Source: Fulvivirga imtechensis AK7
GTDB lineage: Bacteria > Bacteroidota > Bacteroidia > Cytophagales > Cyclobacteriaceae
Direction of reading: 5' to 3'
DNA: 59,551 bases
NCBI RefSeq assembly: GCF_000331535.1
Contig: NZ_AMZN01000111.1
Span: 1 to 59,551 of the forward strand
Part shown: positions 1 to 59,551 of the stretch, one piece after another
Layout: each line of letters begins with the position of its first letter
How positions within the stretch are numbered: position 1 is the first letter of the stretch
The notes under the pieces: generated by a model
The model's database searches: none
Told to the model about the DNA's origin: nothing
The model's input: the letters and a program-made list of their open reading frames with translations, nothing else
Translations under genes and position numbers: made by a program

Positions 1-30
1 GTAAGGACTAGTAAAGCTTTCCTGGCTATG
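1..30. repeat. fragment of interspersed palindromic repeat
   Basis: Bases 3-23 carry AAGGACTAGTAAAGCTTTCC, one arm of the hairpin repeat found in full at 3516-3555, 3785-3829, 3956-3992, 9403-9441 and (opposite strand) 31768-31804 and 32058-32096. The element is cut by the window edge. Confidence 0.7.
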
Positions 31-67
31 AAACTAACACAAGCCACAAGCCACAATCAGAAAACAA

Positions 68-178
68 CCAGTACCCAGTAGCCAGCACCAGTAACCAGTA
101 CCCAGTAACCAGTACCCAGTACCCAGTAACCAGTACCCAGTACCCAGCACCCAGTAGCCAGCAACCAGTGACCAGTAC
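68..178. repeat. heptanucleotide tandem repeat (CCAGTAN)n
   Basis: About 15 units of a 7-bp motif (variants CAGTACC, CAGTAAC, CAGTAGC, CAGCACC), mostly in perfect 7-bp phase with one 6-bp unit. The same class of array, with different unit sequences, recurs in many gene-free stretches of the window. Confidence 0.85.
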
Positions 179-211
179 AAATCACAAGAAACCAGAAATA
201 AAAATGAAAAA

Positions 212-255
212 CTGACAAAAGTCATTGCATGTACTATATTGGTGGATTACTTTTC
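212..255 (+). promoter_or_regulatory. Crp/Fnr-like operator 1 of 3 before sensor kinase
   Basis: CTGACaaaaGTCAT at 212-225. After 22 nt comes TACTTTTC (248-255), a 5/6 match to the TAAYTT box seen at the other sites. It is the most distal of three tandem copies before the kinase at 351. Confidence 0.5.
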
Positions 256-274
256 AGTTTTATCAGCGTTTCGG

Positions 275-318
275 ATGATGTAAATCATTGAATACTTGAT
301 GGGCGTCACATTATTTTG
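275..318 (+). promoter_or_regulatory. Crp/Fnr-like operator 2 of 3 before sensor kinase
   Basis: Perfect palindrome ATGATgtaaATCAT at 275-288. After 22 nt comes TTATTTTG (311-318), a 5/6 match to TAAYTT. The predicted transcription start near 322 leaves a leader of about 28 nt before ATG 351. Confidence 0.6.
296..309 (+). promoter_or_regulatory. Crp/Fnr-like operator 3 of 3 before sensor kinase
   Basis: TTGATgggcGTCAC at 296-309. The box at the standard 22-nt spacing (TGTTTTAT, 332-339) is a poor match. TATGTTTT at 330-337 is a slightly better -7 candidate. Confidence 0.4.
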
Positions 319-350
319 CGATATGGTCGTATGTTTTATGGTGATTGGGA

Positions 351-2111
351 ATGGCTTCTTTTAAAATTATACTTGGCGTACTTTTCGGTATTTTGGTATC
401 TGCAATTGTCATTTTGGGCTTTATTTCATACCGAACTAACCAGGCAGTATCTGATACTGCCGACATGATAGAAAATACGAATGCAGTCCTTTATATCGCA
501 GAAAATATTTCATCACTTTCAAAAAGCCTTCAATTGGAGAGCAATGGGATCTTCGTTAATATGGATCCTGAATTTATACAGCCCTACAAAACGGCCAGGA
601 ATCAATTGCTGCTTGAACTGGAAAAGCTAAGAGATCTTATTGAATACGATACTGATCAGCGGCACAGACTCGACTCCCTTGAAAACATGCTGGAGGACCT
701 GGTAGTGTTTAGCGACTCTGCACTGGCTTTTTATTCAGAATACGAGCAAGACCCGGATGCTGAAGCGCGCGTATCCATGCCAATTTTGGAGAGGGTAAAG
801 CGCACCAATTATTTTCGGTCAAACATTCGAGCTGTTTTAAACGCTATTAAAGCCGAGGAAAAACAGCAACTCAGCATACGGCAGACTGCCAATGATAGAA
901 GTATAGAAGCATTTGACAGGACTTTTAAAGAGTTGCTTTTCGGAATGCTGATCCTTTTGGTAGCGACATTCTTTATCGTCAGGTATCAATTTAACAAGCG
1001 CATCAAGGCACAGCAAGAGCTTAAAATGGCCAATGAACTGTTTACCAGGCTTTTCCACGAAAGTCCGATTGGCCTTGTAATTTGTGATTTGGATACCGGC
1101 AGAATTAACGACTGCAATAAAGCCTATGCCAGTCTCATTAACTATAACCGAAGGGATGTGCTGGGAAAAACGGCCCTGGAATTAAATATCATCCAGGACG
1201 AATCTCATCGTACAGCAATTGTTGAAGCAGTTGTAGAAAATGAAGTGATGAGGGATGTGGAAATGAAGATAATACCAAAGGATAAAGAACCGATATGGGT
1301 ATCTGTTTCGAGTCAGCTTACCAATGTTCGTGGAAAACAGTGCCTGTTGTCAGCTACTTTAGATATGACAAGCCACAAAAGGGCAGAAGAAGGCATAAAA
1401 AAGGCGCTTGCTGCAGAAGTCGAACTCAACAAAATGAAATCGAATTTCGTCTCTATGGCTTCTCATGAATTCAGAACCCCACTGACCACCATACTCTCCT
1501 CAGTGTTTTTACTGGAGAACTACTTGTCTGATGAAAGGCAGGAGAAGGTAACGAAACACCTGGCCAGGGTCAAGTCATCGGTAAACATGCTCACTTCAAT
1601 TTTGGATGATTTTCTATCTGTGACGAAAATAGAAGAAGGTAAAGTAAAAGCAAAGATAGAAAAACTGAATCTGAAAGAGTATTTGGAAGACCTATGCCGT
1701 AATATGAAAAATTTTGCCAAATCAGGGCAGAATATCATTTATGACCATAAAGGCATGATTGATGCCTATATCGATCCTCTGCTATTGGGAAGTATTGTCA
1801 ACAACCTCCTTTCTAACGCCATCAAATATTCGCCAGAAAACTCAGACATCTATGTATCGTCAGTGCTGAACGCATACATGCATCTGGCAATAAAAGATTC
1901 CGGAATTGGTATTCCTGAAGAAGACAAGCAGCATTTATTTGATCGTTTCTTCCGTGCCTCAAATGCAGGTAATGTGCAGGGTACAGGGCTGGGATTGCAT
2001 ATTACGAAGCATTATGTAGACATGCTAAAAGGGAAGATAGAGGTAAATAGTGAACTTGGTAGAGGCAGTGAGGTAAATTTAACATTTCAGAATGCCGCCC
2101 CTGATACATGA
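351..2111 (+). CDS. membrane-bound PAS sensor histidine kinase
   Basis: Predicted inner-membrane sensor kinase. Residues about 6-26 form a first membrane helix, about 30-190 an extracytoplasmic helical sensor region, and about 193-210 a second helix. A PAS domain follows (about 230-345), then HisKA with the phospho-acceptor His372 in the motif SHEFRTP, and an HATPase_c domain with N box NNLLSNAIKYS and G boxes DSGIGIP and GTGLGLH. No receiver domain is fused and no response regulator lies next to it, so the partner is unknown. ATG 351 is preferred over TTG 345. Three Crp/Fnr-like operators lie at 212-309, so it is probably part of the window's stress regulon. The kinase core closely resembles that of the CheB-CheR-kinase at 52431-56441 (shared RHKG/DHKG, KIEEG and NIQGTGLGLH-type motifs), which suggests paralogy. 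Confidence 0.9.
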   Translation: MASFKIILGVLFGILVSAIVILGFISYRTNQAVSDTADMIENTNAVLYIAENISSLSKSLQLESNGIFVNMDPEFIQPYKTARNQLLLELEKLRDLIEYDTDQRHRLDSLENMLEDLVVFSDSALAFYSEYEQDPDAEARVSMPILERVKRTNYFRSNIRAVLNAIKAEEKQQLSIRQTANDRSIEAFDRTFKELLFGMLILLVATFFIVRYQFNKRIKAQQELKMANELFTRLFHESPIGLVICDLDTGRINDCNKAYASLINYNRRDVLGKTALELNIIQDESHRTAIVEAVVENEVMRDVEMKIIPKDKEPIWVSVSSQLTNVRGKQCLLSATLDMTSHKRAEEGIKKALAAEVELNKMKSNFVSMASHEFRTPLTTILSSVFLLENYLSDERQEKVTKHLARVKSSVNMLTSILDDFLSVTKIEEGKVKAKIEKLNLKEYLEDLCRNMKNFAKSGQNIIYDHKGMIDAYIDPLLLGSIVNNLLSNAIKYSPENSDIYVSSVLNAYMHLAIKDSGIGIPEEDKQHLFDRFFRASNAGNVQGTGLGLHITKHYVDMLKGKIEVNSELGRGSEVNLTFQNAAPDT

Positions 2112-2174
2112 TCATCAGTAATCAGTAGGCAACCGGTCATTTTCTTTCATTTAAATATAAATCATTCGAAACCG

Positions 2175-2218
2175 ATGACAAAGGTCATTGTTCTGCGAAC
2201 TGTGATTCGGTAACTTGG
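2175..2218 (+). promoter_or_regulatory. Crp/Fnr-like operator and -7 box before phosphoribosyltransferase
   Basis: Perfect palindrome ATGACaaagGTCAT at 2175-2188. After exactly 22 nt comes TAACTTGG (2211-2218), a Bacteroidetes-type -7 box. Transcription should start near 2222. The in-frame TTG at 2215 therefore lies inside the promoter, which argues for ATG 2287 as the real start. Confidence 0.75.
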
Positions 2219-2235
2219 CTATAATAAAGTTGGAC

Positions 2236-2289
2236 AAGAAGGGAAGTAGCATCAAGAAGGGAAGTAGCATCAAGAAGGGAAGTAGCATG
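2236..2289 (+). repeat. three 18-bp direct repeats carrying tandem Shine-Dalgarno-like motifs
   Basis: Three copies of AAGAAGGGAAGTAGCATC at 2236-2253, 2254-2271 and 2272-2289; the third ends in ATG instead of ATC. Each copy holds a purine-rich AAGGGAAG. Only the last sits correctly, about 4 nt before ATG 2287. If translated from TTG 2215 they would encode a KKGSSI triplet. Confidence 0.85.
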
Positions 2290-2943
2290 GAATGGACAAG
2301 AAATATATTAATTCAGGATAGAGAGCATGCGGGGAAATTTCTCAGCAAGCGTTTGATCCACTTCGCAAATGCCACAAATGCTGTGGTGGTGGGGATACCT
2401 CATGGGGGTGTATGTGTAGCATCAGCTATAGCTGATGCTTTGAATCTTCCACTGGAAGTAATGCCCTGTCGTAAAATAAAGCATCCGGTAGATAAGTCAC
2501 GGAATATAGGTTCGGTTAGCGCCAACGAGGCTTGTGTACATGATTGTCCTTATGATGTGCCTCAAGATTACATTTACCACCAGATGGCGCTTATCAGGCA
2601 TGCAATAGACCACGAAAATAGATTTTACTATCAGGAGATTGAGCCGACAATGCTTACGGGCAAAACAGTAATACTTGTGGACGATATATTGCAGTCAAGT
2701 GATACTATGATGGCCTGTCTGCGAAGTATCAAAAAAGAAAACCCGTTGCGGGTAATAGTAGCAGTGCCCATAGTAGGTGTGGAGGCAGGCCGGAGAGTAA
2801 AATCGGAAGCCGATGATATTGTATTCCTCCAAATGGAACACTCAATCGGTTCAGGAAAAGAATACTTCTTCAATTTCCCGCGGGTAGACGATATAAAGGT
2901 TCGTGAAATACTCAACAAATCCAGAGCGCTAAAGACGGTTTAG
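2287..2943 (+). CDS. phosphoribosyltransferase family protein (COG1926-like)
   Basis: Cytosolic type I phosphoribosyltransferase of about 218 residues. The PRPP-binding loop is seen as VILVDDILQSSDTM near residues 136-149, a variant of the usual hhhVDDhxxTGxT in which SSD replaces TG. The N-terminal half contains VVVGIPHGGVCVA, typical of the COG1926 group found in stress and dormancy islands. The substrate base is unknown for this family, and nucleotide salvage is not demonstrated. ATG 2287 is chosen because the upstream TTG 2215 overlaps the -7 box and because a purine-rich motif precedes ATG 2287. It has its own promoter with a perfect Crp/Fnr-like operator, so it appears to be transcribed alone. 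Confidence 0.85.
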   Translation: MEWTRNILIQDREHAGKFLSKRLIHFANATNAVVVGIPHGGVCVASAIADALNLPLEVMPCRKIKHPVDKSRNIGSVSANEACVHDCPYDVPQDYIYHQMALIRHAIDHENRFYYQEIEPTMLTGKTVILVDDILQSSDTMMACLRSIKKENPLRVIVAVPIVGVEAGRRVKSEADDIVFLQMEHSIGSGKEYFFNFPRVDDIKVREILNKSRALKTV

Positions 2944-2960
2944 ATGCGGGTGTCTGGGGA

Positions 2961-2986
2961 CTGGTTTCTGGTTTCTGGTTTCTGGC
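2961..2986. repeat. heptanucleotide repeat (CTGGTTT)3
   Basis: Three to four 7-bp units CTGGTTT end in CTGGCAT. They lie just after the phosphoribosyltransferase stop and before the long interspersed repeats. Confidence 0.7.
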
Positions 2987-3010
2987 ATGTTGCTTTTACT
3001 GGCTTGACCA

Positions 3011-4003
3011 TTGATATTTTGCTTACAGCTTGAACCTCAAAGCTTACAGCTAAATAGGTCGGTAAACATGAATGGTTTCATGTACGCAAACTACTCTCCT
3101 CTTGGGAGGAGAAACAGAGGTGGGTAAAACTGATGTTTGATATATTTTGCTTAAATCTCAAAGCTTTGCAGCTACCCATGCTTCCGACTTCGGTCTTCTG
3201 ACTTCTGACTTCTGACTTCTTTTAGGGTCCTTTGCACGGAAAGCTTTAGTAAAGCAGCATTCGTAACTCACGACTCAAGATTGATATTTTGCTTACAGCT
3301 TGAACCTCAAAGCTTACAGCTAAATAGGTCGGTAAACATGAATGGTTTCATATACGCAAACTACTCTTCTCTTGGGAAGAGAAACAGAGGTGGGTAAAAA
3401 CTGATGTTTGATATATTTTGCTTGAACCTCAAAGCTTGCAGCTACCCATGCTTCCGACTTCGGTCTTCCGACTTCTGACTTCTGACTTCCGTCTTCTTTT
3501 AGGGTCCTTTGCACGGAAAGCTTTACTAGTCCTTATAGGCTTAGTAAAGCAGCATTAGCAACTCACGACTCAAGATTGATATTTTGCTTACAGCTTGAAG
3601 CTCAAAGCATACAGCTAAATAGGTCGGTTTTCATATACGCAAACTATTCTCCTCTTGGGAGGAGAAACAGAGGTGGGTAAAAACTGATGTTTGATATATT
3701 TTGCTTGAACCTCAAAGCTTTGCAGCTACCCGTGCTTCCGACTTCGGTCTTCTGACTTCCGTCTTCTTTTTGGTTACTTCCTTGCAAGGAAAGCTTTACT
3801 AGTCCTTATAGGCTTAGTAAAGCAGCGTTCGTAACTCACGACTCAAGATTGATATTTTGCTTAAATCTCAAAGCTTTGCAGCTACCCATGCTTCCGACTT
3901 CGGTCTTCTGACTTCTGACTTCTGACTTCCGTCTTCTTTTAGGGTCCTTTGCACGGAAAGCTTTACTAGTCCTTATAGGCTTAGTAAAGCAGCATACTCA
4001 CGA
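3011..4003. repeat. four tandem copies of a ~270-bp interspersed repeat
   Basis: Copies start at 3011, 3281, 3576 and 3849, each opening with TTGATATTTTGCTTA. Each full unit holds a CTCCTC-TTG-GGAGGAG hairpin, a second TTGATATATTTTGCTT motif, a TTCTGAC heptamer run and the 31-bp imperfect palindrome that begins GCTTTACTAGTCC and ends TAGTAAAGC. The first copy has a shortened palindrome. The fourth copy lacks the middle, as if the two internal TTGATAT(A)TTTTGCTT motifs had recombined. Inverted copies lie at 31746-32266. No convincing coding region is present in this 1-kb stretch. Confidence 0.9.
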
Positions 4004-4013
4004 CTCTACTTGT

Positions 4014-5723
4014 CTACTGCTGCGAACTGTTTTCATTTGCAAGGATAACAAACTGTGTTGGTTTTAGTTTGATCTTTATAAAATGCCTGTCATCAGTTTC
4101 GTTTTTCAGCACATGTATTTTCCCTGTATGGCCATAGCGGAACCTGAATGCACTTCCTTCGGGGTTAAGATCTTTGCTCACTGTAATATATTCCTCATCT
4201 TCATGAACTAAGGAGCCATTATAGACAATGAGCATTTCTTCATCATACAGTATCCTCGAAAATGCCAGCATACAATTTTGGTGGACCGGCATGTGAAATG
4301 TCTCCCCATCTTCAGAGTATTCCCGCATATACATTCTGCCAAATTTTAATGCCGCATTTTTTTTACGGAGGTTGGCAATGATCGATATTTCCCGATAAAT
4401 AACCCCGTCTTTGTTCAAAGCATTTTTTGAAGGATCATGTAGGTCGAACATAGCTTCTCGTACATTATGATCTTCTATTCCTGCCCCCTGGAAGCCTTGC
4501 TCTGTGCCATAGTAAATACATGGCGTACCCAGGGCGCAGAGCAGAAAACCTATCCCCGCAATGACCTGTGCCTCCGTTGCATCATATCCAAATCTCCTTT
4601 TCAGGGGCTGGTTAACCTGGTCATGATTATCAATAAAGGTAACGAGGAATTCCCCGAATTCACCGCGTGAAAGTGCGCTTTTGCGAAGGGATTCATATCT
4701 TTCGATTAATTTTTCCGGAGTGGATTTTCCTAAAATAACATCAGCCAGTACGTAGTATAGCGGGAAGTCGAGCACTGAGTTCAGTCCATAGTAGATGGCG
4801 GTGTCTTCCACTTTTACGGCTGTTTTTGGGCCTATGTAGTTGTTGTAGATCCCCTCCGGGCCAACCAGCTCACCAAAAAGGAAGAAATTACGCTTCCCCA
4901 GCTTATAGGCGTACTCTCTAATGTGTGAGCAAAACTGACTTATGCTTTTTTCTCCCATATGCTTGACAGCATCAAGTCGAAAGCCGTCAATATCTGTTTC
5001 TCTGATCCAATAGCAGTGTATCCTCGTCAGTAAGTGCTGTACATACAACCCCTCCGGTGAGCTATCATTTTTAAAGGCCTTCAAATCATTAAAATCTCCT
5101 TCGCGTGTTTCAGGGTAGCTGTCAAAGTTCCTTATCTGGCCTTTGCGCCAGTACAGGTCGGGATTACGAAGCTCTGCAGGTTGTGGCTTATCTTCACTAT
5201 GCCATTTCCCGAAAGGAAAAGTCCAGCCGTTGTAATAATAGTATGGGTAGTTCCCTGGGTAACTCCAGTTGTTACCTGAGTGGTGCAAGACGACATCCAG
5301 AAATACCCTCATGTCCAACGAGTGTGCCGCGTCTACCAGTGCGGCAAGATCATCCGTAGTGCCGAATCTTTTATCAATGGAAGTGTAATCCTGTATGTCG
5401 TATCCATGGTAAGAGGATGCATTATTTTCGAATACCGGGCTAAGCCATATAGCGGTGCATCCGAGTTGCTGAATATAGTCCAGATGATCTTTTATGCCTT
5501 TTAAGGTGCCTCCGCATATTTTCTGAAGTTCTTCCCTAGTGCCGAATCCCGTTGTCTTACCTTCTGCCCGTACAGGGCTTCGTACCTGGTCATCATGAAA
5601 CCGATCAACAAGTAAAAAATAGATGAACTCTTCACGCCACTCCCGATAGCAGTTCCTCCAGTACGTTTTTCCCGGCTTCGGGGAGAGATCAAGATCATTG
5701 ATGGATAATGGAGGTGAGGTCAT
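4014..5723 (-). CDS. alpha-amylase family glycoside hydrolase (GH13)
   Basis: Protein of 569 residues with a complete GH13 (beta/alpha)8 barrel, predicted to hydrolyse or rearrange alpha-glucans or related oligosaccharides. All four conserved regions are visible: I (DVVLHHSG, with the usual NH replaced by HH), II (GFRLDAVKH, nucleophile Asp251), III (FLFGELVG, acid/base Glu285) and IV (FIDNHDQV, Asp368). A beta-rich C-terminal domain follows from about residue 465. No signal peptide is seen, so it probably acts in the cytosol on storage glycogen or imported maltodextrin. The exact specificity (amylase, neopullulanase or trehalose-related) cannot be read from the sequence. It is transcribed alone, opposite to its neighbours. 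No operator of the type seen at other genes was found at the standard spacing upstream. Confidence 0.9.
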   Translation of the reverse strand: MTSPPLSINDLDLSPKPGKTYWRNCYREWREEFIYFLLVDRFHDDQVRSPVRAEGKTTGFGTREELQKICGGTLKGIKDHLDYIQQLGCTAIWLSPVFENNASSYHGYDIQDYTSIDKRFGTTDDLAALVDAAHSLDMRVFLDVVLHHSGNNWSYPGNYPYYYYNGWTFPFGKWHSEDKPQPAELRNPDLYWRKGQIRNFDSYPETREGDFNDLKAFKNDSSPEGLYVQHLLTRIHCYWIRETDIDGFRLDAVKHMGEKSISQFCSHIREYAYKLGKRNFFLFGELVGPEGIYNNYIGPKTAVKVEDTAIYYGLNSVLDFPLYYVLADVILGKSTPEKLIERYESLRKSALSRGEFGEFLVTFIDNHDQVNQPLKRRFGYDATEAQVIAGIGFLLCALGTPCIYYGTEQGFQGAGIEDHNVREAMFDLHDPSKNALNKDGVIYREISIIANLRKKNAALKFGRMYMREYSEDGETFHMPVHQNCMLAFSRILYDEEMLIVYNGSLVHEDEEYITVSKDLNPEGSAFRFRYGHTGKIHVLKNETDDRHFIKIKLKPTQFVILANENSSQQ

Positions 5724-6054
5724 AATCTTTTAGCGCAACCATTTTTGTTTTTCGTTGTCCCTGAATAAAGCCTGACAACCACTCTTCAGTTAGGGACTGA
5801 ATTTAATAACGACAATTGTTATGCCGAGGTACCTAACAACTGATAAATAAATCACTGACTTTCAGTGTATCGAAAAGCTTGATGATGACGCCCCGGAGCC
5901 ATCTCACCAAGACACTTTATCCATGAGCCAATATATCAAATGCAGATGATCAGAGTGATAATAGAAGTTGTTGAACGCGAAGATATTGGTCATAATTTAT
6001 CCTGGTATAAAAGATTTCGAAAGCATTAGAGTGAATAACAATCTCCATGGCAGA
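5724..6054. other. gene-free stretch upstream of GH13 gene
   Basis: No convincing coding region on either strand. It must hold the GH13 promoter. Two small palindromes are visible, ATAAC-gacaatt-GTTAT around 5806-5822 and CACTGActtTCAGTG at 5852-5866; either could be an operator, but this is not supported further. Confidence 0.5.
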
Positions 6055-6098
6055 TGATGGGCGTCATAGTAATCTCTTTCAGGTGGGTATAATTTGAC
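6055..6098 (+). promoter_or_regulatory. Crp/Fnr-like operator and -7 box, orphan or long-leader promoter
   Basis: ATGATgggcGTCAT at 6055-6068, then after exactly 22 nt TAATTTGA (6091-6098). The predicted start is near 6102. The next real gene (6360) is about 258 nt downstream and only trivial reading frames lie between, so this may drive a long leader or a small RNA. Confidence 0.65.
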
Positions 6099-6272
6099 AT
6101 CTGTTAAGCTGAACTCTAAACTTTAGTGCCATGAGTCCCTGATAGCGATCGGTATATGTGCGAAAAGAATAGTAGTCAGTTGGAAAAAGTATTAAAAAGA
6201 GAGTCTTGAGTCGGGGTAAAAAATTGCCACGCCAGCTAATTGGAGGCAAGCTTCGTATCAGCACTCCTATAG

Positions 6273-6299
6273 TAGGCAAAAAGGATGTGAGTAATAATT
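6273..6299 (+). repeat. leader repeat shared with 21735-21760
   Basis: TAGGCAAAAAGGATGTGAGT and the following ATAATT match the segment at 21735-21760 almost base for base. Both copies start exactly 87 nt before the ATG of an otherwise unrelated gene (6360 and 21822). Confidence 0.7.
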
Positions 6300-6359
6300 G
6301 AGAGTCTCCGGACTTCCGACTACAAATACTTAACACTAATATCTAAATTACTAAATACT

Positions 6360-7244
6360 ATGCACATGAGTCGAATAATTTTTGCTTTGCTTCTGGTGGT
6401 TTGCCTGGTTGGCAGCCATCACCTTCAGGCCCAGATTGTAACACCAGACCTGAGTCCGTTCGCCACTGTTACTCAAAAGATAGGCTTTAATGAGGTGAGG
6501 ATAGAGTACTCGCGCCCGAGTGTAAGAGGCCGGATTATATTTGGTGAACTTGTGCCGTATGGAGAGGTTTGGCGTATGGGAGCCAATGCTTCAACCAAGC
6601 TCTACATCAGGGAGCAACTGACTATCCAGGATCAGTACAAGCTTCCTCCGGGGGTTTATGGTATGTATGCTATACCTGATAAGGAGGAGTGGACAATAAT
6701 TCTCAGTCGCGAACCCTGGTTGTGGGGGGCCTTTGGTTATTCAGAGTCGTATGATGAAGTGAGATTTAAGGTGAAACCACAAACACTAAAAGAACAGATA
6801 GAGACCTTTACCATCCAGTTTGCAAACGTCTGTATGAACTGCGCGGAAATACAGCTTCTCTGGGATTTTACAAAAGTAGCTTTCAGCATCAGTACCAATG
6901 CTGATGAAAAGGTGGTGGCATCAATAAAATCTTTTACTAATAACCCTGAAAGCAAGCTGGCGGGAGAGTATTACCTGGCAGCCAAATACTACCTGGATAC
7001 CAATAAAGACCTGGATCAGGCCCTGATTTGGATCGACAAAGCGCTGCAATACGGTCCTGGCGCCTACTGGGTTACTCACACCAAGGCGGAGATATTGGCC
7101 AAAAAAGGTGATTACCCGGAAGCTATTAAAACAGCCAAACTTTCAAAAGAACAAGCGGAAGCCAAAGACGATCAGGATTATGTTAGGATAAATGAGAAAG
7201 AAATAGAAAAGTGGGAGAAACTGAAAAAAATGAAAAGGCAATAA
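6360..7244 (+). CDS. DUF2911 domain protein with TPR-like C-terminus
   Basis: Exported protein of 294 residues. An N-terminal signal peptide covers about residues 1-25 (hydrophobic FALLLVVCLVG, then a site after LQAQ). Residues about 28-170 form a DUF2911 domain, a beta-rich family common in Bacteroidetes (motifs VRIEYSRPSVRGR, GEVWRMGANAST and PPGVYGMYAIP). From about residue 195 the protein becomes helical with TPR-like repeats (AGEYYLAAKYYL, ALIWIDKALQYGPGAYWVTHTKA, GDYPEAIKTA). Molecular function is not established for the family; a periplasmic location is inferred. A regulon-type promoter at 6055-6098 points toward it, leaving a leader of about 255 nt. Confidence 0.85.
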   Translation: MHMSRIIFALLLVVCLVGSHHLQAQIVTPDLSPFATVTQKIGFNEVRIEYSRPSVRGRIIFGELVPYGEVWRMGANASTKLYIREQLTIQDQYKLPPGVYGMYAIPDKEEWTIILSREPWLWGAFGYSESYDEVRFKVKPQTLKEQIETFTIQFANVCMNCAEIQLLWDFTKVAFSISTNADEKVVASIKSFTNNPESKLAGEYYLAAKYYLDTNKDLDQALIWIDKALQYGPGAYWVTHTKAEILAKKGDYPEAIKTAKLSKEQAEAKDDQDYVRINEKEIEKWEKLKKMKRQ

Positions 7245-7300
7245 TTTTCCGAGGTTGGCGGGACGCCAGGTCGTTGTACAGAAACTGCCGGTAAGCAACT

Positions 7301-7344
7301 GTGACATTAATCATAAAAGTCAGCAGGCGTTGATCATTCTTTCA
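7301..7344 (+). promoter_or_regulatory. Crp/Fnr-like operator before ftsH
   Basis: GTGACattaATCAT at 7301-7314. The box at the standard 22-nt spacing (TTCTTTCA, 7337-7344) matches TAAYTT at only 4 of 6 positions, so this member is weaker than those at 2175, 9768, 11019 and 11911. Confidence 0.45.
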
Positions 7345-7383
7345 TCATCAAAATAGCGCCACCTTTATAAAAAAGCTAAAACT

Positions 7384-9312
7384 GTGGCAACGAAAAATCA
7401 ACAAAAACCGGAAATTCCAGGATCAGCGAAGGGGGCGTGGGTTATTCTGACATTGCTGGTCGTGTTCATTACCATCATATCGTTAGTCAGGTTTTTTCCT
7501 TCTCCCAAAGAGATCACGTGGCAAACTTTTGAAAAAGAGATGTTGGAAAGGAATGCCGTTGAAAAAATTGTGGTGATCAATAAGGAGATTGCACGTGTTT
7601 ATATAAAAGCGGAATTTGCTAACGATTCTGTGTTTAGCGATGATTTGAAATCTCCCTTGGGAGTAAACACCGGGCCTCACTATTCTTTTAACATCGGTTC
7701 TGTGGAAGCCTTTGAGCGAAAGTTGGAGGAAGCCCAAAGTGATTTACCTCCATATGAGCGGGTAAGCGTACGATACGAGGAAAAGCGGCATTGGAATGAA
7801 CTCATTTCATGGTTGATCCCTCTTGCACTTTTGTTTTTTCTTTTTCGCCTGTTTACCCGCGTACAGGGTGGCGGAACAGGCGGTACTTCTATTTTTAGTT
7901 TCGGAAGGTCAACAGCCAGGCTGCAGGAAAATGAGAACAAGAGTAATATTACTTTTGATCATGTAGCGGGTTTGGAGGAAGCCAAACAAGAGGTAAAGGA
8001 AATTGTGGACTTCTTAAAGAATCCTCAACATTACACTAAACTTGGCGCCAAGATCCCGAAAGGCGTTATGATCGTTGGGCCTCCGGGAACGGGCAAGACC
8101 CTCCTTGCAAAAGCGGTGGCCGGAGAGGCTCAGGTGCCATTCTTTTCCTTATCGGGTGCTGAATTCATAGAGATGTTTGTGGGTGTAGGGGCTTCACGTG
8201 TACGCGACCTTTTTAAAAGGGCGAAAGAGAAGGCGCCATGTATTGTATTTATTGATGAGATCGATGCCGTGGGAAGAACAAGGGGAAAGAATACATTTTA
8301 TTCCGGAGCCAATGATGAGCGTGAAAGTACACTCGATCAGTTGCTTACCGAAATGGACGGATTTGGGTCCAATACAGGAGTAATTGTACTTGCAGCTACC
8401 AACAGGGCGGATATACTTGATCCGGCCCTGCTACGTCCGGGCAGGTTTGACCGGCATATTTACCTGGAACTGCCCAACCTTTCCGAGCGTAAGGCGATTT
8501 TCACGGTACACCTGAAGCCCCTGGTTCTGGAAGAGAATATCGACCTGGATTTTCTCGCCTCGCAGACTCCTGGTTTTTCAGGTGCTGATATAGCCAATAT
8601 TTGTAACGAAGCGGCCCTGATAGCAGCACGTAAGAAGAAGGACAGGGTTGAAAAACAAGACTTTCTTGATGCTATGGACAGGATCATAGCCGGCTTGGAG
8701 AAGAAGAGCAAGATCATTTCTGCTGAAGAGAAGCAGATTATAGCCTATCATGAAGCGGGGCATGCGATCGTTAGCTGGTTATTACCGCAAATCGATCCGC
8801 TAATGAAAGTTTCGATCATTCCACGGGGGAAATCATTGGGTGCCGCATGGTATTTACCCGAGGAGCGGCAGATCATGAGGTATTCCCATTTTGCCGAGAG
8901 ACTTGCCGCAGCCCTTGCCGGCCGTGCCGCTGAAGAACTCGTTTTCGGTGAGGTATCGTCAGGCGCAGTTGACGACCTGGAAAAGGTCACCAAAGAGGCT
9001 TATGCTATTGTTGCATACTTTGGTTTTAACAAAAAGATAGGCAACATTAGCTTTTATGATTCCACTGGTCGCTCCGAGAGTAGTTTCCAAAAACCCTATA
9101 GCGAAGAAACAGCCAAAATGATAGACGAAGAAGTTCGGAAGTTGGTAGATGAAAGCTATGAACAGGCCAAAACAGTGCTTTCACAACACAAGAAGGAATT
9201 GGTGACCATCGCCGAACTGCTGCTAAAGAAAGAGGTGATCTATAAAGAGGAACTGGAGAAAATATTAGGCGTCCGCAACCAGGAACAGGAATTAAAACTA
9301 GTCGTAGTATAG
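7384..9312 (+). CDS. ftsH: ATP-dependent zinc metalloprotease FtsH
   Basis: Membrane-anchored AAA+ protease that unfolds and degrades membrane and regulatory proteins as a cytosol-facing hexamer. Residues about 17-37 form a first membrane helix, about 40-135 the extracytoplasmic domain, and about 139-157 a second helix. The AAA module has Walker A GPPGTGKT from residue 232, Walker [10 protein letters not shown] near 284-292 and the [22 protein letters not shown]. The peptidase module has the zinc motif HEAGH at 456-460 and a downstream Asp in [12 protein letters not shown]. Length (642) is usual. It starts at GTG 7384. A possible Crp/Fnr-like operator lies upstream. Its setting among stress genes suggests an accessory, stress-induced FtsH, but whether another copy exists elsewhere cannot be seen. 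Confidence 0.95.
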
Positions 9313-9394
9313 CTGGTAGCTGGTAGCTGGTAGCTGGTAGCTGGTAGCTGGTAGCTGGTCACTGGTTGTTGGTCACTGGTCATTGGTCATTGGT
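9310..9394. repeat. heptanucleotide repeat (TAGCTGG)7 with degenerate units
   Basis: Seven perfect TAGCTGG units start in the ftsH stop region. Degenerate 7-bp units ending in TGG follow in phase (TCACTGG, TTGTTGG, TCATTGG). The family consensus is the reverse complement of the CCAGTAN units at 68-178. Confidence 0.85.
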
Positions 9395-9402
9395 TTCTTG
9401 TA

Positions 9403-9441
9403 AGGAAAGCTTTACTAGTCCTTATAGGCTTAGTAAAGCAA
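9403..9441. repeat. interspersed hairpin repeat, solo copy
   Basis: Imperfect palindrome with arms GCTTTACTA / TAGTAAAGC around GTCCTTATAGGCT, preceded by GGAAA. It is identical to the core of the ~270-bp repeats at 3011-4003 but stands alone here. Confidence 0.8.
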
Positions 9442-9521
9442 CATTTGTAACAATACTCAATGCTCAGGGGCTCAGGACTAAATATTCAGGACTCTACTTG
9501 CCTACTGCCTACCCAATGTTT

Positions 9522-9687
9522 CTAGTGTTGAGTTAAGTGTACTGTGCCGTATAAGTTGCAGTTATTTTTGTTCCAGGCAACGCAAAAAATATGAGCATAG
9601 CCATAGCTACGTAAGTATTTTTTAAGGCAGCATGGGACAAAAAGAACAAAGCTTGGTATGGCTAAAGTATGCTTAACTTAACACTAG
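9522..9687. mobile_element. MITE-like element, 166 bp, family B
   Basis: Outer inverted repeats CTAGTGTTGAGTTAAG (9522-9537) and CTTAACTTAACACTAG (9672-9687) match at 15 of 16 positions. The symmetry continues imperfectly for about 35 bp (GTTAAGtgTACTgTgCCgTA against GTTAAGcaTACTtTaGCCaTA). No coding capacity. The ends start with TAGTGTT, similar to family A. Confidence 0.7.
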
Positions 9688-9767
9688 TTACTGGGCTACT
9701 TCTGGTGAAAAATCCGAGAACTGAGAATTACGAACTGAGAAACTGAGAACACAAATCCCGGTATATA

Positions 9768-9811
9768 ATGATGTGTATCATCGACTTGTGGCTCATGCTC
9801 ATGTAACTTAC
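9768..9811 (+). promoter_or_regulatory. Crp/Fnr-like operator and -7 box before YtxH gene
   Basis: Perfect palindrome ATGATgtgtATCAT at 9768-9781, then after exactly 22 nt TAACTTAC (9804-9811). The predicted start near 9815 gives a leader of about 22 nt before ATG 9837. Confidence 0.75.
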
Positions 9812-9836
9812 GGATATAACAAAAAAACTAACAACA

Positions 9837-10085
9837 ATGACTACTGGAAAAGCATTATTAGGCGTATTGGCAGGGATTGCCGCAGGCGCTGTGCTGGGAC
9901 TATTATTTGCTCCCGAAAAAGGATCTGACACGAGGAAAACGCTACTGAAAAAGGGTGAAGGCCTTGCAAGCGACCTGAACCATAAGATCGATGAGAAATT
10001 TCAGGAACTTATCGGTGCTGTTACCGGCAAGACCAAAAAACCTGTAGCGGAAAATGAAGTTGTTAAAAAAGAAAAAGTGAGTTAG
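9837..10085 (+). CDS. YtxH domain-containing small membrane protein
   Basis: Protein of 82 residues. The N-terminal part is one glycine-rich membrane helix (LLGVLAGIAAGAVLGLLFAP, residues about 6-25) followed directly by EKGSDTRK, the hallmark of the YtxH family. The remainder is a charged, amphipathic helical tail rich in Lys and Glu. YtxH proteins are linked to general stress in Firmicutes and Bacteroidetes, but the molecular role is not known. It is followed after 2 nt by the PEBP-like gene at 10088, so the two form an operon under the regulon-type promoter at 9768-9811. Confidence 0.85.
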   Translation: MTTGKALLGVLAGIAAGAVLGLLFAPEKGSDTRKTLLKKGEGLASDLNHKIDEKFQELIGAVTGKTKKPVAENEVVKKEKVS

Positions 10086-10087
10086 TA

Positions 10088-10561
10088 ATGTTGAAGCAAG
10101 AAACCCCAATCGATTATAAGGTGCTGGAGGTTTCGAGCAGGGCGTTTAGACCACATGGTGCTATTCCTGCAAAATACACATGTGAGGGGGACGATGTTAA
10201 CCCACCGTTAGATATCAAAGACATACCATCAGCGGCAAAAAGCCTTGTATTGATGGTTGAAGACCCCGATGCTCCGCGCGGAACCTGGCTGCACTGGCTT
10301 GTATGGAACATTCCGGTTACGCACCGGATAAGAGAGGATGATGTACCCGGGGATCAGGGATTAAATGATTTTGAGAGGGTTAATTATGGCGGACCATGTC
10401 CCCCGAGCGGCACACACCGGTATTTTTTTAAAGTGTATGCACTGGATTGCTTACTTGACCTTCCAAGAGGATCTACCAGGAAGGAAGTTGATGAAGCCAT
10501 GAGTAGTCATATCATAGCCTACGGAGATATAGTAGGGATATATAAAAAAAGGAATTTATAA
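10088..10561 (+). CDS. YbhB/YbcL family (PEBP-like) protein
   Basis: Protein of 157 residues in the phosphatidylethanolamine-binding / Raf kinase inhibitor-like fold. Diagnostic motifs are PAKYTCEGDDVNPPL (about 25-39), MVEDPDAPRGTWLHWLVWNI (about 56-75, holding the conserved DPDxP and HW anion-site residues) and GGPCPPSGTHRYFFKVYALD (about 98-117, with the GxxPPxGxHRY signature). No signal peptide is seen, so it is probably cytosolic. Bacterial members lack an agreed function. It is the second gene of the YtxH operon, whose promoter carries a perfect Crp/Fnr-like operator. A MITE-like element begins 3 bp after its stop codon. Confidence 0.92.
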   Translation: MLKQETPIDYKVLEVSSRAFRPHGAIPAKYTCEGDDVNPPLDIKDIPSAAKSLVLMVEDPDAPRGTWLHWLVWNIPVTHRIREDDVPGDQGLNDFERVNYGGPCPPSGTHRYFFKVYALDCLLDLPRGSTRKEVDEAMSSHIIAYGDIVGIYKKRNL

Positions 10562-10564
10562 AAA

Positions 10565-10680
10565 TAAGTCTCTAAGAAAAAGCCAATGTCCGCGCTTGCC
10601 CCAAAAATGCTCTTTCCCGGGCACTCCTCTTTTGGGCTTCATCCCGCTGTTTGGCGGGAACGTTTCTTAAAAAGTCACTA
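10565..10680. mobile_element. MITE-like element, family A, shortened copy
   Basis: The left end AGTCTCTAAGAAAAAGCCAA and the inner GGCGGGAACGTTTCTTAAA match the copies at 34657-34804 and (inverted) 14979-15123. The right end is degenerate and stops at GTCACTA. About 116 bp, no coding capacity. Confidence 0.7.
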
Positions 10681-10705
10681 CTTATAACTAAGCAATGGAA
10701 TACCT

Positions 10706-10961
10706 GGCGTTTGACGGTTCAAAACCGTCAGACGCCTATAGGTGTACTTCCCAAAACATATGACTCCTATCTCCCGCCCACCGCAATTTTATCCACTGCC
10801 GGTTGCATGGATCGTACTCATATCCGTACTGACGGTTTTGAACCGTACAGACAGGGTCATCATCTCTGATGAGATCATGTAGGTGCCCGGTGAAGTGCTG
10901 AAAAACTGACGATGGGTGCATAATAAGTCTGGCGTCAGACGGATCCAAACCGTCAGACGCC
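10706..10961. repeat. cluster of three REP-like palindromes
   Basis: Imperfect palindromes at 10706-10736 (GGCGTTTGACGGTT-caa-AACCGTCAGACGCC), 10828-10851 (CTGACGGTT-ttg-AACCGTaCAG core) and 10931-10961 (GGCGTCAGACGG...CCGTCAGACGCC). A fourth, related palindrome is at 49769-49800. No gene lies in this stretch. Confidence 0.8.
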
Positions 10962-11018
10962 TAAACATTAGCACCGGCTAGTCAATACATTGGTGATGAT
11001 TTCTCTCATACCACATGA

Positions 11019-11062
11019 AAGACCCAGGTCATTTATTTCTGTAAGGTACTCCGTTAACTTAG
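11019..11062 (+). promoter_or_regulatory. Crp/Fnr-like operator and -7 box before small membrane protein
   Basis: AAGACccagGTCAT at 11019-11032 (one half-site perfect, the other degenerate). After exactly 22 nt comes TAACTTAG (11055-11062). The predicted start near 11066 lies about 21 nt before ATG 11087. Confidence 0.65.
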
Positions 11063-11086
11063 TCCTTCAACTTAACCACTACAACT

Positions 11087-11239
11087 ATGAGAACAATAAA
11101 ATCCGAGGTGGGATGGGGGCGGTCGCGGGTGCGTGGACCACACATTCGATATCTGGTTGCTGCTATATTAATTGCTTTTATGATGGCGATATTAATAGGA
11201 TCAGCTATTATGATGTTCATAAGTGTGTTTTTCTATTGA
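11087..11239 (+). CDS. small membrane protein, 50 residues
   Basis: Short reading frame starting MRTIKSEVGWGRSR and ending FFY. A basic N-terminus is followed by one long hydrophobic segment at about residues 23-49 (LVAAILIAFMMAILIG, then SAIMMFISVFF), giving a positive-inside single-span topology. It has a well-placed ATG about 21 nt after the predicted start of a regulon-type promoter, which is the main reason to believe it. It overlaps a longer open frame in another phase (10990-11259) that lacks such support. It is probably co-transcribed with the gene at 11312, 72 nt downstream. Function unknown. Confidence 0.6.
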   Translation: MRTIKSEVGWGRSRVRGPHIRYLVAAILIAFMMAILIGSAIMMFISVFFY

Positions 11240-11311
11240 TCATCAGTCCGATCTTGTAGAGCGATCCCCCATTTTTGATATCTTCGGCAACTTAGCTTTA
11301 AAACTTAGATC

Positions 11312-11884
11312 ATGAAAGTACCCCGTGTGAAGCTACCGGGAGCCAGGGGGCAGGAAGAGATCACTCACGTCAGTTTGTGGATAGATACCTATGACGATAT
11401 ATTTTCAGGCTTTGACCCCAGGTCTTTTTCGGAGCGCGCGCTTTCTGACGATTTTATCATGCAGGTAAGGAAGGTTTCCAAAGAGATCAGAACGAAGATA
11501 TCAGTGCTGAAGTTGCTGGTCCCGGCAGGCACGCAGCATACGGAACATGAAAGAATGATCAGAAAACGTCTTCAGAATTACTTTTACAATATGTATCAGC
11601 AGTTGTATGAAGAATACCGGTCAGTGAAGGTAAGAGGAGTATACTTCACTATTTCCGGTCTTAGTCTGATGATCATCGCCAGCTACCTGTCTTACCTGAA
11701 TTTGGCCGATTTTTATACCAGTCTGTTGCTTGTATTATCCGAGCCTGGCGGGTGGTTCCTTTTCTGGACAGGCCTCGATCACCTGGTCACTTTCTCAAGA
11801 AGCCAGAAGAATGAAATGGACTTTTATACCAGGATGTCTAACGTGCATGTGGAGTTTGGCGCTTACGGAAGTGGTAGCCAGTAA
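11312..11884 (+). CDS. uncharacterised membrane protein with two C-terminal helices
   Basis: Protein of 190 residues that I do not recognise. Residues about 1-100 are soluble and charged (THVSLWIDTYDDIFSGFDPR near the start, then a helical stretch). Residues about 106-126 (YFTISGLSLMIIASYLSYL) and about 132-155 (SLLLVLSEPGGWFLFWTGLD) form two membrane segments, so both termini probably face the cytosol. It follows the 50-residue membrane protein and seems to share its promoter. It is followed by a new operator at 11911. Its place among stress-regulated genes is the only hint to its role. Confidence 0.75.
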   Translation: MKVPRVKLPGARGQEEITHVSLWIDTYDDIFSGFDPRSFSERALSDDFIMQVRKVSKEIRTKISVLKLLVPAGTQHTEHERMIRKRLQNYFYNMYQQLYEEYRSVKVRGVYFTISGLSLMIIASYLSYLNLADFYTSLLLVLSEPGGWFLFWTGLDHLVTFSRSQKNEMDFYTRMSNVHVEFGAYGSGSQ

Positions 11885-11910
11885 GGTAGGGCTACGATCA
11901 TCTACAATTG

Positions 11911-11954
11911 ATGACAGGGGTCATGGAACACCTTTTGTTTGTGCTATAACTTCA
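11911..11954 (+). promoter_or_regulatory. Crp/Fnr-like operator and -7 box before 11974 gene
   Basis: Perfect palindrome ATGACaggGGTCAT at 11911-11924, then after exactly 22 nt TAACTTCA (11947-11954). The predicted start near 11958 leaves a leader of about 16 nt before ATG 11974. Confidence 0.75.
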
Positions 11955-11973
11955 TTACCAAAGCCATAAAGCC

Positions 11974-12705
11974 ATGTTTAGAATTGTACCAGTAGCGGGT
12001 TTAATTGTTGTACTAATATGCTCTCCTGCAGAGTCGCAGCATCTGGATGGTGGCTTTGGATACGGTTATTTCGGGGCTGCATGGAATATATCACCTGACA
12101 TTCAGCAAGATATTGAGAACCGGGCGTTTCTGGGTCCCGGGTTCAGCTTTGATCTGCCGGGCAGACTCCTTGGAGGTGGAGGATACGGCCTGTTCTATAA
12201 CAGGATGCTGCTTGGCGGCAGTGGTTTTGCTTATCGGATATCAGGCGCCACCAATCGGGGAGAGGCCACACTTTCTCAGGGAGGTGGTTTTGTTAATATA
12301 GGGTATATCACCCTGTTAAAAGATAACATATTTGGCTTTCCATATGTTGGGATAGGTGGGTATAGTATAAATTTGAGACTTAAAAATTATACCTCTGATG
12401 AATCATTTGAACTGGGAAACCAATTGGTAGAGCCGGGAGGATACATGGATCTAACTACACGAGGGATAAGTATCGAAGCCGGGTATTCTTTGAAATTCCT
12501 GACCTTTTCATTGGCGGGTCCGGGCAGTCGTGGAGGTTTTATGATTGGCGTACAGGTAGGAACCTTCATTTCAGCCTTCAACAGCGGCTGGAATGAGGAA
12601 AATACTGGCGATGAAATAGCAATGCTTTCGAAACCAGGTACGTTTGCTCCTTACCTGCGGGTCACGATTGGCGGTGGAGGTTTTCACTATGAGGGATCAG
12701 ATTAA
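11974..12705 (+). CDS. exported glycine-rich protein, probably beta-rich
   Basis: Protein of 243 residues, not assigned to a named family. A signal peptide is clear (residues about 1-21, VAGLIVVLICSPAESQ). The mature part is rich in Gly, Phe and Tyr with alternating hydrophobic residues (GGFGYGYFGAAW, GGGGYGLFYNRML, FPYVGIGGYSINLRL), consistent with a small beta-barrel or another periplasmic/outer-membrane beta protein. It is preceded by one of the best operator/-7 box pairs in the window. It is followed after 26 nt by the methyltransferase at 12732, so the two form an operon. Outer-membrane placement is inferred. Confidence 0.75.
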   Translation: MFRIVPVAGLIVVLICSPAESQHLDGGFGYGYFGAAWNISPDIQQDIENRAFLGPGFSFDLPGRLLGGGGYGLFYNRMLLGGSGFAYRISGATNRGEATLSQGGGFVNIGYITLLKDNIFGFPYVGIGGYSINLRLKNYTSDESFELGNQLVEPGGYMDLTTRGISIEAGYSLKFLTFSLAGPGSRGGFMIGVQVGTFISAFNSGWNEENTGDEIAMLSKPGTFAPYLRVTIGGGGFHYEGSD

Positions 12706-12731
12706 TTTTTTTTAACAAAAAGAACCATATC

Positions 12732-13637
12732 ATGGCTGAGCAAAAAGACCTGGATTATACTTACACCACCATTGATGAGATCTTTCGCTTGAGTATCGGA
12801 GAAATGGGAGATTTCAGCGGTGCGAAATACGATGGTAACTTCTCTATGTCACTGGAAGCAGCTCAGCAGGCGAAACATCGTTTTATGGCCGAAAGTCTGA
12901 AAATCAATGGCGGCAGCCGTATTTTGGATATGGGTTGCGGCTGGGGGCCCTTTATGCACTATGCCATACGGGAATATCGCGCAACCTGTGTTGGGCTCAC
13001 ACTGTCCCGGGGACAGGCCGCAGCCTGCCGGAAAAATGGGCTGGATGTATATGTCAGGGACTGCCGGTATGTTAAACCGGAAGATTTCGGAATGTTTGAC
13101 GCTATAGCCAGCGTGGGCGCCTTTGAACATTTTTGTTCAGTTGAGGACTGGAAAGCAGGCAGGCAGGAAGAGGTTTATCGCAACTTTTTTGAAACTGTAT
13201 ACCACCTGTTACCAAAGGCGGGAAGGTTGTATCTGCAAACGATGACTTTCGGCAAAAATATGATCGATTATGACGATATCGATATTAATGCCGAAAAGGG
13301 ATCTGCTGAATATGTCTGTGCACTTATGGTAAAAGAGTTTCCGGGCTCATGGCTGCCGTATGGGCTGGAGATGGTAGAAAGGAATGCTCAACCTTACTTC
13401 CGGCTGGTCTCCCAAAGCAACGGCAGGCTTGATTATATTGAAACTATAGGACAGTGGAGAAAGAGGTTCAGGAGGTTTCATCCCAGAAAATACTGGCTGT
13501 ATTTGTCATTACTCCCAAAATACGCCACAGATGAAGAGTTTCGTCATCGTGTGGCTATATTCAGGACCAGCCCCAACCGGATATGTTTTGAAAGAGAGAT
13601 CATGGACCATTACCGGCTGGTATTTGAGAAAGTTTAG
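12732..13637 (+). CDS. class I SAM methyltransferase, cyclopropane-fatty-acid-synthase-like
   Basis: Protein of 301 residues with a Rossmann SAM-binding core: motif I RILDMGCGWGP (about 59-69), then GLTLSRGQAAACR (about 87-99) and the acidic loop VGAFEHF (about 122-128). These match the cyclopropane-fatty-acyl-phospholipid synthase / mycolic acid methyltransferase family, which methylates or cyclopropanates lipid double bonds using S-adenosylmethionine. It is shorter than classical Cfa (about 380 residues) and lacks the N-terminal lipid-binding domain, so the substrate is uncertain. It is the second gene after 11974 under a regulon-type promoter. Membrane lipid remodelling under stress would fit the context. 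Confidence 0.8.
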   Translation: MAEQKDLDYTYTTIDEIFRLSIGEMGDFSGAKYDGNFSMSLEAAQQAKHRFMAESLKINGGSRILDMGCGWGPFMHYAIREYRATCVGLTLSRGQAAACRKNGLDVYVRDCRYVKPEDFGMFDAIASVGAFEHFCSVEDWKAGRQEEVYRNFFETVYHLLPKAGRLYLQTMTFGKNMIDYDDIDINAEKGSAEYVCALMVKEFPGSWLPYGLEMVERNAQPYFRLVSQSNGRLDYIETIGQWRKRFRRFHPRKYWLYLSLLPKYATDEEFRHRVAIFRTSPNRICFEREIMDHYRLVFEKV

Positions 13638-13686
13638 ATATGAGATGTTGCATATACAGAGGTGGCCGTTAAGACATAAAGCAAAG

Positions 13687-13841
13687 TAGTGTCTGAGACT
13701 CACCATTCATCGTCATTGGTAACGAAGTACGGCTCCTCTCCGCAGATGTGCACTTAGAGGAGATTGTTTCGATTCTTTCCCCGAGGCGAGTCCGATACGA
13801 GCCCGGGACAGGTGATAACACGAGTTTTCTTTGAGACACTA
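13687..13841. mobile_element. MITE-like element, 155 bp, related to family A
   Basis: The left end TAGTGTCTGAGACTC and right end GAGTTTTCTTTGAGACACTA are inverted, sharing the outer TAGTGTCT and GAGTTTTC-type parts with family A ends. The inner sequence differs from the other copies. It ends 23 bp before the gene at 13865. Confidence 0.55.
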
Positions 13842-13864
13842 AGTACCTTTATACTCCCAAAATA

Positions 13865-14548
13865 ATGATAGATCAAGCAATATACAAAATTGGTTTTGCA
13901 GCAGGACTGGCTGCTTTCACTGCTACTTTGTCCTATGTAGTTGCACAAATTTTACAGCTAGCTGGCGTACTGAGGTTCCCACTTGATGAAATACTTATCT
14001 ATGGCACTTCTTTATGCATAGTTATTCCCTTTGTGCTGGAGATGCTGGCGCTCCATTACATCACGCCAGATGAGAAAAAATTCTGGAGCCATGCTGCGGT
14101 TATATTTTCAGTTGTATATGCTGTGTTTGTTACAGCGAATTATGTCGTGCAACTGGCAACGGTAATTCCAATGAAACTCAAAGGAGAGCTGGAAGAATTT
14201 ACAGTTCTTGAACAGACGCCACATTCCATGTTCTGGAACTACGATGCCATAGGTTATATTTTCATGGGTTTGGCCATGCTCATAGCGCTACCTGCATTTG
14301 AGAAGCATGGTTTTCAGAGATGGGTGAGGATCTCCTTTTTGGCGAATGCCATTATGACCCCCTTTATTTCCATTGTGTATTTTTATCCTACATTTTCAGA
14401 AACACTGTTATTTTTAGGCTTTCCCTGGGGAGTCACGGCTCCATTAGCCATGCTCATGCTGGCACTGATGTTAAGGAAGGAGAAGCAGCGTAGAATCCGA
14501 TCGAAAATTATTACCACATTGTCTGAATCAATGGCGGAAAAGCTATGA
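13865..14548 (+). CDS. uncharacterised multi-pass membrane protein
   Basis: Protein of 227 residues with about six hydrophobic segments (about 8-32, 40-62, 75-97, 125-146, 155-177 and 182-204) and a basic C-terminus (RKEKQRRIRSK). I do not recognise a family signature. There is no signal peptide beyond the first membrane helix. ATG 13865 follows a MITE-like element by 23 bp. No operator of the regulon type was found upstream. The neighbouring gene on the right is convergent and over 580 bp away. Confidence 0.7.
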   Translation: MIDQAIYKIGFAAGLAAFTATLSYVVAQILQLAGVLRFPLDEILIYGTSLCIVIPFVLEMLALHYITPDEKKFWSHAAVIFSVVYAVFVTANYVVQLATVIPMKLKGELEEFTVLEQTPHSMFWNYDAIGYIFMGLAMLIALPAFEKHGFQRWVRISFLANAIMTPFISIVYFYPTFSETLLFLGFPWGVTAPLAMLMLALMLRKEKQRRIRSKIITTLSESMAEKL

Positions 14549-14978
14549 TAGTAATTTTCCCAAGGGATACAGGAAGTTTTCTTACAGACACTACTTAACG
14601 TGAGTTTGATATAGTAAACCGATTAAATTGTATTTGTATCCAAAAAATAACCTAAAAACCGCTTTTGTGATCATTCTGTCTGTCCCAAACCTGCCTAACT
14701 TGCCTCAGGGGGGCACGAAGAATCTTACTAAGTTCAAGGATACTACAACAACTTAGGAAGATCCTTCCTCACGTACCAATGAACAAGTTTTCATTACATG
14801 CTGATAGTCAGATGATAGTATCATATTGCTCAGTTTGTAACTTTTGTGTCTATTTTGACTTTCATAGCATATGTCTTACTTTTTTGTTCCCGAAAGCTTT
14901 AAAGCTCGGGATAACAAAAAAAGTCAAGGCTGTGAGCAAATAGCTAAATTTCAATGCCTGCGATGACAAATCACCACC
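14549..14978. repeat. repeat-rich intergenic stretch with solo MITE end and strong hairpin
   Basis: GTTTTCTTACAGACACTA at 14577-14594 is a solo family-A MITE end. 14671-14715 (TCATTCTGTCTGTCCCAAAC and on) matches 56451-56494. 14878-14924 is a long hairpin with arms ACTTTTTTGTTcCCGA and TCGGGatAACAAAAAAAGT. 14925-14978 is an inverted match of 49672-49725. No gene seen. Confidence 0.75.
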
Positions 14979-15123
14979 TAGTGTTTGTAAGAAAACTCTA
15001 AGAGGCTTTAAGAAAACGTTAAGGTCAAGGCTTGTGAAGTGCCAAAAAGCGGAGCGTACTTGGGTACGTGAGCATTTTTGGGAGGAGCATAACGCAGACA
15101 TTGGCGTTTTCTTAGAGACACTA
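14979..15123. mobile_element. MITE-like element, family A, 145 bp
   Basis: Terminal inverted repeats TAGTGTttgtAAGAAAAC (14979-14996) and GTTTTCTTagagACACTA (15106-15123). The inner part is homologous, in inverse orientation, to 34657-34804 (shared AAAACGCCAAT, CCGCTTTTTGG and ACGTTTTCTTAAAGCC). It ends 7 bp beyond the marR stop. Confidence 0.8.
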
Positions 15124-15130
15124 CCTAAAG

Positions 15131-15586
15131 TCAGGTGGCGATACGGATCTTGTCAAGCAAAGTATTGAGTAATTTTGCTTCGTTGTGATCCAGATTTTCC
15201 AGTAAATGACTGAAATCCCGCACTTTTTCATCGGTGTTGGTCAGCAGGTTCAGGCCATTTTTTGAAATAGTCACCTCAACAGCTCTTCTGTCGTGGTCAG
15301 AATTTTCACGGTCGACCAAACCCTTGACACTGAGTCTTTGCACTATCCGGGAGGCATCACTCATTTTGTCGAGCATCCTTTCCTTGATCAGGTTAATGGA
15401 GCAGGAGTTAGGGTACTGCCCTCGTAAGATCCTGAGTACATTATACTGCTGACGAGTGATATCTATTGATTTAAAAAAGATATTCATCTCGTTGATGACA
15501 TGATTATGCGTATAAATAAGATTGATTAGCGCTTTGTGGTGCTCGCTCTGAAATTGTTTCTGTTTGATATCCTCTGATATTCCCAT
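15131..15586 (-). CDS. MarR family transcriptional regulator
   Basis: Protein of 151 residues with the winged helix-turn-helix layout of MarR: an N-terminal dimerisation helix, recognition region ITRQQYNVLRILRGQYPNS (about 43-61), DASRIVQRLSVKGLVDRENS (about 76-95), and a wing DRRAVEVTISKNGLNLL (about 98-114). Members usually repress nearby genes and respond to small ligands or oxidation. It is the last gene of a run queD-folE-marR on the minus strand, 55 nt after folE, and may be co-transcribed. The perfect palindrome AATGTTTAAACATT at 16749-16762 in front of queD is a possible operator, but nothing ties it to this protein. Confidence 0.85.
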   Translation of the reverse strand: MGISEDIKQKQFQSEHHKALINLIYTHNHVINEMNIFFKSIDITRQQYNVLRILRGQYPNSCSINLIKERMLDKMSDASRIVQRLSVKGLVDRENSDHDRRAVEVTISKNGLNLLTNTDEKVRDFSHLLENLDHNEAKLLNTLLDKIRIAT

Positions 15587-15641
15587 ATTGCCTTCATAAT
15601 TGATTTTCGGAGAATGAAGGTAATCACTTTTAGTTAAAATA

Positions 15642-16331
15642 TCATTTGCTATTAATATAATTTAGAAACTCATTTTTCGTCTGGTTTTCTTTGAATTTTC
15701 CACTGAAATAAGCCGTTCCTGTCTTGCTGTTAGTGTCGCCCACACCTCTTGAGGCTACACACAGGTGGGTGGCATCTACAACAACTCCCACATCCTCAGT
15801 TTTTAATGCCTTTTGCAGGTCTTTGGATATTTGCACCGTAAGGCGCTCCTGTACCTGAGGGCGTTTGGCATAATATTGTACAATTCTATTGATCTTGGAC
15901 AGTCCAATTACTTTTCCTGATGAAATGTAAGCAACATGTACTTTGCCAAAGATGGGCACAAAGTGGTGTTCACAGTGAGAGTAAAAGGTGATGTCCTTCT
16001 CCACCAGCATCTGATCATACTTATACTTATTTTCAAATAGTCTTGCGTGAGGTTTATTGGCAGGGTTTAACCCACTGAATATTTCCTTTACGAACATTTT
16101 GGCCACCCGTTTAGGGGTTCCGCTAAGTGAGTCGTCTTTAAGATCAAGCCCCATAATATTCATGATCTCACGAAAATGACCTTCTATTTTCTTCATTTTC
16201 TCCTCATCGCTCATGGCGAAAGCATCTGGCCTCAAAGGAGTGTCGTATGAAGAGGCTACATGGTCGTCACCCAAATCGTCAGTAATATCATCTTCATGCC
16301 GGGTATTCAACAAAATTTCTTTCGGTTTCAT
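15642..16331 (-). CDS. folE: GTP cyclohydrolase I (FolE)
   Basis: Converts GTP to 7,8-dihydroneopterin triphosphate, the first step of tetrahydrofolate, biopterin and queuosine synthesis, in the cytosol. The conserved zinc and active-site segment YSHCEHHFVPIFGKVHVAYI is at about residues 116-135, GLSKINRIVQYYAKRPQVQE follows at about 141-160, and the C-terminal zinc-ligand motif is HLCVASRGV. The protein (229 residues) has an N-terminal acidic extension of about 35 residues compared with the family core. Its start overlaps the end of queD by 38 bp, so the two are translated together. The context fits pterin/queuosine precursor supply. Confidence 0.95.
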   Translation of the reverse strand: MKPKEILLNTRHEDDITDDLGDDHVASSYDTPLRPDAFAMSDEEKMKKIEGHFREIMNIMGLDLKDDSLSGTPKRVAKMFVKEIFSGLNPANKPHARLFENKYKYDQMLVEKDITFYSHCEHHFVPIFGKVHVAYISSGKVIGLSKINRIVQYYAKRPQVQERLTVQISKDLQKALKTEDVGVVVDATHLCVASRGVGDTNSKTGTAYFSGKFKENQTKNEFLNYINSK

Positions 16332-16701
16332 AGAGTCTGATTTTAAGGTCTAAACTACCATCCAGTTTGCCTCTTAGAATGTTGTATATGACTATGGCTA
16401 TATTCTCAGCGGTAGGATTTAATTCTTTAAAATATTCGGTATCCAGGTTAAGATTTTTATGGTCAAACTTTTTAATGACATGCGCTTTAATAAGGTCACT
16501 CAGTTTTTTCATGTCATATACATAGCCGGTTTCGGGATCTACCTCACCGGTGATCTTAACGAATAGCTCATAGTTGTGTCCATGAAAATGAGGGTTGCTG
16601 CACTTGCCAAATACCTGGGTATTTTTATCATCATCCCACTCTGAATTATACAATCTGTGTGCTGCGTTAAAATGCTCTTTTCTATATACGGCTACCTTCA
16701 A
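16294..16701 (-). CDS. queD: 6-carboxy-5,6,7,8-tetrahydropterin synthase (QueD)
   Basis: Uses 7,8-dihydroneopterin triphosphate, the product of the neighbouring FolE, for queuosine (preQ0) synthesis, or acts as a PTPS-like enzyme. Zinc-binding histidines are visible in HFNAAHRL and PHFHGHNYEL, and a Cys-containing loop FGKCSNP carries the catalytic cysteine. TTG 16701 (MKVAVYRKEHFNAAH) is preferred because it gives the usual short N-terminus and about 135 residues. GTG 16746 would add 15 residues of low similarity. A perfect Bacteroidetes -7 box TAACTTTG lies on this strand at 16806-16799. Confidence 0.88.
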   Translation of the reverse strand: MKVAVYRKEHFNAAHRLYNSEWDDDKNTQVFGKCSNPHFHGHNYELFVKITGEVDPETGYVYDMKKLSDLIKAHVIKKFDHKNLNLDTEYFKELNPTAENIAIVIYNILRGKLDGSLDLKIRLYETERNFVEYPA

Positions 16702-16748
16702 AATTAGATTAATATTTTTTGCAAAAAAAACACCTTTGGCTGACACTA

Positions 16749-16806
16749 ATGTTTAAACATTGGGTTTAAAAAATAGTTCTTTAATGTCAAACAAGCGGCA
16801 AAGTTA
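16749..16806 (-). promoter_or_regulatory. promoter of queD-folE-marR with palindrome
   Basis: On the minus strand, TAACTTTG (16806-16799) is a perfect TAnnTTTG -7 box, giving a start near 16794. A 14-bp perfect palindrome AATGTTTAAACATT (16749-16762) lies in the leader and could be an operator. Confidence 0.55.
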
Positions 16807-16820
16807 CAAATTTATAAAGC

Positions 16821-17729
16821 TTAAAAGTACCTTTCGGATAAGAAATGAAAATCAAACACCTCAAGATCGAGCATTAATGTTAATTCGTGGGTGCTGAAAC
16901 GAGCACCTACGGATTGATTGGTCGGAACTTCAAAGACATAGCCCAACCTGAAATTGTCATTGATGTTTAATTGTGCCAATAGTCCGTAAGTCTGGAAATT
17001 CCTGGATATGATGCCGGCAGTATACTTGTCTCTAAGCACTATGCTGGCATTGTAATCTACCGACAGTGGTGCATCTGATACGCCCTTAAGCAATATTGAA
17101 GGTTTGAGTGCAAGATCTACACTAATATGGTAAATATACCCTGCTGCCAAATAAAAGTGTCGCCGGTACACCTGTGTTTCTATATTGCCGAATTCTTCTT
17201 TGCTGTTTACCAGGCGGGGTATGGATAGCCCCAGGTAATAATCAGAGCCTTTTAATGCTACTCCTGCGCCAAAATTAAACTTGGTAAAATTTTGATTACT
17301 GGCAAATGCAGGATCATTGGCATCTCTGATCAACAGTTCGTCATTGTTTTCCTTAAGATTAATGATCCCTGTTTGAAGCCCGAAAGAAAATATATTTTCT
17401 CCGAATGCTATTTTGTAACTTCCGGTGATATTGAATTGCATGTTGGTTGTTGATCCCAATTGGTCCCTTACCAACATAAAACCGCCTCCAACCTTATTTT
17501 CAAAGAAAGATGAATGAGCGCTTAAAGCAGTAGTAGCAGGGGCTCCTTCCAGGCTGGTCCATTGAGACCTGTGGCCCAGGGAAGCATTGAGAACGTTATT
17601 AATACCAGTATATGCCGGATTAATGACCAACGGATTGTTAAGGTACTGTGCGTACAAAGGATCTTGTTGGGCTTGTGATACATTTATTCCACAGACCAAA
17701 AGAAAGAAAAGTGGTAGTAGTATTCTCAT
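16821..17729 (-). CDS. PorP/SprF family type IX secretion system membrane protein
   Basis: Outer-membrane protein of 302 residues. The signal peptide (LLPLFFLLVCGINVSQAQ) is followed directly by the family signature QDPLYAQYLNNPLVINPAYTG, then a beta-barrel pattern of alternating residues to the C-terminal aromatic Phe. PorP/SprF proteins hold or pass type IX secreted proteins at the cell surface and are usually encoded beside a partner with a type B C-terminal domain. That holds here: it lies 2 nt after the 1251-residue secreted protein in the same operon. Confidence 0.92.
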   Translation of the reverse strand: MRILLPLFFLLVCGINVSQAQQDPLYAQYLNNPLVINPAYTGINNVLNASLGHRSQWTSLEGAPATTALSAHSSFFENKVGGGFMLVRDQLGSTTNMQFNITGSYKIAFGENIFSFGLQTGIINLKENNDELLIRDANDPAFASNQNFTKFNFGAGVALKGSDYYLGLSIPRLVNSKEEFGNIETQVYRRHFYLAAGYIYHISVDLALKPSILLKGVSDAPLSVDYNASIVLRDKYTAGIISRNFQTYGLLAQLNINDNFRLGYVFEVPTNQSVGARFSTHELTLMLDLEVFDFHFLSERYF

Positions 17730-17731
17730 AT

Positions 17732-20700
17732 TTATTTTTTGATCACTAAATATCCTTCATAATCGCCTTGCGGTGATTTTATTTTGTAGTAATAGGTGCC
17801 TGCAGGTAAATCGTTAAGCAAGGTATTGGGTGTATGGCCTGCATAGTCTGTAAGCGTCTTCACCAGGTCACCCCACCGGTTGTACAATGCAATCTTATTC
17901 GGACTTGTCAGGTTCACAATTTCCCACCAGTCGTTAAGTCCATCTCCGTTGGGGGAGACGGCATTGTATATGGTCAAAGGCCCTGATGGTTCATCTACCT
18001 GAATATTAATAGTATTCTGGTCACAGGCCCCGGAAGGGTCACAGGCTTGCAGTACGAGCTGATCCTGACCTGAGAAACCAGTGGAACCATAGTTAATGGT
18101 CAATATGCAGTCTGAGATATCAGTAGCAGCCCCGGAGGTGATGCTGACAACGGTAATGGTCAACTCACTATATGTATTGTCCGGATCTGATATCAGGTCA
18201 CACAGGTCAATCGTCACAATATTCCCCACCTGGGTAGATTGAGGCGTGGTATCCACGACCGGGGGTTCGTTCGCTATTACGTTCATGTTTCGGATGTACG
18301 GACTGCTGTCCGCATTGCCATCGTTTATGATAAATTCGATCTGACGTTGCCCCGAAGCAGCATTATTGTTTTCAAAAGTGATGGATTGAAGCGCTGTTGT
18401 ATAATTCTCAATAGTGGCTGTTCCCGATAGCGCTAATATACCGGTTTGTGTGTCGTAGCTTCCCGTAATACCATTTTGATCAGTAAAATGAAGTACATCT
18501 CCCGCAACAAAATCTGTAATCCTTACCTCACCAGCTTCCAGGTCAGTATCATCTACATCCGAGATCGTGATTAGATTGTCGATGATGACAGGGCTTTCTT
18601 CTACATAATAGTCGGTGGCGGTCGTGCCGTTGTTAGAAGAAATGACCGGTGCGTCATTTACAGGCACCACGGCTACAGTGGCTGTACCAGTGTTGCTGGG
18701 ATCGGTGCCGTCATTCACTTCAAAAGTGACTGTTCTTGTAGCCGGATCAGGGTTTTGAGAAGTATTGCGGTACGCGATACTTCGCAAAGCGGCTTCATAT
18801 TGTGCCAGGGTAGCCGAGCCGGAAAGTGTCAGCACACCTGTGGCGGCATCATAGTTCCCGGTAATACCGTTCTGATCAGTAAAATCCAACACATCTTCTG
18901 TATCAACGAAATTTGCTGTAATGGCTATCGTAGCCCCGCTTAGCGTAGTATTGTCTACATCGGAAATGATAACTCCCGGATCAATGACCACACCCGGGTC
19001 GTCATCCTCGGTATAGGTTACATTGCTACCTGTTGCTGTCAGCACCGGAGCGTCATTTACCGGTATTACATTGACCGTCATGGACGTGGCGGATGTCGGA
19101 TTTGTAGCATCGAAATCAATGGCTGTCAACTCGATGGTACGTGGTGCCGGTGAAGGATTTTCGCTGGTGTTTTCGTAAGTGATGGATTGTAATACTAGTT
19201 CATAAACCGCCAGTTTAGCATAACCGCTAAGGCTTAAAACGCCAGTGGAAGCGTTGAATGATCCTGTTACTCCGCCTTGTGGGGTGAAAGTTAGTACATC
19301 TTCACCGTTGATATAGTTGGCTGTAATGGCTACTTCTGCACTGATAATATCATCGTCACCATCATCGGATATGGCAAAGCCTGCATCCAGGATCAGGGGG
19401 GCATCATTTTCAGTGAAACTTAGTGCTGATCCCACATTGGTGACAATCTCGGGCGGTTGGTTTTGGTTTTCAAAGTAGGTAATCCTTCCACTAAAACTTC
19501 CAATAAAGGCATCAAGATCTCCGTCACCATCTATATCTGCAAAGGCCGGTGCTGCATCTGAAGATACATTTACGGCAGCCAGCGGGTTGTTGGCAGAAGT
19601 CATGCTAATATCAAATGATTCCGCTCCTGTATTAGGAAAAAAGAGAATGGTTCCGGTATTACGCCCAACGAACAGATCGGCATGGCCATTATGATCAATA
19701 TCTACAAACTCAGGGGTCGGAGAGTATGAAAGGTCAGTTTCTGTTAAGGTTGAAAATGGGTTGTTTAAATCATCCAGGGTAAATACAGGGCTATTCACCG
19801 TGCCTGTATTTTTATAATATTTAAGGTTACCACCCGGATATCCCGTATGTGCACCGATAGCATCCAGATCTCCATCCCGGTCTACATCAGCAAAAGTTGT
19901 TTTATAATTATATACAATACCTTCAAGATCAGGAGTCAGTAACGATGAATTGGCAGACCCAAGCTCCATGGAAGATGCATTACCGGTGTTCTCGTAAAAA
20001 AGAATATCATAGTCTATATCCAAAAAATAATCCTGATCGTCATCACCATCTATGTCTACAAAAGAGGGGTTCTGAAAATTGACATTTGAGAGCCCTTCAA
20101 CCGGGTTTTCTGTCGAGTTTTTTTCCTGGAAAGTGCCATTTGTATTTTCAAAGAATCTTACAAAACCGGTATTATAGCCGCTGTATTTTCCTCCTATGAA
20201 AGCATCCAGATCGCCATCATTGTCTATGTCAACAAAGGCTGGTGTAGAATGGTAACCCACATCAACACCCTGAAAGGGGTTTAGTGGTCCGAATCTTTCA
20301 ACAAATTGAGGAGCGGATGCAGTACCAATGTTCTCGAAGTATTGGATGTGGTCAGAACTACCACCACCTACTATGGCATCAAAATCCCCATCATTGTCAA
20401 AGTCGCCAAATTCCGGGGAGGCAAATGAAGGTGCTGTGAGACCATCAAAGGGATTACCCGTACCGGTTATTTCTGCAGGAAAACTGGGAGACTCTGCAGT
20501 ACCATCATTTCTAAAGAAACGAATATCACCATTGATGTCTCCAACAAACATATCTTTGTCTCCATCGCCATCAATATCCACGAGTACCGGTGCAGCATGG
20601 TCTAACGTGCCGCCAAATTCCGGGTTTACTATCGAAATGAGGTTTGAAGCCCCTTCTTCGGCTGTGAATTGAGCAACGGGAAGTGAGCCGTCATTTCTCC

Positions 20701-21487
20701 AGAATTTAATGGTTTCCCTATATGTGGCATAGATTGTATTTCTTGCACCTCCTACAAATACATCCAGATCACCGTCATTGTCAATGTCTACGAAGGCAGG
20801 ATGACCATAGAAGCTATCAGAAAAAACATTGTCCATAGGATGTTCACCCGAAGGCAGAGTGAATACAGGGGCGGAGGCTGTACCTGTATTTTCATAATAG
20901 TTAATGTTGGCATAAGGGGTATAAGGGTATTGATCATATTCGCCAATAATCAGATCATAATCTCCATCTCCGTCCAGGTCGGCAAAAGTTGGTGTGGCAT
21001 TATAACCTACATCAATTCCATTGGCTGGATTATCAGTTGAAAACTGTTGTACAAAATAAGGTTTTTCTGCTGAGCCTTCGTTTTTCAGGAAAATAATAGT
21101 ACCTGAGGTTAGACCGATAAATACATCGAGATCCCCATCATTATCAATATCTACAATTGCCGGATGCTCTCGGGTTAGGCGACTGACTGGAGGAGGAGGA
21201 AAAGGATTTTTAGCAGGAGCCTCGACAAAAGGTCCCAACTCCTGCCCCTGAGCCGGAGCTGCATGCAGCGCCATTACAAGGGCCCCGGAAGCAATAGCCA
21301 TTTTGATCTGCCATTTCAAAGAAGCCAGCCGTTGCTTTAGTTTCTCTATCCTCTCAAGGATCAGGCGTTGTTTTTTTTGAGAATATTGGAAATAAAGTCC
21401 GGTTTGGATACTTTTCCGGTATCTGGAGCGATACTTCTTATACTTGGTTAATGTATGCCGATAAAGGGATTGGAGATGATTGCCCAT
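17732..21487 (-). CDS. large secreted FG-GAP protein with type B T9SS C-terminal domain
   Basis: Cell-surface or extracellular protein of 1251 residues. The N-terminus is unusual: about 60 very basic residues (Tyr/Lys/Arg-rich, with a helical RLILERIEKLKQRLASLKW stretch) precede a signal peptide core MAIASGALVMALHAAPAQGQ at about residues 63-82. Ten FG-GAP/VCBS-type calcium loops follow between about 95 and 680 (DIDNDGDLDVFIG and variants). Then come three related cadherin-like repeats of about 110 residues (each with GVLxLSG...Y...L.SI.Y.N), a fourth Ig-like region, and the C-terminal type B sorting domain at about 1165-1251 (NAVSPNGDGLNDWWEI, IALYNRWGDLV, LPAGTYYYKI). The protein is likely exported by T9SS and displayed or released, with adhesion a guess. 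It is the first gene of an operon with the PorP/SprF gene. TACCTTTC on the minus strand at 21526-21519 is a possible -7 box. Confidence 0.9.
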   Translation of the reverse strand: MGNHLQSLYRHTLTKYKKYRSRYRKSIQTGLYFQYSQKKQRLILERIEKLKQRLASLKWQIKMAIASGALVMALHAAPAQGQELGPFVEAPAKNPFPPPPVSRLTREHPAIVDIDNDGDLDVFIGLTSGTIIFLKNEGSAEKPYFVQQFSTDNPANGIDVGYNATPTFADLDGDGDYDLIIGEYDQYPYTPYANINYYENTGTASAPVFTLPSGEHPMDNVFSDSFYGHPAFVDIDNDGDLDVFVGGARNTIYATYRETIKFWRNDGSLPVAQFTAEEGASNLISIVNPEFGGTLDHAAPVLVDIDGDGDKDMFVGDINGDIRFFRNDGTAESPSFPAEITGTGNPFDGLTAPSFASPEFGDFDNDGDFDAIVGGGSSDHIQYFENIGTASAPQFVERFGPLNPFQGVDVGYHSTPAFVDIDNDGDLDAFIGGKYSGYNTGFVRFFENTNGTFQEKNSTENPVEGLSNVNFQNPSFVDIDGDDDQDYFLDIDYDILFYENTGNASSMELGSANSSLLTPDLEGIVYNYKTTFADVDRDGDLDAIGAHTGYPGGNLKYYKNTGTVNSPVFTLDDLNNPFSTLTETDLSYSPTPEFVDIDHNGHADLFVGRNTGTILFFPNTGAESFDISMTSANNPLAAVNVSSDAAPAFADIDGDGDLDAFIGSFSGRITYFENQNQPPEIVTNVGSALSFTENDAPLILDAGFAISDDGDDDIISAEVAITANYINGEDVLTFTPQGGVTGSFNASTGVLSLSGYAKLAVYELVLQSITYENTSENPSPAPRTIELTAIDFDATNPTSATSMTVNVIPVNDAPVLTATGSNVTYTEDDDPGVVIDPGVIISDVDNTTLSGATIAITANFVDTEDVLDFTDQNGITGNYDAATGVLTLSGSATLAQYEAALRSIAYRNTSQNPDPATRTVTFEVNDGTDPSNTGTATVAVVPVNDAPVISSNNGTTATDYYVEESPVIIDNLITISDVDDTDLEAGEVRITDFVAGDVLHFTDQNGITGSYDTQTGILALSGTATIENYTTALQSITFENNNAASGQRQIEFIINDGNADSSPYIRNMNVIANEPPVVDTTPQSTQVGNIVTIDLCDLISDPDNTYSELTITVVSITSGAATDISDCILTINYGSTGFSGQDQLVLQACDPSGACDQNTINIQVDEPSGPLTIYNAVSPNGDGLNDWWEIVNLTSPNKIALYNRWGDLVKTLTDYAGHTPNTLLNDLPAGTYYYKIKSPQGDYEGYLVIKK

Positions 21488-21734
21488 ATATCTCTGTAAG
21501 TGGTTGATTTTAAAAACGAAAGGTACAAAAAATGATCTGAATTCTAAATGCAGTAATCATCAAATGGGGGAATTTCCCCTTTTCTAATTAGATAAAATGA
21601 AGTATTCATATTAATTATTTTGTTTTGAGCGTTACTTTGTCTGGTAAGGTGATTAAAAGGTTACCGTACGGAGCGAAATTTACTTGTGTGAAATGATAAT
21701 AATGCTAAGCCGGAATAGTCGTTGGCAAAAGCAT

Positions 21735-21760
21735 TAGGCAAAAAGGGTATGAGTAATATT
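21735..21760 (+). repeat. leader repeat shared with 6273-6299
   Basis: TAGGCAAAAAGGGTATGAGT followed by AATATT. It starts 87 nt before ATG 21822, exactly as the related copy sits before ATG 6360. The rest of this 334-bp gap carries the promoters of the two divergent genes. Confidence 0.7.
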
Positions 21761-21821
21761 CCAGTGATACGCTTCGGACTTCGAGTTATCTCAATACTCT
21801 CATATCTCTAAAACTATACAT

Positions 21822-22301
21822 ATGAACATTGTTTTTAAGAACATATATGAACAGAAGGATGAGGCGTTAAAGCAAAAAGTGATCTCTTTTTGGGCAGCCC
21901 TTAACGCTATTCCTCCACAGGTAGATATAAATGCCCGGGCCAATGAACTGGTGTTTATGGCACTGGATAATGACCAGGTAATAGGGGTGACTACAGCGCA
22001 AAGAGCAAAGATAAAACAGTTGAATGATAACTACTTTTATGCCTTCCGTACGTTGATACACCCTGATTACAGGATACCCGGACTGGTAGACAAACTCGCA
22101 GTCCTGACCAGAGATTACTTCGGTGCCTTATACCAGGAGCAAAAAACGGATTGTATTGGACTGATCACGCTGGTAGAAAATGAACAGATGAAACAGCAAA
22201 GAAGGGAAGCCGTATATCCTAGTACAGGTTTTGTTTTTATAGGCAGATCCAAAGCAGGACATCACCTTAGAGTTTGCTATTTTCCGGGAGCAAAAATATA
22301 G
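21822..22301 (+). CDS. uncharacterised protein, GNAT-like
   Basis: Protein of 159 residues, cytosolic, with no signal peptide. The order of elements resembles a GNAT acetyltransferase: an N-terminal helix (EALKQKVISFWAAL), a strand with a bulge (ELVFMALDNDQVIGVTTAQR), FRTLIHPDYRIPGLVDKL where the acetyl-CoA loop would be, then a helix and LITLVENEQMKQQRREAVYPSTGFVFIGRS near the end. The expected R/QxxGxG/A pyrophosphate loop is not clear (YRIPGLVD), so acetyl-CoA binding is uncertain. The leader region is shared with the DUF2911 gene at 6360. It stands alone, divergent from the large secreted protein. Confidence 0.6.
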   Translation: MNIVFKNIYEQKDEALKQKVISFWAALNAIPPQVDINARANELVFMALDNDQVIGVTTAQRAKIKQLNDNYFYAFRTLIHPDYRIPGLVDKLAVLTRDYFGALYQEQKTDCIGLITLVENEQMKQQRREAVYPSTGFVFIGRSKAGHHLRVCYFPGAKI

Positions 22302-22373
22302 CGCTTAGCGCTGAGAGCAGAGCGCGCCAAGGTCAAAGCGAAGGCATAGGAGGGAGAATTAAGCGTCAGGCGA

Positions 22374-22394
22374 ACATCTCACATCTCACATCTC
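22374..22394. repeat. heptanucleotide repeat (ACATCTC)3
   Basis: Three perfect ACATCTC units lie between the 3' ends of the convergent genes 21822-22301 and 22393-23589. The last bases overlap the P450 stop codon region. Confidence 0.7.
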
Positions 22395-23589
22395 AAACCT
22401 GAACCATAAGTTTTTTCAGGGAGCGTATGGACAAATTGTTGTTCCATTCTATCTGATCCATATCCAACTGGTAGTTGGGAAAGGCTTTTAGAAATCTACT
22501 TAAAGCAATGGTCGCCTGCTTTTTAGCCAGCCAATCACCCAGGCAGAAGTGGATGCCGCTACCAAAGGCGATGTGGCGGTTAGGCGTACGCTGGGGGAGG
22601 AATCGATCCGCCTGCTCGAATTGTCTGGCATCCCGGTTAGCGCTGGCCAGGCATAAAGTAGCAACCTCGCCCTTTTTCATAGCATGACCCTCAAATTCAA
22701 GATCTTCGCCAACAATCCTACCCAGCAAATGTACCGGGCCGTCATACCGCAGCAATTCCTCAATGGCTGTAGGCAGCGCTTGCATATGGCCGGTTAACCA
22801 CTGACGCTGTTCGGGATTTTTGTGCAGGTTGAGCAAACTTGTGCTAACGAAACCAATAGTGGTTTCTTCTCCAGCTATAAATAAAAATATGCAGAGAGAC
22901 ACGAGCTGAGAGGCAGATAATGGCGGGCTTTCTTTTTGGTTGTTCACTACAATTTTGCTGATTAGGTCTTTGCCGGGGTGAAGTGTTTTGGCTGCTATAA
23001 TTGAAGAGAAGTAGCTTATAAAATGATTGGCTGCATCTGTCATTACAACAAAATCCTTGTAGGTATTATATGGATCAACTGCTTTGATCATATCACGCCC
23101 CGCATCCCGCAGGTGTACATAGTCTTCTGGCGGTATGCCCATGATCTGCGCGATAGTCATAGCCGGTAAATGACTCGCAAAATCATTAACAGCATCGAAA
23201 TTTTTACGGCCCCTTAGGCTTTTTAATAATGAGCTTACGTTTTCATCGATTATCTTTTCCACCACCCGGTCATCCCAGGCGGCCATAACGAGTTTTCTTA
23301 TTTTAGTATGTTCCGGGGGGTTGATCAAAAGGATAAATGTGTTTATGGCGTCAGCAATGGCAGAGAAATCCTGATCTTTTTGGTTAAAATAAGTGATGCC
23401 TTTGTTCAGCCATTCTTTCTTGTTGCCCACAAGAAACTGGCTGTCTTTCAATATTTGCCTGATCTCAGGATAACCGGTGATCAACCATTCACCAGTATGC
23501 GCTTTAAATACCGGGGCATTTTCTCTCAGCTCCTTATACAGAGGATACGGGTTGGCAATATTTTTACTATCAAGTGGATTCCAGTGCAT
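22393..23589 (-). CDS. cytochrome P450
   Basis: Soluble bacterial-type P450 monooxygenase of 398 residues. The I-helix oxygen-activation motif FIAGEETTIGF is at about 238-248, the K-helix ExxR is EELLR near 291-295, and the heme loop FGSGIHFCLGDWLA has the axial Cys349. There is no membrane anchor, so redox partners must be separate ferredoxin/flavodoxin proteins, none of which is encoded here. It starts 3 nt after the acyl carrier protein gene and forms a tight three-gene operon with it and the DUF4915 protein. This suggests that its substrate is tethered to that carrier, as for P450s acting on carrier-bound amino acids or fatty acids. The product cannot be predicted. Confidence 0.92.
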   Translation of the reverse strand: MHWNPLDSKNIANPYPLYKELRENAPVFKAHTGEWLITGYPEIRQILKDSQFLVGNKKEWLNKGITYFNQKDQDFSAIADAINTFILLINPPEHTKIRKLVMAAWDDRVVEKIIDENVSSLLKSLRGRKNFDAVNDFASHLPAMTIAQIMGIPPEDYVHLRDAGRDMIKAVDPYNTYKDFVVMTDAANHFISYFSSIIAAKTLHPGKDLISKIVVNNQKESPPLSASQLVSLCIFLFIAGEETTIGFVSTSLLNLHKNPEQRQWLTGHMQALPTAIEELLRYDGPVHLLGRIVGEDLEFEGHAMKKGEVATLCLASANRDARQFEQADRFLPQRTPNRHIAFGSGIHFCLGDWLAKKQATIALSRFLKAFPNYQLDMDQIEWNNNLSIRSLKKLMVQV

Positions 23590-23592
23590 GGG

Positions 23593-23844
23593 CTAAGCAA
23601 AGTTTTCCTGGTGTAGTTTTATAGCTAATGAGCGGATCGTTGGATAATCCCAGAAGTAAAGCGGTGTAAAGCGGATGCGATAGTGGCGCTCTATCTGTTC
23701 GAGCAGGTATACGGAACTTATCGAGTCAAGTCCCAATTGATGAAACGTGCTGTCAATGTCTATTTTGTCAACTTCAATACCTGTCTCCTGGTGTACCAGG
23801 CATTTGAAATAATGCAGCATATCATCAATGGTTACTTCTCTCAT
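23593..23844 (-). CDS. acyl/peptidyl carrier protein
   Basis: Stand-alone carrier protein of 83 residues. The phosphopantetheine attachment site is visible as LGLDSISSVYLL with Ser41. The preceding helix (LHYFKCLVHQETGIEVDKID) and the C-terminal WDYPTIRSLA motif are typical of specialised-metabolism carrier proteins rather than fatty-acid AcpP. It must be activated by a phosphopantetheinyl transferase encoded elsewhere. No adenylation or ketosynthase gene is adjacent, so what loads it is unknown. It lies between DUF4915 (5 nt gap) and P450 (3 nt gap). Confidence 0.88.
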   Translation of the reverse strand: MREVTIDDMLHYFKCLVHQETGIEVDKIDIDSTFHQLGLDSISSVYLLEQIERHYRIRFTPLYFWDYPTIRSLAIKLHQENFA

Positions 23845-23849
23845 GGCTA

Positions 23850-24917
23850 TTACTCTTCTGTTTTAGCAACAGCCCAAAAATCGCCTTCAGGGGAGGTGAG
23901 GGCCATTCTATGTTCGGCTTTCTCATGGTTTAGCAGTCCCGGTCTTTTGAAACCCGGTATTACTTTGATATCGTAGATCTCCTCTACACTATTTTCGTAT
24001 TTTAAATAACCGACAATACCTGCTGTAGGCATATGTAGTATTACAATACCACAGAAAAGAGACCGTTTTGCAATGGGAAGATCGTTGAATGTCGAACTAT
24101 TTTCCCTAAGCCTTGACAGCGCTACAAAAAGATAGTCTCCATGCCGTGTCATGCCACGAACAAACCCATCAAATTTTTTAATAACCTCATACCTGCCACT
24201 TTGAGTATTTACTTTGATAAGTTCACCGGTGGCTGAAAGTAAGGCAAACAACTGATCATTATATATCCTTGGGGAATGAGGCATTGCTAATCCTCTGGCA
24301 ATGACTTCGTTGCTTTCCACATCAATGATGATACCTCCGTTGCTCTTGTTTTTGCGCCAGCCTTCCGGTGTGTCAGACTCGCCTAATGCAGTGACATACC
24401 CGGGTTTGTCATTAACCATGGCCAACCCGTTAAGGTGGCACTTGTCCAGTGGAGACAGATCCGAGATGAAAGCAGGTTTCCACTTTGGCTTAAAGCTATA
24501 TTCTTCGTCAACTACGGCAAGGCATGAAAACAGGGTGTTCACTGCCCATATTTCATTGCCGACCCATTCCAGATCGTGAATATCGAGTGCGCCTGTGTAA
24601 TAAACTGAGCGTGGCAGAAATAAAGCATCATAAGTATTCGTTTGTTTGGGATAATTGGGAGCCATCTGTGGCGCATTACCCAATATTAAAACCTCATTAG
24701 TTGTAGCCACCGCCATCTTATTTCCTTTGAATGCAAGCCCCATCGGCTTTTGAAAATTTCTCGGTAGTTGGATAAGGCTATTGTCATTGATGGCGCTGAT
24801 CATGATGACCTTACCCGCCTGATAGGTGCTAATGACAATTGTACAGCCCAATTGATTGAGCAGTTCTGGTAAGTTGGGAGAATGTGAGCAGCTAAACGGT
24901 GGTAGCGTTTTGTTCAT
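23850..24917 (-). CDS. DUF4915 (TIGR03032) family protein
   Basis: Protein of 355 residues. The N-terminal signature LGCTIVISTYQAGKVIMIS (about residues 18-36) and the repeated blade-like motifs (GLAFKGNKMAVATTNEVLIL, DLEWVGNEIWAVNTLFSCLA, NGLAMVNDKPGYVTALGESD, GFVRGMTRHGDYLFVALSRLR) match the TIGR03032/DUF4915 family, which looks like a beta-propeller. No signal peptide, so cytosolic. The family has no agreed function. It is the promoter-proximal gene of the operon with the carrier protein and P450, so a role in loading, binding or releasing a carrier-bound product is a reasonable guess. Confidence 0.85.
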   Translation of the reverse strand: MNKTLPPFSCSHSPNLPELLNQLGCTIVISTYQAGKVIMISAINDNSLIQLPRNFQKPMGLAFKGNKMAVATTNEVLILGNAPQMAPNYPKQTNTYDALFLPRSVYYTGALDIHDLEWVGNEIWAVNTLFSCLAVVDEEYSFKPKWKPAFISDLSPLDKCHLNGLAMVNDKPGYVTALGESDTPEGWRKNKSNGGIIIDVESNEVIARGLAMPHSPRIYNDQLFALLSATGELIKVNTQSGRYEVIKKFDGFVRGMTRHGDYLFVALSRLRENSSTFNDLPIAKRSLFCGIVILHMPTAGIVGYLKYENSVEEIYDIKVIPGFKRPGLLNHEKAEHRMALTSPEGDFWAVAKTEE

Positions 24918-25029
24918 TGGTCAATTCCTATGAAGACATTACAAGTGTTAAAAAAACTGATGTAATTTAATGAGTCGTATTCAGTATTATTCCATATCTT
25001 ATCATTATTTTGATAAAAAACCTAATCTG

Positions 25030-26286
25030 ATGATAAAAGAAACCACAATAGCATTGCTGTTGGGGGTGTTGGTGCTGTCCTGCGAAAGCAATACTTATGA
25101 GCCGGAAAGACAATTTGAAGACATCCAACAGCAATTATTATCTCAATTTATTCTAGCCGAAGACAGTACGGTAATAGAGCTGCCCGAGGGACAGTTTATC
25201 TTCAATAACAGCCTGATCCTGGATGGAAAGAAGCATGTTACGATCCGGGGAAAGGGCATGGACCGGACTGTCCTCTCATTTAAGGGGCAGCAGGAAGGCG
25301 CTGAGGGCATTCGGGTGGCAAATTGCACGGCTATAACTATTGAGGACCTCGCCATAGAAGATGCTGCCGGTGACAATATAAAAATAACGGATACGGATGG
25401 GGTTACTATCAGGCGTGTAAGATCTGCCTGGACAGGGAAGGTGTCGGAAAAGAATGGCGCTTATGGCCTTTACCCTGTTATCTGTAAAAATGTGCTGATC
25501 GAGGATTGTGAAGTACTGGGAGCCAGTGATGCCGGCATATATGTAGGGCAGTCTGAAGATGTGATCATCAGGAACAATAAAACCTGGTGGAATGTGGCAG
25601 GTATAGAAAGTGAAAATTCAGAAAATGTGGAGATCTATGGCAATACGGCATATAATAATACGGGAGGTATATTGGTTTTTGATCTTCCCGGGCTGACAAG
25701 ATATGGCAAGAACATCAGGGTCTATAATAATGAGGTGTATGAAAATAACCTGGCCAACTTTGCTCCTCCGGGAAATATTGTGGGCGTGGTGCCAAAGGGT
25801 ACAGGTATGATCGTATTAGCCACGGAAGGTGTAGAGGTCTACAACAATAAAATCAGGGATAACAAGACTATTGGTGTGGCTATCATTAGTTATGAGTTGG
25901 TAGCGGCCATATCTGCAGAGGGAGAGGCATCAGAGGGCGAAGGTTCTGCTCAAACCGTGAACAACAACTATAAAGAAGATAAAAATTACAACCCCTTTCC
26001 CAGAAGGATATACGTTCATGACAACGAGATCAGCTCTTCTTACATACTTCCTGCACTTAATAATGACTTCGGGAAACTTTTCTTGTTCAACTTCGGGTTC
26101 TCATTACCCGACATCGCCTGGGATGGTATTCGCGCTCCTGAATATTTTGCAGAAGATGGTACGGTTAACCCTGAATACATGATATGCATTCAGGAGGGAG
26201 AAGGTGTGAAAACTACGGATCTGGATGCTGCCAATGACTTTGATAAGTTAGAGACGAATCCGGATATCTTTAAATGTAAGCCTTAG
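25030..26286 (+). CDS. parallel beta-helix lipoprotein (TIGR03805-like)
   Basis: Exported lipoprotein of 418 residues. ATG 25030 is chosen because it begins a lipoprotein signal peptide (IALLLGVLVLSC, lipobox VLSC with Cys about 20). An upstream frame to 24970 has no such logic. From about 40 to 300 the protein shows right-handed beta-helix rungs (IEDLAIEDAAGDNIKITDTDGVTIR, NVLIEDCEVLGASDAGIYVG, VIIRNNKTWWNVAGIESENS and others, each under 26 residues per turn). The C-terminal part has NYNPFPRRIYVHDNEIS. Its partner 2 nt downstream is a diheme cytochrome. The same pair (TIGR03805 beside TIGR03806) recurs in other bacteria, but the function is undefined. Confidence 0.85.
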   Translation: MIKETTIALLLGVLVLSCESNTYEPERQFEDIQQQLLSQFILAEDSTVIELPEGQFIFNNSLILDGKKHVTIRGKGMDRTVLSFKGQQEGAEGIRVANCTAITIEDLAIEDAAGDNIKITDTDGVTIRRVRSAWTGKVSEKNGAYGLYPVICKNVLIEDCEVLGASDAGIYVGQSEDVIIRNNKTWWNVAGIESENSENVEIYGNTAYNNTGGILVFDLPGLTRYGKNIRVYNNEVYENNLANFAPPGNIVGVVPKGTGMIVLATEGVEVYNNKIRDNKTIGVAIISYELVAAISAEGEASEGEGSAQTVNNNYKEDKNYNPFPRRIYVHDNEISSSYILPALNNDFGKLFLFNFGFSLPDIAWDGIRAPEYFAEDGTVNPEYMICIQEGEGVKTTDLDAANDFDKLETNPDIFKCKP

Positions 26287-26288
26287 GG

Positions 26289-27359
26289 ATGAAGCAGGTA
26301 CTTGTTTTGTTGATAGTGGGCTCCTTGCTTTCATGTGGCGCTAAACATGAGCAGGAAAAGAGTCTTTCACCAGATGCAAAATCTGTTGTCTGGCAAATGC
26401 CCGATACTGCCACTTATGCCAGAGTAGGGAAGACTAAGTTATCTGACTACGGCTTCTTCAAAGGGAAGCTTGCCAATTTGGAGCCAACTGATCGTGTATT
26501 TCCCTATGACATCAATACCCCGTTATTTACGGACTACGCACTAAAGAAAAGGTTCATATATCTTCCTGAAGGTACGGAGATCACATATAATGAGGAGGAC
26601 GTACTGGAATTCCCTGTGGGTGCCGTACTCATCAAAAACTTCTACTATTCCCATGAGCAATTGGAGGCTGGCACAGGTAAAATTTTAGAGACACGGCTGC
26701 TGATCCATGAGGAAAGTGGATGGAAGGCATTGCCATACCTTTGGGATCCTGAACAGACCGAGGCATATCTCGAGATTACCGGCCGGCAAATGTCCGTAAA
26801 GCTGGCTTCAGGGATTGGTGTTGCCTATGCTGTGCCCAATATGCAGCAGTGTAAGAGCTGTCATGATATTGGTGGTAAGATCGTGCCCATAGGTCCGTCA
26901 GCTCGACAACTGAATAAGGTACACGAAGAAGGTATCGAAAATCAACTGGCTCAGCTTGTAGCCATGGGATGGCTGAAAGAAGCTCCCGCTCAGGATCAAT
27001 GGCCGCTGCTGGTCAATTGGGAAGATGGTTCAGCATCTCTGAAAGACCGGGCCCGTGCTTACCTGGAGATTAACTGCGCCCATTGTCACCGGAAGGATGG
27101 TCCGGCCAAAAACTCCGGGCTAGACCTGACACGGAATGCTGCTGCAAGTACTATGGGAGTGTTTAAAGCTCCGGTGGCGGCAGGAAAAGGTAGCGGAGGC
27201 CTGAAATACGACATCGTGCCGGGAAAACCCGATAAGTCAATACTGATTTACCGCATGGAATCTAACGACCCTGCTATTATGATGCCGGAACTTGGGCGTT
27301 CTATTGTACATAAAGAAGGTGTGGAACTGATCAAAGAGTGGGTGAGGGGGATGGAATAA
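26289..27359 (+). CDS. diheme c-type cytochrome lipoprotein (TIGR03806 / SO_2930 family)
   Basis: Exported protein of 356 residues. The signal peptide MKQVLVLLIVGSLLSC has a lipobox (LLSC, Cys16). The N-terminal domain is family-specific (FPYDINTPLFTDYALKKRF). Two heme-attachment motifs are visible, CKSCH near residues 198-202 and CAHCH near 263-267. Downstream Met residues (YRMESNDPAIMMPELG) are candidate axial ligands. It likely transfers electrons in the periplasm or at the outer membrane. It sits 2 nt after the beta-helix lipoprotein, so the two are translationally coupled and probably act together. The electron donor and acceptor are unknown. Confidence 0.9.
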   Translation: MKQVLVLLIVGSLLSCGAKHEQEKSLSPDAKSVVWQMPDTATYARVGKTKLSDYGFFKGKLANLEPTDRVFPYDINTPLFTDYALKKRFIYLPEGTEITYNEEDVLEFPVGAVLIKNFYYSHEQLEAGTGKILETRLLIHEESGWKALPYLWDPEQTEAYLEITGRQMSVKLASGIGVAYAVPNMQQCKSCHDIGGKIVPIGPSARQLNKVHEEGIENQLAQLVAMGWLKEAPAQDQWPLLVNWEDGSASLKDRARAYLEINCAHCHRKDGPAKNSGLDLTRNAAASTMGVFKAPVAAGKGSGGLKYDIVPGKPDKSILIYRMESNDPAIMMPELGRSIVHKEGVELIKEWVRGME

Positions 27360-27371
27360 CCTGTTTGTTTT

Positions 27372-27399
27372 TAGTTCTTAGTTCTCAGTTCCCAGTTTT
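27372..27399. repeat. heptanucleotide repeat (TAGTTCT)n
   Basis: Four 7-bp units (TAGTTCT, TAGTTCT, CAGTTCC, CAGTTTT) lie directly after the diheme cytochrome gene. Confidence 0.6.
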
Positions 27400-27417
27400 A
27401 CGATTTTGGTTTTAATT

Positions 27418-27466
27418 TATTCGTGCCACCACTATTGGAACTATGAAGAGAGTGGTGGCACGAATA
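27418..27466. terminator. strong hairpin after diheme cytochrome gene
   Basis: Perfect 16-bp inverted repeat TATTCGTGCCACCACT (27418-27433) and AGTGGTGGCACGAATA (27451-27466) with a 17-nt loop. It lies 59 nt after the stop at 27359. There is no strong poly-T tail, so termination is plausible but not certain. The remaining gap to cysH holds no gene. Confidence 0.55.
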
Positions 27467-27685
27467 CCATATCTTTAGCCAGCAACTATACAGGACCTGA
27501 GCAGCCACCAGAAGTGACCAACCACCAGTAACCCCCGCCATCCACCGCATTTCCAACGTTTGCATTTACATCTGAGACGGTGGATACAGCCAAAAGGTTG
27601 AAAAAAACCGTATCACTTATCAGTAAATTTATTTCTTATTCATGCTCATTATGATAACTTTGGTTGCTTAAAAAATGGAGGTGCT

Positions 27686-28342
27686 GTGAATTTTGAAGCT
27701 ATAAGAGATCAACTCGAAATATATAAAGCGGAAGGAAAGAAGATGTTTACCACCTCATCTTTTCAATCGCATAGCATTGTACTCTTACATATTATTAGCA
27801 GAGTTGATAAAACCATTCCCGTAATATTTATCAACACAGGCTATCACTTCCCGGAGACGGTAGAGTTTAAAGACAGGGTAGCGGCCGAGTTTGGACTCAA
27901 AACGGTTGACTTGCGCTCCAATACGCCCAAGTTTATGCAAAGAGGGCCTGACGGCAGACTGTTATTTACATCTGATCCTGACCACTGTTGCTATTTGAAT
28001 AAGACTCAGCCTGTAGACGCCCTGCTCATGCAGAACGATATCTGGATCAATGGTGTACGAGCCGACCAGAGCGCTGTGCGAAAGAGCATGAAGGTAGAAC
28101 AGAAGGCTCCGCATGGTGCCATACGATTTCATCCCATGCTGGATTGGAATGCGAAAATGATCTATGAATATCAAAAAGAATATAATTTACCGAAGCACCC
28201 ACTGGAAAACTCCGGCTACCTGAGTATTGGCTGTGAGCCTTGTACCCGCAAGGTGGATCCTGAAATGATGGAAAGGGAAGCACGCTGGTATGGAATGAAC
28301 AAAACCGAGTGTGGATTACATACAGATCTGGTAAGTAAATAA
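27686..28342 (+). CDS. cysH: APS/PAPS reductase (CysH), iron-sulfur type
   Basis: Thioredoxin-dependent adenylylsulfate reductase of 218 residues, which makes sulfite from APS (or PAPS). Motifs: PVIFINTGYHFPET near the nucleotide site, the cluster cysteines Cys101-Cys102 (DHCCYLNK) and Cys183/Cys186 (GCEPCTRK), and the catalytic Cys209 in ECGLH. The paired cysteines indicate a [4Fe-4S] cluster, favouring APS as substrate. The start is GTG 27686, with a good GGAGG 5 nt upstream; the ATG at 27675 is closed by an early stop. TAACTTTG near 27655-27662 is a perfect -7 box. No sulfurylase or sulfite reductase genes are nearby. Instead an epimerase gene follows after 4 nt, which raises the question of what the sulfite is used for. 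Confidence 0.93.
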   Translation: MNFEAIRDQLEIYKAEGKKMFTTSSFQSHSIVLLHIISRVDKTIPVIFINTGYHFPETVEFKDRVAAEFGLKTVDLRSNTPKFMQRGPDGRLLFTSDPDHCCYLNKTQPVDALLMQNDIWINGVRADQSAVRKSMKVEQKAPHGAIRFHPMLDWNAKMIYEYQKEYNLPKHPLENSGYLSIGCEPCTRKVDPEMMEREARWYGMNKTECGLHTDLVSK

Positions 28343-28346
28343 AGCT

Positions 28347-29267
28347 ATGAGAATATTAATTACAGGTGGTGCCGGATATATTGGTACCGAGTTGGTAAGC
28401 ATGCTTTCGCAAAGGGAAGATGTTGAGCAGATCATCATTTATGACAATTTAAGTCGCTCCAACTTTAATCTTTTCCTGGGACATACCTTTAAAAATAGTG
28501 AGCGTATTACCTTTATTAAGGGCGAGTTACTCGACTCCAGGTACCTGAAAAAGGTGCTGGATGGTGTAGATGTGGTATATCACCTGGCGGCCAAAGTAAC
28601 TACTCCTTTTGCTAATACGGATCCCCATTTCTATGAGCAGGTCAACCACTGGGGAACGGCCGAGCTGGTATATGCCATAGAGGAGAGTGATGTAAAGAAG
28701 TTCATCTTTACCAGCAGTACCGGTGTATATGGCTCATCAAAGTCATCGGTTGATGAACATACCGTGCCGAATCCCAGAACTTTCTACGGGATATCTAAAA
28801 TGCGGGCTGAGGAGCATGTAGGCAGACTGAAGGATAAAATGGATACCTACATTTTCCGCTGTGGAAATGTATACGGCTACAACAGAAGCATGCGTTTTGA
28901 TGCTGTGATCAATAAATTTGTTTTTGAGGCTAACTTCTATAAACGTATTACTATTCATGGCGATGGCAAGCAGCATCGATCTTTCATTCATATAGACCAT
29001 GTTGCACAGGCGCTGTCGCATGTAATTGATGGGGAACTGGCCTCCGGTACTTACAACCTGGTGAATAGAGACCTGCAAGTGCTTGATATTGTCGACACTT
29101 TGAAGGAATTGATCCCGGAGTTGGAGTTTATTTTTGTAAATCAGCATTTGAAGTTGAGAGAACTCCGTGTAAAGCCCAATGCAGCGTTGAACAAAGCATT
29201 GTCTCTCACTAATCCCGGATCGCTGACTGATGAATTACAACATTTCAGGAGCAGGTTTTCATTTTAA
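28347..29267 (+). CDS. NAD-dependent epimerase/dehydratase (extended SDR)
   Basis: Cytosolic nucleotide-sugar-type SDR of 306 residues. It has the NAD-binding GGAGYIGTEL (about residues 7-16), a catalytic YxxxK in TFYGISKMRAEE (Tyr about 151, Lys about 155), a preceding SSTGVYG Ser/Thr motif, and substrate-side RSFIHIDHVAQAL. It resembles UDP-sugar 4-epimerases and dehydratases, but the exact sugar cannot be read. It begins 4 nt after cysH and is surely co-transcribed with it. A role with sulfite, as in UDP-sulfoquinovose synthase, is possible in principle, although known SQD1 enzymes are about 80-90 residues longer. It could equally supply sugars for surface polysaccharides. Confidence 0.88.
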   Translation: MRILITGGAGYIGTELVSMLSQREDVEQIIIYDNLSRSNFNLFLGHTFKNSERITFIKGELLDSRYLKKVLDGVDVVYHLAAKVTTPFANTDPHFYEQVNHWGTAELVYAIEESDVKKFIFTSSTGVYGSSKSSVDEHTVPNPRTFYGISKMRAEEHVGRLKDKMDTYIFRCGNVYGYNRSMRFDAVINKFVFEANFYKRITIHGDGKQHRSFIHIDHVAQALSHVIDGELASGTYNLVNRDLQVLDIVDTLKELIPELEFIFVNQHLKLRELRVKPNAALNKALSLTNPGSLTDELQHFRSRFSF

Positions 29268-29354
29268 AAATATAGTTTTATCACATATATCCTTAACCAG
29301 AGTATTGTGATGTATGTTAGGAAACAAATATTTTAAGCATAAGCTGCCATTTGT

Positions 29355-31337
29355 ATGGAAATCCCCTTGCTCCAGGATATTATTGTTATACTCGGCCTCT
29401 CGGTCGTTGTTATTCTGATTTTTCAGAGGTTGAAGCTGCCCACGATCCTCGGTTTTCTGATCACCGGTATAGTGGCGGGCCCCCACGGCTTGAGCCTGGT
29501 AGAGGCATCGCATGAGGTAGAGATCCTCTCCGAAATAGGAGTGATCTTACTTCTTTTTATCATTGGGCTGGAGTTTTCGCTCAAGAGTTTATCGGCAATT
29601 AAAAAGGCGGTTTTCCTGGGCGGTGGCTTCCAGGTATTTATGACGATAGCCGTAGCAGCACTTATCGCTTTATCGATGGAGTACTCACTCCCCCGGGCTG
29701 TTTTTATAGGCTTCCTCTTCTCCCTGAGTAGTACTGCCATTGTACTAAATTTATTGCAGAACAGACGCGAGATCAATAGCCCACATGGAAAAATAGCCCT
29801 GGCCATACTGATCTTTCAGGATGTGATAGTGGTACCCATGATGCTGCTTGCCCCTATCCTTGCCGGGCAGACAGAGGATGTAGCTATGACATTGCTCTCA
29901 CTGGCATTAAAGACCCTGTTGGTAGTTGGTCTGGTGATCCTTGCCGCGAGGTATGTATTTCCCAGGCTGTTGTTTGAAGTGGCAAAAACACGAAGCAGGG
30001 AGCTTTTTATTCTTACCATCGTTGTTTCCTGTTTTTCAGTGGCATGGCTTACCTCCAGCATAGGCCTTTCACTGGCATTGGGTGCTTTCATTGCCGGACT
30101 GATCATTTCGGAGTCGGAATATAGCCACCAGGCTACCAGCCAGGTACTGCCTTTCAGAGAGATATTCACCAGCTTCTTCTTCGTCTCTATCGGTATGTTG
30201 CTGGATGTAGCTTTCTTTTACGAGCATTTGATAGCTGTGCTGGGGTTTACACTGCTTGTTTTTGTTGTTAAAGGATTGATAGCCACTTTTGCCGGATTTA
30301 TATTAAAATACCCTCCCAGAGTCGCTATTCTTACCGGACTGTCGTTATTTCAGGTGGGGGAGTTTGCTTTTATATTGTCGAAAGTAGGTATAGAGACAGG
30401 TCTGGTGAGTCCGGTGACGAATCAATATTTTTTGGCTATTTCCATACTCTCCATGGGGCTTACGCCATTGGTGATGATGGCTTCAGGCAACATCATTAAC
30501 CTGTTTTCATCCACGCAACTCTCGAAAGGACTGGCTAAGTTCACTTATTGGAATGAGAAAGACACCGAAAGGGAGAATGTTCAGGCCCTGGCTGACCATG
30601 TAATCATTGTTGGGTACGGTATAAACGGCAGGAACGTAGCTTTGGCAGCGAAAAAAGCTAATATTCCTTACGTGATTATCGAAATGAATGCGGAAACCGT
30701 AAAAGTAGAGAAAGCGAAGGGCGAGCCTATTCTGTTTGGTGATGCCATTAATCCCTTTATACTGGAGCATGTCAATGTTTGGAGCGCCCGGGTGGCAGTA
30801 ATAGCCATATCCGATCCAGCCGCAACCAAAAAGATAGTGTCCGCGATCAGGAGCATTTGCAAAACCGTTTATATCATTGTCAGGACCAGGTATATCAATG
30901 AAATGGAGCCCAACTTGCATGTTGGCGCTGATGACGTGATTGCCGAGGAATTTGAGACATCTGTGGAGATATTTACGAGGGTGTTAAGCAAGTATTTGGT
31001 TCCCGAGGAGGAGATTGAACAGTTTGTAGAAACGGTTAGGAATGACAACTACCAGATGCTAAGGCCCAAGTCTGCGACCGGCATGTCCAGTTTACATATA
31101 CCTAACCTGCGCATCAGCTCCCTCACAGTTAAGAGGTCCGGTAACGAAATAGTGGGCAGGTCATTGGAAGAATCTCAGGTCAGGCAAAAATATGGAGTTA
31201 CCATTTTGGCCATCCAGCGTGACGGTGATTTCCTGGTAGACATCAGCAAGGAAACCAAAGTGTTGCAGGATGATATCATTTATATCATGGGTAATCCATC
31301 AGCCATTACAGCATTTAATAAGAATGTGAGGATTTAA
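29355..31337 (+). CDS. Kef-type cation:proton antiporter (CPA2) with RCK domain
   Basis: Inner-membrane transporter of 660 residues, predicted to exchange K+ (or Na+) for H+. About 12-13 membrane segments cover residues 5-385 and include CPA2 motifs (LGFLITGIVAGPHGL, ILLLFIIGLEFSL, ALGAFIAGLIIS). A TrkA-N nucleotide-binding domain starts near residue 415 (HVIIVGYGINGRNVA, with GxGxxG), and a TrkA-C domain occupies about 570-660 (LRISSLTVKRSGNEIVGRSL and on). Cytosolic nucleotide or glutathione control is inferred from the family. It is transcribed alone or with the small gene at 31442. It belongs with ion homeostasis rather than any system around it. Confidence 0.93.
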   Translation: MEIPLLQDIIVILGLSVVVILIFQRLKLPTILGFLITGIVAGPHGLSLVEASHEVEILSEIGVILLLFIIGLEFSLKSLSAIKKAVFLGGGFQVFMTIAVAALIALSMEYSLPRAVFIGFLFSLSSTAIVLNLLQNRREINSPHGKIALAILIFQDVIVVPMMLLAPILAGQTEDVAMTLLSLALKTLLVVGLVILAARYVFPRLLFEVAKTRSRELFILTIVVSCFSVAWLTSSIGLSLALGAFIAGLIISESEYSHQATSQVLPFREIFTSFFFVSIGMLLDVAFFYEHLIAVLGFTLLVFVVKGLIATFAGFILKYPPRVAILTGLSLFQVGEFAFILSKVGIETGLVSPVTNQYFLAISILSMGLTPLVMMASGNIINLFSSTQLSKGLAKFTYWNEKDTERENVQALADHVIIVGYGINGRNVALAAKKANIPYVIIEMNAETVKVEKAKGEPILFGDAINPFILEHVNVWSARVAVIAISDPAATKKIVSAIRSICKTVYIIVRTRYINEMEPNLHVGADDVIAEEFETSVEIFTRVLSKYLVPEEEIEQFVETVRNDNYQMLRPKSATGMSSLHIPNLRISSLTVKRSGNEIVGRSLEESQVRQKYGVTILAIQRDGDFLVDISKETKVLQDDIIYIMGNPSAITAFNKNVRI

Positions 31338-31441
31338 TGCCTGCATCAAGCCCCCGATTTGCATACCAATAAAATAATTCCTTTATTTATTTAGTGTTTT
31401 CTTACAAGCATTATTTATTTAACTTAAGATAGTTAATTCAG

Positions 31442-31705
31442 ATGACAGGAAGCGTAGGATTTGCAGGTCAGGGTAGAGATTCTTACCGTCAAAACCGTAA
31501 GCTCATGAACCAACGAGCTTCAATGAAGGATAATCCTTATTCCTCAGTCAATAAGTCAGAAAGGATAGGGACCTCTAATTATGATGAATTGATAGCCTGG
31601 AAGAGGAGAAAGTTACACAGAGCGAAAAGAAGAGCTTCTGTTATTTTATTAATACTGATCTCTGTTGTTCTGTTAATGTCTTTCCTCTTGAATTTTTTAA
31701 TTTAA
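31442..31705 (+). CDS. small protein with C-terminal membrane helix
   Basis: Protein of 87 residues. Residues 1-65 are polar and basic (GFAGQGRDSYRQNRKLM, NYDELIAWKRRKLHRAKRR). One hydrophobic helix ends the chain (ASVILLILISVVLLMSFLLN, about 65-85), so it is tail-anchored with the basic part in the cytosol. No family is recognised. TAACTTAA at 31420-31427 just upstream looks like a -7 box, but no operator sits at the standard distance. A TTAGTGTTTTCTTACAAGCA fragment of a family-A MITE end lies at 31391-31410. Confidence 0.65.
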   Translation: MTGSVGFAGQGRDSYRQNRKLMNQRASMKDNPYSSVNKSERIGTSNYDELIAWKRRKLHRAKRRASVILLILISVVLLMSFLLNFLI

Positions 31706-31745
31706 GCTTTGGCTGGGATGAATGCTTTTGGCTATTGCGTATTTA

Positions 31746-32266
31746 GTCGTGAGTATTGAGTACAAATGCTGCTTTACTAAGCCTATAAGGACTAGTAAAG
31801 CTTTCCGTGCAAAGGACCCTAAAAGAAGACGGAAGCCGGAAGTCAGAAGACCGAAGTCGGAAGCATGGGTAGTTGCAAGCTTTGAGATTTAAGCAAAATA
31901 TATCAAACATCAGTTTTTACCCACCTCTGTTTCTCCTCCCAAGAGGAGAGTAGTTTGCGTATATGAAACCATTCATGTTTACCGATCTATTTAGCTGCAT
32001 GCTTTGAGCTTCAAGCTGTAAGCAAAATATCAATCTTGAGTCGTGAGTTACGAATGCTGCTTTACTAAGCCTATAAGGACTAGTAAAGCTTTCCGTGCAA
32101 AGGACCCTAAAAGAAGTCGGAAGACGGAAGCCGGAAGTCAGAAGACCGAAGTCGGAAGCACGGGTAGCTGCAAAGCTTTGAGATTTAAGCAAAATATATC
32201 AAACATCAGTTTTTACCCACCTCTGTTCCTCCCAGAAGGAGAGTAGTTTGCGTATATGAACATATA
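31746..32266. repeat. two inverted copies of the ~270-bp interspersed repeat
   Basis: Copies at about 31746-32033 and 32034-32266, in the opposite orientation to those at 3011-4003. They contain GCTTTACTAAGCC...GACTAGTAAAGC, the GGAAGTCAGAAGACCGAAGT run and CTCTCCTCTTGGGAGGAG-type hairpins. This fills the 31706-32304 gap; no gene seen. Confidence 0.9.
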
Positions 32267-32274
32267 AGAAAAGA

Positions 32275-32311
32275 AACCAGCCACCAGTCACCAGAAACCA
32301 GAAACTAGAAA
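32275..32311. repeat. heptanucleotide repeat (CCAGNNA)n
   Basis: 7-bp units CCAGCCA, CCAGTCA, CCAGAAA, CCAGAAA, CTAGAAA end at the pncA stop codon region. They have the same phase and CCAG core as the array at 68-178. Confidence 0.65.
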
Positions 32312-32904
32312 CTCTTAACAACCCTACCCCCCAAAGCAACAAGCTCGGCTTTTGCTTTTTCAAAACCGGCAGGGTCAATGGGTTTTGTGGCATCTTCAAT
32401 CAGATAGGTGTCAAATTTCTCAAGCAATGCATCCTTGGCTGTGAAAAACACACAATAATCTGCTGCCAGGCCGCAGACATATACACTTTTTACATTTCTT
32501 TCCCTGAGGTAGCCTGCCAGCCCTGTTGATTTTTTGTGGCCGTTATCGTAAAATCCGCTGTAGCTGTCTATTTCCCGGTCCATGCCTTTTCGGAATATAG
32601 CTTCTACTCTGTTTAGATTAAGGCCAACGTGAAATTCAGCGCCATGTGAGGACTGCATACAATGGTCTGGCCATAGTACCTGGTCCAGGCCATGGAGTGT
32701 TGTGGTATCGAAGGTTTTTTTACCCGGGTGGTTGGATGCAAAACTCTTATGATCGGCCGGGTGCCAGTCTTGAGTAGCTACCACCAGATCGAAAGATTTT
32801 TGCAGTTCATTGACAATGGGTATGATCTTATCACCATCAGGTACGGCCAAATTGCCACCCGGAATGAAATCATTTTGAATATCGACAATGATCAATGTTC
32901 TCAT
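32305..32904 (-). CDS. pncA: nicotinamidase (PncA)
   Basis: Hydrolyses nicotinamide to nicotinate in the Preiss-Handler NAD salvage route, in the cytosol. The isochorismatase-fold protein (199 residues) shows the catalytic triad Asp8 (VDIQNDFIPGG), Lys106 (FRKGMD) and Cys151 (GLAADYCV), plus the metal-site segment TQDWHPADHKSF with Asp46 and His48. It lies 111 nt after the nicotinate phosphoribosyltransferase gene on the same strand. The two catalyse successive steps and are probably one transcription unit. Confidence 0.95.
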   Translation of the reverse strand: MRTLIIVDIQNDFIPGGNLAVPDGDKIIPIVNELQKSFDLVVATQDWHPADHKSFASNHPGKKTFDTTTLHGLDQVLWPDHCMQSSHGAEFHVGLNLNRVEAIFRKGMDREIDSYSGFYDNGHKKSTGLAGYLRERNVKSVYVCGLAADYCVFFTAKDALLEKFDTYLIEDATKPIDPAGFEKAKAELVALGGRVVKSF

Positions 32905-33015
32905 GTGTATAGAATATATTTACGATTTTTGATTTTTTGAATTAAGTTCCGTATTTATTGCCCAGACGGCCTTTTTTGCCTACTGCTTCTGCCAACTACC
33001 GATTCATTCATAGTA

Positions 33016-34422
33016 TTACTTTTTGTAGTATTTCTTCATTTCATCTCGTTTGTGGCGCAGTTTTTCGCTTAAACCGACTTTGTAGATATGGGGGTAATAG
33101 AATCGCTTATGCTCGTCAGGTAGCATGTTCAGTCTTTCCTGACAATAGGCAGCTATCTCCTTCAAAGAAGGGGTGAAAACAATCTTTCCCTGATCCATCA
33201 CCTTGTGAAGGAGAGGTTCGGAAGTAAGACCTTTTATCTCCAGCGACTTATCAGGCTCCACGGGATGATACATGATGTCGGGAACATTTTCATCAGCCAG
33301 CGTGATAACATCTGCACCGAAAAAATTACCTTCACCATTGATCATGCGATAAACCTGTTTTTTGTCGGGTAAAGTGATCTTTTTGAGATTTTCTGAAAGC
33401 TTGATCCTTGGCTTCCGGTGGGCATAAGCCAGTTTGTAGACGCCATCCAGAGCCGCATCGGGCGGACCAGTTACCAGGCTGGTACCTACTCCGAAAATAT
33501 CGATTGGCGCCTGCTGATCCAGTAAGCTTTTAATTACCCATTCATCCAGTTGATTGGAGGCGGTGATCTTCACCTCGTGTAGACCGGCTTCATCCAGCAT
33601 CTTGCGGGTTTTCTTCGACAGGTACGCCAGGTCACCGCTATCCAGGCGCACGCCCAGCAACTGCTGCGAATGCTCGTGCATTTCCTTGGCCACTGTGATA
33701 GCATTTGGTATCCCGGATTTAAGCGTATCATAGGTATCTACAAGTAGTATGCAGTTTTCAGGGCGGTGAATGGCAAAGTCACGGAAGGCAGCCAGCTCAT
33801 CGTCATAGCTTTGAATAAAGGAATGTGCCATGGTGCCCACGGCAGGAATACCGAAGTCTAAAGCGGCTTTTACGTTGCTGGTAGAGTCAAAACCACCCAC
33901 TATAGCCGCCCTCGTAGCATGGTAGCCACCGGTGCCTTGCGCGCGCCTTAGCCCAAAATCGCTGAGCGTTCGATCGCCTGCTACAGTCCTCATACGAGCT
34001 GCTTTAGTAGCAATGAGCGATTGGAAATTAAGTATATTGAGCAGCAAAGTCTCCACTATTTGCGCTTCCATCATATTGCCTTGCAGCCTGAGCACCGGCT
34101 CATTCGGGAAAACTACCTCACCCTCTCGGGCTGCATAGATGGTACCCCTGAACCTAAAGCTTTCCAGGCTGTTGACGAATTGTTCATTTAACCCGATGCC
34201 CTTCAGGTAGTCTATGTCAGCCCTGGTAAAATGCAGATCCTCCAGGATATCGAGGAACGTGCCCAGTCCTGCAAAAACGGTGTAACCACCTTCATAAGGC
34301 AGTTTTCTGAAAAAGTAATCAAAAACTGCTTCGTCATTATTTTTCCCCGTAAGGAAATACACCTGTGCCATTGTGAGCTGGTAGAGGTCTGTGTAAGTAC
34401 CTGTAATGGTAAGATCTTTCAT
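33016..34422 (-). CDS. pncB: nicotinate phosphoribosyltransferase (PncB)
   Basis: Couples nicotinate with PRPP to make nicotinate mononucleotide, with ATP, in the cytosol. The 468-residue protein shows family motifs TDLYQLTMAQVYF near the N-terminus, FRFRGTIYAAREGEVVFPNE, SDFGLRRAQGTGGYHATRAA, VGTMAHSFIQSYDDE (active-site region), LVDTYDTLKSGIPNA, GVRLDSGDLAYLS and IFGVGTSLVT. It is followed on the same strand by pncA, which supplies its substrate. A Crp/Fnr-like palindrome is present at 34467-34480, 45 bp upstream of the start, but without a recognisable -7 box at the usual spacing on this strand. Confidence 0.95.
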   Translation of the reverse strand: MKDLTITGTYTDLYQLTMAQVYFLTGKNNDEAVFDYFFRKLPYEGGYTVFAGLGTFLDILEDLHFTRADIDYLKGIGLNEQFVNSLESFRFRGTIYAAREGEVVFPNEPVLRLQGNMMEAQIVETLLLNILNFQSLIATKAARMRTVAGDRTLSDFGLRRAQGTGGYHATRAAIVGGFDSTSNVKAALDFGIPAVGTMAHSFIQSYDDELAAFRDFAIHRPENCILLVDTYDTLKSGIPNAITVAKEMHEHSQQLLGVRLDSGDLAYLSKKTRKMLDEAGLHEVKITASNQLDEWVIKSLLDQQAPIDIFGVGTSLVTGPPDAALDGVYKLAYAHRKPRIKLSENLKKITLPDKKQVYRMINGEGNFFGADVITLADENVPDIMYHPVEPDKSLEIKGLTSEPLLHKVMDQGKIVFTPSLKEIAAYCQERLNMLPDEHKRFYYPHIYKVGLSEKLRHKRDEMKKYYKK

Positions 34423-34466
34423 AGTGTATGTGTTACGATCGACAATGATAGAGGTTTGACCAGGTT

Positions 34467-34480
34467 ATGATGCTTGTCAT
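34467..34480. promoter_or_regulatory. isolated Crp/Fnr-like palindrome between pncB and hybrid kinase
   Basis: ATGATgcttGTCAT. Neither strand has a TAAYTT-like box 22 nt away (TGTCGATC toward pncB, GACATTAC toward the kinase). It may be a silent match, or act by another geometry. The rest of this gap up to the MITE has no gene. Confidence 0.35.
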
Positions 34481-34656
34481 TTTATTTGATGTTATTTATA
34501 GAGACATTACTTCCGCACCCGCATCAAAATACTACTAAACCCATACTTAACAAAATAACGGTGTTAACATTAAAGAGTTAACTGTTTTTGAGAGGAGCCG
34601 TAGCGACCAGGCATTGTTAATCGGCCTTGGTAGCTTCGGCAGGAATTCCCGGTATT

Positions 34657-34804
34657 TAGTGTCTTTTAGAAAACGCCAATATCCGTGTTACGCTCGTTCC
34701 AAAATGCTTTCGTGCTTCAGTACGTTCCGCTTTTTGGAACTTCGTCCCGCTGTTTGGGCGGGAACGTTTTCTTAAAGCCACTTAGAGGTTTCTTACAAAC
34801 GCTA
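34657..34804. mobile_element. MITE-like element, family A, 148 bp
   Basis: The left end TAGTGTcttttAGAAAACGCC and right end GGTTTCTTACAAACGCTA form terminal inverted repeats. The inner part holds GGGCGGGAACGTTTTCTTAA and matches 14979-15123 (inverted) and 10565-10680. It ends 15 bp before ATG 34820, so any extension of the kinase frame to 34685 would be translated from this element. Confidence 0.8.
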
Positions 34805-34819
34805 TTTAATATTATATTA

Positions 34820-36835
34820 ATGGAAACGACCGATCGCAAAAAGCCCACTTACGAGCAGCTTGAAGAATCAGTGAAGTTGCTGACAGATAAACTAAAGAGT
34901 ATGGTGGGTTATCATGAAGATGTTAGCCTGAAAGAAAATATTTTTCAGGAGGTTTTAGATGCAGTCCCTGCCTTTATTTTCTGGAAAGACAGCCACAATA
35001 ATTTACTGGGATTTAACCGGGCGTATCAGGAGGCGGTGAATATTCCACGCGAAGACTTGTTGTCAAAAACAGGATTTGAGCTGTTTCCTGATGCCGAAAA
35101 ATACTGGGTTGACGATAAGGAGGTGCTTGAATCAGGAAAACCAAAGCTGAACATTGAGGAAACGGTGGTAATACCTCCCGACAAGACCATTTGGTTTAAA
35201 ACTGATAAAGTACCACTCAAAGACCGGAATGAAAAGACTATTGGTGTTATTGGAGTGTCTATTGATATTACCCAGGTTAAGGAATATCAACATCGACTCG
35301 AGCAATTACTTGAGGAGAATAAAAAAAACAACAGGGAGCTGGAGCAGGCTAAGCAGCAGGCGGAGCGAGCGAACCAGGCGAAAAGTGAATTTCTGGCGAA
35401 TATGAGCCATGAGCTCCGCACACCATTGAACGCCATCCTGGGGTTTTCGGAAGTGTTAATGGAACGGGTAAAGGAGGCGATATCAGTGAGCTACATACGT
35501 ACGATACATTCGAGTGGAAAGACATTACTGCGTTTGATCAACGATTTGCTGGTGCTTTCTAAGATCGAAGCCGGATATGTGGCTATTGTTCCGGAGCCGG
35601 TAGACCTCGCAAGGCTTTTTGAGGATGTAAAACAAACATTGGACCCTTCGGTAAAAGTAAAGGATGTAGAACTGTTGTTTAAACTACCTGACGACCTGCC
35701 GAAAACCCTGATGCTGGACTACTTAAGAACCAAGCAGGTGCTCGTCAACCTCGTCACCAATGCCATCAAATTCACCCCTACAGGGACAGTTACGGTGGAA
35801 ACGAAGATAGATAACCTGGATAAGTATACCCATACTGCCGATGTGAGAATTTCAGTGGCAGATACAGGTATTGGGATAAGTAAGGAAGATATTGAGATGA
35901 TTTTTGAGAAGTTCATGCAAATAAGATCGTCACAGGTTAAAAACTACGAAGGAATGGGACTCGGCCTGACTATTACAAAGCGACTCGTAGAGCTTATGGG
36001 TGGCGCCATTACAGTGAAGAGTGACCCCGGTAAGGGCAGCGCCTTTACAGTAAAGCTTCCGAAGGTTGGGTATGAGGAAGCAGCGGTACGTTATGAGGAT
36101 ACTAAGGTGGATTGGGCAAAAACTGCAGTAAAGTTCTTTTTTCCTACCGTACTGGTTGTTGATGACTTGAAGACCAACCTGGAACTGGTAGAAGTTTTTC
36201 TTGCAGAATATGATATTCACCTGTTAAAAGCTGCCTCAGGAAAGGAAGGACTGCGCCTGATGGAACAAAATACGGTTGATCTGGTGTTGATGGATTTAAG
36301 AATGCCGGAAATGGACGGGTACGCGGTAGTAAGGCAGATAAGAAAAAATGTAAGCACAAAAGTACCTGTTATTGCTTTTACTGCATCTGCCATGACGCAC
36401 GAAGAGAAGCGGATATTGGAATCGTTTGATGATATTCTGAAGAAACCGGTGAGCAAATCAGAGCTGCTCCTTAAGCTTATGTATTACCTGCCGTTCGAAG
36501 TAAGGGATCTTAGCTCCCCGGAACCGGCATTACAAGAACAGCAGAGCCATCCTGCTCAGGTTGAGCAGCAAGTCATTTTAACCAAGTCAATGAAACAGCT
36601 TATTGAGTTATCCCATCAAGCCGGGCAGATGAGTAATGTCCTGGATATTGATAGCATTTCTGATTTTGTCAATAGCCTGGAGATGTACGCGGAGAAGGAA
36701 GAATTGCAATTTTTTCTTGAAGAATATATTCGGGAGGTGACTGGTGCTATTGATCATTTCAATGTGGAGCGGCTGAAGTGGTTGTTGCAGCATTTTCCCA
36801 CAGAAATTTCGCCTAAACTGAATGATAAAAAGTAA
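34820..36835 (+). CDS. cytosolic hybrid histidine kinase (PAS-HisKA-HATPase-REC)
   Basis: Protein of 671 residues with no membrane segment. A PAS domain covers about residues 37-150 (VLDAVPAFIFWKDSHNNLLG and on) and a short coiled coil about 155-185. HisKA follows with His197 in MSHELRTPLNAILG, then HATPase_c (NLVTNAIKFTPTG, ADTGIGIS, GMGLGLTITKRL) and a receiver domain from about 438 with DD at the N-terminus and phospho-acceptor Asp492 (LVLMDLRMPE). The tail of about 110 residues resembles part of an Hpt-like helical region but lacks a clear His motif. ATG 34820 is preferred because the upstream frame lies in a MITE. It overlaps by a few bases, or lies close to, the second kinase at 36858; both precede the exopolysaccharide operon. 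Confidence 0.9.
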   Translation: METTDRKKPTYEQLEESVKLLTDKLKSMVGYHEDVSLKENIFQEVLDAVPAFIFWKDSHNNLLGFNRAYQEAVNIPREDLLSKTGFELFPDAEKYWVDDKEVLESGKPKLNIEETVVIPPDKTIWFKTDKVPLKDRNEKTIGVIGVSIDITQVKEYQHRLEQLLEENKKNNRELEQAKQQAERANQAKSEFLANMSHELRTPLNAILGFSEVLMERVKEAISVSYIRTIHSSGKTLLRLINDLLVLSKIEAGYVAIVPEPVDLARLFEDVKQTLDPSVKVKDVELLFKLPDDLPKTLMLDYLRTKQVLVNLVTNAIKFTPTGTVTVETKIDNLDKYTHTADVRISVADTGIGISKEDIEMIFEKFMQIRSSQVKNYEGMGLGLTITKRLVELMGGAITVKSDPGKGSAFTVKLPKVGYEEAAVRYEDTKVDWAKTAVKFFFPTVLVVDDLKTNLELVEVFLAEYDIHLLKAASGKEGLRLMEQNTVDLVLMDLRMPEMDGYAVVRQIRKNVSTKVPVIAFTASAMTHEEKRILESFDDILKKPVSKSELLLKLMYYLPFEVRDLSSPEPALQEQQSHPAQVEQQVILTKSMKQLIELSHQAGQMSNVLDIDSISDFVNSLEMYAEKEELQFFLEEYIREVTGAIDHFNVERLKWLLQHFPTEISPKLNDKK

Positions 36836-36857
36836 TTTACAGAGAGAGCAGGAAACG

Positions 36858-38327
36858 ATGAGGTACACCGTACTTGTTGTAGATGATGAGCCAAGAAATC
36901 TACAGTTGGTAGCTTCTATTCTTAGTCCTGCCTACCGGATAATGCTTGCGGACGACCCGGCTGAAGCACTGAAAGTATGTTTTGCGAAACAACCGGACCT
37001 CATTTTATTGGATATTGTTATGAAAACGATGTCAGGGTATGAGTTGGCACAGCAGCTTAAAAGCGATAAACGGACACAGACGATACCTATTGTTTTTCTG
37101 ACAGTGAAGGCCAGCGAAGACGATATAGATAAAGCTTTTCAGGTGGGAGCTGTGGACTATATAAGCAAGCCTTTTAAAGCAAAAGAGTTGCTGGCACGTG
37201 TGAAGACCCAAATCACTTTGCAGGTCGCAGAAAAGCGGCTCAGACAGGTGATCAACCTGGTTCCTCACAGGCTGTTCGCCCGTGACAGTGCAGGTAGGAT
37301 TGTACTTGCCAATGAAGCGGCAGCAGCATTTTATGCTAAAAACATAGATGAGTTGCTCAACACCAGAGAACCTGCTTTACCCGAGGGATACCAATATGTG
37401 GTTATTGATAACGGACAATGCCCTCCTGAAGAGCCCATTCATCGTATGTATACCTGTGAGGAACAACTTATTCAGCCCGAAGGAAAGAAACAGTACTTTC
37501 AGACCAGCAAGATCCCTTTTTGCTTCTCCGAATCCGGATTGCCTGCCGTGCTCGAAATTGCCATTGACATTACAAAAGAGAAGGAAAAGCAGGCGAAGAT
37601 CCGGCAACTGAACCAGGAGTTGCTAAAGCATAGCCAGTATAAAGACAAGCTGCTTTCTGTAATAGCCCATGACCTTATTACGCCTTTGTTCAACATGGAT
37701 ATGAGCCTTGGCATGTTGCAGTCACAAATAGATACACTGCCGGCCGATAAAGTGAGAGACAAAATTTCGAAGACAAAAGACAACGCCTCCGCTACATTGA
37801 AATTATTAACCAATCTTCTCGAATGGACTAAAACGCAGTTTGAAGCAGTGTCGTACAACCCCGTTGCCCTGAATCTTTTTGATGAGGTGCAAAAGGTTTT
37901 AACTTTTCTGCAGAGCCAGTTGTATAATAAAAATATCAATGTAGAGCTTGCCATCTCCCAGGAGCAACAGATCATGGCAGATACGGATATGCTTCAAACG
38001 ATTTTGAGGAACCTTATCGCCAATGCCATAAAATACTCGAAAGAGGAAGGGGTGGTGGTTGTCAGTACAAAAGAGCGGGATAGCGGGATCTGTATTTCAA
38101 TCGCTGATGATGGGGTGGGAATGAGTGCAGAACACCTTCAAAAGATCAGGCAGGGCAATATGGAGCATATCACCACATATGGTACTAAAGGCGAACGGGG
38201 GTCGGGCATAGGCCTCAACCTGGCTCGGGAATTTATCCAGTGGCACGGAGGGGAACTGGAGGTAGAAAGCGAAGAAGGAAAAGGCAGTACTTTTACATTC
38301 ACCATTCCAACCAACCATCATTCGTAA
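36858..38327 (+). CDS. response regulator/histidine kinase hybrid (REC-PAS-HisKA-HATPase)
   Basis: Cytosolic protein of 489 residues that starts with a receiver domain (YTVLVVDDEPRN, phospho-acceptor Asp52 in LILLDIVMK, Lys in DYISKPFKAKE). A PAS-like sensor follows (about 135-250), then HisKA with His271 in IAHDLITPLFNM and HATPase_c (NLIANAIKYSKE, ADDGVGMS, GSGIGLNLAREF). The receiver-first order suggests that it is controlled by an upstream kinase, most simply the hybrid kinase encoded just before it. ATG 36858 has a purine-rich AGAGAGAGCAGGA upstream; ATG 36822 would overlap the previous gene. No DNA-binding output domain is present. Proximity to the polysaccharide operon suggests, but does not prove, control of it. 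Confidence 0.9.
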   Translation: MRYTVLVVDDEPRNLQLVASILSPAYRIMLADDPAEALKVCFAKQPDLILLDIVMKTMSGYELAQQLKSDKRTQTIPIVFLTVKASEDDIDKAFQVGAVDYISKPFKAKELLARVKTQITLQVAEKRLRQVINLVPHRLFARDSAGRIVLANEAAAAFYAKNIDELLNTREPALPEGYQYVVIDNGQCPPEEPIHRMYTCEEQLIQPEGKKQYFQTSKIPFCFSESGLPAVLEIAIDITKEKEKQAKIRQLNQELLKHSQYKDKLLSVIAHDLITPLFNMDMSLGMLQSQIDTLPADKVRDKISKTKDNASATLKLLTNLLEWTKTQFEAVSYNPVALNLFDEVQKVLTFLQSQLYNKNINVELAISQEQQIMADTDMLQTILRNLIANAIKYSKEEGVVVVSTKERDSGICISIADDGVGMSAEHLQKIRQGNMEHITTYGTKGERGSGIGLNLAREFIQWHGGELEVESEEGKGSTFTFTIPTNHHS

Positions 38328-38346
38328 ATCGTCAATCGTAAATCCA
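38326..38346. repeat. heptanucleotide repeat (TCGTAAA)3
   Basis: TCGTAAA, TCGTCAA, TCGTAAA in phase, starting at the kinase stop codon. Confidence 0.6.
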
Positions 38347-38372
38347 AAATATGATAAGGATTTTCTCTCTTG

Positions 38373-38416
38373 ATGAGAGGCGTCATTTATCAGTGGGGTG
38401 CAAGGTCCTAATTTGT
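38373..38416 (+). promoter_or_regulatory. Crp/Fnr-like operator and -7 box before exopolysaccharide operon
   Basis: ATGAGaggcGTCAT at 38373-38386 (one half-site perfect, the other 4/5). After exactly 22 nt comes TAATTTGT (38409-38416). The predicted start near 38420 gives a leader of about 30 nt before ATG 38451. Confidence 0.65.
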
Positions 38417-38450
38417 CATCAATTTATTGACGGAGAAAACAGACTTTGCT

Positions 38451-39218
38451 ATGGTACTAAAATACCCCCTCTACGCTATATTGCTAATATCTTTGACGTC
38501 TTGTTACTACAACAAGAACATGATCTACCTACAGGATGAAAGCTTTTCAGGTCAGAGAGCCAAGCTCGTTCAGAATCAAAAAAAGCCTTACAGGATACAG
38601 CCCAATGACATCATTTCCGTAAAGGTAAAAAGCGCCAGCAACACCGAACTATCAGATATTTTTAATGTAAGTCCATACATGGGGCCGGTGTTTATAGCCC
38701 CCGGTAATTTATACCTGGAAGGATATTCAGTGAATGATGAGGGACAAATTACGCTACCAGTAATAGGCACCGTGACAGTAAAGGGATTGACACTGGAAGA
38801 GGTACAGCAGATGATACAGGGCAATGCCCAGCAATATCTTAATAACGCTACTGTAATTGTAAAGCTGCTCAGCTTCAAAATTACCGTATTGGGCGAAGTT
38901 AAGAACCCAGGGTATCATTATGTTTTCAACAACCAGGTAACCATACTGGAGGCCTTAGGACTGGCAGGGGATCTGACACAGTTCGGCAACAGGAAAAATA
39001 TTAAACTGATCCGGCAGCATCCGGAGGGAAACCAGGTAGTACTGGTAGACCTTACGGACCCGAAGATATTGCAGTCAGAGTATTTTTATCTGATGCCCAA
39101 TGACGTGCTTTATGTAGAGCCGCTCAAGGCAACGGTAAAGCGTACCAATCTCGATCTCCTTAGTTTACTTTTTTCCGCTGCCACTACCACCATCTTGATT
39201 TTGAGTTACATAGAGTGA
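38451..39218 (+). CDS. polysaccharide export outer-membrane lipoprotein (Wza-like, SLBB)
   Basis: Outer-membrane export protein of 255 residues. ATG 38451 begins a lipoprotein signal (LYAILLISLTSC, Cys about 18). The Poly_export domain is seen at about 45-130 (YRIQPNDIISVKVKS, GYSVNDEGQITLPVIGTVTV). An SLBB-type domain follows (KITVLGEVKNPGYHYVFNNQ, LEALGLAGDLT), and a short hydrophobic helix ends the chain (LLSLLFSAATTTILILSYI). It forms the periplasm-to-surface channel for exported exopolysaccharide together with the Wzc-type protein that starts 6 nt downstream. It is first in the operon and directly follows the operator at 38373. Confidence 0.92.
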   Translation: MVLKYPLYAILLISLTSCYYNKNMIYLQDESFSGQRAKLVQNQKKPYRIQPNDIISVKVKSASNTELSDIFNVSPYMGPVFIAPGNLYLEGYSVNDEGQITLPVIGTVTVKGLTLEEVQQMIQGNAQQYLNNATVIVKLLSFKITVLGEVKNPGYHYVFNNQVTILEALGLAGDLTQFGNRKNIKLIRQHPEGNQVVLVDLTDPKILQSEYFYLMPNDVLYVEPLKATVKRTNLDLLSLLFSAATTTILILSYIE

Positions 39219-39224
39219 TTAATT

Positions 39225-41549
39225 ATGAATGACAAGATCAATATCAAAGGAATTGTACTCTACCTGTTGTCGAAGTGGCATTACTTCGTTTTTGCGGCCA
39301 TATTTCTGCTGCCTGGCGCCTACTTATACACCAAGTACGCTACAAAGGTCTACCTGGTGAAAGCTTCAATACTGCTGAAGAGCGAACGCAAAAACGATCT
39401 GGGAGGTAAGGAATTTTTGAGAGGAATGGGGCTATTCACTTCGGATACCGAACTGGAAGACGAGATAGGGATATTAAAATCCTACGGCATGGTGAGCAAC
39501 GCAATAAGATCGCTGGATTTCGGTATTTCTTACTTTTCAAAGGAATCATTTAGGGCTGAAGAGAAATATGGAGATTTTCCCTTTATAGTGGAGCTTGACT
39601 CCACCATCAGTCAGATGATCGATGTACCTGTTTATATAGAACCGCTGCCGGGTGGCAGTTACCGTATTGAGGCTGTCGGCCGGGATGTCGATGTCTATAA
39701 CTTCCTTACCAACCGAACGGAAGATACCTTTGATGAAATCAACCTCAGGGAGGTCGTGGAGGCCGGAAAACCTTTTAGAACACACAGCCTGGCCTTTACT
39801 ATCAGACCTAATGAGCTTTATGCTCCAAAAGAAAATACAAGGTATTATTTTGTTATACACGACTTAAGCGAGGTTATCGAAACTTACCAAACGGAGCTGG
39901 AAGTGTACCCAATTTCAAGGGAATCGAATATTGTGGAGCTAAGTATGCGTGGAAGCGTACCTCATAAAACGGCCCGTTTCCTTGATCAATTGCTTCATAT
40001 ATACCTTCAAAACGAACTGCACAAGAAAAACCAGTTGGGAGTGAAGACCATCCAGTTTATTGATAGCCAGCTTAGCGGTGTTTCGGATTCTTTGAAAAGG
40101 GTAGAGGGGTGGTTGGAAAATTTTCGTGCGAAGAGCAATATCCAGGATATTAGTTATACCGCGGAAAACCTGAGTAAAAACCTGGACCGGCTTGAATCGG
40201 AAAAGGCTGACCTGCAGGTGAAGCTCAAGTACTACACTTACATATCGGAATCCCTGGCGGAGGGCAGGTTTGGTGATGTAGTGGCCCCGTCTACTTTTGG
40301 ACTGGAGGACCCTTTGCTAAGTAGTCTTCTCATAGAGCTTTCGAAGCTGAACCAGGAGCGTGCAGGGCTAAACTATAATGCCAAAGAGCAGAATCCTGTA
40401 ACCGAAGTGGTGGACCGCAGGATCAGGAATACAAAAAATACTTTGCAGGAAAATGTACAGAATATCATTAATGTCACCACTATTGCCCTGAATGATCTGG
40501 ATCAGCGGATATTAAGAATAAGGAGAGAATTCAGCCGGTTGCCAGCCAATGAAAGAGAGCTCGTAAATATTCAGCGCAAGTTCGATTTTAGCGATAATGT
40601 ATACAATTACCTGCTGGAGAAGCGGGCTGAGGCAGGCATTGCCATTGCCTCCAATACTGTAGAAAAAACCATTGTGGACCGGGCAAAAGTAATTGGCAAC
40701 AGACCTGTATTGCCAAATAATAAACTGGTTTACCTGATTGCTTTATTTCTAACACTGGCACTTCCGATCGGATTTGTAGTGTTGAAAGACTTTTGGAATG
40801 ATCACCTGGTATCGAGAGAAGATATAGTGAAAGCTACAGAGATACCTTTTATAGGCACCATTATCCATGGTAGCAAACAGGAAAAAGAGCAGGTGGTTTC
40901 CGAAAAAAGAACACCCCTTACAGAATCCTTTCAATCTTTGAGAGTTAACCTGCAGTACCTGACACTGGGAAAGGAAAAGAATGTTATAGGATTTACCTCT
41001 TCATTAGAGAGTGAGGGAAAAACGTTCTGTGCGGTTAATCTGGCATCTACCATAGCGCAATCCGGCAAGAAAACTATCCTGATCGATGCTGATATGAGGA
41101 GGTCCGGTATGTCACCTTATTTTAACATCAAAAATACTCGTGGACTTTCCAACTATCTTGTCAAGAGCTGTAGCCTTGAGGAGATCATTCATGCCACCCA
41201 GATCAAGGGTTTTCACATTATTAATTCCGGTCCTACTCCACCTAACCCCCTCAACCTGATCGGCCTGCCACAGATGGACCAATTGATAGAGGATCTCAGA
41301 CAGTTGTACGACACTGTTATTATAGATGCTCCGCCCATCGGCTACGTAGCTGAGTATATTATTCTAATGCGCCATACCGATGCCAATATTTACGTAGTAA
41401 GGTCAAGCTACACCAGCAGGTACCACCTGTCTAAAATCAATAACCTCTATAAGGAACAGAAGATCAGGAATGTAAGCATTCTGTTAAATGACGTCAGAAC
41501 CGGGCTCAACGGATATAGCTATACCTATGGCGCAGCATACCAGTCATAA
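39225..41549 (+). CDS. wzc: Wzc-type polysaccharide co-polymerase with tyrosine kinase domain
   Basis: Inner-membrane protein of 774 residues that controls chain length and export of the polysaccharide. A Wzz domain has a first membrane helix at about 16-34 (YFVFAAIFLLPGAYLYT), a long periplasmic coiled-coil region (about 60-480) and a second helix at about 500-520 (LVYLIALFLTLALPIGF). The cytosolic BY-kinase domain contains a Walker A-like loop SSLESEGKTF (about 590-600), Walker A' ILIDADMRRSG (about 622-632) and VIIDAPPIGY (Walker B). The C-terminus has the tyrosine cluster YSYTYGAAY for autophosphorylation. Its end overlaps the flippase gene start. Complete and typical of the family. Confidence 0.93.
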   Translation: MNDKINIKGIVLYLLSKWHYFVFAAIFLLPGAYLYTKYATKVYLVKASILLKSERKNDLGGKEFLRGMGLFTSDTELEDEIGILKSYGMVSNAIRSLDFGISYFSKESFRAEEKYGDFPFIVELDSTISQMIDVPVYIEPLPGGSYRIEAVGRDVDVYNFLTNRTEDTFDEINLREVVEAGKPFRTHSLAFTIRPNELYAPKENTRYYFVIHDLSEVIETYQTELEVYPISRESNIVELSMRGSVPHKTARFLDQLLHIYLQNELHKKNQLGVKTIQFIDSQLSGVSDSLKRVEGWLENFRAKSNIQDISYTAENLSKNLDRLESEKADLQVKLKYYTYISESLAEGRFGDVVAPSTFGLEDPLLSSLLIELSKLNQERAGLNYNAKEQNPVTEVVDRRIRNTKNTLQENVQNIINVTTIALNDLDQRILRIRREFSRLPANERELVNIQRKFDFSDNVYNYLLEKRAEAGIAIASNTVEKTIVDRAKVIGNRPVLPNNKLVYLIALFLTLALPIGFVVLKDFWNDHLVSREDIVKATEIPFIGTIIHGSKQEKEQVVSEKRTPLTESFQSLRVNLQYLTLGKEKNVIGFTSSLESEGKTFCAVNLASTIAQSGKKTILIDADMRRSGMSPYFNIKNTRGLSNYLVKSCSLEEIIHATQIKGFHIINSGPTPPNPLNLIGLPQMDQLIEDLRQLYDTVIIDAPPIGYVAEYIILMRHTDANIYVVRSSYTSRYHLSKINNLYKEQKIRNVSILLNDVRTGLNGYSYTYGAAYQS

Positions 41550-42867
41550 GGCCAGGTTTGAAATGCTCCTGCAATGGATCCCGGAACGTTTTCATAAGTA
41601 TTTTCAAAATGTTTCCTGGCTGCTCTTTGAAAAGGTCTTTACCCTTTTCGTGGCCATGGTGGTGGGTATCTATATCGCCAGGTACCTGCAGCCTGAGCAA
41701 TACGGCCTTTTAAATTATGCCATCAGCTTTGTAGGTATATTTTCTGCATTCGCAACGCTGGGGCTAGACCAGATCATCGTACGTGAGCTGGCTAAAGATA
41801 TGGATCAGAAGCACGATCTGTTGGGAACCAGCTTCATACTAAAGCTGGCAGGGTCGTTGGTGCTGCTTGCGGTCCTTTCCGGGGTGCTGATATTCATGCA
41901 GAATGAAAGGTTTACAGCTATTCTTATCGTCATCATTGCCACTGCCGAGATCTTTAAGGCATTCGAAATTGTAAATTGTTTCTTTCAGGCCAAAGTACTC
42001 TCCAAGTATGTGGTTAAAGTCCAGTTGCTTGTAAATATGGGGAGCAGCCTGGCCAAGATCGTGATGGTCTATTATCAGGCGCCACTGATCTGGTTTGCCT
42101 GGGTTATCCTCGTTGCTGCCGTGATGAATGCCCTTGGATATGCTTACATCTACAAGAAGAAAGAGGGCACGCTACTAAAATGGAGCTTCAATAAAACGCT
42201 GGCAATAAGCCTTCTTAATGAAGCCTGGCCGCTTACGTTGTATGGCATTGCCCTGCACACCCAGGCCCGGATTGATCAGGTGATGCTGGGTAAGATGCTG
42301 AATAACTATGAGGTTGGGCAGTACTCTGTAGCGCTGAAGATCATAGAGATATTCGGGTTTATCCCTATGGTGGTCATGAATACTTTTACCCCGGCCATTA
42401 CCAAGGCGAAAAAGATGAGCAACGAGCTCTACGACAGCCGGCTGCTAAACTTTTACCGGTTAATGTTCCTGCTGTTCATTATTGTGGCTATTCCCCTGTA
42501 TTTTCTGGCAGATGGGATCATTGTCTTCCTTTACGGAGCTGAATATCAGGCGGCAGGAGTGCTTCTTTCCTTATTTGCGATCAGGTTGTTTTTTACAAAC
42601 ATGGGTGTGGGTAAGTCAGTCTTTATCGTTAATGAGAGCTTATTTAAATATTCTTTGGTAGCCACTATTATTGGGGCATCTATCAACATAGCCGTCAATT
42701 ACTGGCTGATACCTATCTATGCCTCTACAGGCGCGATTATAGCTACTATTGTTTCTTTTACCATAAGCATTTTCGTGCTCGATCTCTTTTTTGCCGATAC
42801 AAGGAGAAACCAGAAGCTCATTTTTAAGGGCATTTTCTCGTTCTGGAAGTTAAATCATGTTACGTGA
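41527..42867 (+). CDS. polysaccharide flippase (Wzx-like, MATE/MOP family)
   Basis: Inner-membrane flippase predicted to move lipid-linked repeat units across the membrane. It is about 446 residues with 12-14 hydrophobic segments, starting with VSWLLFEKVFTLFVAMVVG and YGLLNYAISFVGIFSAF and the family motif LGLDQIIVRELA. The start is uncertain: ATG 41527 overlaps the wzc end by 23 bp, while ATG 41563 lies just after the wzc stop with a purine-rich AGGCCAGG region; either fits. It overlaps the next gene by 11 bp. Together with the polymerase at 46106 it defines a Wzx/Wzy-dependent pathway. Confidence 0.9.
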   Translation: MAQHTSHKARFEMLLQWIPERFHKYFQNVSWLLFEKVFTLFVAMVVGIYIARYLQPEQYGLLNYAISFVGIFSAFATLGLDQIIVRELAKDMDQKHDLLGTSFILKLAGSLVLLAVLSGVLIFMQNERFTAILIVIIATAEIFKAFEIVNCFFQAKVLSKYVVKVQLLVNMGSSLAKIVMVYYQAPLIWFAWVILVAAVMNALGYAYIYKKKEGTLLKWSFNKTLAISLLNEAWPLTLYGIALHTQARIDQVMLGKMLNNYEVGQYSVALKIIEIFGFIPMVVMNTFTPAITKAKKMSNELYDSRLLNFYRLMFLLFIIVAIPLYFLADGIIVFLYGAEYQAAGVLLSLFAIRLFFTNMGVGKSVFIVNESLFKYSLVATIIGASINIAVNYWLIPIYASTGAIIATIVSFTISIFVLDLFFADTRRNQKLIFKGIFSFWKLNHVT

Positions 42868-44122
42868 CGAATGGCCTATGATAGCGTTAAAACCACAACC
42901 AGATTTTGATTTCCGTTGCCCTCGCTGCCATGCTCAGATACAGGCAACAGTGGAGGAAGTAAAAATAGGCGGTATGCACTCTTATATCGACTGCACATGC
43001 AGGCATTGCGGGTTTCCTTTTTACCAGATGCTGCCTGTCGGACATCATGTGGAGGTGCCTTTTACAGTAGCAGTAGACGATGGGGAGATTTATCATGGCC
43101 ATAAGGATTATAAATGGCTGGAAGAAGTGGTGAAGCAGTCATTTCCACTCGCAGGGCAGGAAGTATCTATCGAGAAGCGAATTTTCAAAGCACACAATGA
43201 TGTAGTCATTTTAAATACACTCGACTTTTTATACGGACATTCACTACTCAAGCTCTACAATGCCCAGCACCACCTGGACCGCAATCCTTCAACGGGGCTT
43301 GTCCTCATTATATCTAAAGCGTTCGAATGGATGATCCCGGCCGGATGTGCGGAAGCATGGATAGTAGATCTTAAACTGGGGGAGCTGAGAAAAGGCTACA
43401 CCGCTATTGCGGAATTTGTGTCTGCGCAGCTTCAGAGGTTTGACAGAGTCTATCTAAGCTATGCCTACTCGCACCCTGATTTTACCAGAGTAGACATAGC
43501 CCGCTATACGGGGGTAGAGCCCTTCCGCATCGAAAATTTCACCCACACTACACCGCGTATAACCTTTGTGCTCCGTGAGGATCGCTGGTGGCATCCACAC
43601 CGGGCCGATTACTGGTTTTACAGGGCTTGCCGAAAATCAGGCTGGCTGAAGGTGGGAGGGAAGTTGCTCTCAATGCGGCAGAAGCAGTTGGTAGAAAGTA
43701 CGATCAGGTATGTTAAAAACGAGCTTACCGAAGCAGAATTTTTTATTGTCGGGTTTGGAACCACAGGTAACTTTAATGGGAATACTCATGACAGGCGTGT
43801 GAACAGCCTCAACGGAGATATTGAAAGAGAGTGGTGTAAAATATACAGCAAAAGTCATGTGGTAGTGGGTTTTCATGGCTCCAATATGCTGTTACCCACT
43901 GCTTTTGCAGCAGGCTGTGTCGAAATACTTCCTGAAGACCGGTTCGGAAATATGGTTCAGGATATATCAGTGCGCTATCACGACAGGCAGCAACTGTTTT
44001 TCTACCGGTTTGCCGACCAGTACACGCAGCCTTCCCGAGTTGCCGGTAAGATCGTGGCAATGATCAGAGACTATGAGAGTTATCATCGGAATATGTGTAA
44101 GCATGTGTACACCTCCACCTGA
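42857..44122 (+). CDS. zinc-ribbon protein with GT61-like C-terminal part
   Basis: Protein of 421 residues, only partly recognised. The N-terminal 65 residues carry a zinc ribbon with two Cys pairs (FRCPRCHAQ and CTCRHCGFP). The C-terminal half ends with VVVGFHGSNMLLPTAFAAGCVEILP (about 335-359 region), which is reminiscent of the GpHGA...E motif of GT61/DUF563 capsular glycosyltransferases. The middle has HPDFTRVDIARYTGVEPFRI. A glycosyltransferase role is therefore possible; the zinc ribbon is odd for that group and could mark a recruiting or regulatory module. It overlaps the flippase by 11 bp, so it is cotranslated within the polysaccharide operon. Function unproven. Confidence 0.7.
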   Translation: MLRDEWPMIALKPQPDFDFRCPRCHAQIQATVEEVKIGGMHSYIDCTCRHCGFPFYQMLPVGHHVEVPFTVAVDDGEIYHGHKDYKWLEEVVKQSFPLAGQEVSIEKRIFKAHNDVVILNTLDFLYGHSLLKLYNAQHHLDRNPSTGLVLIISKAFEWMIPAGCAEAWIVDLKLGELRKGYTAIAEFVSAQLQRFDRVYLSYAYSHPDFTRVDIARYTGVEPFRIENFTHTTPRITFVLREDRWWHPHRADYWFYRACRKSGWLKVGGKLLSMRQKQLVESTIRYVKNELTEAEFFIVGFGTTGNFNGNTHDRRVNSLNGDIEREWCKIYSKSHVVVGFHGSNMLLPTAFAAGCVEILPEDRFGNMVQDISVRYHDRQQLFFYRFADQYTQPSRVAGKIVAMIRDYESYHRNMCKHVYTST

Positions 44123-44144
44123 TGATAGAGATCAAGTGCCTTTA

Positions 44145-44188
44145 ATGATGAGCATCATGGATAAATTAAATACAGGAAGTGAATTTTA
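44145..44188 (+). promoter_or_regulatory. Crp/Fnr-like operator before first glycosyltransferase
   Basis: Perfect palindrome ATGATgagcATCAT at 44145-44158. After 22 nt comes GAATTTTA (44181-44188), a 5/6 match to TAAYTT. It would give an internal promoter starting near 44192, 13 nt before ATG 44205. Confidence 0.55.
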
Positions 44189-44204
44189 ATGAAAATTACC
44201 GACT

Positions 44205-45122
44205 ATGGCTATAGCTTCTTCAGGGATGAAATTCCGCACACCCGTTTTGATGGTGATTTTCAACCGGCCTGACACTACCCGGCAGGTTTTTGAAGCCATA
44301 CGTCAGGTGAAGCCTCCCCGGCTATACATTGCGGCAGACGGTCCCAGACCCCACGTACTATCTGATGCTGCAAAGTGTAAGGAAACCAGGAAAATAATCG
44401 ATGAGGTAGATTGGGAGTGTGAGGTTAAAACGCTGTTTCGAGAGACTAATCTCAATTGTGGCGTGGCTCCCTCATCTGCTTTTACCTGGTTTTTTGAACA
44501 TGAGGAGGAAGGTATCATCCTTGAAGACGACTGTCTGCCATCTCAAAGCTTTTTTTGGTACTGTCAGGACCTTCTGGAGCGATACCGGGATGATTTGCGG
44601 GTGATGCATATTGGAGGTAATAATTTTCTCCATGGTTGGCAGCACGATCAGGACTACTCCTACTATTTCTCCAGGAGCGGTTATGTCTGGGGTTGGGCCA
44701 CATGGCGTAGAGCCTGGAAGCTGTTTGACTTTGATATTTCCCTTTACCAAAAGCTAAGGGCCAAAGGATATTTTGACGGCTTTTTTATGAATCCGCTGGA
44801 ACGGTTTTACCGGCTAAGGAAGTTTGACCTTACGGTAGCCAGAAGAGGTACGGTAGACTGGTGGGACTATCAGTGGGAATTCGCCCGCTTTATCCATTCC
44901 GGTCTGGCGATTGTGCCACAAAAAAACCTGATCAGGAATCTGGGCTTCGGAACAGACGCAACACACACTACCAATGGCAAAAGTAAAAATGCTGATATGG
45001 TGGCTCTGGACCTGGAGATGCCGCTGAAGCATCCGCCATTTGTGGTGAGGGATGTTGTTTCTGACAGGAGGTCCTTCCAAAATCTGATCAAAGAAATAGT
45101 CCGTTCGAAAATAAAAGTTTAA
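44205..45122 (+). CDS. glycosyltransferase, GT-A fold (paralogue 1)
   Basis: Cytosolic nucleotide-sugar transferase of 305 residues. The N-terminal strand LMVIFNRPDTTRQVFEAIR and the metal/nucleotide-binding ILEDDCLPSQSFF (about 104-116) place it among GT-A type enzymes resembling the GNT-I-like group. The conserved YVWGWATWRRAW lies in the middle. It shares these motifs and overall layout with the gene immediately downstream (45126), pointing to a tandem duplication. ATG 44226 is an alternative start. The donor and acceptor sugars are unknown. An operator/-7 box pair precedes it, so it may start a second transcript in the polysaccharide locus. Confidence 0.85.
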   Translation: MAIASSGMKFRTPVLMVIFNRPDTTRQVFEAIRQVKPPRLYIAADGPRPHVLSDAAKCKETRKIIDEVDWECEVKTLFRETNLNCGVAPSSAFTWFFEHEEEGIILEDDCLPSQSFFWYCQDLLERYRDDLRVMHIGGNNFLHGWQHDQDYSYYFSRSGYVWGWATWRRAWKLFDFDISLYQKLRAKGYFDGFFMNPLERFYRLRKFDLTVARRGTVDWWDYQWEFARFIHSGLAIVPQKNLIRNLGFGTDATHTTNGKSKNADMVALDLEMPLKHPPFVVRDVVSDRRSFQNLIKEIVRSKIKV

Positions 45123-45125
45123 CAG

Positions 45126-46106
45126 ATGAAAAGCACAGCTTCTGAAGTATCTCTTAAGGCACCCGTCCTTTTTTTAGTTTTTAACCGGCCGGAGGTTACC
45201 TGGCAGGTGTTCGAAGCCATCAGGCTGGCAAAGCCCCGGCAACTTTTTGTAGCAGCAGATGGTCCGCGAAATGACAAACCCGGAGAAGCGGAGACATGCA
45301 GGAAGGTCAGGGAAATAGCTACTGATGTGGATTGGGAGTGCGAGGTGAGTACCCTGTTTCAAAAAGAGAACCGGGGCTGTGGTGAGGCAGTCTCTGAGGC
45401 TATCACTTGGTTTTTTTCGCATGTGAAGGAGGGAATTATATTAGAAGATGATTGCCTTCCTGCGCTGGATTTCTTCCGTTTCTGCTCCGAAATGCTCAGG
45501 TGTTACAGACATGACACACGCATAATGCAGGTAGGTGGAAATAACCTGTTGCCGCTGAAGCATCGTGACCATGAGTACTCTTACTTCTTTTCCAATCATA
45601 ACTACATCTGGGGCTGGGCTACCTGGAAACGGGCCTGGGACCTCTTTAGTTATGATATGAAGTACTATGAAAAAGTGGGTGAAAAAAGATATCATGACCA
45701 GTATTTTCAGTCATTTGACGAGCAGGATTATTTCCAATATGTATTTGACAGGACGTATTCCGGAGCAGACTATCTCACATCATGGGACTACCAGTGGCAG
45801 TATACCAGAATGCTCAATGCCGGCCTTACGGTGGTGCCATCTAAAAATCTGGTGGTCAACCTGGGGTTTGGTAAGGATGCTACACACACCGTAAGTAATA
45901 ATGCGATCATCAACAGCATGAAGCTGGAGCCAATGGATTTCCCATTGAGGCATCCTGAGTTTGTAATGGTGGACCGGCACATGGATAGTGCAATATTCAA
46001 GCGCCTTTTTACTACCCGCTGGTCACGCACAAAGCAAAGGATTAAAAGAATAGTACCCAAAGGATGGCTGGAAGGTGGGAAGAAATATTTTAATCTGCTA
46101 TACTGA
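45126..46106 (+). CDS. glycosyltransferase, GT-A fold (paralogue 2)
   Basis: Protein of 326 residues, paralogous to the preceding gene along its length: both contain FNRPxxTxQVFEAIR, DVDWECEVxTLF, GIILEDDCLP, IGGNNxL/VGGNNLL and YxWGWATWxRAW, and both end with a GFGxDATHT motif. The acidic EDD near residue 111 is the likely metal and nucleotide-sugar site. It extends the shared core with a basic C-terminal tail (RWSRTKQRIKRIVPKGW) that may touch the membrane. It starts 3 nt after paralogue 1, and its stop overlaps the start of the polymerase gene (TGATG). The two probably add different sugars of the repeat unit. Confidence 0.85.
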   Translation: MKSTASEVSLKAPVLFLVFNRPEVTWQVFEAIRLAKPRQLFVAADGPRNDKPGEAETCRKVREIATDVDWECEVSTLFQKENRGCGEAVSEAITWFFSHVKEGIILEDDCLPALDFFRFCSEMLRCYRHDTRIMQVGGNNLLPLKHRDHEYSYFFSNHNYIWGWATWKRAWDLFSYDMKYYEKVGEKRYHDQYFQSFDEQDYFQYVFDRTYSGADYLTSWDYQWQYTRMLNAGLTVVPSKNLVVNLGFGKDATHTVSNNAIINSMKLEPMDFPLRHPEFVMVDRHMDSAIFKRLFTTRWSRTKQRIKRIVPKGWLEGGKKYFNLLY

Positions 46107-47398
46107 TGATGTATAAAAAGGATATCATTAACGCACTGTTTGTTGCCAGCTTTCCTGTGTTTGGCATAGGGTCCTATATTTCAGCTTCAAAAAGCCCTTC
46201 CATGGGATACCTTATCTCGGCCATGCCATATGCGCTTATTGTGCTTTTTTATCTGACCGACCTCATTTATCGTAGGGAATTGCGCATCAGAGTGAATGCC
46301 TGGTACCTGTTGATGGCGCTGTTCCTGATGTCAACAGTAGCATCTCTATTTATCGCACTTGGGAAAAACCTTCCCGATACTACAAGATCACTCACCCTGG
46401 CCAGATCGATACTCATTTTGATGCCTTTTCAGGCGTTTGTGGTGGTTCATCTATACAATGAAAAGGAGCGCGAACTCGTCAGGCTGACTTTTATTAGCCT
46501 GAGCTTGCTGTTACTGGTCAATCTGGCAGGCTATTTTGTCCTGGGGCTTAGCAACTATCTGCACGGTATCGAAGGGCGGGTTAGTTTTCCTTTTGTTGAT
46601 GGGATATACAGTGGGGCGTGCCTGGTAGCCGTGCTGAGCATTATGCTCTTGTATTACTTCCCTTTTGCACGAAAACACATTGGGTGGTTAACCGGATGGA
46701 TCTTGTATTTCTCATTGAACCTTGTTCTTCTTTTTATGATCAATTCCAGACTGACCACTCTTATCTTTATTGTGGTAATGCTTCTCATCCTCTTGAAGGC
46801 TGTCAGTAGCGTAAAAAGTGTCTATTGGGTGTCAGTTTTTACCTTACCTATTCTTCTCAATACCGGGCTGCTCATCTATAAATTATTGAATTTACCGGTG
46901 TTCGCTGCCATACTACAGCGAGTGGACCTTATTGATGTCAGTACATTTAATGGCAGGGCGTTTCTCTGGCAGGACGCATTCAACTGGCTGCTTTACGACC
47001 AGCGTGGCCTGTTGCTGGGCAATGGTTATCGCGGACACTACTTTCTGGATATCACTTCCAATGTAGCACAGTTATGGAATGAACAGGAAGCATATCATTT
47101 GCATCTGCACAGTACTTCACTGGAAATTTTAGTCAGTCAGGGGTTGGTCATGCTGATCATTTTTTTACTCCTTTTTTATAAGGCATTAAAACATTACAGG
47201 CAGGCGCTCGGAGGAAACCAGGAAATGGGAGCGCTTCTGGCCGTCTTGATATTCCTGCTGTTCATCATGCAGGTGGATACATTTCTGTACCTGGATAGCC
47301 TGGGGGCAGTCATTTTTAGCTGGTTGCTATCATTCATGGTAGTTGATAAGCCCGGTAATGATCAGGAAGCCATAGCGAAAATAAACAAATGGACTTAA
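46106..47398 (+). CDS. O-antigen/exopolysaccharide polymerase or ligase (Wzy/WaaL-like)
   Basis: Integral inner-membrane protein of 430 residues with about ten to eleven hydrophobic segments. A long periplasmic loop between about 285 and 345 contains FNGRAFLWQDAFNWL, GNGYRGHYF and HLHSTSLEIL. Such a loop, with Arg and His near GxGxxGH and HxHS, is typical of the Wzy_C polymerase/ligase domain. It likely joins flipped repeat units on the periplasmic side. Its ATG overlaps the stop of the preceding glycosyltransferase. It completes the Wzx/Wzy/Wzc/Wza set in this locus. Confidence 0.88.
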   Translation: MMYKKDIINALFVASFPVFGIGSYISASKSPSMGYLISAMPYALIVLFYLTDLIYRRELRIRVNAWYLLMALFLMSTVASLFIALGKNLPDTTRSLTLARSILILMPFQAFVVVHLYNEKERELVRLTFISLSLLLLVNLAGYFVLGLSNYLHGIEGRVSFPFVDGIYSGACLVAVLSIMLLYYFPFARKHIGWLTGWILYFSLNLVLLFMINSRLTTLIFIVVMLLILLKAVSSVKSVYWVSVFTLPILLNTGLLIYKLLNLPVFAAILQRVDLIDVSTFNGRAFLWQDAFNWLLYDQRGLLLGNGYRGHYFLDITSNVAQLWNEQEAYHLHLHSTSLEILVSQGLVMLIIFLLLFYKALKHYRQALGGNQEMGALLAVLIFLLFIMQVDTFLYLDSLGAVIFSWLLSFMVVDKPGNDQEAIAKINKWT

Positions 47399-47411
47399 TA
47401 TTTTTCAGCAG

Positions 47412-48251
47412 ATGATATCGATAGTTATTCCCGTACATAACAGAAAGAAGTTTACAAGAAACTGCCTGCTTTCTTTGGAGCGGCAAACAGTGCATGAGCA
47501 TAATATAATTGTAGTTGATGATGGTTCTACCGATGGTACAGGCGAGATGCTGGAGCATGAATTTCCGGAAGTGACGGTAATTACCGGGAATGGAAACCTG
47601 TTCTGGACGGCAGCCGTCAATTTGGGTATCAGGCATGCACTGGTTGCCGGTGCAGACTATGTAATGACACTGAACAACGATACTATCGCTGCCGTAGATT
47701 TTATGGAAAAGATGTTATATAGGTCGGCAGAAGAGCCTGATGCGCTGCTCGGAGCGCTGGACATAGATTTTGGGACATTAAAACCCTACTATGGCGGTGA
47801 GGTTACACATCAGGTATGGAATACCTCCAGGTATCTTCTGCAAGAACTGGAAGAAAAAGACTGGAAAGGGCTTCATGAAGTTTCTCTTTTTCCGGGGCGC
47901 GGACTGCTCATACCCAGAGTTGTTTTTGAAGCCATAGGTCTCTTTGAAGAGGAGAAACTACCCCATTACATGGCCGATTATGACTTCACGGTATTGGCCA
48001 GGCGCAATGGCTTTAAAGTTTACTGTAATTATGATGCCCACTTGTTCACCTACCCTGAGGAGGGTGGTGATCATAAGATCAGAAAAAAAAAGAGCCTTAG
48101 AAACTATTACAATCACCTGTTTAGTATTAAAGGTGGTGGCAACCTGCGCAACTTCACGATCTATACCCTGAGAAACTCCCCGGCAGGGTTAGTGCCGATG
48201 CACCTGATAAAAGGCTATGTGCAGCGTGTTTTTGGCTATTTAATTCATTGA
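47412..48251 (+). CDS. glycosyltransferase family 2
   Basis: Cytosolic or peripheral GT2 enzyme of 279 residues. The N-terminal motif SIVIPVHNRKKFTRNCLLSL, the nucleotide-binding VVDDGSTDGTGEML (about 35-48) and the metal-binding TLNNDT (about 90-95) are clear. The later GRGLLIPRVVFEAIGLFEEE and MADYDFTVLARR are typical of rhamnosyltransferase-like GT2 proteins. A rhamnosyl donor is only a guess. It lies 13 nt after the polymerase gene and 1 nt before the next glycosyltransferase. Confidence 0.9.
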   Translation: MISIVIPVHNRKKFTRNCLLSLERQTVHEHNIIVVDDGSTDGTGEMLEHEFPEVTVITGNGNLFWTAAVNLGIRHALVAGADYVMTLNNDTIAAVDFMEKMLYRSAEEPDALLGALDIDFGTLKPYYGGEVTHQVWNTSRYLLQELEEKDWKGLHEVSLFPGRGLLIPRVVFEAIGLFEEEKLPHYMADYDFTVLARRNGFKVYCNYDAHLFTYPEEGGDHKIRKKKSLRNYYNHLFSIKGGGNLRNFTIYTLRNSPAGLVPMHLIKGYVQRVFGYLIH

Positions 48252-48252
48252 A

Positions 48253-49509
48253 ATGAAGCTGCTGATCTCTGCATACGCCTGCATTCCCGACCGGGGTTCC
48301 GAACCCGGTCATGGCTGGCATTGGACTTTTGGTAATGCCGTGCTGGGGAATGAGGTATGGTGTTTTACCACAAAAGAAGGAGAGGAGGCGATCAGAATAG
48401 CATTGAAGCGTAATCCCTCACTAAAAATACATGTAGAGTTCGTTGAGGTGCCAGGTTGGATCAACTATTTATACCGTTTTCAACCTTTCGTATACCTGCA
48501 TTACCTGGTGTGGCAGCATAAAGCAGCCAAAAAAGCCGCTGTGCTCGATAAAGAAATTGATTTTGACCTCCTTCACCATGTGACTCTGGGTAGTTTGCAA
48601 CTGGGGTCGGGGCTGTGGAGACTGAAAAAGCCTTTTGTGTTCGGCCCGGTCGGAGGAAATAACTTTGCGCCTGTTGCGTTTAAAAAATATTTTGCCGGAG
48701 GTTGGCATATGGAGATTTTCAGGAGGTGGACCAGCAATTTGCTTACCGTTTTTAATCCTGATTTTACAAAAACCATACAACGGGCGGACTTGATACTGGC
48801 TACGAACAACGATACCTTGAAAAAGGCCAAAGAGGCGGGAGGGCGGAAGATCAACCTATTTCTGGATTCGGCTCTGCCTCACCATTTTTTTTCGGAAAAA
48901 GCGCCTTTTGACCATCACCATGCTGATGTTTTAAGAATACTTTGGGTTGGGCGAATATTTGCACGTAAGGGTCTTCCGCTGGTACTGGAGGCATTGAAGG
49001 AAGTGAAGACAAGGCATATCCCCTTCCACCTGACCATCCTCGGTGATGGCAAGCTGGGACATAGGGTGAGCCAGTGGTTGCTTGACTATGGTATTCAGGA
49101 GCATGTGACCTGGCGAGGGCATGTCTCGTGGCACGAAGTAAAGACAGCCTACCAGGAGCATGATGTGTTTATGTTTTGTAGTCTGCGTGATTCCTTTGGG
49201 TCGCAGTTCCTCGAGGCTATGGCTTTCGGTCTGCCCATAATCACCCTCAATCATCAGGGAGCAGGTGATCACATCCCTTCAGCGGCTGCAGTAAAAGTTT
49301 CGGTAACAACTCCCCAATCCACAGTGAAAGAACTTGCGGAGGCAGTAGAGTACATGTACAAACACCCGCAACATCGGTATAAAATGGGGCAGAATGGTTA
49401 TGCTTTTGCCAGACAACATCAGTGGGATAGAAAAATCGGTCAGGTGAATAGGTATTATGAGGAGATTTTAGAGAGGAAGAGAAAAACCACCTCAAAAGCC
49501 CTAAATTAA
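48253..49509 (+). CDS. glycosyltransferase family 4 (GT-B)
   Basis: Protein of 418 residues with the GT-B arrangement: an N-terminal acceptor domain (ISAYACIPDRGSEPGHGWHW, with a GPVGG loop in FVFGPVGGNNFAP) and a C-terminal nucleotide-sugar domain (ILWVGRIFARKGLPLVLEAL, HLTILGDGKLG). The EX7E-type motif is seen as DSFGSQFLEAMAFGLPII. It is the last gene of the polysaccharide locus and is followed by a repeat-rich gap. No initiating sugar-phosphate transferase is encoded in the locus, so repeat-unit synthesis must be started by an enzyme elsewhere. Confidence 0.92.
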   Translation: MKLLISAYACIPDRGSEPGHGWHWTFGNAVLGNEVWCFTTKEGEEAIRIALKRNPSLKIHVEFVEVPGWINYLYRFQPFVYLHYLVWQHKAAKKAAVLDKEIDFDLLHHVTLGSLQLGSGLWRLKKPFVFGPVGGNNFAPVAFKKYFAGGWHMEIFRRWTSNLLTVFNPDFTKTIQRADLILATNNDTLKKAKEAGGRKINLFLDSALPHHFFSEKAPFDHHHADVLRILWVGRIFARKGLPLVLEALKEVKTRHIPFHLTILGDGKLGHRVSQWLLDYGIQEHVTWRGHVSWHEVKTAYQEHDVFMFCSLRDSFGSQFLEAMAFGLPIITLNHQGAGDHIPSAAAVKVSVTTPQSTVKELAEAVEYMYKHPQHRYKMGQNGYAFARQHQWDRKIGQVNRYYEEILERKRKTTSKALN

Positions 49510-49517
49510 AATCAAAA

Positions 49518-49568
49518 GTCATTCTGAGGCAACCAACAACTTCAGTTGATTTTGTTGATAATGACAAG
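49518..49568. repeat. dispersed GTCATTCTG-type repeat
   Basis: GTCATTCTGAGGCAACCAAC through GTTGATAATGAC, related to 56448-56521 (GTCATCCTGCCTGTCC ... GGATAATGAC). The ends are inverted (GTCAT / ATGAC). Confidence 0.6.
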
Positions 49569-49639
49569 TTAACCGAACGGCCTTGAGGAAATGGCGTTAA
49601 GAATTTCAATGCCACACGTACACTTTATAAATCACACTG

Positions 49640-49932
49640 TTTGAGCCCCGTTGTTTCAAACGGGGCGAGTTTGTGATTTGTTATCACAAGCACTGAAATT
49701 TAGCCATTTGCTCACGGCCCTTGCTCCGCCATAGCGACTACGCGAAGGATCGTAGCCAAAAATAGCCCGGTGTCTGAACGGTTCAAAACCGTCTGACACC
49801 TAGCACAAGCAGTCATCGGCTTAAAACCTCTATGGTTTGCCAAAACTGGGAATCAAAAAATCGCTTTCTGAAGAGCTGGCCAGAGTTCATAGCCAGGAAA
49901 GCTTTACCAGTCCTTCCAGGCTTAGTAAAGAA
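49640..49932. repeat. repeat cluster: hairpin, REP-like palindrome, degenerate interspersed repeat
   Basis: GCCCCGTT-gtttc-AAACGGGGC is a hairpin around 49644-49666 inside a longer inverted TCACA...TGTGA. 49672-49725 is an inverted match of 14925-14978. 49769-49800 is a REP-like palindrome (GGTGTCTGAACGGTT...AACCGTCTGACACC). 49896-49932 is a degenerate copy of the hairpin repeat (GGAAAGCTTTACCAGTCC). This fills the 49510-49971 gap; no gene seen. Confidence 0.75.
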
Positions 49933-49971
49933 GGCTTTGGTCTTCGGCCTTCCGACCTAAATTTCTCATAT

Positions 49972-51939
49972 CTAAGCTGAAATAATCTGCAAAACCAGTT
50001 CCTTCGTCAGTGGGCGTCCATTGGCTTTGGATTTTATCAGTTCAAACGGGTACCGAAAATCACAACCTGACTTCCAGTCGCTGCAACCGTAAGCGGTTTT
50101 TCCTTTTATCAGAGTTCCCTTTTTGCACTTAGGACACAGCGGTTTACCGCTCTTTCCTGGCACTGGCGACTGCGATTTTGTTTTATTCTCAAATTCCAAC
50201 TGAAAATCATTCGTTAGCTTCACTATCCCTTCCACTTTTTCCCCCTCAAGTACAAAACCCTTCAGTTTCGTAGTGGCCTTCTTTTCCAACAGCCTTTTTA
50301 CTTGCTGATGAGTCAGCTTCTTGTTCATAAACTCGAAAGGTACACGCATATCGCAGCCGGCTTTCCACTCACTGCAGCCGTAGCTGTTTTTCCCTTTGAT
50401 GATGCTACCCGAAGTGCATTTAGGGCATTTCATCATTGGCTTTCATCAGGTCGCGCAGCTCTTCATCGTCTACCTGTTTGCCGGCAGTTTCCATGGCCCG
50501 TAGTAAAGATGCTTCCGTATAGTTTTTTGGCGGCTTGGTCGTTTTTTCAATGAAGGATGGCTCATGCGGACCACGCTCCCCTTTCTCAAATGAAGGTAAA
50601 ATTCCTTCGTCATCTTCGTTGGTTTCCTCATCGTCATCAGAGGTATCTTTCTTACTCTCCTTGGGGAAGAGTACCCGCCATCCTTCCTCCAGGATCTCCT
50701 TACCTCTTGCTACGAATTTCACGGTTTCAACTTCAGCATTTACCTGTGTTTTAGCTACTTTGCAATCAGGATAAAATGTCGCTATAAAGCGTCTGACTAT
50801 AATATCATATACTTTGTGTTCATCGGAGCCTAACGGCTTTTGCTCACCAGTCGGAATGATAGCATGGTGATCGGTCACTTTGTTATCATTGAATACCTTG
50901 GTCGATTTCCGGATCTTTTTGCCCAGGATAGGTTCGGTAAAAGCAGAATAATCAGCAAGCCCCTGAAGTATGCCGGGTATTTTAGGATACATGTCATTAG
51001 GCAGAAATGTGGTATCAATACGTGGATAGGTCACCACCTTTTTTTCATAAAGGGCCTGTACCAATTTAAGGGTTACTTCTGCTGTAAATCCAAACTTGGT
51101 ATTACAGTATACCTGAAGGCTGGTGAGGTCAAAGAGTTTAGGTGCATATTCTTTACCTTCTTTCTTTTCAATATCCGTAATTACCAGGTCTTTTCCGGTG
51201 ACTTTGTTGAGGAGCTCTTCACCCTCTCTTTTGAGAAGAATTTACCGGTGGTATTGTTGAATTTTGTCTCTCTGTAGATGGTCTGAAGCTCCCAGTAAGT
51301 TTTGGGTACGAAATTTTCTATTTCGTAATGCCGGTTGACCAGCATGGCCAATGTTGGGGTTTGCACCCGGCCAATGGACAATACCTGCTTGTAACCACCA
51401 TATTTGAGGGTGTATAGCCGGGTGGCGTTCATCCCTAACAACCAATCACCAATAGCGCGGGAGCTGCCTGCATAAAAAAGGTTGTCAAACTGTTGCGCAG
51501 GCCTTAGTTTCTCAAAACCCGCTTTAATGGCTTCAGTAGTCAAGGATGAGATCCAGAGGCGCTGTACTTCACCCTGGTATTTTGCTTCCTTGATCACCCA
51601 ACGCTGGATCAATTCCCCCTCTTGCCCTGCATCGCCACAGTTGATGACCAACGAGGCTTTGTCCAGTAAACTTCTAATTACTTTAAACTGCTTCTTCACC
51701 CCGCTATCGTTCATTAGTTTGGTTTCAAAGCGCTCCGGAAGCATCGGGAGGGTGTTTAGATCCCACCGCTTCCAATGAGGCTGATAGTCTTCAGGGGAAT
51801 TCAATGTGCAGAAATGCCCGAAAGTCCAGGTCACCTGATAGCCATTGCCCTCAAAATACCCCTCTTTCCGGGCACCGGCTCCAATTACCTGCGCTATTTC
51901 TCTGGCTACACTTGGCTTTTCAGCAATACAGACCTTCAT
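49972..51939 (-). pseudogene. topB: DNA topoisomerase III, broken by frameshift and deletion
   Basis: The three open pieces are parts of one topoisomerase III. 51939-51181 encodes the N-terminal TOPRIM part (KVCIAEKPSVAREIAQVIGA, GDAGQEGELI, SIGRVQTPTLAMLV). At about 51226-51232 the frame is lost: shifting by one base (one base missing in GAGAGG) restores a perfect continuation through 51181-51064. This then runs into the catalytic segment VVTYPRIDTTFL (active Tyr) in 51064-50420. That piece stops at LRDLMKANDEMP, where intact enzymes continue with a GIGRPSTRA-type segment, so a stretch of that domain is missing. The last piece (50436-49972) encodes two four-cysteine zinc fingers (MKCPKCTSG, LCPKCKKG), beginning with ATGATG overlapping the previous stop. 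Two lesions make a sequencing error alone unlikely. Confidence 0.85.
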
Positions 51940-51989
51940 GTGTGTTCATTTTGATTTTCAATCGCCAGGAGTCTGACCTGCCGGCGAAA

Positions 51990-52105
51990 ATACAAAATCT
52001 ATTTGATAGAGCCTCGGGCTGGTGGCGGGTTGACAGGTTACTGGTACTGGTCGCTTCTATGTTGCTGGTCGCTTGTGAACTGGTTGACTGGTCATTGGTT
52101 AGCAA
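51990..52105. repeat. degenerate ACTGGT-type short repeats
   Basis: Units of ACTGGT/GCTGGT type (TTACTGG, TACTGGT, GTTGCTGG, AACTGGT, GACTGGTCATTGG), similar to the degenerate units at 9359-9394. Confidence 0.55.
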
Positions 52106-52213
52106 ACAATAAACTGTAGGCAAAACGAAGCTGGAAGCAGGATAGCTGCAAGCTTTGAGCTTCAAGCTATAAGCAAAATGTCAATCGTCAAACCAGTAAA
52201 AGCACCACTTAAC

Positions 52214-52309
52214 CATTAACAATTAACAATTAACAATTAACAATTAACAATTAACAATTAACAATTAACAATTAACAATTAACAATTAACAATTAACAAT
52301 TAACCATTA
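52214..52309. repeat. heptanucleotide repeat (AATTAAC)~13
   Basis: About 13 perfect AATTAAC units bounded by degenerate ACCATTAAC units. It is the longest perfect array in the window and lies about 120 bp before the CheB-CheR-kinase start. Slippage here could move promoter elements. Confidence 0.9.
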
Positions 52310-52360
52310 ACACCAAATAAAAACTATGTATTAATCTGGAATGCCAATTAGCGAATACGT

Positions 52361-52368
52361 ATCTTTAT
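52361..52368 (+). promoter_or_regulatory. possible -7 box before CheB-CheR-kinase
   Basis: TATCTTTA matches TAnnTTTG at all but the last base. It would start transcription near 52372, which supports ATG 52431 over ATG 52341 as the coding start. The -33 element is not clear. Confidence 0.4.
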
Positions 52369-52430
52369 CAACAGGCATAACCAAAAAACTAAATATATTA
52401 TACACTTCTATACGGGTAAACCGGCATTGT

Positions 52431-55400
52431 ATGGCGGTAAAGAATAAAAACAAAGCAGCGGAATTTTTCATCGCTGCTATAGGTGCGTCAGCAGGAGGGT
52501 TGGAGGCGCTGCAAAACCTGATCTCTGGAATTCCAAAGAACACCGAAAATCTTGCAATTATTGTAGCCCAGCATCTGGGCACTGAAAGCATGTTGCCTGA
52601 GCTACTCGCCAGTAAAACGGATTTCGATGTAACAGAGATCAAAAATGATCATGATATACAGTCGCGCGTGATATACGTTGCCTCGCCCAACCAGGAAATT
52701 GTATCCAGGGAGGGCAGGCTTTATTTGAGTAGAGCACCCATCATGGCTGGTCCCAAACCATCTCTTAATTTATTATTTTCTTCTCTGGCCAAAGATCATC
52801 AAAACAGGGTGATTGGAGTGATCCTTTCCGGAACCGGAGCAGATGGCGCTAACGGAATGAAAGAGGTAGCGATGGCAGGAGGTGTTACAATAGTACAGGA
52901 CCCGGACACTGCTAAATTCAGAGGCATGCCGGAGGCGGCCATTGAAGCCACTCCTGTTGACTGGGTACTTGCACCGGAGGAGATAGGCATGAAACTGGCC
53001 GATATAGTAGCTGATCCTAAACAGCACGTTGACTTGAAAATTGGAGAGGAAGCTTTTTACAAGATCATAGAAGTTCTGGAGCAGGTTACAGGAACGGATT
53101 TCAACAATTACAAACAGGAAACGCTGTTCAGAAGAATGGAAAAACGGCTATCTGAGCTCAAACTTCCCACATTAAGTGAGTATTACGACTACCTTAAAAA
53201 TCACAGTGAAGAAGCTGAGATCCTCTTTAGGAAAGTACTGATAGGAGTCACCGGCTTCTTCCGCGACCCGGCAGTATTCGAATCACTGGAGCGATATGTT
53301 GAAAAACTATTGGTTAAAAAAAAGCAGGGAGAGCCACTGCGTGTATGGGTGCCAGGTTGCGCCACCGGGGAGGAAGCTTATTCCGTGGCGATGATCATTG
53401 ATGCCAAATTAAGAAAAAAGAAACTCAATATACCGGTGCAGATCTTCGCCACCGATATCAATGATGGCTCTCTCATCATAGCGCGTAAAGGAGTATACGA
53501 TAAAAAATCAATTGAAAAGGCGCCACCACGGTATGTAGAAAGATATTTGACACGGTTGAGTGGTGACATGTATGAAATAAACAAAGGCATACGGTCAATG
53601 ATCTTGTTTTCCCGTCATGATCTCAGCCACCACCCTCCCTTTTTACGGCTCGACCTGATCGTGTGTCGCAACCTCCTGATATATTTTAACAAACGCCTTC
53701 AAGAGCAGATTTTTCGCTTATTCTACACGGCTCTCAATTCCAATGCATATCTGGTACTGGGCAAGTCAGAGTCCGTGGGCAAGTTGACAGACCTGTTTGG
53801 AACGGTTCAGTCGGATGCAAAAATATATCAGCGCACAGCGGGAAGTACCATTCGAAGACTCCGCTATGGAAGGCTTCCCATACAGCAGTTGCCAAAACTG
53901 CGGAGAGAGATCACCATTCCGGAAATAGTGAAGGAAACACTGTACAGTGTTTTTAAATATCCCTATGTGGTGGTCAATGATAGTTTCGATATACAGGAGA
54001 TCAGTGGTGATGTGAGCTTGTATATGGGACTGAAACCCGGACAGATGAATGCCAACATGATAAAGCTGGCTCATAAGGACCTCCGGATAGAACTAAAGTC
54101 TCTTGCACTGAACTGTACTAAAGAAGGACGGGAGGTACAAAGCCAGGTGCGTAAGTTCAACAGTCATGGCCATGATCATTATGTCAGGTTCACTATGCGG
54201 CCTTTGCTTTACCAGCCAACTACCGATCAGTTTTATATGATAGTATTCGAGGCTGTGAAGCAGGGTAAAAGTAAAGAGAAGAAGGTAGAGCCGGCTAAAA
54301 AGGAGCAAACCAGGATCAGGGAGCTTGAGGAAGAGCTGGAAAATACCAGGGCAGATCTACAGGATTTTATTGAGCGGCTGGAAGAATCAAATATACAACT
54401 GCAATCCCTGAATGAAGAACTACAGTCTTCGAATGAAGAGCTCAGAATATCCAATGAAGAACTGGAAACTGCCAATGAAGAGCTACAGTCTTCCAACGAG
54501 GAGATACTTACTACCTATCAGGAATTAAAGGCAGCCCATGAAACCCTCACAAAGCAGGAGCAACTGCTGCGGGAGTCAAGGGCCAACACTCAGGCGCTCA
54601 TCAATAATAGCCTGCAGGGGTTTATACTTTTAGACAGAAATTACCATGTCATAACCTTCAATGAAATGGCGAAAAAGGTTATGAAACTATTTTTCCAGGC
54701 CAACCTGAGAAAGGGGGAGGGGCTGAATGAATCCGGGAATGACCACTATGGGATCTTTTCAAACGGCTTCCGGGAATCACTGACCCACAAGACAGTACAA
54801 AAGGAATATGAGCTGGTGGATAAGAAAGGAGTTTCTCATGTCTTTAATTTCAATTTTACGCCTGTATTGGATGAACAAGGCAAAATAGAATCCGTTTCTG
54901 TAGGCATGCTGGACATCACTGATTGGAGGAAAGCGAAGCAGGACGTGCGCAAATTATCCTGGGTGGCCAGATATACCAACAACGGTGTGATGATCACCGA
55001 TCACGAGGGGAGGATACAATGGGTAAACGAGGGTTTTCAACGACTAACGGGATGGTCATTTGAGCAGGTGGAAAATAAGCTGTGCACTAAGGTTGTTCCC
55101 GATGGTGAGCTCAGGGCCGATGCGGTGAAAAAGATCGAAACCACACTGACAAAAAAGCGAGCTGTAACAGAGGTGCTTCTTAAATATACCAAAGATGAAA
55201 AGCAGGTGTGGGTAAGTCTCGATATGACGCCTATTTTTGAGAAGAAAAAATTAACACATTTTATTGGTGTACTCACTGATATCACAGGTATTATCAGGGC
55301 AGAAGAGCTGAAAAAGAACCAGGAAGCACTGGAGCAACGGCAACACCTGATAGATGGCATAGCCAGCAACTTCCCTGATGGTATAGTAGGACTTATCAAC

Positions 55401-56441
55401 AGTGATCTCAGGTATGTATACGTTGGTGGTAGTGAGTTAAAGCGGCTGGGGCGGCAAAGGAAGGATATGCTTGACACGATGGTATTAGATCAGGTTTTTG
55501 CTGATACCGGTAAGCTGGTAAATCCACAGCTTAAAAAAGTTTTTGAAGGGGAAAGTATTTATCTTGATGTGCCGGCCGGTGAAGAGGTGTACGGCCTGCA
55601 TGCGGTACCTGTTGCTGAAGGGAATAATATCGCTCATGCGCTGGTGGTATTGCATAACATAACGCAGCGCAAGAGAGCAGAAACGGAGACGCTTAAAGCC
55701 TTGAAGCAGCAAAAGGAGTTAAATGACCTGAAATCCCGTTTTGTTACACTGGCTTCCCATGAATTTCGCACACCGCTGAGTACCATACTTTCCTCAGCAT
55801 ACCTGATAGAACAGTTTGAAGAAAAAAACGACCGGAAGAACACTCAGAAACATTTGCAACGGATTCAAGGCAATGTCAAAATCCTTACCGAGATACTCAA
55901 CGAATTTCTTTCCCTCAGCAAAATCGAAGAGGGGACGGTACGTAATAACCCGGTGGAATTTGATGTGAAACAGTTTTGCTCAGAACTGATTGAGGGACTG
56001 ACAAAGAAAGAAGGACAGGAAATTCTTTACAGGCATAAGGGAGGCATGGAAAATATCTATGTGGATAAGGGGCATTTGATCAATATCCTTAATAAGCTTC
56101 TTTCCAACGCCAGCAAATATTCATCTCAGGACAAAAGGATCTGGCTTACCTCCGAAAGTATAGAAGGCGCTGTTATCTTTTCGGTTCAGGATGAAGGTAT
56201 AGGTATTCCTACTGAGGATCAGGAGCAGTTATTTGGTACATTTTTCAGGGGGAGAAATGCGAGCAATATTCAGGGTACGGGCCTTGGGCTACACCTCGTA
56301 AAAAGATACCTGGACATTATAGGAGGCGCCATTGATTTTGTCAGTATACCCGGAAAAGGAAGCACTTTTAATGTGACAATTCCCCAAATGCCTGAAATGA
56401 TGAAAACGAAAGGCCATGCCGGCTCCGATGTAAATGCATAA
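52431..56441 (+). CDS. CheB-CheR-PAS-histidine kinase fusion
   Basis: Cytosolic sensor protein of 1336 residues. A CheB methylesterase domain (about 12-195) has the catalytic Ser in IGASAGG, His in VAQHLG and Asp in SGTGADGANGM. A CheR methyltransferase domain (about 205-470) has the SAM loop VWVPGCATGEEAYS and HHPPFLRLDLIVCRNLLIYF. Next come a divergent PAS (about 510-610), a long coiled coil with repeated LQSSNEEL-type heptads (about 640-730), and about three further PAS domains (about 735-1080). The protein ends with HisKA (His1110 in LASHEFRTPLSTIL) and HATPase_c (LLSNASKYS, DEGIGIP, GTGLGLH). There is no receiver domain. Such fusions probably adapt signalling by methylation of a partner. 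The kinase core is similar to that of the protein at 351-2111. No chemoreceptor gene is near. Confidence 0.9.
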   Translation: MAVKNKNKAAEFFIAAIGASAGGLEALQNLISGIPKNTENLAIIVAQHLGTESMLPELLASKTDFDVTEIKNDHDIQSRVIYVASPNQEIVSREGRLYLSRAPIMAGPKPSLNLLFSSLAKDHQNRVIGVILSGTGADGANGMKEVAMAGGVTIVQDPDTAKFRGMPEAAIEATPVDWVLAPEEIGMKLADIVADPKQHVDLKIGEEAFYKIIEVLEQVTGTDFNNYKQETLFRRMEKRLSELKLPTLSEYYDYLKNHSEEAEILFRKVLIGVTGFFRDPAVFESLERYVEKLLVKKKQGEPLRVWVPGCATGEEAYSVAMIIDAKLRKKKLNIPVQIFATDINDGSLIIARKGVYDKKSIEKAPPRYVERYLTRLSGDMYEINKGIRSMILFSRHDLSHHPPFLRLDLIVCRNLLIYFNKRLQEQIFRLFYTALNSNAYLVLGKSESVGKLTDLFGTVQSDAKIYQRTAGSTIRRLRYGRLPIQQLPKLRREITIPEIVKETLYSVFKYPYVVVNDSFDIQEISGDVSLYMGLKPGQMNANMIKLAHKDLRIELKSLALNCTKEGREVQSQVRKFNSHGHDHYVRFTMRPLLYQPTTDQFYMIVFEAVKQGKSKEKKVEPAKKEQTRIRELEEELENTRADLQDFIERLEESNIQLQSLNEELQSSNEELRISNEELETANEELQSSNEEILTTYQELKAAHETLTKQEQLLRESRANTQALINNSLQGFILLDRNYHVITFNEMAKKVMKLFFQANLRKGEGLNESGNDHYGIFSNGFRESLTHKTVQKEYELVDKKGVSHVFNFNFTPVLDEQGKIESVSVGMLDITDWRKAKQDVRKLSWVARYTNNGVMITDHEGRIQWVNEGFQRLTGWSFEQVENKLCTKVVPDGELRADAVKKIETTLTKKRAVTEVLLKYTKDEKQVWVSLDMTPIFEKKKLTHFIGVLTDITGIIRAEELKKNQEALEQRQHLIDGIASNFPDGIVGLINSDLRYVYVGGSELKRLGRQRKDMLDTMVLDQVFADTGKLVNPQLKKVFEGESIYLDVPAGEEVYGLHAVPVAEGNNIAHALVVLHNITQRKRAETETLKALKQQKELNDLKSRFVTLASHEFRTPLSTILSSAYLIEQFEEKNDRKNTQKHLQRIQGNVKILTEILNEFLSLSKIEEGTVRNNPVEFDVKQFCSELIEGLTKKEGQEILYRHKGGMENIYVDKGHLINILNKLLSNASKYSSQDKRIWLTSESIEGAVIFSVQDEGIGIPTEDQEQLFGTFFRGRNASNIQGTGLGLHLVKRYLDIIGGAIDFVSIPGKGSTFNVTIPQMPEMMKTKGHAGSDVNA

Positions 56442-56447
56442 GCTAAA

Positions 56448-56521
56448 GTCATCCTGCCTGTCCCGAACTTGCCTAACTTGCCTCGGGGAGGCAACTTTCA
56501 GTTGATTTTGGATAATGACAT
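56448..56521. repeat. dispersed GTCATCCTG-type repeat
   Basis: GTCATCCTGCCTGTCCCGAA with TTGCCTAACTTGCCTC matches 14671-14715. The right part CAGTTGATTTTG...ATAATGAC matches 49545-49568. Confidence 0.65.
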
Positions 56522-56700
56522 TACGCCACCATCATTAACCACAGAAGAAACTAAGGAAACGGAGATCCCAAACTACCACGTCATCCTGAGACAAAAATTT
56601 TCGTAGAGCAACGATGGAAATATTCAGGATCCCCTGATCCATGGCAGAAGCTGAAGCCCGGGACACTCCCCGGACTCCGTACATTGTTAAACTCACCCGG

Positions 56701-56718
56701 TTCAAATCCGGATTTGAA
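56701..56718. repeat. perfect 18-bp palindrome
   Basis: TTCAAATCCGGATTTGAA, inside a longer GTTCAAAT...ATTTGAAC symmetry. It lies in a gene-free stretch, and its role is unknown. Confidence 0.6.
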
Positions 56719-56756
56719 CTTTCCCTCGCTATGATTTCAGAGTAAGGCCAGGGGTG

Positions 56757-56966
56757 CTTTAAACCCGAGTTATGCAATAGACTTCGTGATGAGCGACAAA
56801 AGTGGCTGTGAGATAAGTGCTCACGCAGAATTTTGCAACGGAGGTATAGCACCGCTATGGTGAGTAGCAAAATTTGAGTAATGCCTGTCCCGGCGAATGA
56901 CGGGATCCTTAGATTACCGTCAGTTTTGACGCGGAATAGATTTCTATTGCATAACTCGGGTTAAAG
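56757..56966. mobile_element. MITE-like element, 210 bp, family C
   Basis: Perfect 20-bp inverted repeats AACCCGAGTTATGCAATAGA (56762-56781) and TCTATTGCATAACTCGGGTT (56943-56962) continue outward as CTTTAA / TTAAAG with one extra A on the left. No coding capacity inside. The remainder of the gap 56967-57142 holds nothing recognisable. Confidence 0.8.
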
Positions 56967-57142
56967 TTTCAGGACATTCAACCTCTGCACTTGGCTTATG
57001 TCACCTTTAAATTTCCTAACATCACGTCATTCGGGAATTTTCTCAGCCCAATTCGGCCCTTCAAATCATTGTTAAAAAACGGTACACCGCGGAGAACCTA
57101 TGATCGCTCCCCGCAGGTACCAATCATCCTAAACCAACTGTA

Positions 57143-58504
57143 CTATTCCTTTTCCAGCACCCAGGCCTTACGAAAGTAAGGTTGCTGCCGGTAATCATTT
57201 CTTAAATTCCTCGCTTCTTCCTGATCCTGGGAGGAAGTAAGGTAGACATAGTTGTATCCACTCTCAGTATCTGTAAGAATTTCCGCCTGATAACCCTTTT
57301 TCGTTATAAACTCCTGGTACTTTACAGCATTTTCCATGAGTTCAAAGGCCCCTATTACAACATAGTACTGCTTGGGTCCTTCTTCGTCAATGGAGGTATC
57401 GTCTTCGGACGCCATCAAAGTATCTTCATCCTCAGGCTCCTCCACAGTGTCGGAAGAAGGCGAAGGCTCTTCAGCCTGCTTTTCAACGATTGACTTCTGC
57501 TTTTCCAAAAAGCTGAGGTCCTTCCTTTTCATCGTTTTGTATCTCTTACGCTTATTTTTATTATAGAGCACGGAAACTTTTGAGACCGGAGAATGCTTCT
57601 TTCCAAAGTTCATGCTGAGCTGAAGTTCGTGAGAGCTCGTATTTGTAATAGAGGAGTTTGCAGGAGGAAATTCATAGCTATAGGTGAAGCGGACCTTTTC
57701 CATGATATTCATTCCAAACAGCAGAGCAAGTCCTCTATTTTGATTGTAGCTGGCTCCGGTCCAGAGTTTTTCATTGAAATTGACAAGAGTTGCGGCCTCC
57801 CAATAGTTTTGTAGCTTGTCCTGATTTTCATGATATATAAGCCACGGTTCCAGCGTTACACTGGAGGCAGCGCTCAGGTCAAAGGTGTAACTGACAGAGT
57901 AGAGCCGGTTTTTGAGGTTGGTGAAACTGAATTCATTGAAAGTCTCGGTGCTGAATGGGTCTGATTGAAAAAGCTCGGTGAGCGCAAAACCCATCCTGAA
58001 CTTACCTGATATATAGGCCACTCCGAAATTACCATCCGCATAGTAGTTATTACCTGCTGCCTGCATAATTACCGGGTCATTGGTGTTTAACTGCTCGCTG
58101 TCCAGATCCAGAGCATTGACCCCAAAACCACCGGAAATACCAAAGCGTAAAGCCTGATCAAAGCCCAATGGGACCACATAGGTGAATGAACCTTTAAAGG
58201 TATTGTTCTGCATGAGCACTTGTTCATCCGTATTAACATTGAGTCCTAATATTATCCTCTGATTCACCGGAACCTGCAAGCTCAGCCCTGCACTGGTAGG
58301 TGCGTCCTGGAAATTGGCCCATTGCTTGCGATAAACAAGGCCTATAGCGGCCTGGTTGTCGATGGCAGCAAAAGCAGGGTTAAACAAATAAGGGTTGTGA
58401 GAAAATTGCCGGTATATCGGGCTGGTATTTTGAGCATTTGCCAACTGCGTAGTAATGACAAACAAAAGTATTAGTATTTTTTTCATTGGTTTTTTTGATT
58501 CCAT
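57143..58504 (-). CDS. PorP/SprF family protein fused to a C-terminal SPOR domain
   Basis: Outer-membrane T9SS-associated protein of 453 residues. A signal peptide (ILILLFVITTQLANAQ) is followed by the PorP/SprF signature SPIYRQFSHNPYLFNPAFAA and a beta-barrel pattern to about residue 305 (HELQLSMNFGKK). A basic linker (KNKRKRYKTMKRKDL) and an acidic Ser-rich stretch follow. From about 377 to the end a SPOR-like domain is visible (QYYVVIGAFELMENAVKYQE, GYNYVYLTSSQDQEEAR). SPOR domains bind denuded peptidoglycan, so this protein may tie the barrel to the cell wall. Its neighbour 76 nt upstream is a secreted protein with a type B sorting domain, its likely partner. Confidence 0.9.
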   Translation of the reverse strand: MESKKPMKKILILLFVITTQLANAQNTSPIYRQFSHNPYLFNPAFAAIDNQAAIGLVYRKQWANFQDAPTSAGLSLQVPVNQRIILGLNVNTDEQVLMQNNTFKGSFTYVVPLGFDQALRFGISGGFGVNALDLDSEQLNTNDPVIMQAAGNNYYADGNFGVAYISGKFRMGFALTELFQSDPFSTETFNEFSFTNLKNRLYSVSYTFDLSAASSVTLEPWLIYHENQDKLQNYWEAATLVNFNEKLWTGASYNQNRGLALLFGMNIMEKVRFTYSYEFPPANSSITNTSSHELQLSMNFGKKHSPVSKVSVLYNKNKRKRYKTMKRKDLSFLEKQKSIVEKQAEEPSPSSDTVEEPEDEDTLMASEDDTSIDEEGPKQYYVVIGAFELMENAVKYQEFITKKGYQAEILTDTESGYNYVYLTSSQDQEEARNLRNDYRQQPYFRKAWVLEKE

Positions 58505-58580
58505 TTAGGGAAGGCACACCGGATGTATTCACACACCCGGTGTGTACCCTTTAAAAATGAATTTTAGAAATGAGAATTGA

Positions 58581-59551
58581 TTACCTGATAATTCTGATGG
58601 CTCCGTTGACTGTCTTTTCACTGTTGCTAAGGACAAAATAATACGGGCCCTCTTCCAATGGTTTGCCATTATACTTCCCGTCCCAGTTGTTCTGATAGGG
58701 CTCACCTTCAAAAACCTGCTTTCCGAAACGGTTGTAAATAGTCAGTTTGGAATCAACAAGGGCTTCTTCGTCTTCCCATACCCAGAAATCATTGATGCCA
58801 TCATCATTAGGTGTGAAATATTTGGGATAGTTATAGGCTACACCCCGTTTGAGAGAAGGAGATACGACAACAGTCATTTTGTCTTTCCCTTTCAGTCCAT
58901 CATTGTCCGTTACTGTCAGTTCGAACAGGTATATTCCGGCTATGAGGCCGCTCACCTTTACATCCTTTTCAGAGATCTCGGTGATCATTGCTCTTGGTCC
59001 TGCCAGTTGAGCCCATTGATAATCAACGATTATCCCATCGGGATCATCCCCCGCGCCATGAAGTATTACCGTATCAGCAGGAAGTGATATCCTCAGGTTC
59101 TTACCGGCATCGGCAATAGGATTCAGGTTTCTGGAGCTCACAATAATCCTTATCTGTACAATGGCCATTCCCCCTTCATTATCTATAGCCTGAGCTGTAA
59201 TGGTATGGGTGCCTGAAGGTACATTGTTCCACTCATACCGGTAGGGACTCGTAAGGTCCTCTCCGAGTTTGGTGCTTCCGAAGAAGAACTCAACCTTTAC
59301 GACATGGCCATCACTATCCGAGGCGTTCGCAGTGATAGCCACAGTTTGCCCTGCACTGAAAAGGGCATTGTTTGCCGGACTGGTAATACTCACGGTTGGA
59401 GCCGTATTAGGGCCGTCAACAATAATGGATATGGCTGCCGAGGTTGTAACGGCTCCTTTGTCATCAGTGGCTTTGGCAGTAATGGAATGGGTGCCAGCAG
59501 ACAGATCATTCCAGTCGAAGCTGTAAGGGCTGCTGAGGTCTTCACCCAGTT
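58581..59551 (-). CDS. secreted Ig-like/PKD protein with type B T9SS C-terminal domain (5' part outside window)
   Basis: The reading frame stays open to the window edge at 59551, so at least 323 C-terminal residues are visible and the N-terminus is missing. They contain two related Ig-like modules (SPYSFDWNDLSAGTHSITAK and SPYRYEWNNVPSGTHTITAQ), a PKD/cadherin-like domain (NPIADAGKNLRISLPADTVI and on) and the type B sorting domain (YFTPNDDGINDFWVWE, LTIYNRFGKQVFEG, LEEGPYYFVLSN). It is likely secreted by T9SS and held or processed with the PorP-SPOR protein encoded next to it. Adhesin or surface roles are guesses. GTG 59393 is not the true start. Confidence 0.88.
   Translation of the reverse strand, partial: LGEDLSSPYSFDWNDLSAGTHSITAKATDDKGAVTTSAAISIIVDGPNTAPTVSITSPANNALFSAGQTVAITANASDSDGHVVKVEFFFGSTKLGEDLTSPYRYEWNNVPSGTHTITAQAIDNEGGMAIVQIRIIVSSRNLNPIADAGKNLRISLPADTVILHGAGDDPDGIIVDYQWAQLAGPRAMITEISEKDVKVSGLIAGIYLFELTVTDNDGLKGKDKMTVVVSPSLKRGVAYNYPKYFTPNDDGINDFWVWEDEEALVDSKLTIYNRFGKQVFEGEPYQNNWDGKYNGKPLEEGPYYFVLSNSEKTVNGAIRIIR

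Follow-up and report, generated by a model that had tools for sequence, protein, structure and literature searches.

The window, the whole 59,551-nucleotide stretch of Fulvivirga imtechensis AK7 that was analysed, carries palindromic operators of the form RTGAY-N4-RTCAY ahead of forward-strand genes, which were called mechanically as longest open reading frames and named by eye wherever no Pfam or NCBIfam scan was made. At its left end, a one-mismatch operator (212–225) with the -7 box TACTTT (248–253) precedes the gene of a CHASE3-PAS-HisKA-HATPase sensor kinase (345–2111). Between them lies an operator pair (275–309), composed of an exact copy (275–288) and a one-mismatch copy (296–309) 21 bp apart, with the -7 box TATTTT (312–317) 23 nt from the exact copy. 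The exact operator at 2175–2188, with a weak upstream partner (2152–2165, three mismatches) and the box TAACTT (2211–2216), accompanies a phosphoribosyltransferase open reading frame called at 2215–2943, the true start of which is probably near 2287, the position at which the alignment with the homologue begins. After the operator at 6054–6067 (box TAATTT, 6090–6095), the next gene on the same strand encodes a DUF2911 protein (6360–7244). An FtsH-family protease gene (7384–9312) follows a tandem element (7301–7365) made up of an exact operator (7301–7314), a half-site with three mismatches (7324–7337) and the -7-like sequence CACCTT (7360–7365).

Further along the forward strand, the operator at 9768–9781 (TAACTT, 9804–9809) lies ahead of a YtxH-like gene (9837–10085) and a PEBP gene (10088–10561). 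Two tandem operators with one mismatch each, 10996–11009 and 11019–11032, are 23 bp apart and share the box TAACTT at 11055–11060; the next gene (11312–11884) has no Pfam match. The exact operator at 11911–11924, with a two-mismatch partner 23 bp away (11888–11901) and TAACTT at 11947–11952, is followed by another gene without a Pfam match (11974–12705) and a CFA-like methyltransferase gene (12732–13637). The exopolysaccharide genes (38427–49509) are headed by a one-mismatch operator (38373–38386) with a two-mismatch partner 22 bp away (38351–38364) and the box TAATTT (38409–38414). They comprise Poly_export/Wza-like (38427), Wzc-like (39225), flippase (41488) and GT2 (47412) genes, a gene with a Wzy_C match below the cut-off (46106), two without a Pfam match (42857 and 44205) and two that lay outside the Pfam scan (45126 and 48253). 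Tandem operators within this block, 44122–44135 (one mismatch) and 44145–44158 (exact), are followed by the -7-like sequence GAATTT (44181–44186). One more exact palindrome, at 34467–34480 and without an assigned strand, lacks a -7 box at any of the spacings where one would be expected; it is a counter-example to the rule and is absent from the original prediction. No RNA family reached its gathering score within the window.

The window holds 8 copies of RTGAY-N4-RTCAY where 0.96 would be expected, and none of 100 shuffles reached 8. The original prediction placed TAACTT or TAATTT exactly 22 nt 3′ of the palindrome at six sites, and the box is present at all six. When operators with at most one mismatch were paired with TAAYTT at spacings of 5–45 nt, six pairs fell at 22 nt, whereas the top count at any single spacing in 100 Markov shuffles was 2 (in 4 shuffles). 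Four of the six sites fit RTGAY-N4-RTCAY as claimed, whereas those at 11019 (AAGAC..) and 38373 (ATGAG..) are each one base off, and the operator assigned to 6055 is real but starts at 6054. The weaker boxes proposed at the same spacing hold for 212 and 44145. For 275 the box at 23 nt is likelier, and 7301, which has no box at 22 nt, resembles the upstream operator of a tandem, whose half-site lies 22 nt from CACCTT. The operator at 44145 and its partner 23 bp upstream are both conserved in genome G008. Such tandem partners, 21–23 bp away at several sites of the window, had not been listed.

The genome scan that had been proposed as a refuting test gave 51 matches in the F. imtechensis genome against 15 with the reversed pattern. 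In the same genome, 11 of 42 operator/-7 pairs lie at the 22-nt spacing, among 31 spacings (Poisson p = 1.4 × 10⁻⁸ against the other 30). Over 73 genomes of the class Bacteroidia, the strict pattern was found 214 times, compared with 23 for the reversed one. Eighty loci from other Bacteroidia that encode a receiver–Crp fusion protein, termed REC-Crp, contain 117 exact palindromes, or 234 counted on both strands, where five Markov controls gave 26–52 and the reversed pattern 42; related loci among the 80 are not independent. These palindromes are intergenic in 106 cases and genic in 11, intergenic DNA making up 13%, and their density is also high 4 and 8 kb upstream, beyond the immediate surroundings of REC-Crp.

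In the 80 loci, -7 boxes peak at 22 nt (20 boxes) and 44 nt (25), with a mean of 2.3 per spacing. The 44-nt peak, which the original prediction missed, corresponds to two operators 22–23 bp apart: a second operator with up to two mismatches was found 40 times at 22 bp and 18 times at 23 bp, and other offsets from 10 to 60 give 0–5. Minor peaks of the -7 histogram lie at 23, 45, 46 and 79 nt (8, 7, 8 and 8). The exact palindrome is absent from 20 of the 80 loci, and in order-level relatives the spacing peak, counted by hand, is weak or absent (0/31 in G036, G044 and G056; 1/25 in G055; 2/22 in G039). The motif is short and degenerate and two of its six sites are one base off, as a chance clustering in one window would have it. 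That explanation was rejected on the shuffles and reversed-pattern controls, is contradicted also by the genome-wide spacing peak and the other loci, and has a negligible probability; the claim that the fixed spacing is hard to obtain by chance is upheld.

Bacteroidota use unusual -7 promoters and, to our knowledge, little is known about how these are activated. The spacing TGA-N6-TCA is that of the Crp/Fnr superfamily, and the palindromes described here have it, as do Crp/Fnr class II promoters. In a base profile of 82 sites, the positions free of selection show T at -6 (0.62) and G at -5 (0.44), corresponding to the TTTG of the Bacteroidota sigma-A -7 box TAnnTTTG. With this box taken as -12 to -5, following PMC9723704, the operator centre lies at -41.5 relative to the predicted -7 box, with rigid spacing and a free spacer sequence. 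No -33/-35 element appears in the 82-site profile, which has only weak T-richness at -33 and -32, and the TGA/TCA of a second operator stand at -69/-58. The proposal that class II Crp/Fnr-type operators replace the -33 element is supported at the sequence level by this profile together with the spacing peak in the F. imtechensis genome and the 80 loci. Site geometry, enrichment and tandem spacing can be read from the DNA directly; binding, and activation rather than repression, we infer. Activation is deduced from position, and a repressor, or a protein of another family with a site overlapping the promoter, might be envisaged instead. The centre at -41.5, the missing -33 element, the rigid spacing and the free spacer nevertheless form the pattern of class II activation, and TGA-N6-TCA points to the Crp/Fnr superfamily; either alternative is improbable.

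REC-Crp consists of a receiver domain (PF00072) fused to an FNR-like Crp module with cNMP_binding and HTH_Crp_2 domains. The F. imtechensis protein has 352 residues and is encoded on C31, a contig other than that of the window, with a paralogue on C29. Among the 73 genomes sampled from the class, at least 43 encode REC-Crp, a lower bound since the best seven candidates were scored in most genomes. Asp10, Asp53 and Lys105, and Glu317 and Arg321 of the recognition helix, are conserved in 82/82 sequences. The phospho-acceptor position Asp53 and a histidine kinase gene directly upstream, found in 69 of 80 loci, are those of a two-component response regulator; the kinase part in the F. imtechensis genome contains HisKA and HATPase_c. 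Gene neighbourhood, domain architecture and conserved receiver residues are plain from the sequences, and control by phosphorylation would be consistent with them.

Residues Glu72 and Arg82 of CRP contact cAMP. At these positions REC-Crp has Glu in 0/82 sequences (Tyr in 62) and Arg in 1/82 (Tyr in 67), and control by cAMP is unlikely because the contact residues are lost. The cluster ligands of FNR are Cys20, 23, 29 and 122. REC-Crp has its receiver domain in that region and Cys at position 122 in 10/82 sequences; a stand-alone FNR-like protein of F. imtechensis (C21) has C-x2-C and Cys at position 122, and lacks Cys29. Alignment with E. coli crp and fnr shows the helix Glu and Arg, which CRP and numerous Crp-type proteins also have, in 82/82 REC-Crp sequences, and the position of FNR Ser212 occupied by Ile or Asn in 79/82. 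The Glu-xxx-Arg helix, common to CRP and FNR, was found by eye in 10 of the 21 Crp-type proteins that F. imtechensis encodes; because the pattern is so common, helix identity is no proof of the reader and was dropped as such.

The sites of the window might instead be read by another Crp-type protein, such as the C21 protein or a 199-residue protein on C29, with REC-Crp acting elsewhere or at some sites. The recognition helix of the C21 protein is nearly that of REC-Crp, its gene has operators upstream, as does the FNR-like gene of genome G260, and Glu-xxx-Arg helices are common in the genome. REC-Crp as the sole reader was rejected because genomes without it retain the geometry: it occurs there before hemN, ccoS and nirK, and in Flavobacteriaceae without REC-Crp also before pta and an FNR-like gene. 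Weighing against another reader for the window, its kinase and phosphoribosyltransferase genes adjoin REC-Crp in three Fulvivirga-type genomes, and palindromes are dense around REC-Crp in the 80 loci, as against one in 41 kb at the 15 other Crp-type loci of F. imtechensis. Strict sites average 3.72 per genome with REC-Crp (n = 43) and 1.80 without (n = 30) over the class, a difference that is not significant (p = 0.21), and 8 of the 43 have none. Within family f25 the mean is 7.8 strict sites for the 15 genomes that have REC-Crp and 2.8 for the 14 that lack it (p = 0.0018), a post hoc comparison picked after the data were seen; the counts behind both comparisons were copied by hand. Another Crp-type reader is unlikely overall, with an appreciable residual probability.

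The genes for REC-Crp, the kinase and the phosphoribosyltransferase lie side by side in F. kasyanovii, G008 and G014, each with an operator, and the homologue of the window's kinase (345–2111) directly follows REC-Crp there. Of 12 other phosphoribosyltransferase loci, six have an operator with a -7 box ahead of the gene; this operator is exact in the three with at least 59% identity and has one mismatch in the remaining three. The six loci without one include a paralogue in the F. imtechensis genome. A 72% identical FtsH-family homologue in F. kasyanovii has an operator at 23 nt, and operators also precede the YtxH homologues encoded on contig C36 and in genome G014. A sugar transferase gene with an operator occurs in F. 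imtechensis and beside REC-Crp in Chryseolinea. The predicted link between stress and exopolysaccharide genes has support of narrow scope: the Wza operator (38373) and its spacing are conserved in G008, one close relative, and were kept in only this 1 of the 21 loci tested out of 29 others, which does not support wide conservation. Elsewhere in the class, hemN, FixS/CcoS, nirK and a NiFe hydrogenase gene are among the targets. Neither REC-Crp nor these low-oxygen targets figured in the original prediction.

We favour, as the probable explanation, class II Crp/Fnr operators of a low-oxygen or energy-stress regulon in Bacteroidia, with REC-Crp the likeliest main reader of the window's genes. A histidine kinase would phosphorylate the receiver domain of REC-Crp, and the FNR-like C-terminal module would bind one or two operators, ATGAY-N4-RTCAT, which are centred at -41.5 from the -7 box and replace the -33 element, with an extra operator 22–23 bp (two helical turns) upstream at many promoters; RNA polymerase would be recruited from this fixed distance. 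The C21 protein is a probable further reader of these or of overlapping sites; the assignment of a regulator to each site is putative, as is an oxygen or redox signal. More tentatively, REC-Crp could act as master regulator of a survival programme that spans the class and resembles that of DosR. It would be FixJ and FixK in one, free of cAMP and iron–sulfur sensing, and would share paired operators at -41.5/-63.5 with FNR-like sensors, bringing phosphorylation and direct redox signals together at a single DNA element that also turns on exopolysaccharide in some lineages.

The arrangement offers a defined activator–promoter geometry for Bacteroidota -7 promoters, a candidate regulator of unusual architecture in a large share of the sampled class and a set of stress and low-oxygen genes that can be tested. 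The open-access literature, as far as its text was accessible, yielded no description of a receiver–Crp response regulator of Bacteroidota or of the operator. DosR-type regulators are of the NarL type. The DosR/DevR and OsdR dormancy regulons of Actinobacteria (PMC5069765) likewise have a two-component system beside a universal stress protein gene block, pyruvate phosphate dikinase and a low-oxygen theme; their operator is a GC-rich 16-nt AGGGCCGATCGGCCCT-type sequence, whereas here the output part of the regulator is a Crp module. Gene content alone resembles these regulons, the NarL-type regulator and the 16-nt GC-rich operator being absent, and the likeness is one of analogy, not kinship: similar genes under a regulator of a different kind. 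With E. coli CRP, REC-Crp shares the cNMP_binding and HTH_Crp_2 domains and the helix residues Glu181 and Arg185, and differs in the lost cAMP contacts. The class II Crp/Fnr promoters of Proteobacteria have the same TGA-N6-TCA, the centre at -41.5 and, in E. coli FNR, the conserved helix residues Glu209 and Arg213, and FNR has low-oxygen-type targets like those elsewhere in Bacteroidia. The FNR half-site is TTGAT, whereas here it is ATGAY, Ser212 is replaced, the promoter is a -7 type without -33, operators are tandem and response regulators make up two of the three favoured candidates. The FixL–FixJ–FixK cascade comprises a kinase, a response regulator and an FNR-like activator of cbb3-type genes, and the same components recur here, except that a single protein unites the receiver and the FNR-like DNA-binding module.

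The palindromic operator RTGAY-N4-RTCAY occurs eight times in the window, against 0.96 expected. The original prediction proposed a Crp/Fnr-like regulon in which such operators stand exactly 22 nt before a Bacteroidota −7 box, TAAYTT, and stressed six sites. All six carry TAACTT or TAATTT at exactly that distance, although two depart from the consensus by a single base and the one placed at 6055 lies at 6054. When operators with at most one mismatch were paired with TAAYTT at spacings of 5 to 45 nt, the 22-nt spacing accounted for six pairs, compared with a maximum of two at any one spacing in 100 shuffles. Across the assembly (225 contigs totalling 6.7 Mb, of which the window is C111), TGAYN4RTCA followed by TAAYTT gave 42 pairs over 31 allowed spacings, against 23 for the reversed pattern, and the 22-nt spacing holds 11 of the 42. 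A whole-genome scan at this fixed spacing, with one mismatch allowed, bears out the pattern: it found 51 matches, and its reversed-pattern control 15; many variants among the 51 retain TA..TT, and some matches, within long ORFs, are probably due to chance. The geometry, which we regard as highly probable, and its Crp/Fnr reading both stand. As well as in the window, sites concentrate on C31 (with genes encoding Hsp20, BON and universal stress proteins, pyruvate phosphate dikinase, a kinase and the regulator REC-Crp described below), C36 (exopolysaccharide genes and YtxH), C122 (one gene for a universal stress protein), C29 and C21. Several intergenic stretches of the window (68–178, 3181–3937, 9310–9395, 31824–32163 and 52209–52312) also hold tandem arrays of 7-base units (CCAGTAC, CTTCTGA, TAGCTGG, TTAACAA and variants). 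Similar translated fragments (NVFLKPL.. / MSALC.SQKC), recognized by eye, recur in several spurious or over-extended ORFs (14862–15101 and an ORF starting at 34685 in the window; L088:3009 and L089:13716 in other stretches), which suggests an interspersed intergenic repeat.

The assembly contains 22 cNMP_binding matches. Of 21 Crp-type proteins inspected by eye, 10 have the Glu-xxx-Arg recognition helix of CRP and FNR, and three carry the fuller string GTATE[ST]xxR: a stand-alone FNR-like protein on C21 and the proteins on C29 and C31. The latter two, termed REC-Crp, start with a receiver domain (Pfam Response_reg, cNMP_binding and HTH_Crp_2). Scanning with the C31 protein gave 562 candidate stretches that code for a relative of some kind, perhaps related in one domain only; the best 80, with nearly full-length matches, were retained, and among these best 80 of 562 the nearest REC-Crp is that of Fulvivirga kasyanovii (85% identical), which marks the window as Fulvivirga-like. 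Asp10, Asp53, Lys105, Glu317 and Arg321 are invariant across 82 aligned REC-Crp sequences, and in 69 of the 80 loci the gene immediately upstream, in the same orientation as REC-Crp, encodes a histidine kinase.

These 80 loci (1.21 Mb) hold 117 exact palindromes, 106 intergenic and 11 genic, intergenic DNA making up 13% of the sequence; counting both strands gives 234, whereas five Markov controls gave 26–52 and the reversed pattern 42. At least one exact palindrome is present in 60 loci. Density is maximal 1–2 kb upstream (0.30 per kb) and 1–2 kb downstream (0.21) of the REC-Crp start and likewise elevated approximately 4 and 8 kb upstream (0.17 and 0.19); 15 other Crp-type loci of the AK7 assembly hold one palindrome in 41 kb. 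Of 1356 genes called in 93 sources, 174 have a palindrome no more than 350 nt upstream. Kinases (28 sources) and universal stress proteins (17) head the families, some of which were named by eye; next come glutamyl-tRNA reductase (11, mostly one genus), CBS-domain proteins (5), Crp-type regulators (5) and FixG-like proteins (4); the sources are mutually related and these counts are not independent. Small, probably helical proteins recur beside operators (L083:9548–9988, L084:18490–18903, L095:7441–7749, L095:16068–16511 and L257), one of the genomes being from another family; neither of the two scanned has a Pfam match.

A profile was aligned from 82 sites, taken from the 80 loci and six stretches of the AK7 assembly and picked by operator (at most one mismatch) and TA..TT at 22 nt. 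With the box set at −12 to −5, where it has been mapped in Flavobacterium psychrophilum (PMC9723704), the operator is centred at −41.5. Two letters that played no part in the selection, T at −6 (62% of sites) and G at −5 (44%), complete the TAnnTTTG box. The 22-letter spacer is almost free of sequence constraint, the 82-site profile has no −33 element, and positions −69 to −58 show a second operator, centred at −63.5. Counts of palindrome-to-TAnnTT distances in the 80 loci average 2.3 per spacing, with peaks of 20 at 22 nt and, because of the second operator, of 25 at 44 nt; the offset to another operator (at most two mismatches) is 22 bp in 40 cases and 23 bp in 18, and counts at other offsets are 0 to 5. 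A minor TAnnTT peak occurs 79 nt from the palindrome (8 versus the mean of 2.3).

In F. kasyanovii, stress genes, REC-Crp, a CHASE3 kinase, a phosphoribosyltransferase and FtsH form a single block, every one carrying an operator at the 22- or 23-nt spacing, and the last three are 55%, 61% and 72% identical to their window homologues. REC-Crp, the kinase and the phosphoribosyltransferase also lie together, with operators, in two genomes of the window's genus (G008 and G014, the latter with YtxH), and the AK7 assembly has the block split over C31 and C111. An operator and box precede phosphoribosyltransferase genes in 6 of 12 other loci, the operators being exact at the three loci with at least 59% identity. 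Three perfect 18-base repeats occupy 2235–2288 of the window, between the −7 box and the likely phosphoribosyltransferase start. REC-Crp is a reasonably probable main reader of the operators in the window.

The predicted link to exopolysaccharide genes is real in close relatives but not general. Of 21 other loci tested, only G008 (protein 86% identical) keeps the spacing of the Wza-like gene's operator. The CFA-like methyltransferase adjoins the Wza operon in G008, which also conserves the operator pair at 44122 and 44145 together with GAATTT 22 nt downstream. Sugar transferase genes with an operator occur on C36 and, directly after REC-Crp, in Chryseolinea (proteins 59% identical).

Among 296 phylum genomes searched, REC-Crp (nearly full length, E below 1e-60) was found in 43 of 73 Bacteroidia and in none of the 223 outside this class. 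Matches to the strict pattern number 214 in the 73 genomes of the class, where the reversed control gives 23, and, by hand summing, 66 in the remaining 223, where the control gives 15. Over the class, REC-Crp presence does not predict the site count (means 3.72 with versus 1.80 without, p 0.21); in family f25, a comparison picked post hoc, 15 genomes with REC-Crp average 7.8 sites versus 2.8 in 14 without (p 0.0018). In a variable-spacing search of 58 relatives, hand-counted in the listed genomes only, the spacing peak is clear in G023 (9/41) and G015 (6/31 listed, of 36) and weak or absent in G039 (2/22), G055 (1/25) and G036, G044 and G056 (0/31).

Genes after sites were inspected in five f25 genomes, with 10 names domain-scanned and the remainder assigned by eye. 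Two have REC-Crp (G190, 13 of 21 sites; G159, 12 of 18), and their targets include universal stress proteins, pyruvate phosphate dikinase, pyruvate:ferredoxin oxidoreductase and hemN. Those of three without it (G256, 6/6; G260, 5/5; G311, 5/6) include hemN, FixS/CcoS, nirK, NiFe hydrogenase, phosphate acetyltransferase, a universal stress protein and the FNR-like gene itself. Other f25 targets, such as TonB-like, peptidase-like and TPR proteins (by eye), have no obvious oxygen link, and one inspected site falls within a gene. Given this mixture, the shared signal is probably, not certainly, oxygen or redox state, as judged from gene content.

We propose that a two-component regulator with an FNR-like output, REC-Crp, would act at these operators, with a stand-alone FNR-like protein working beside it on common, often tandem, sites. 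The FNR-like proteins of AK7 and G260 (L091:9047–9763 and L246:1208–1888) have five cysteines at the same relative positions, which may be non-classically arranged cluster ligands. Close to the C21 gene lies a short FNR-like one (L091:15347–15760), which has C-x2-C-x5-C and lacks the DNA-binding part. Compared with E. coli FNR, the C21 protein retains C-x2-C and the Cys122 position and lacks Cys29. Of the 82 REC-Crp sequences, 0 keep Glu72 of E. coli CRP and 1 keeps Arg82, all 82 keep Glu209 and Arg213 of E. coli FNR, and 68 have Ile and 11 have Asn at the position of CRP Gly184 and FNR Ser212.
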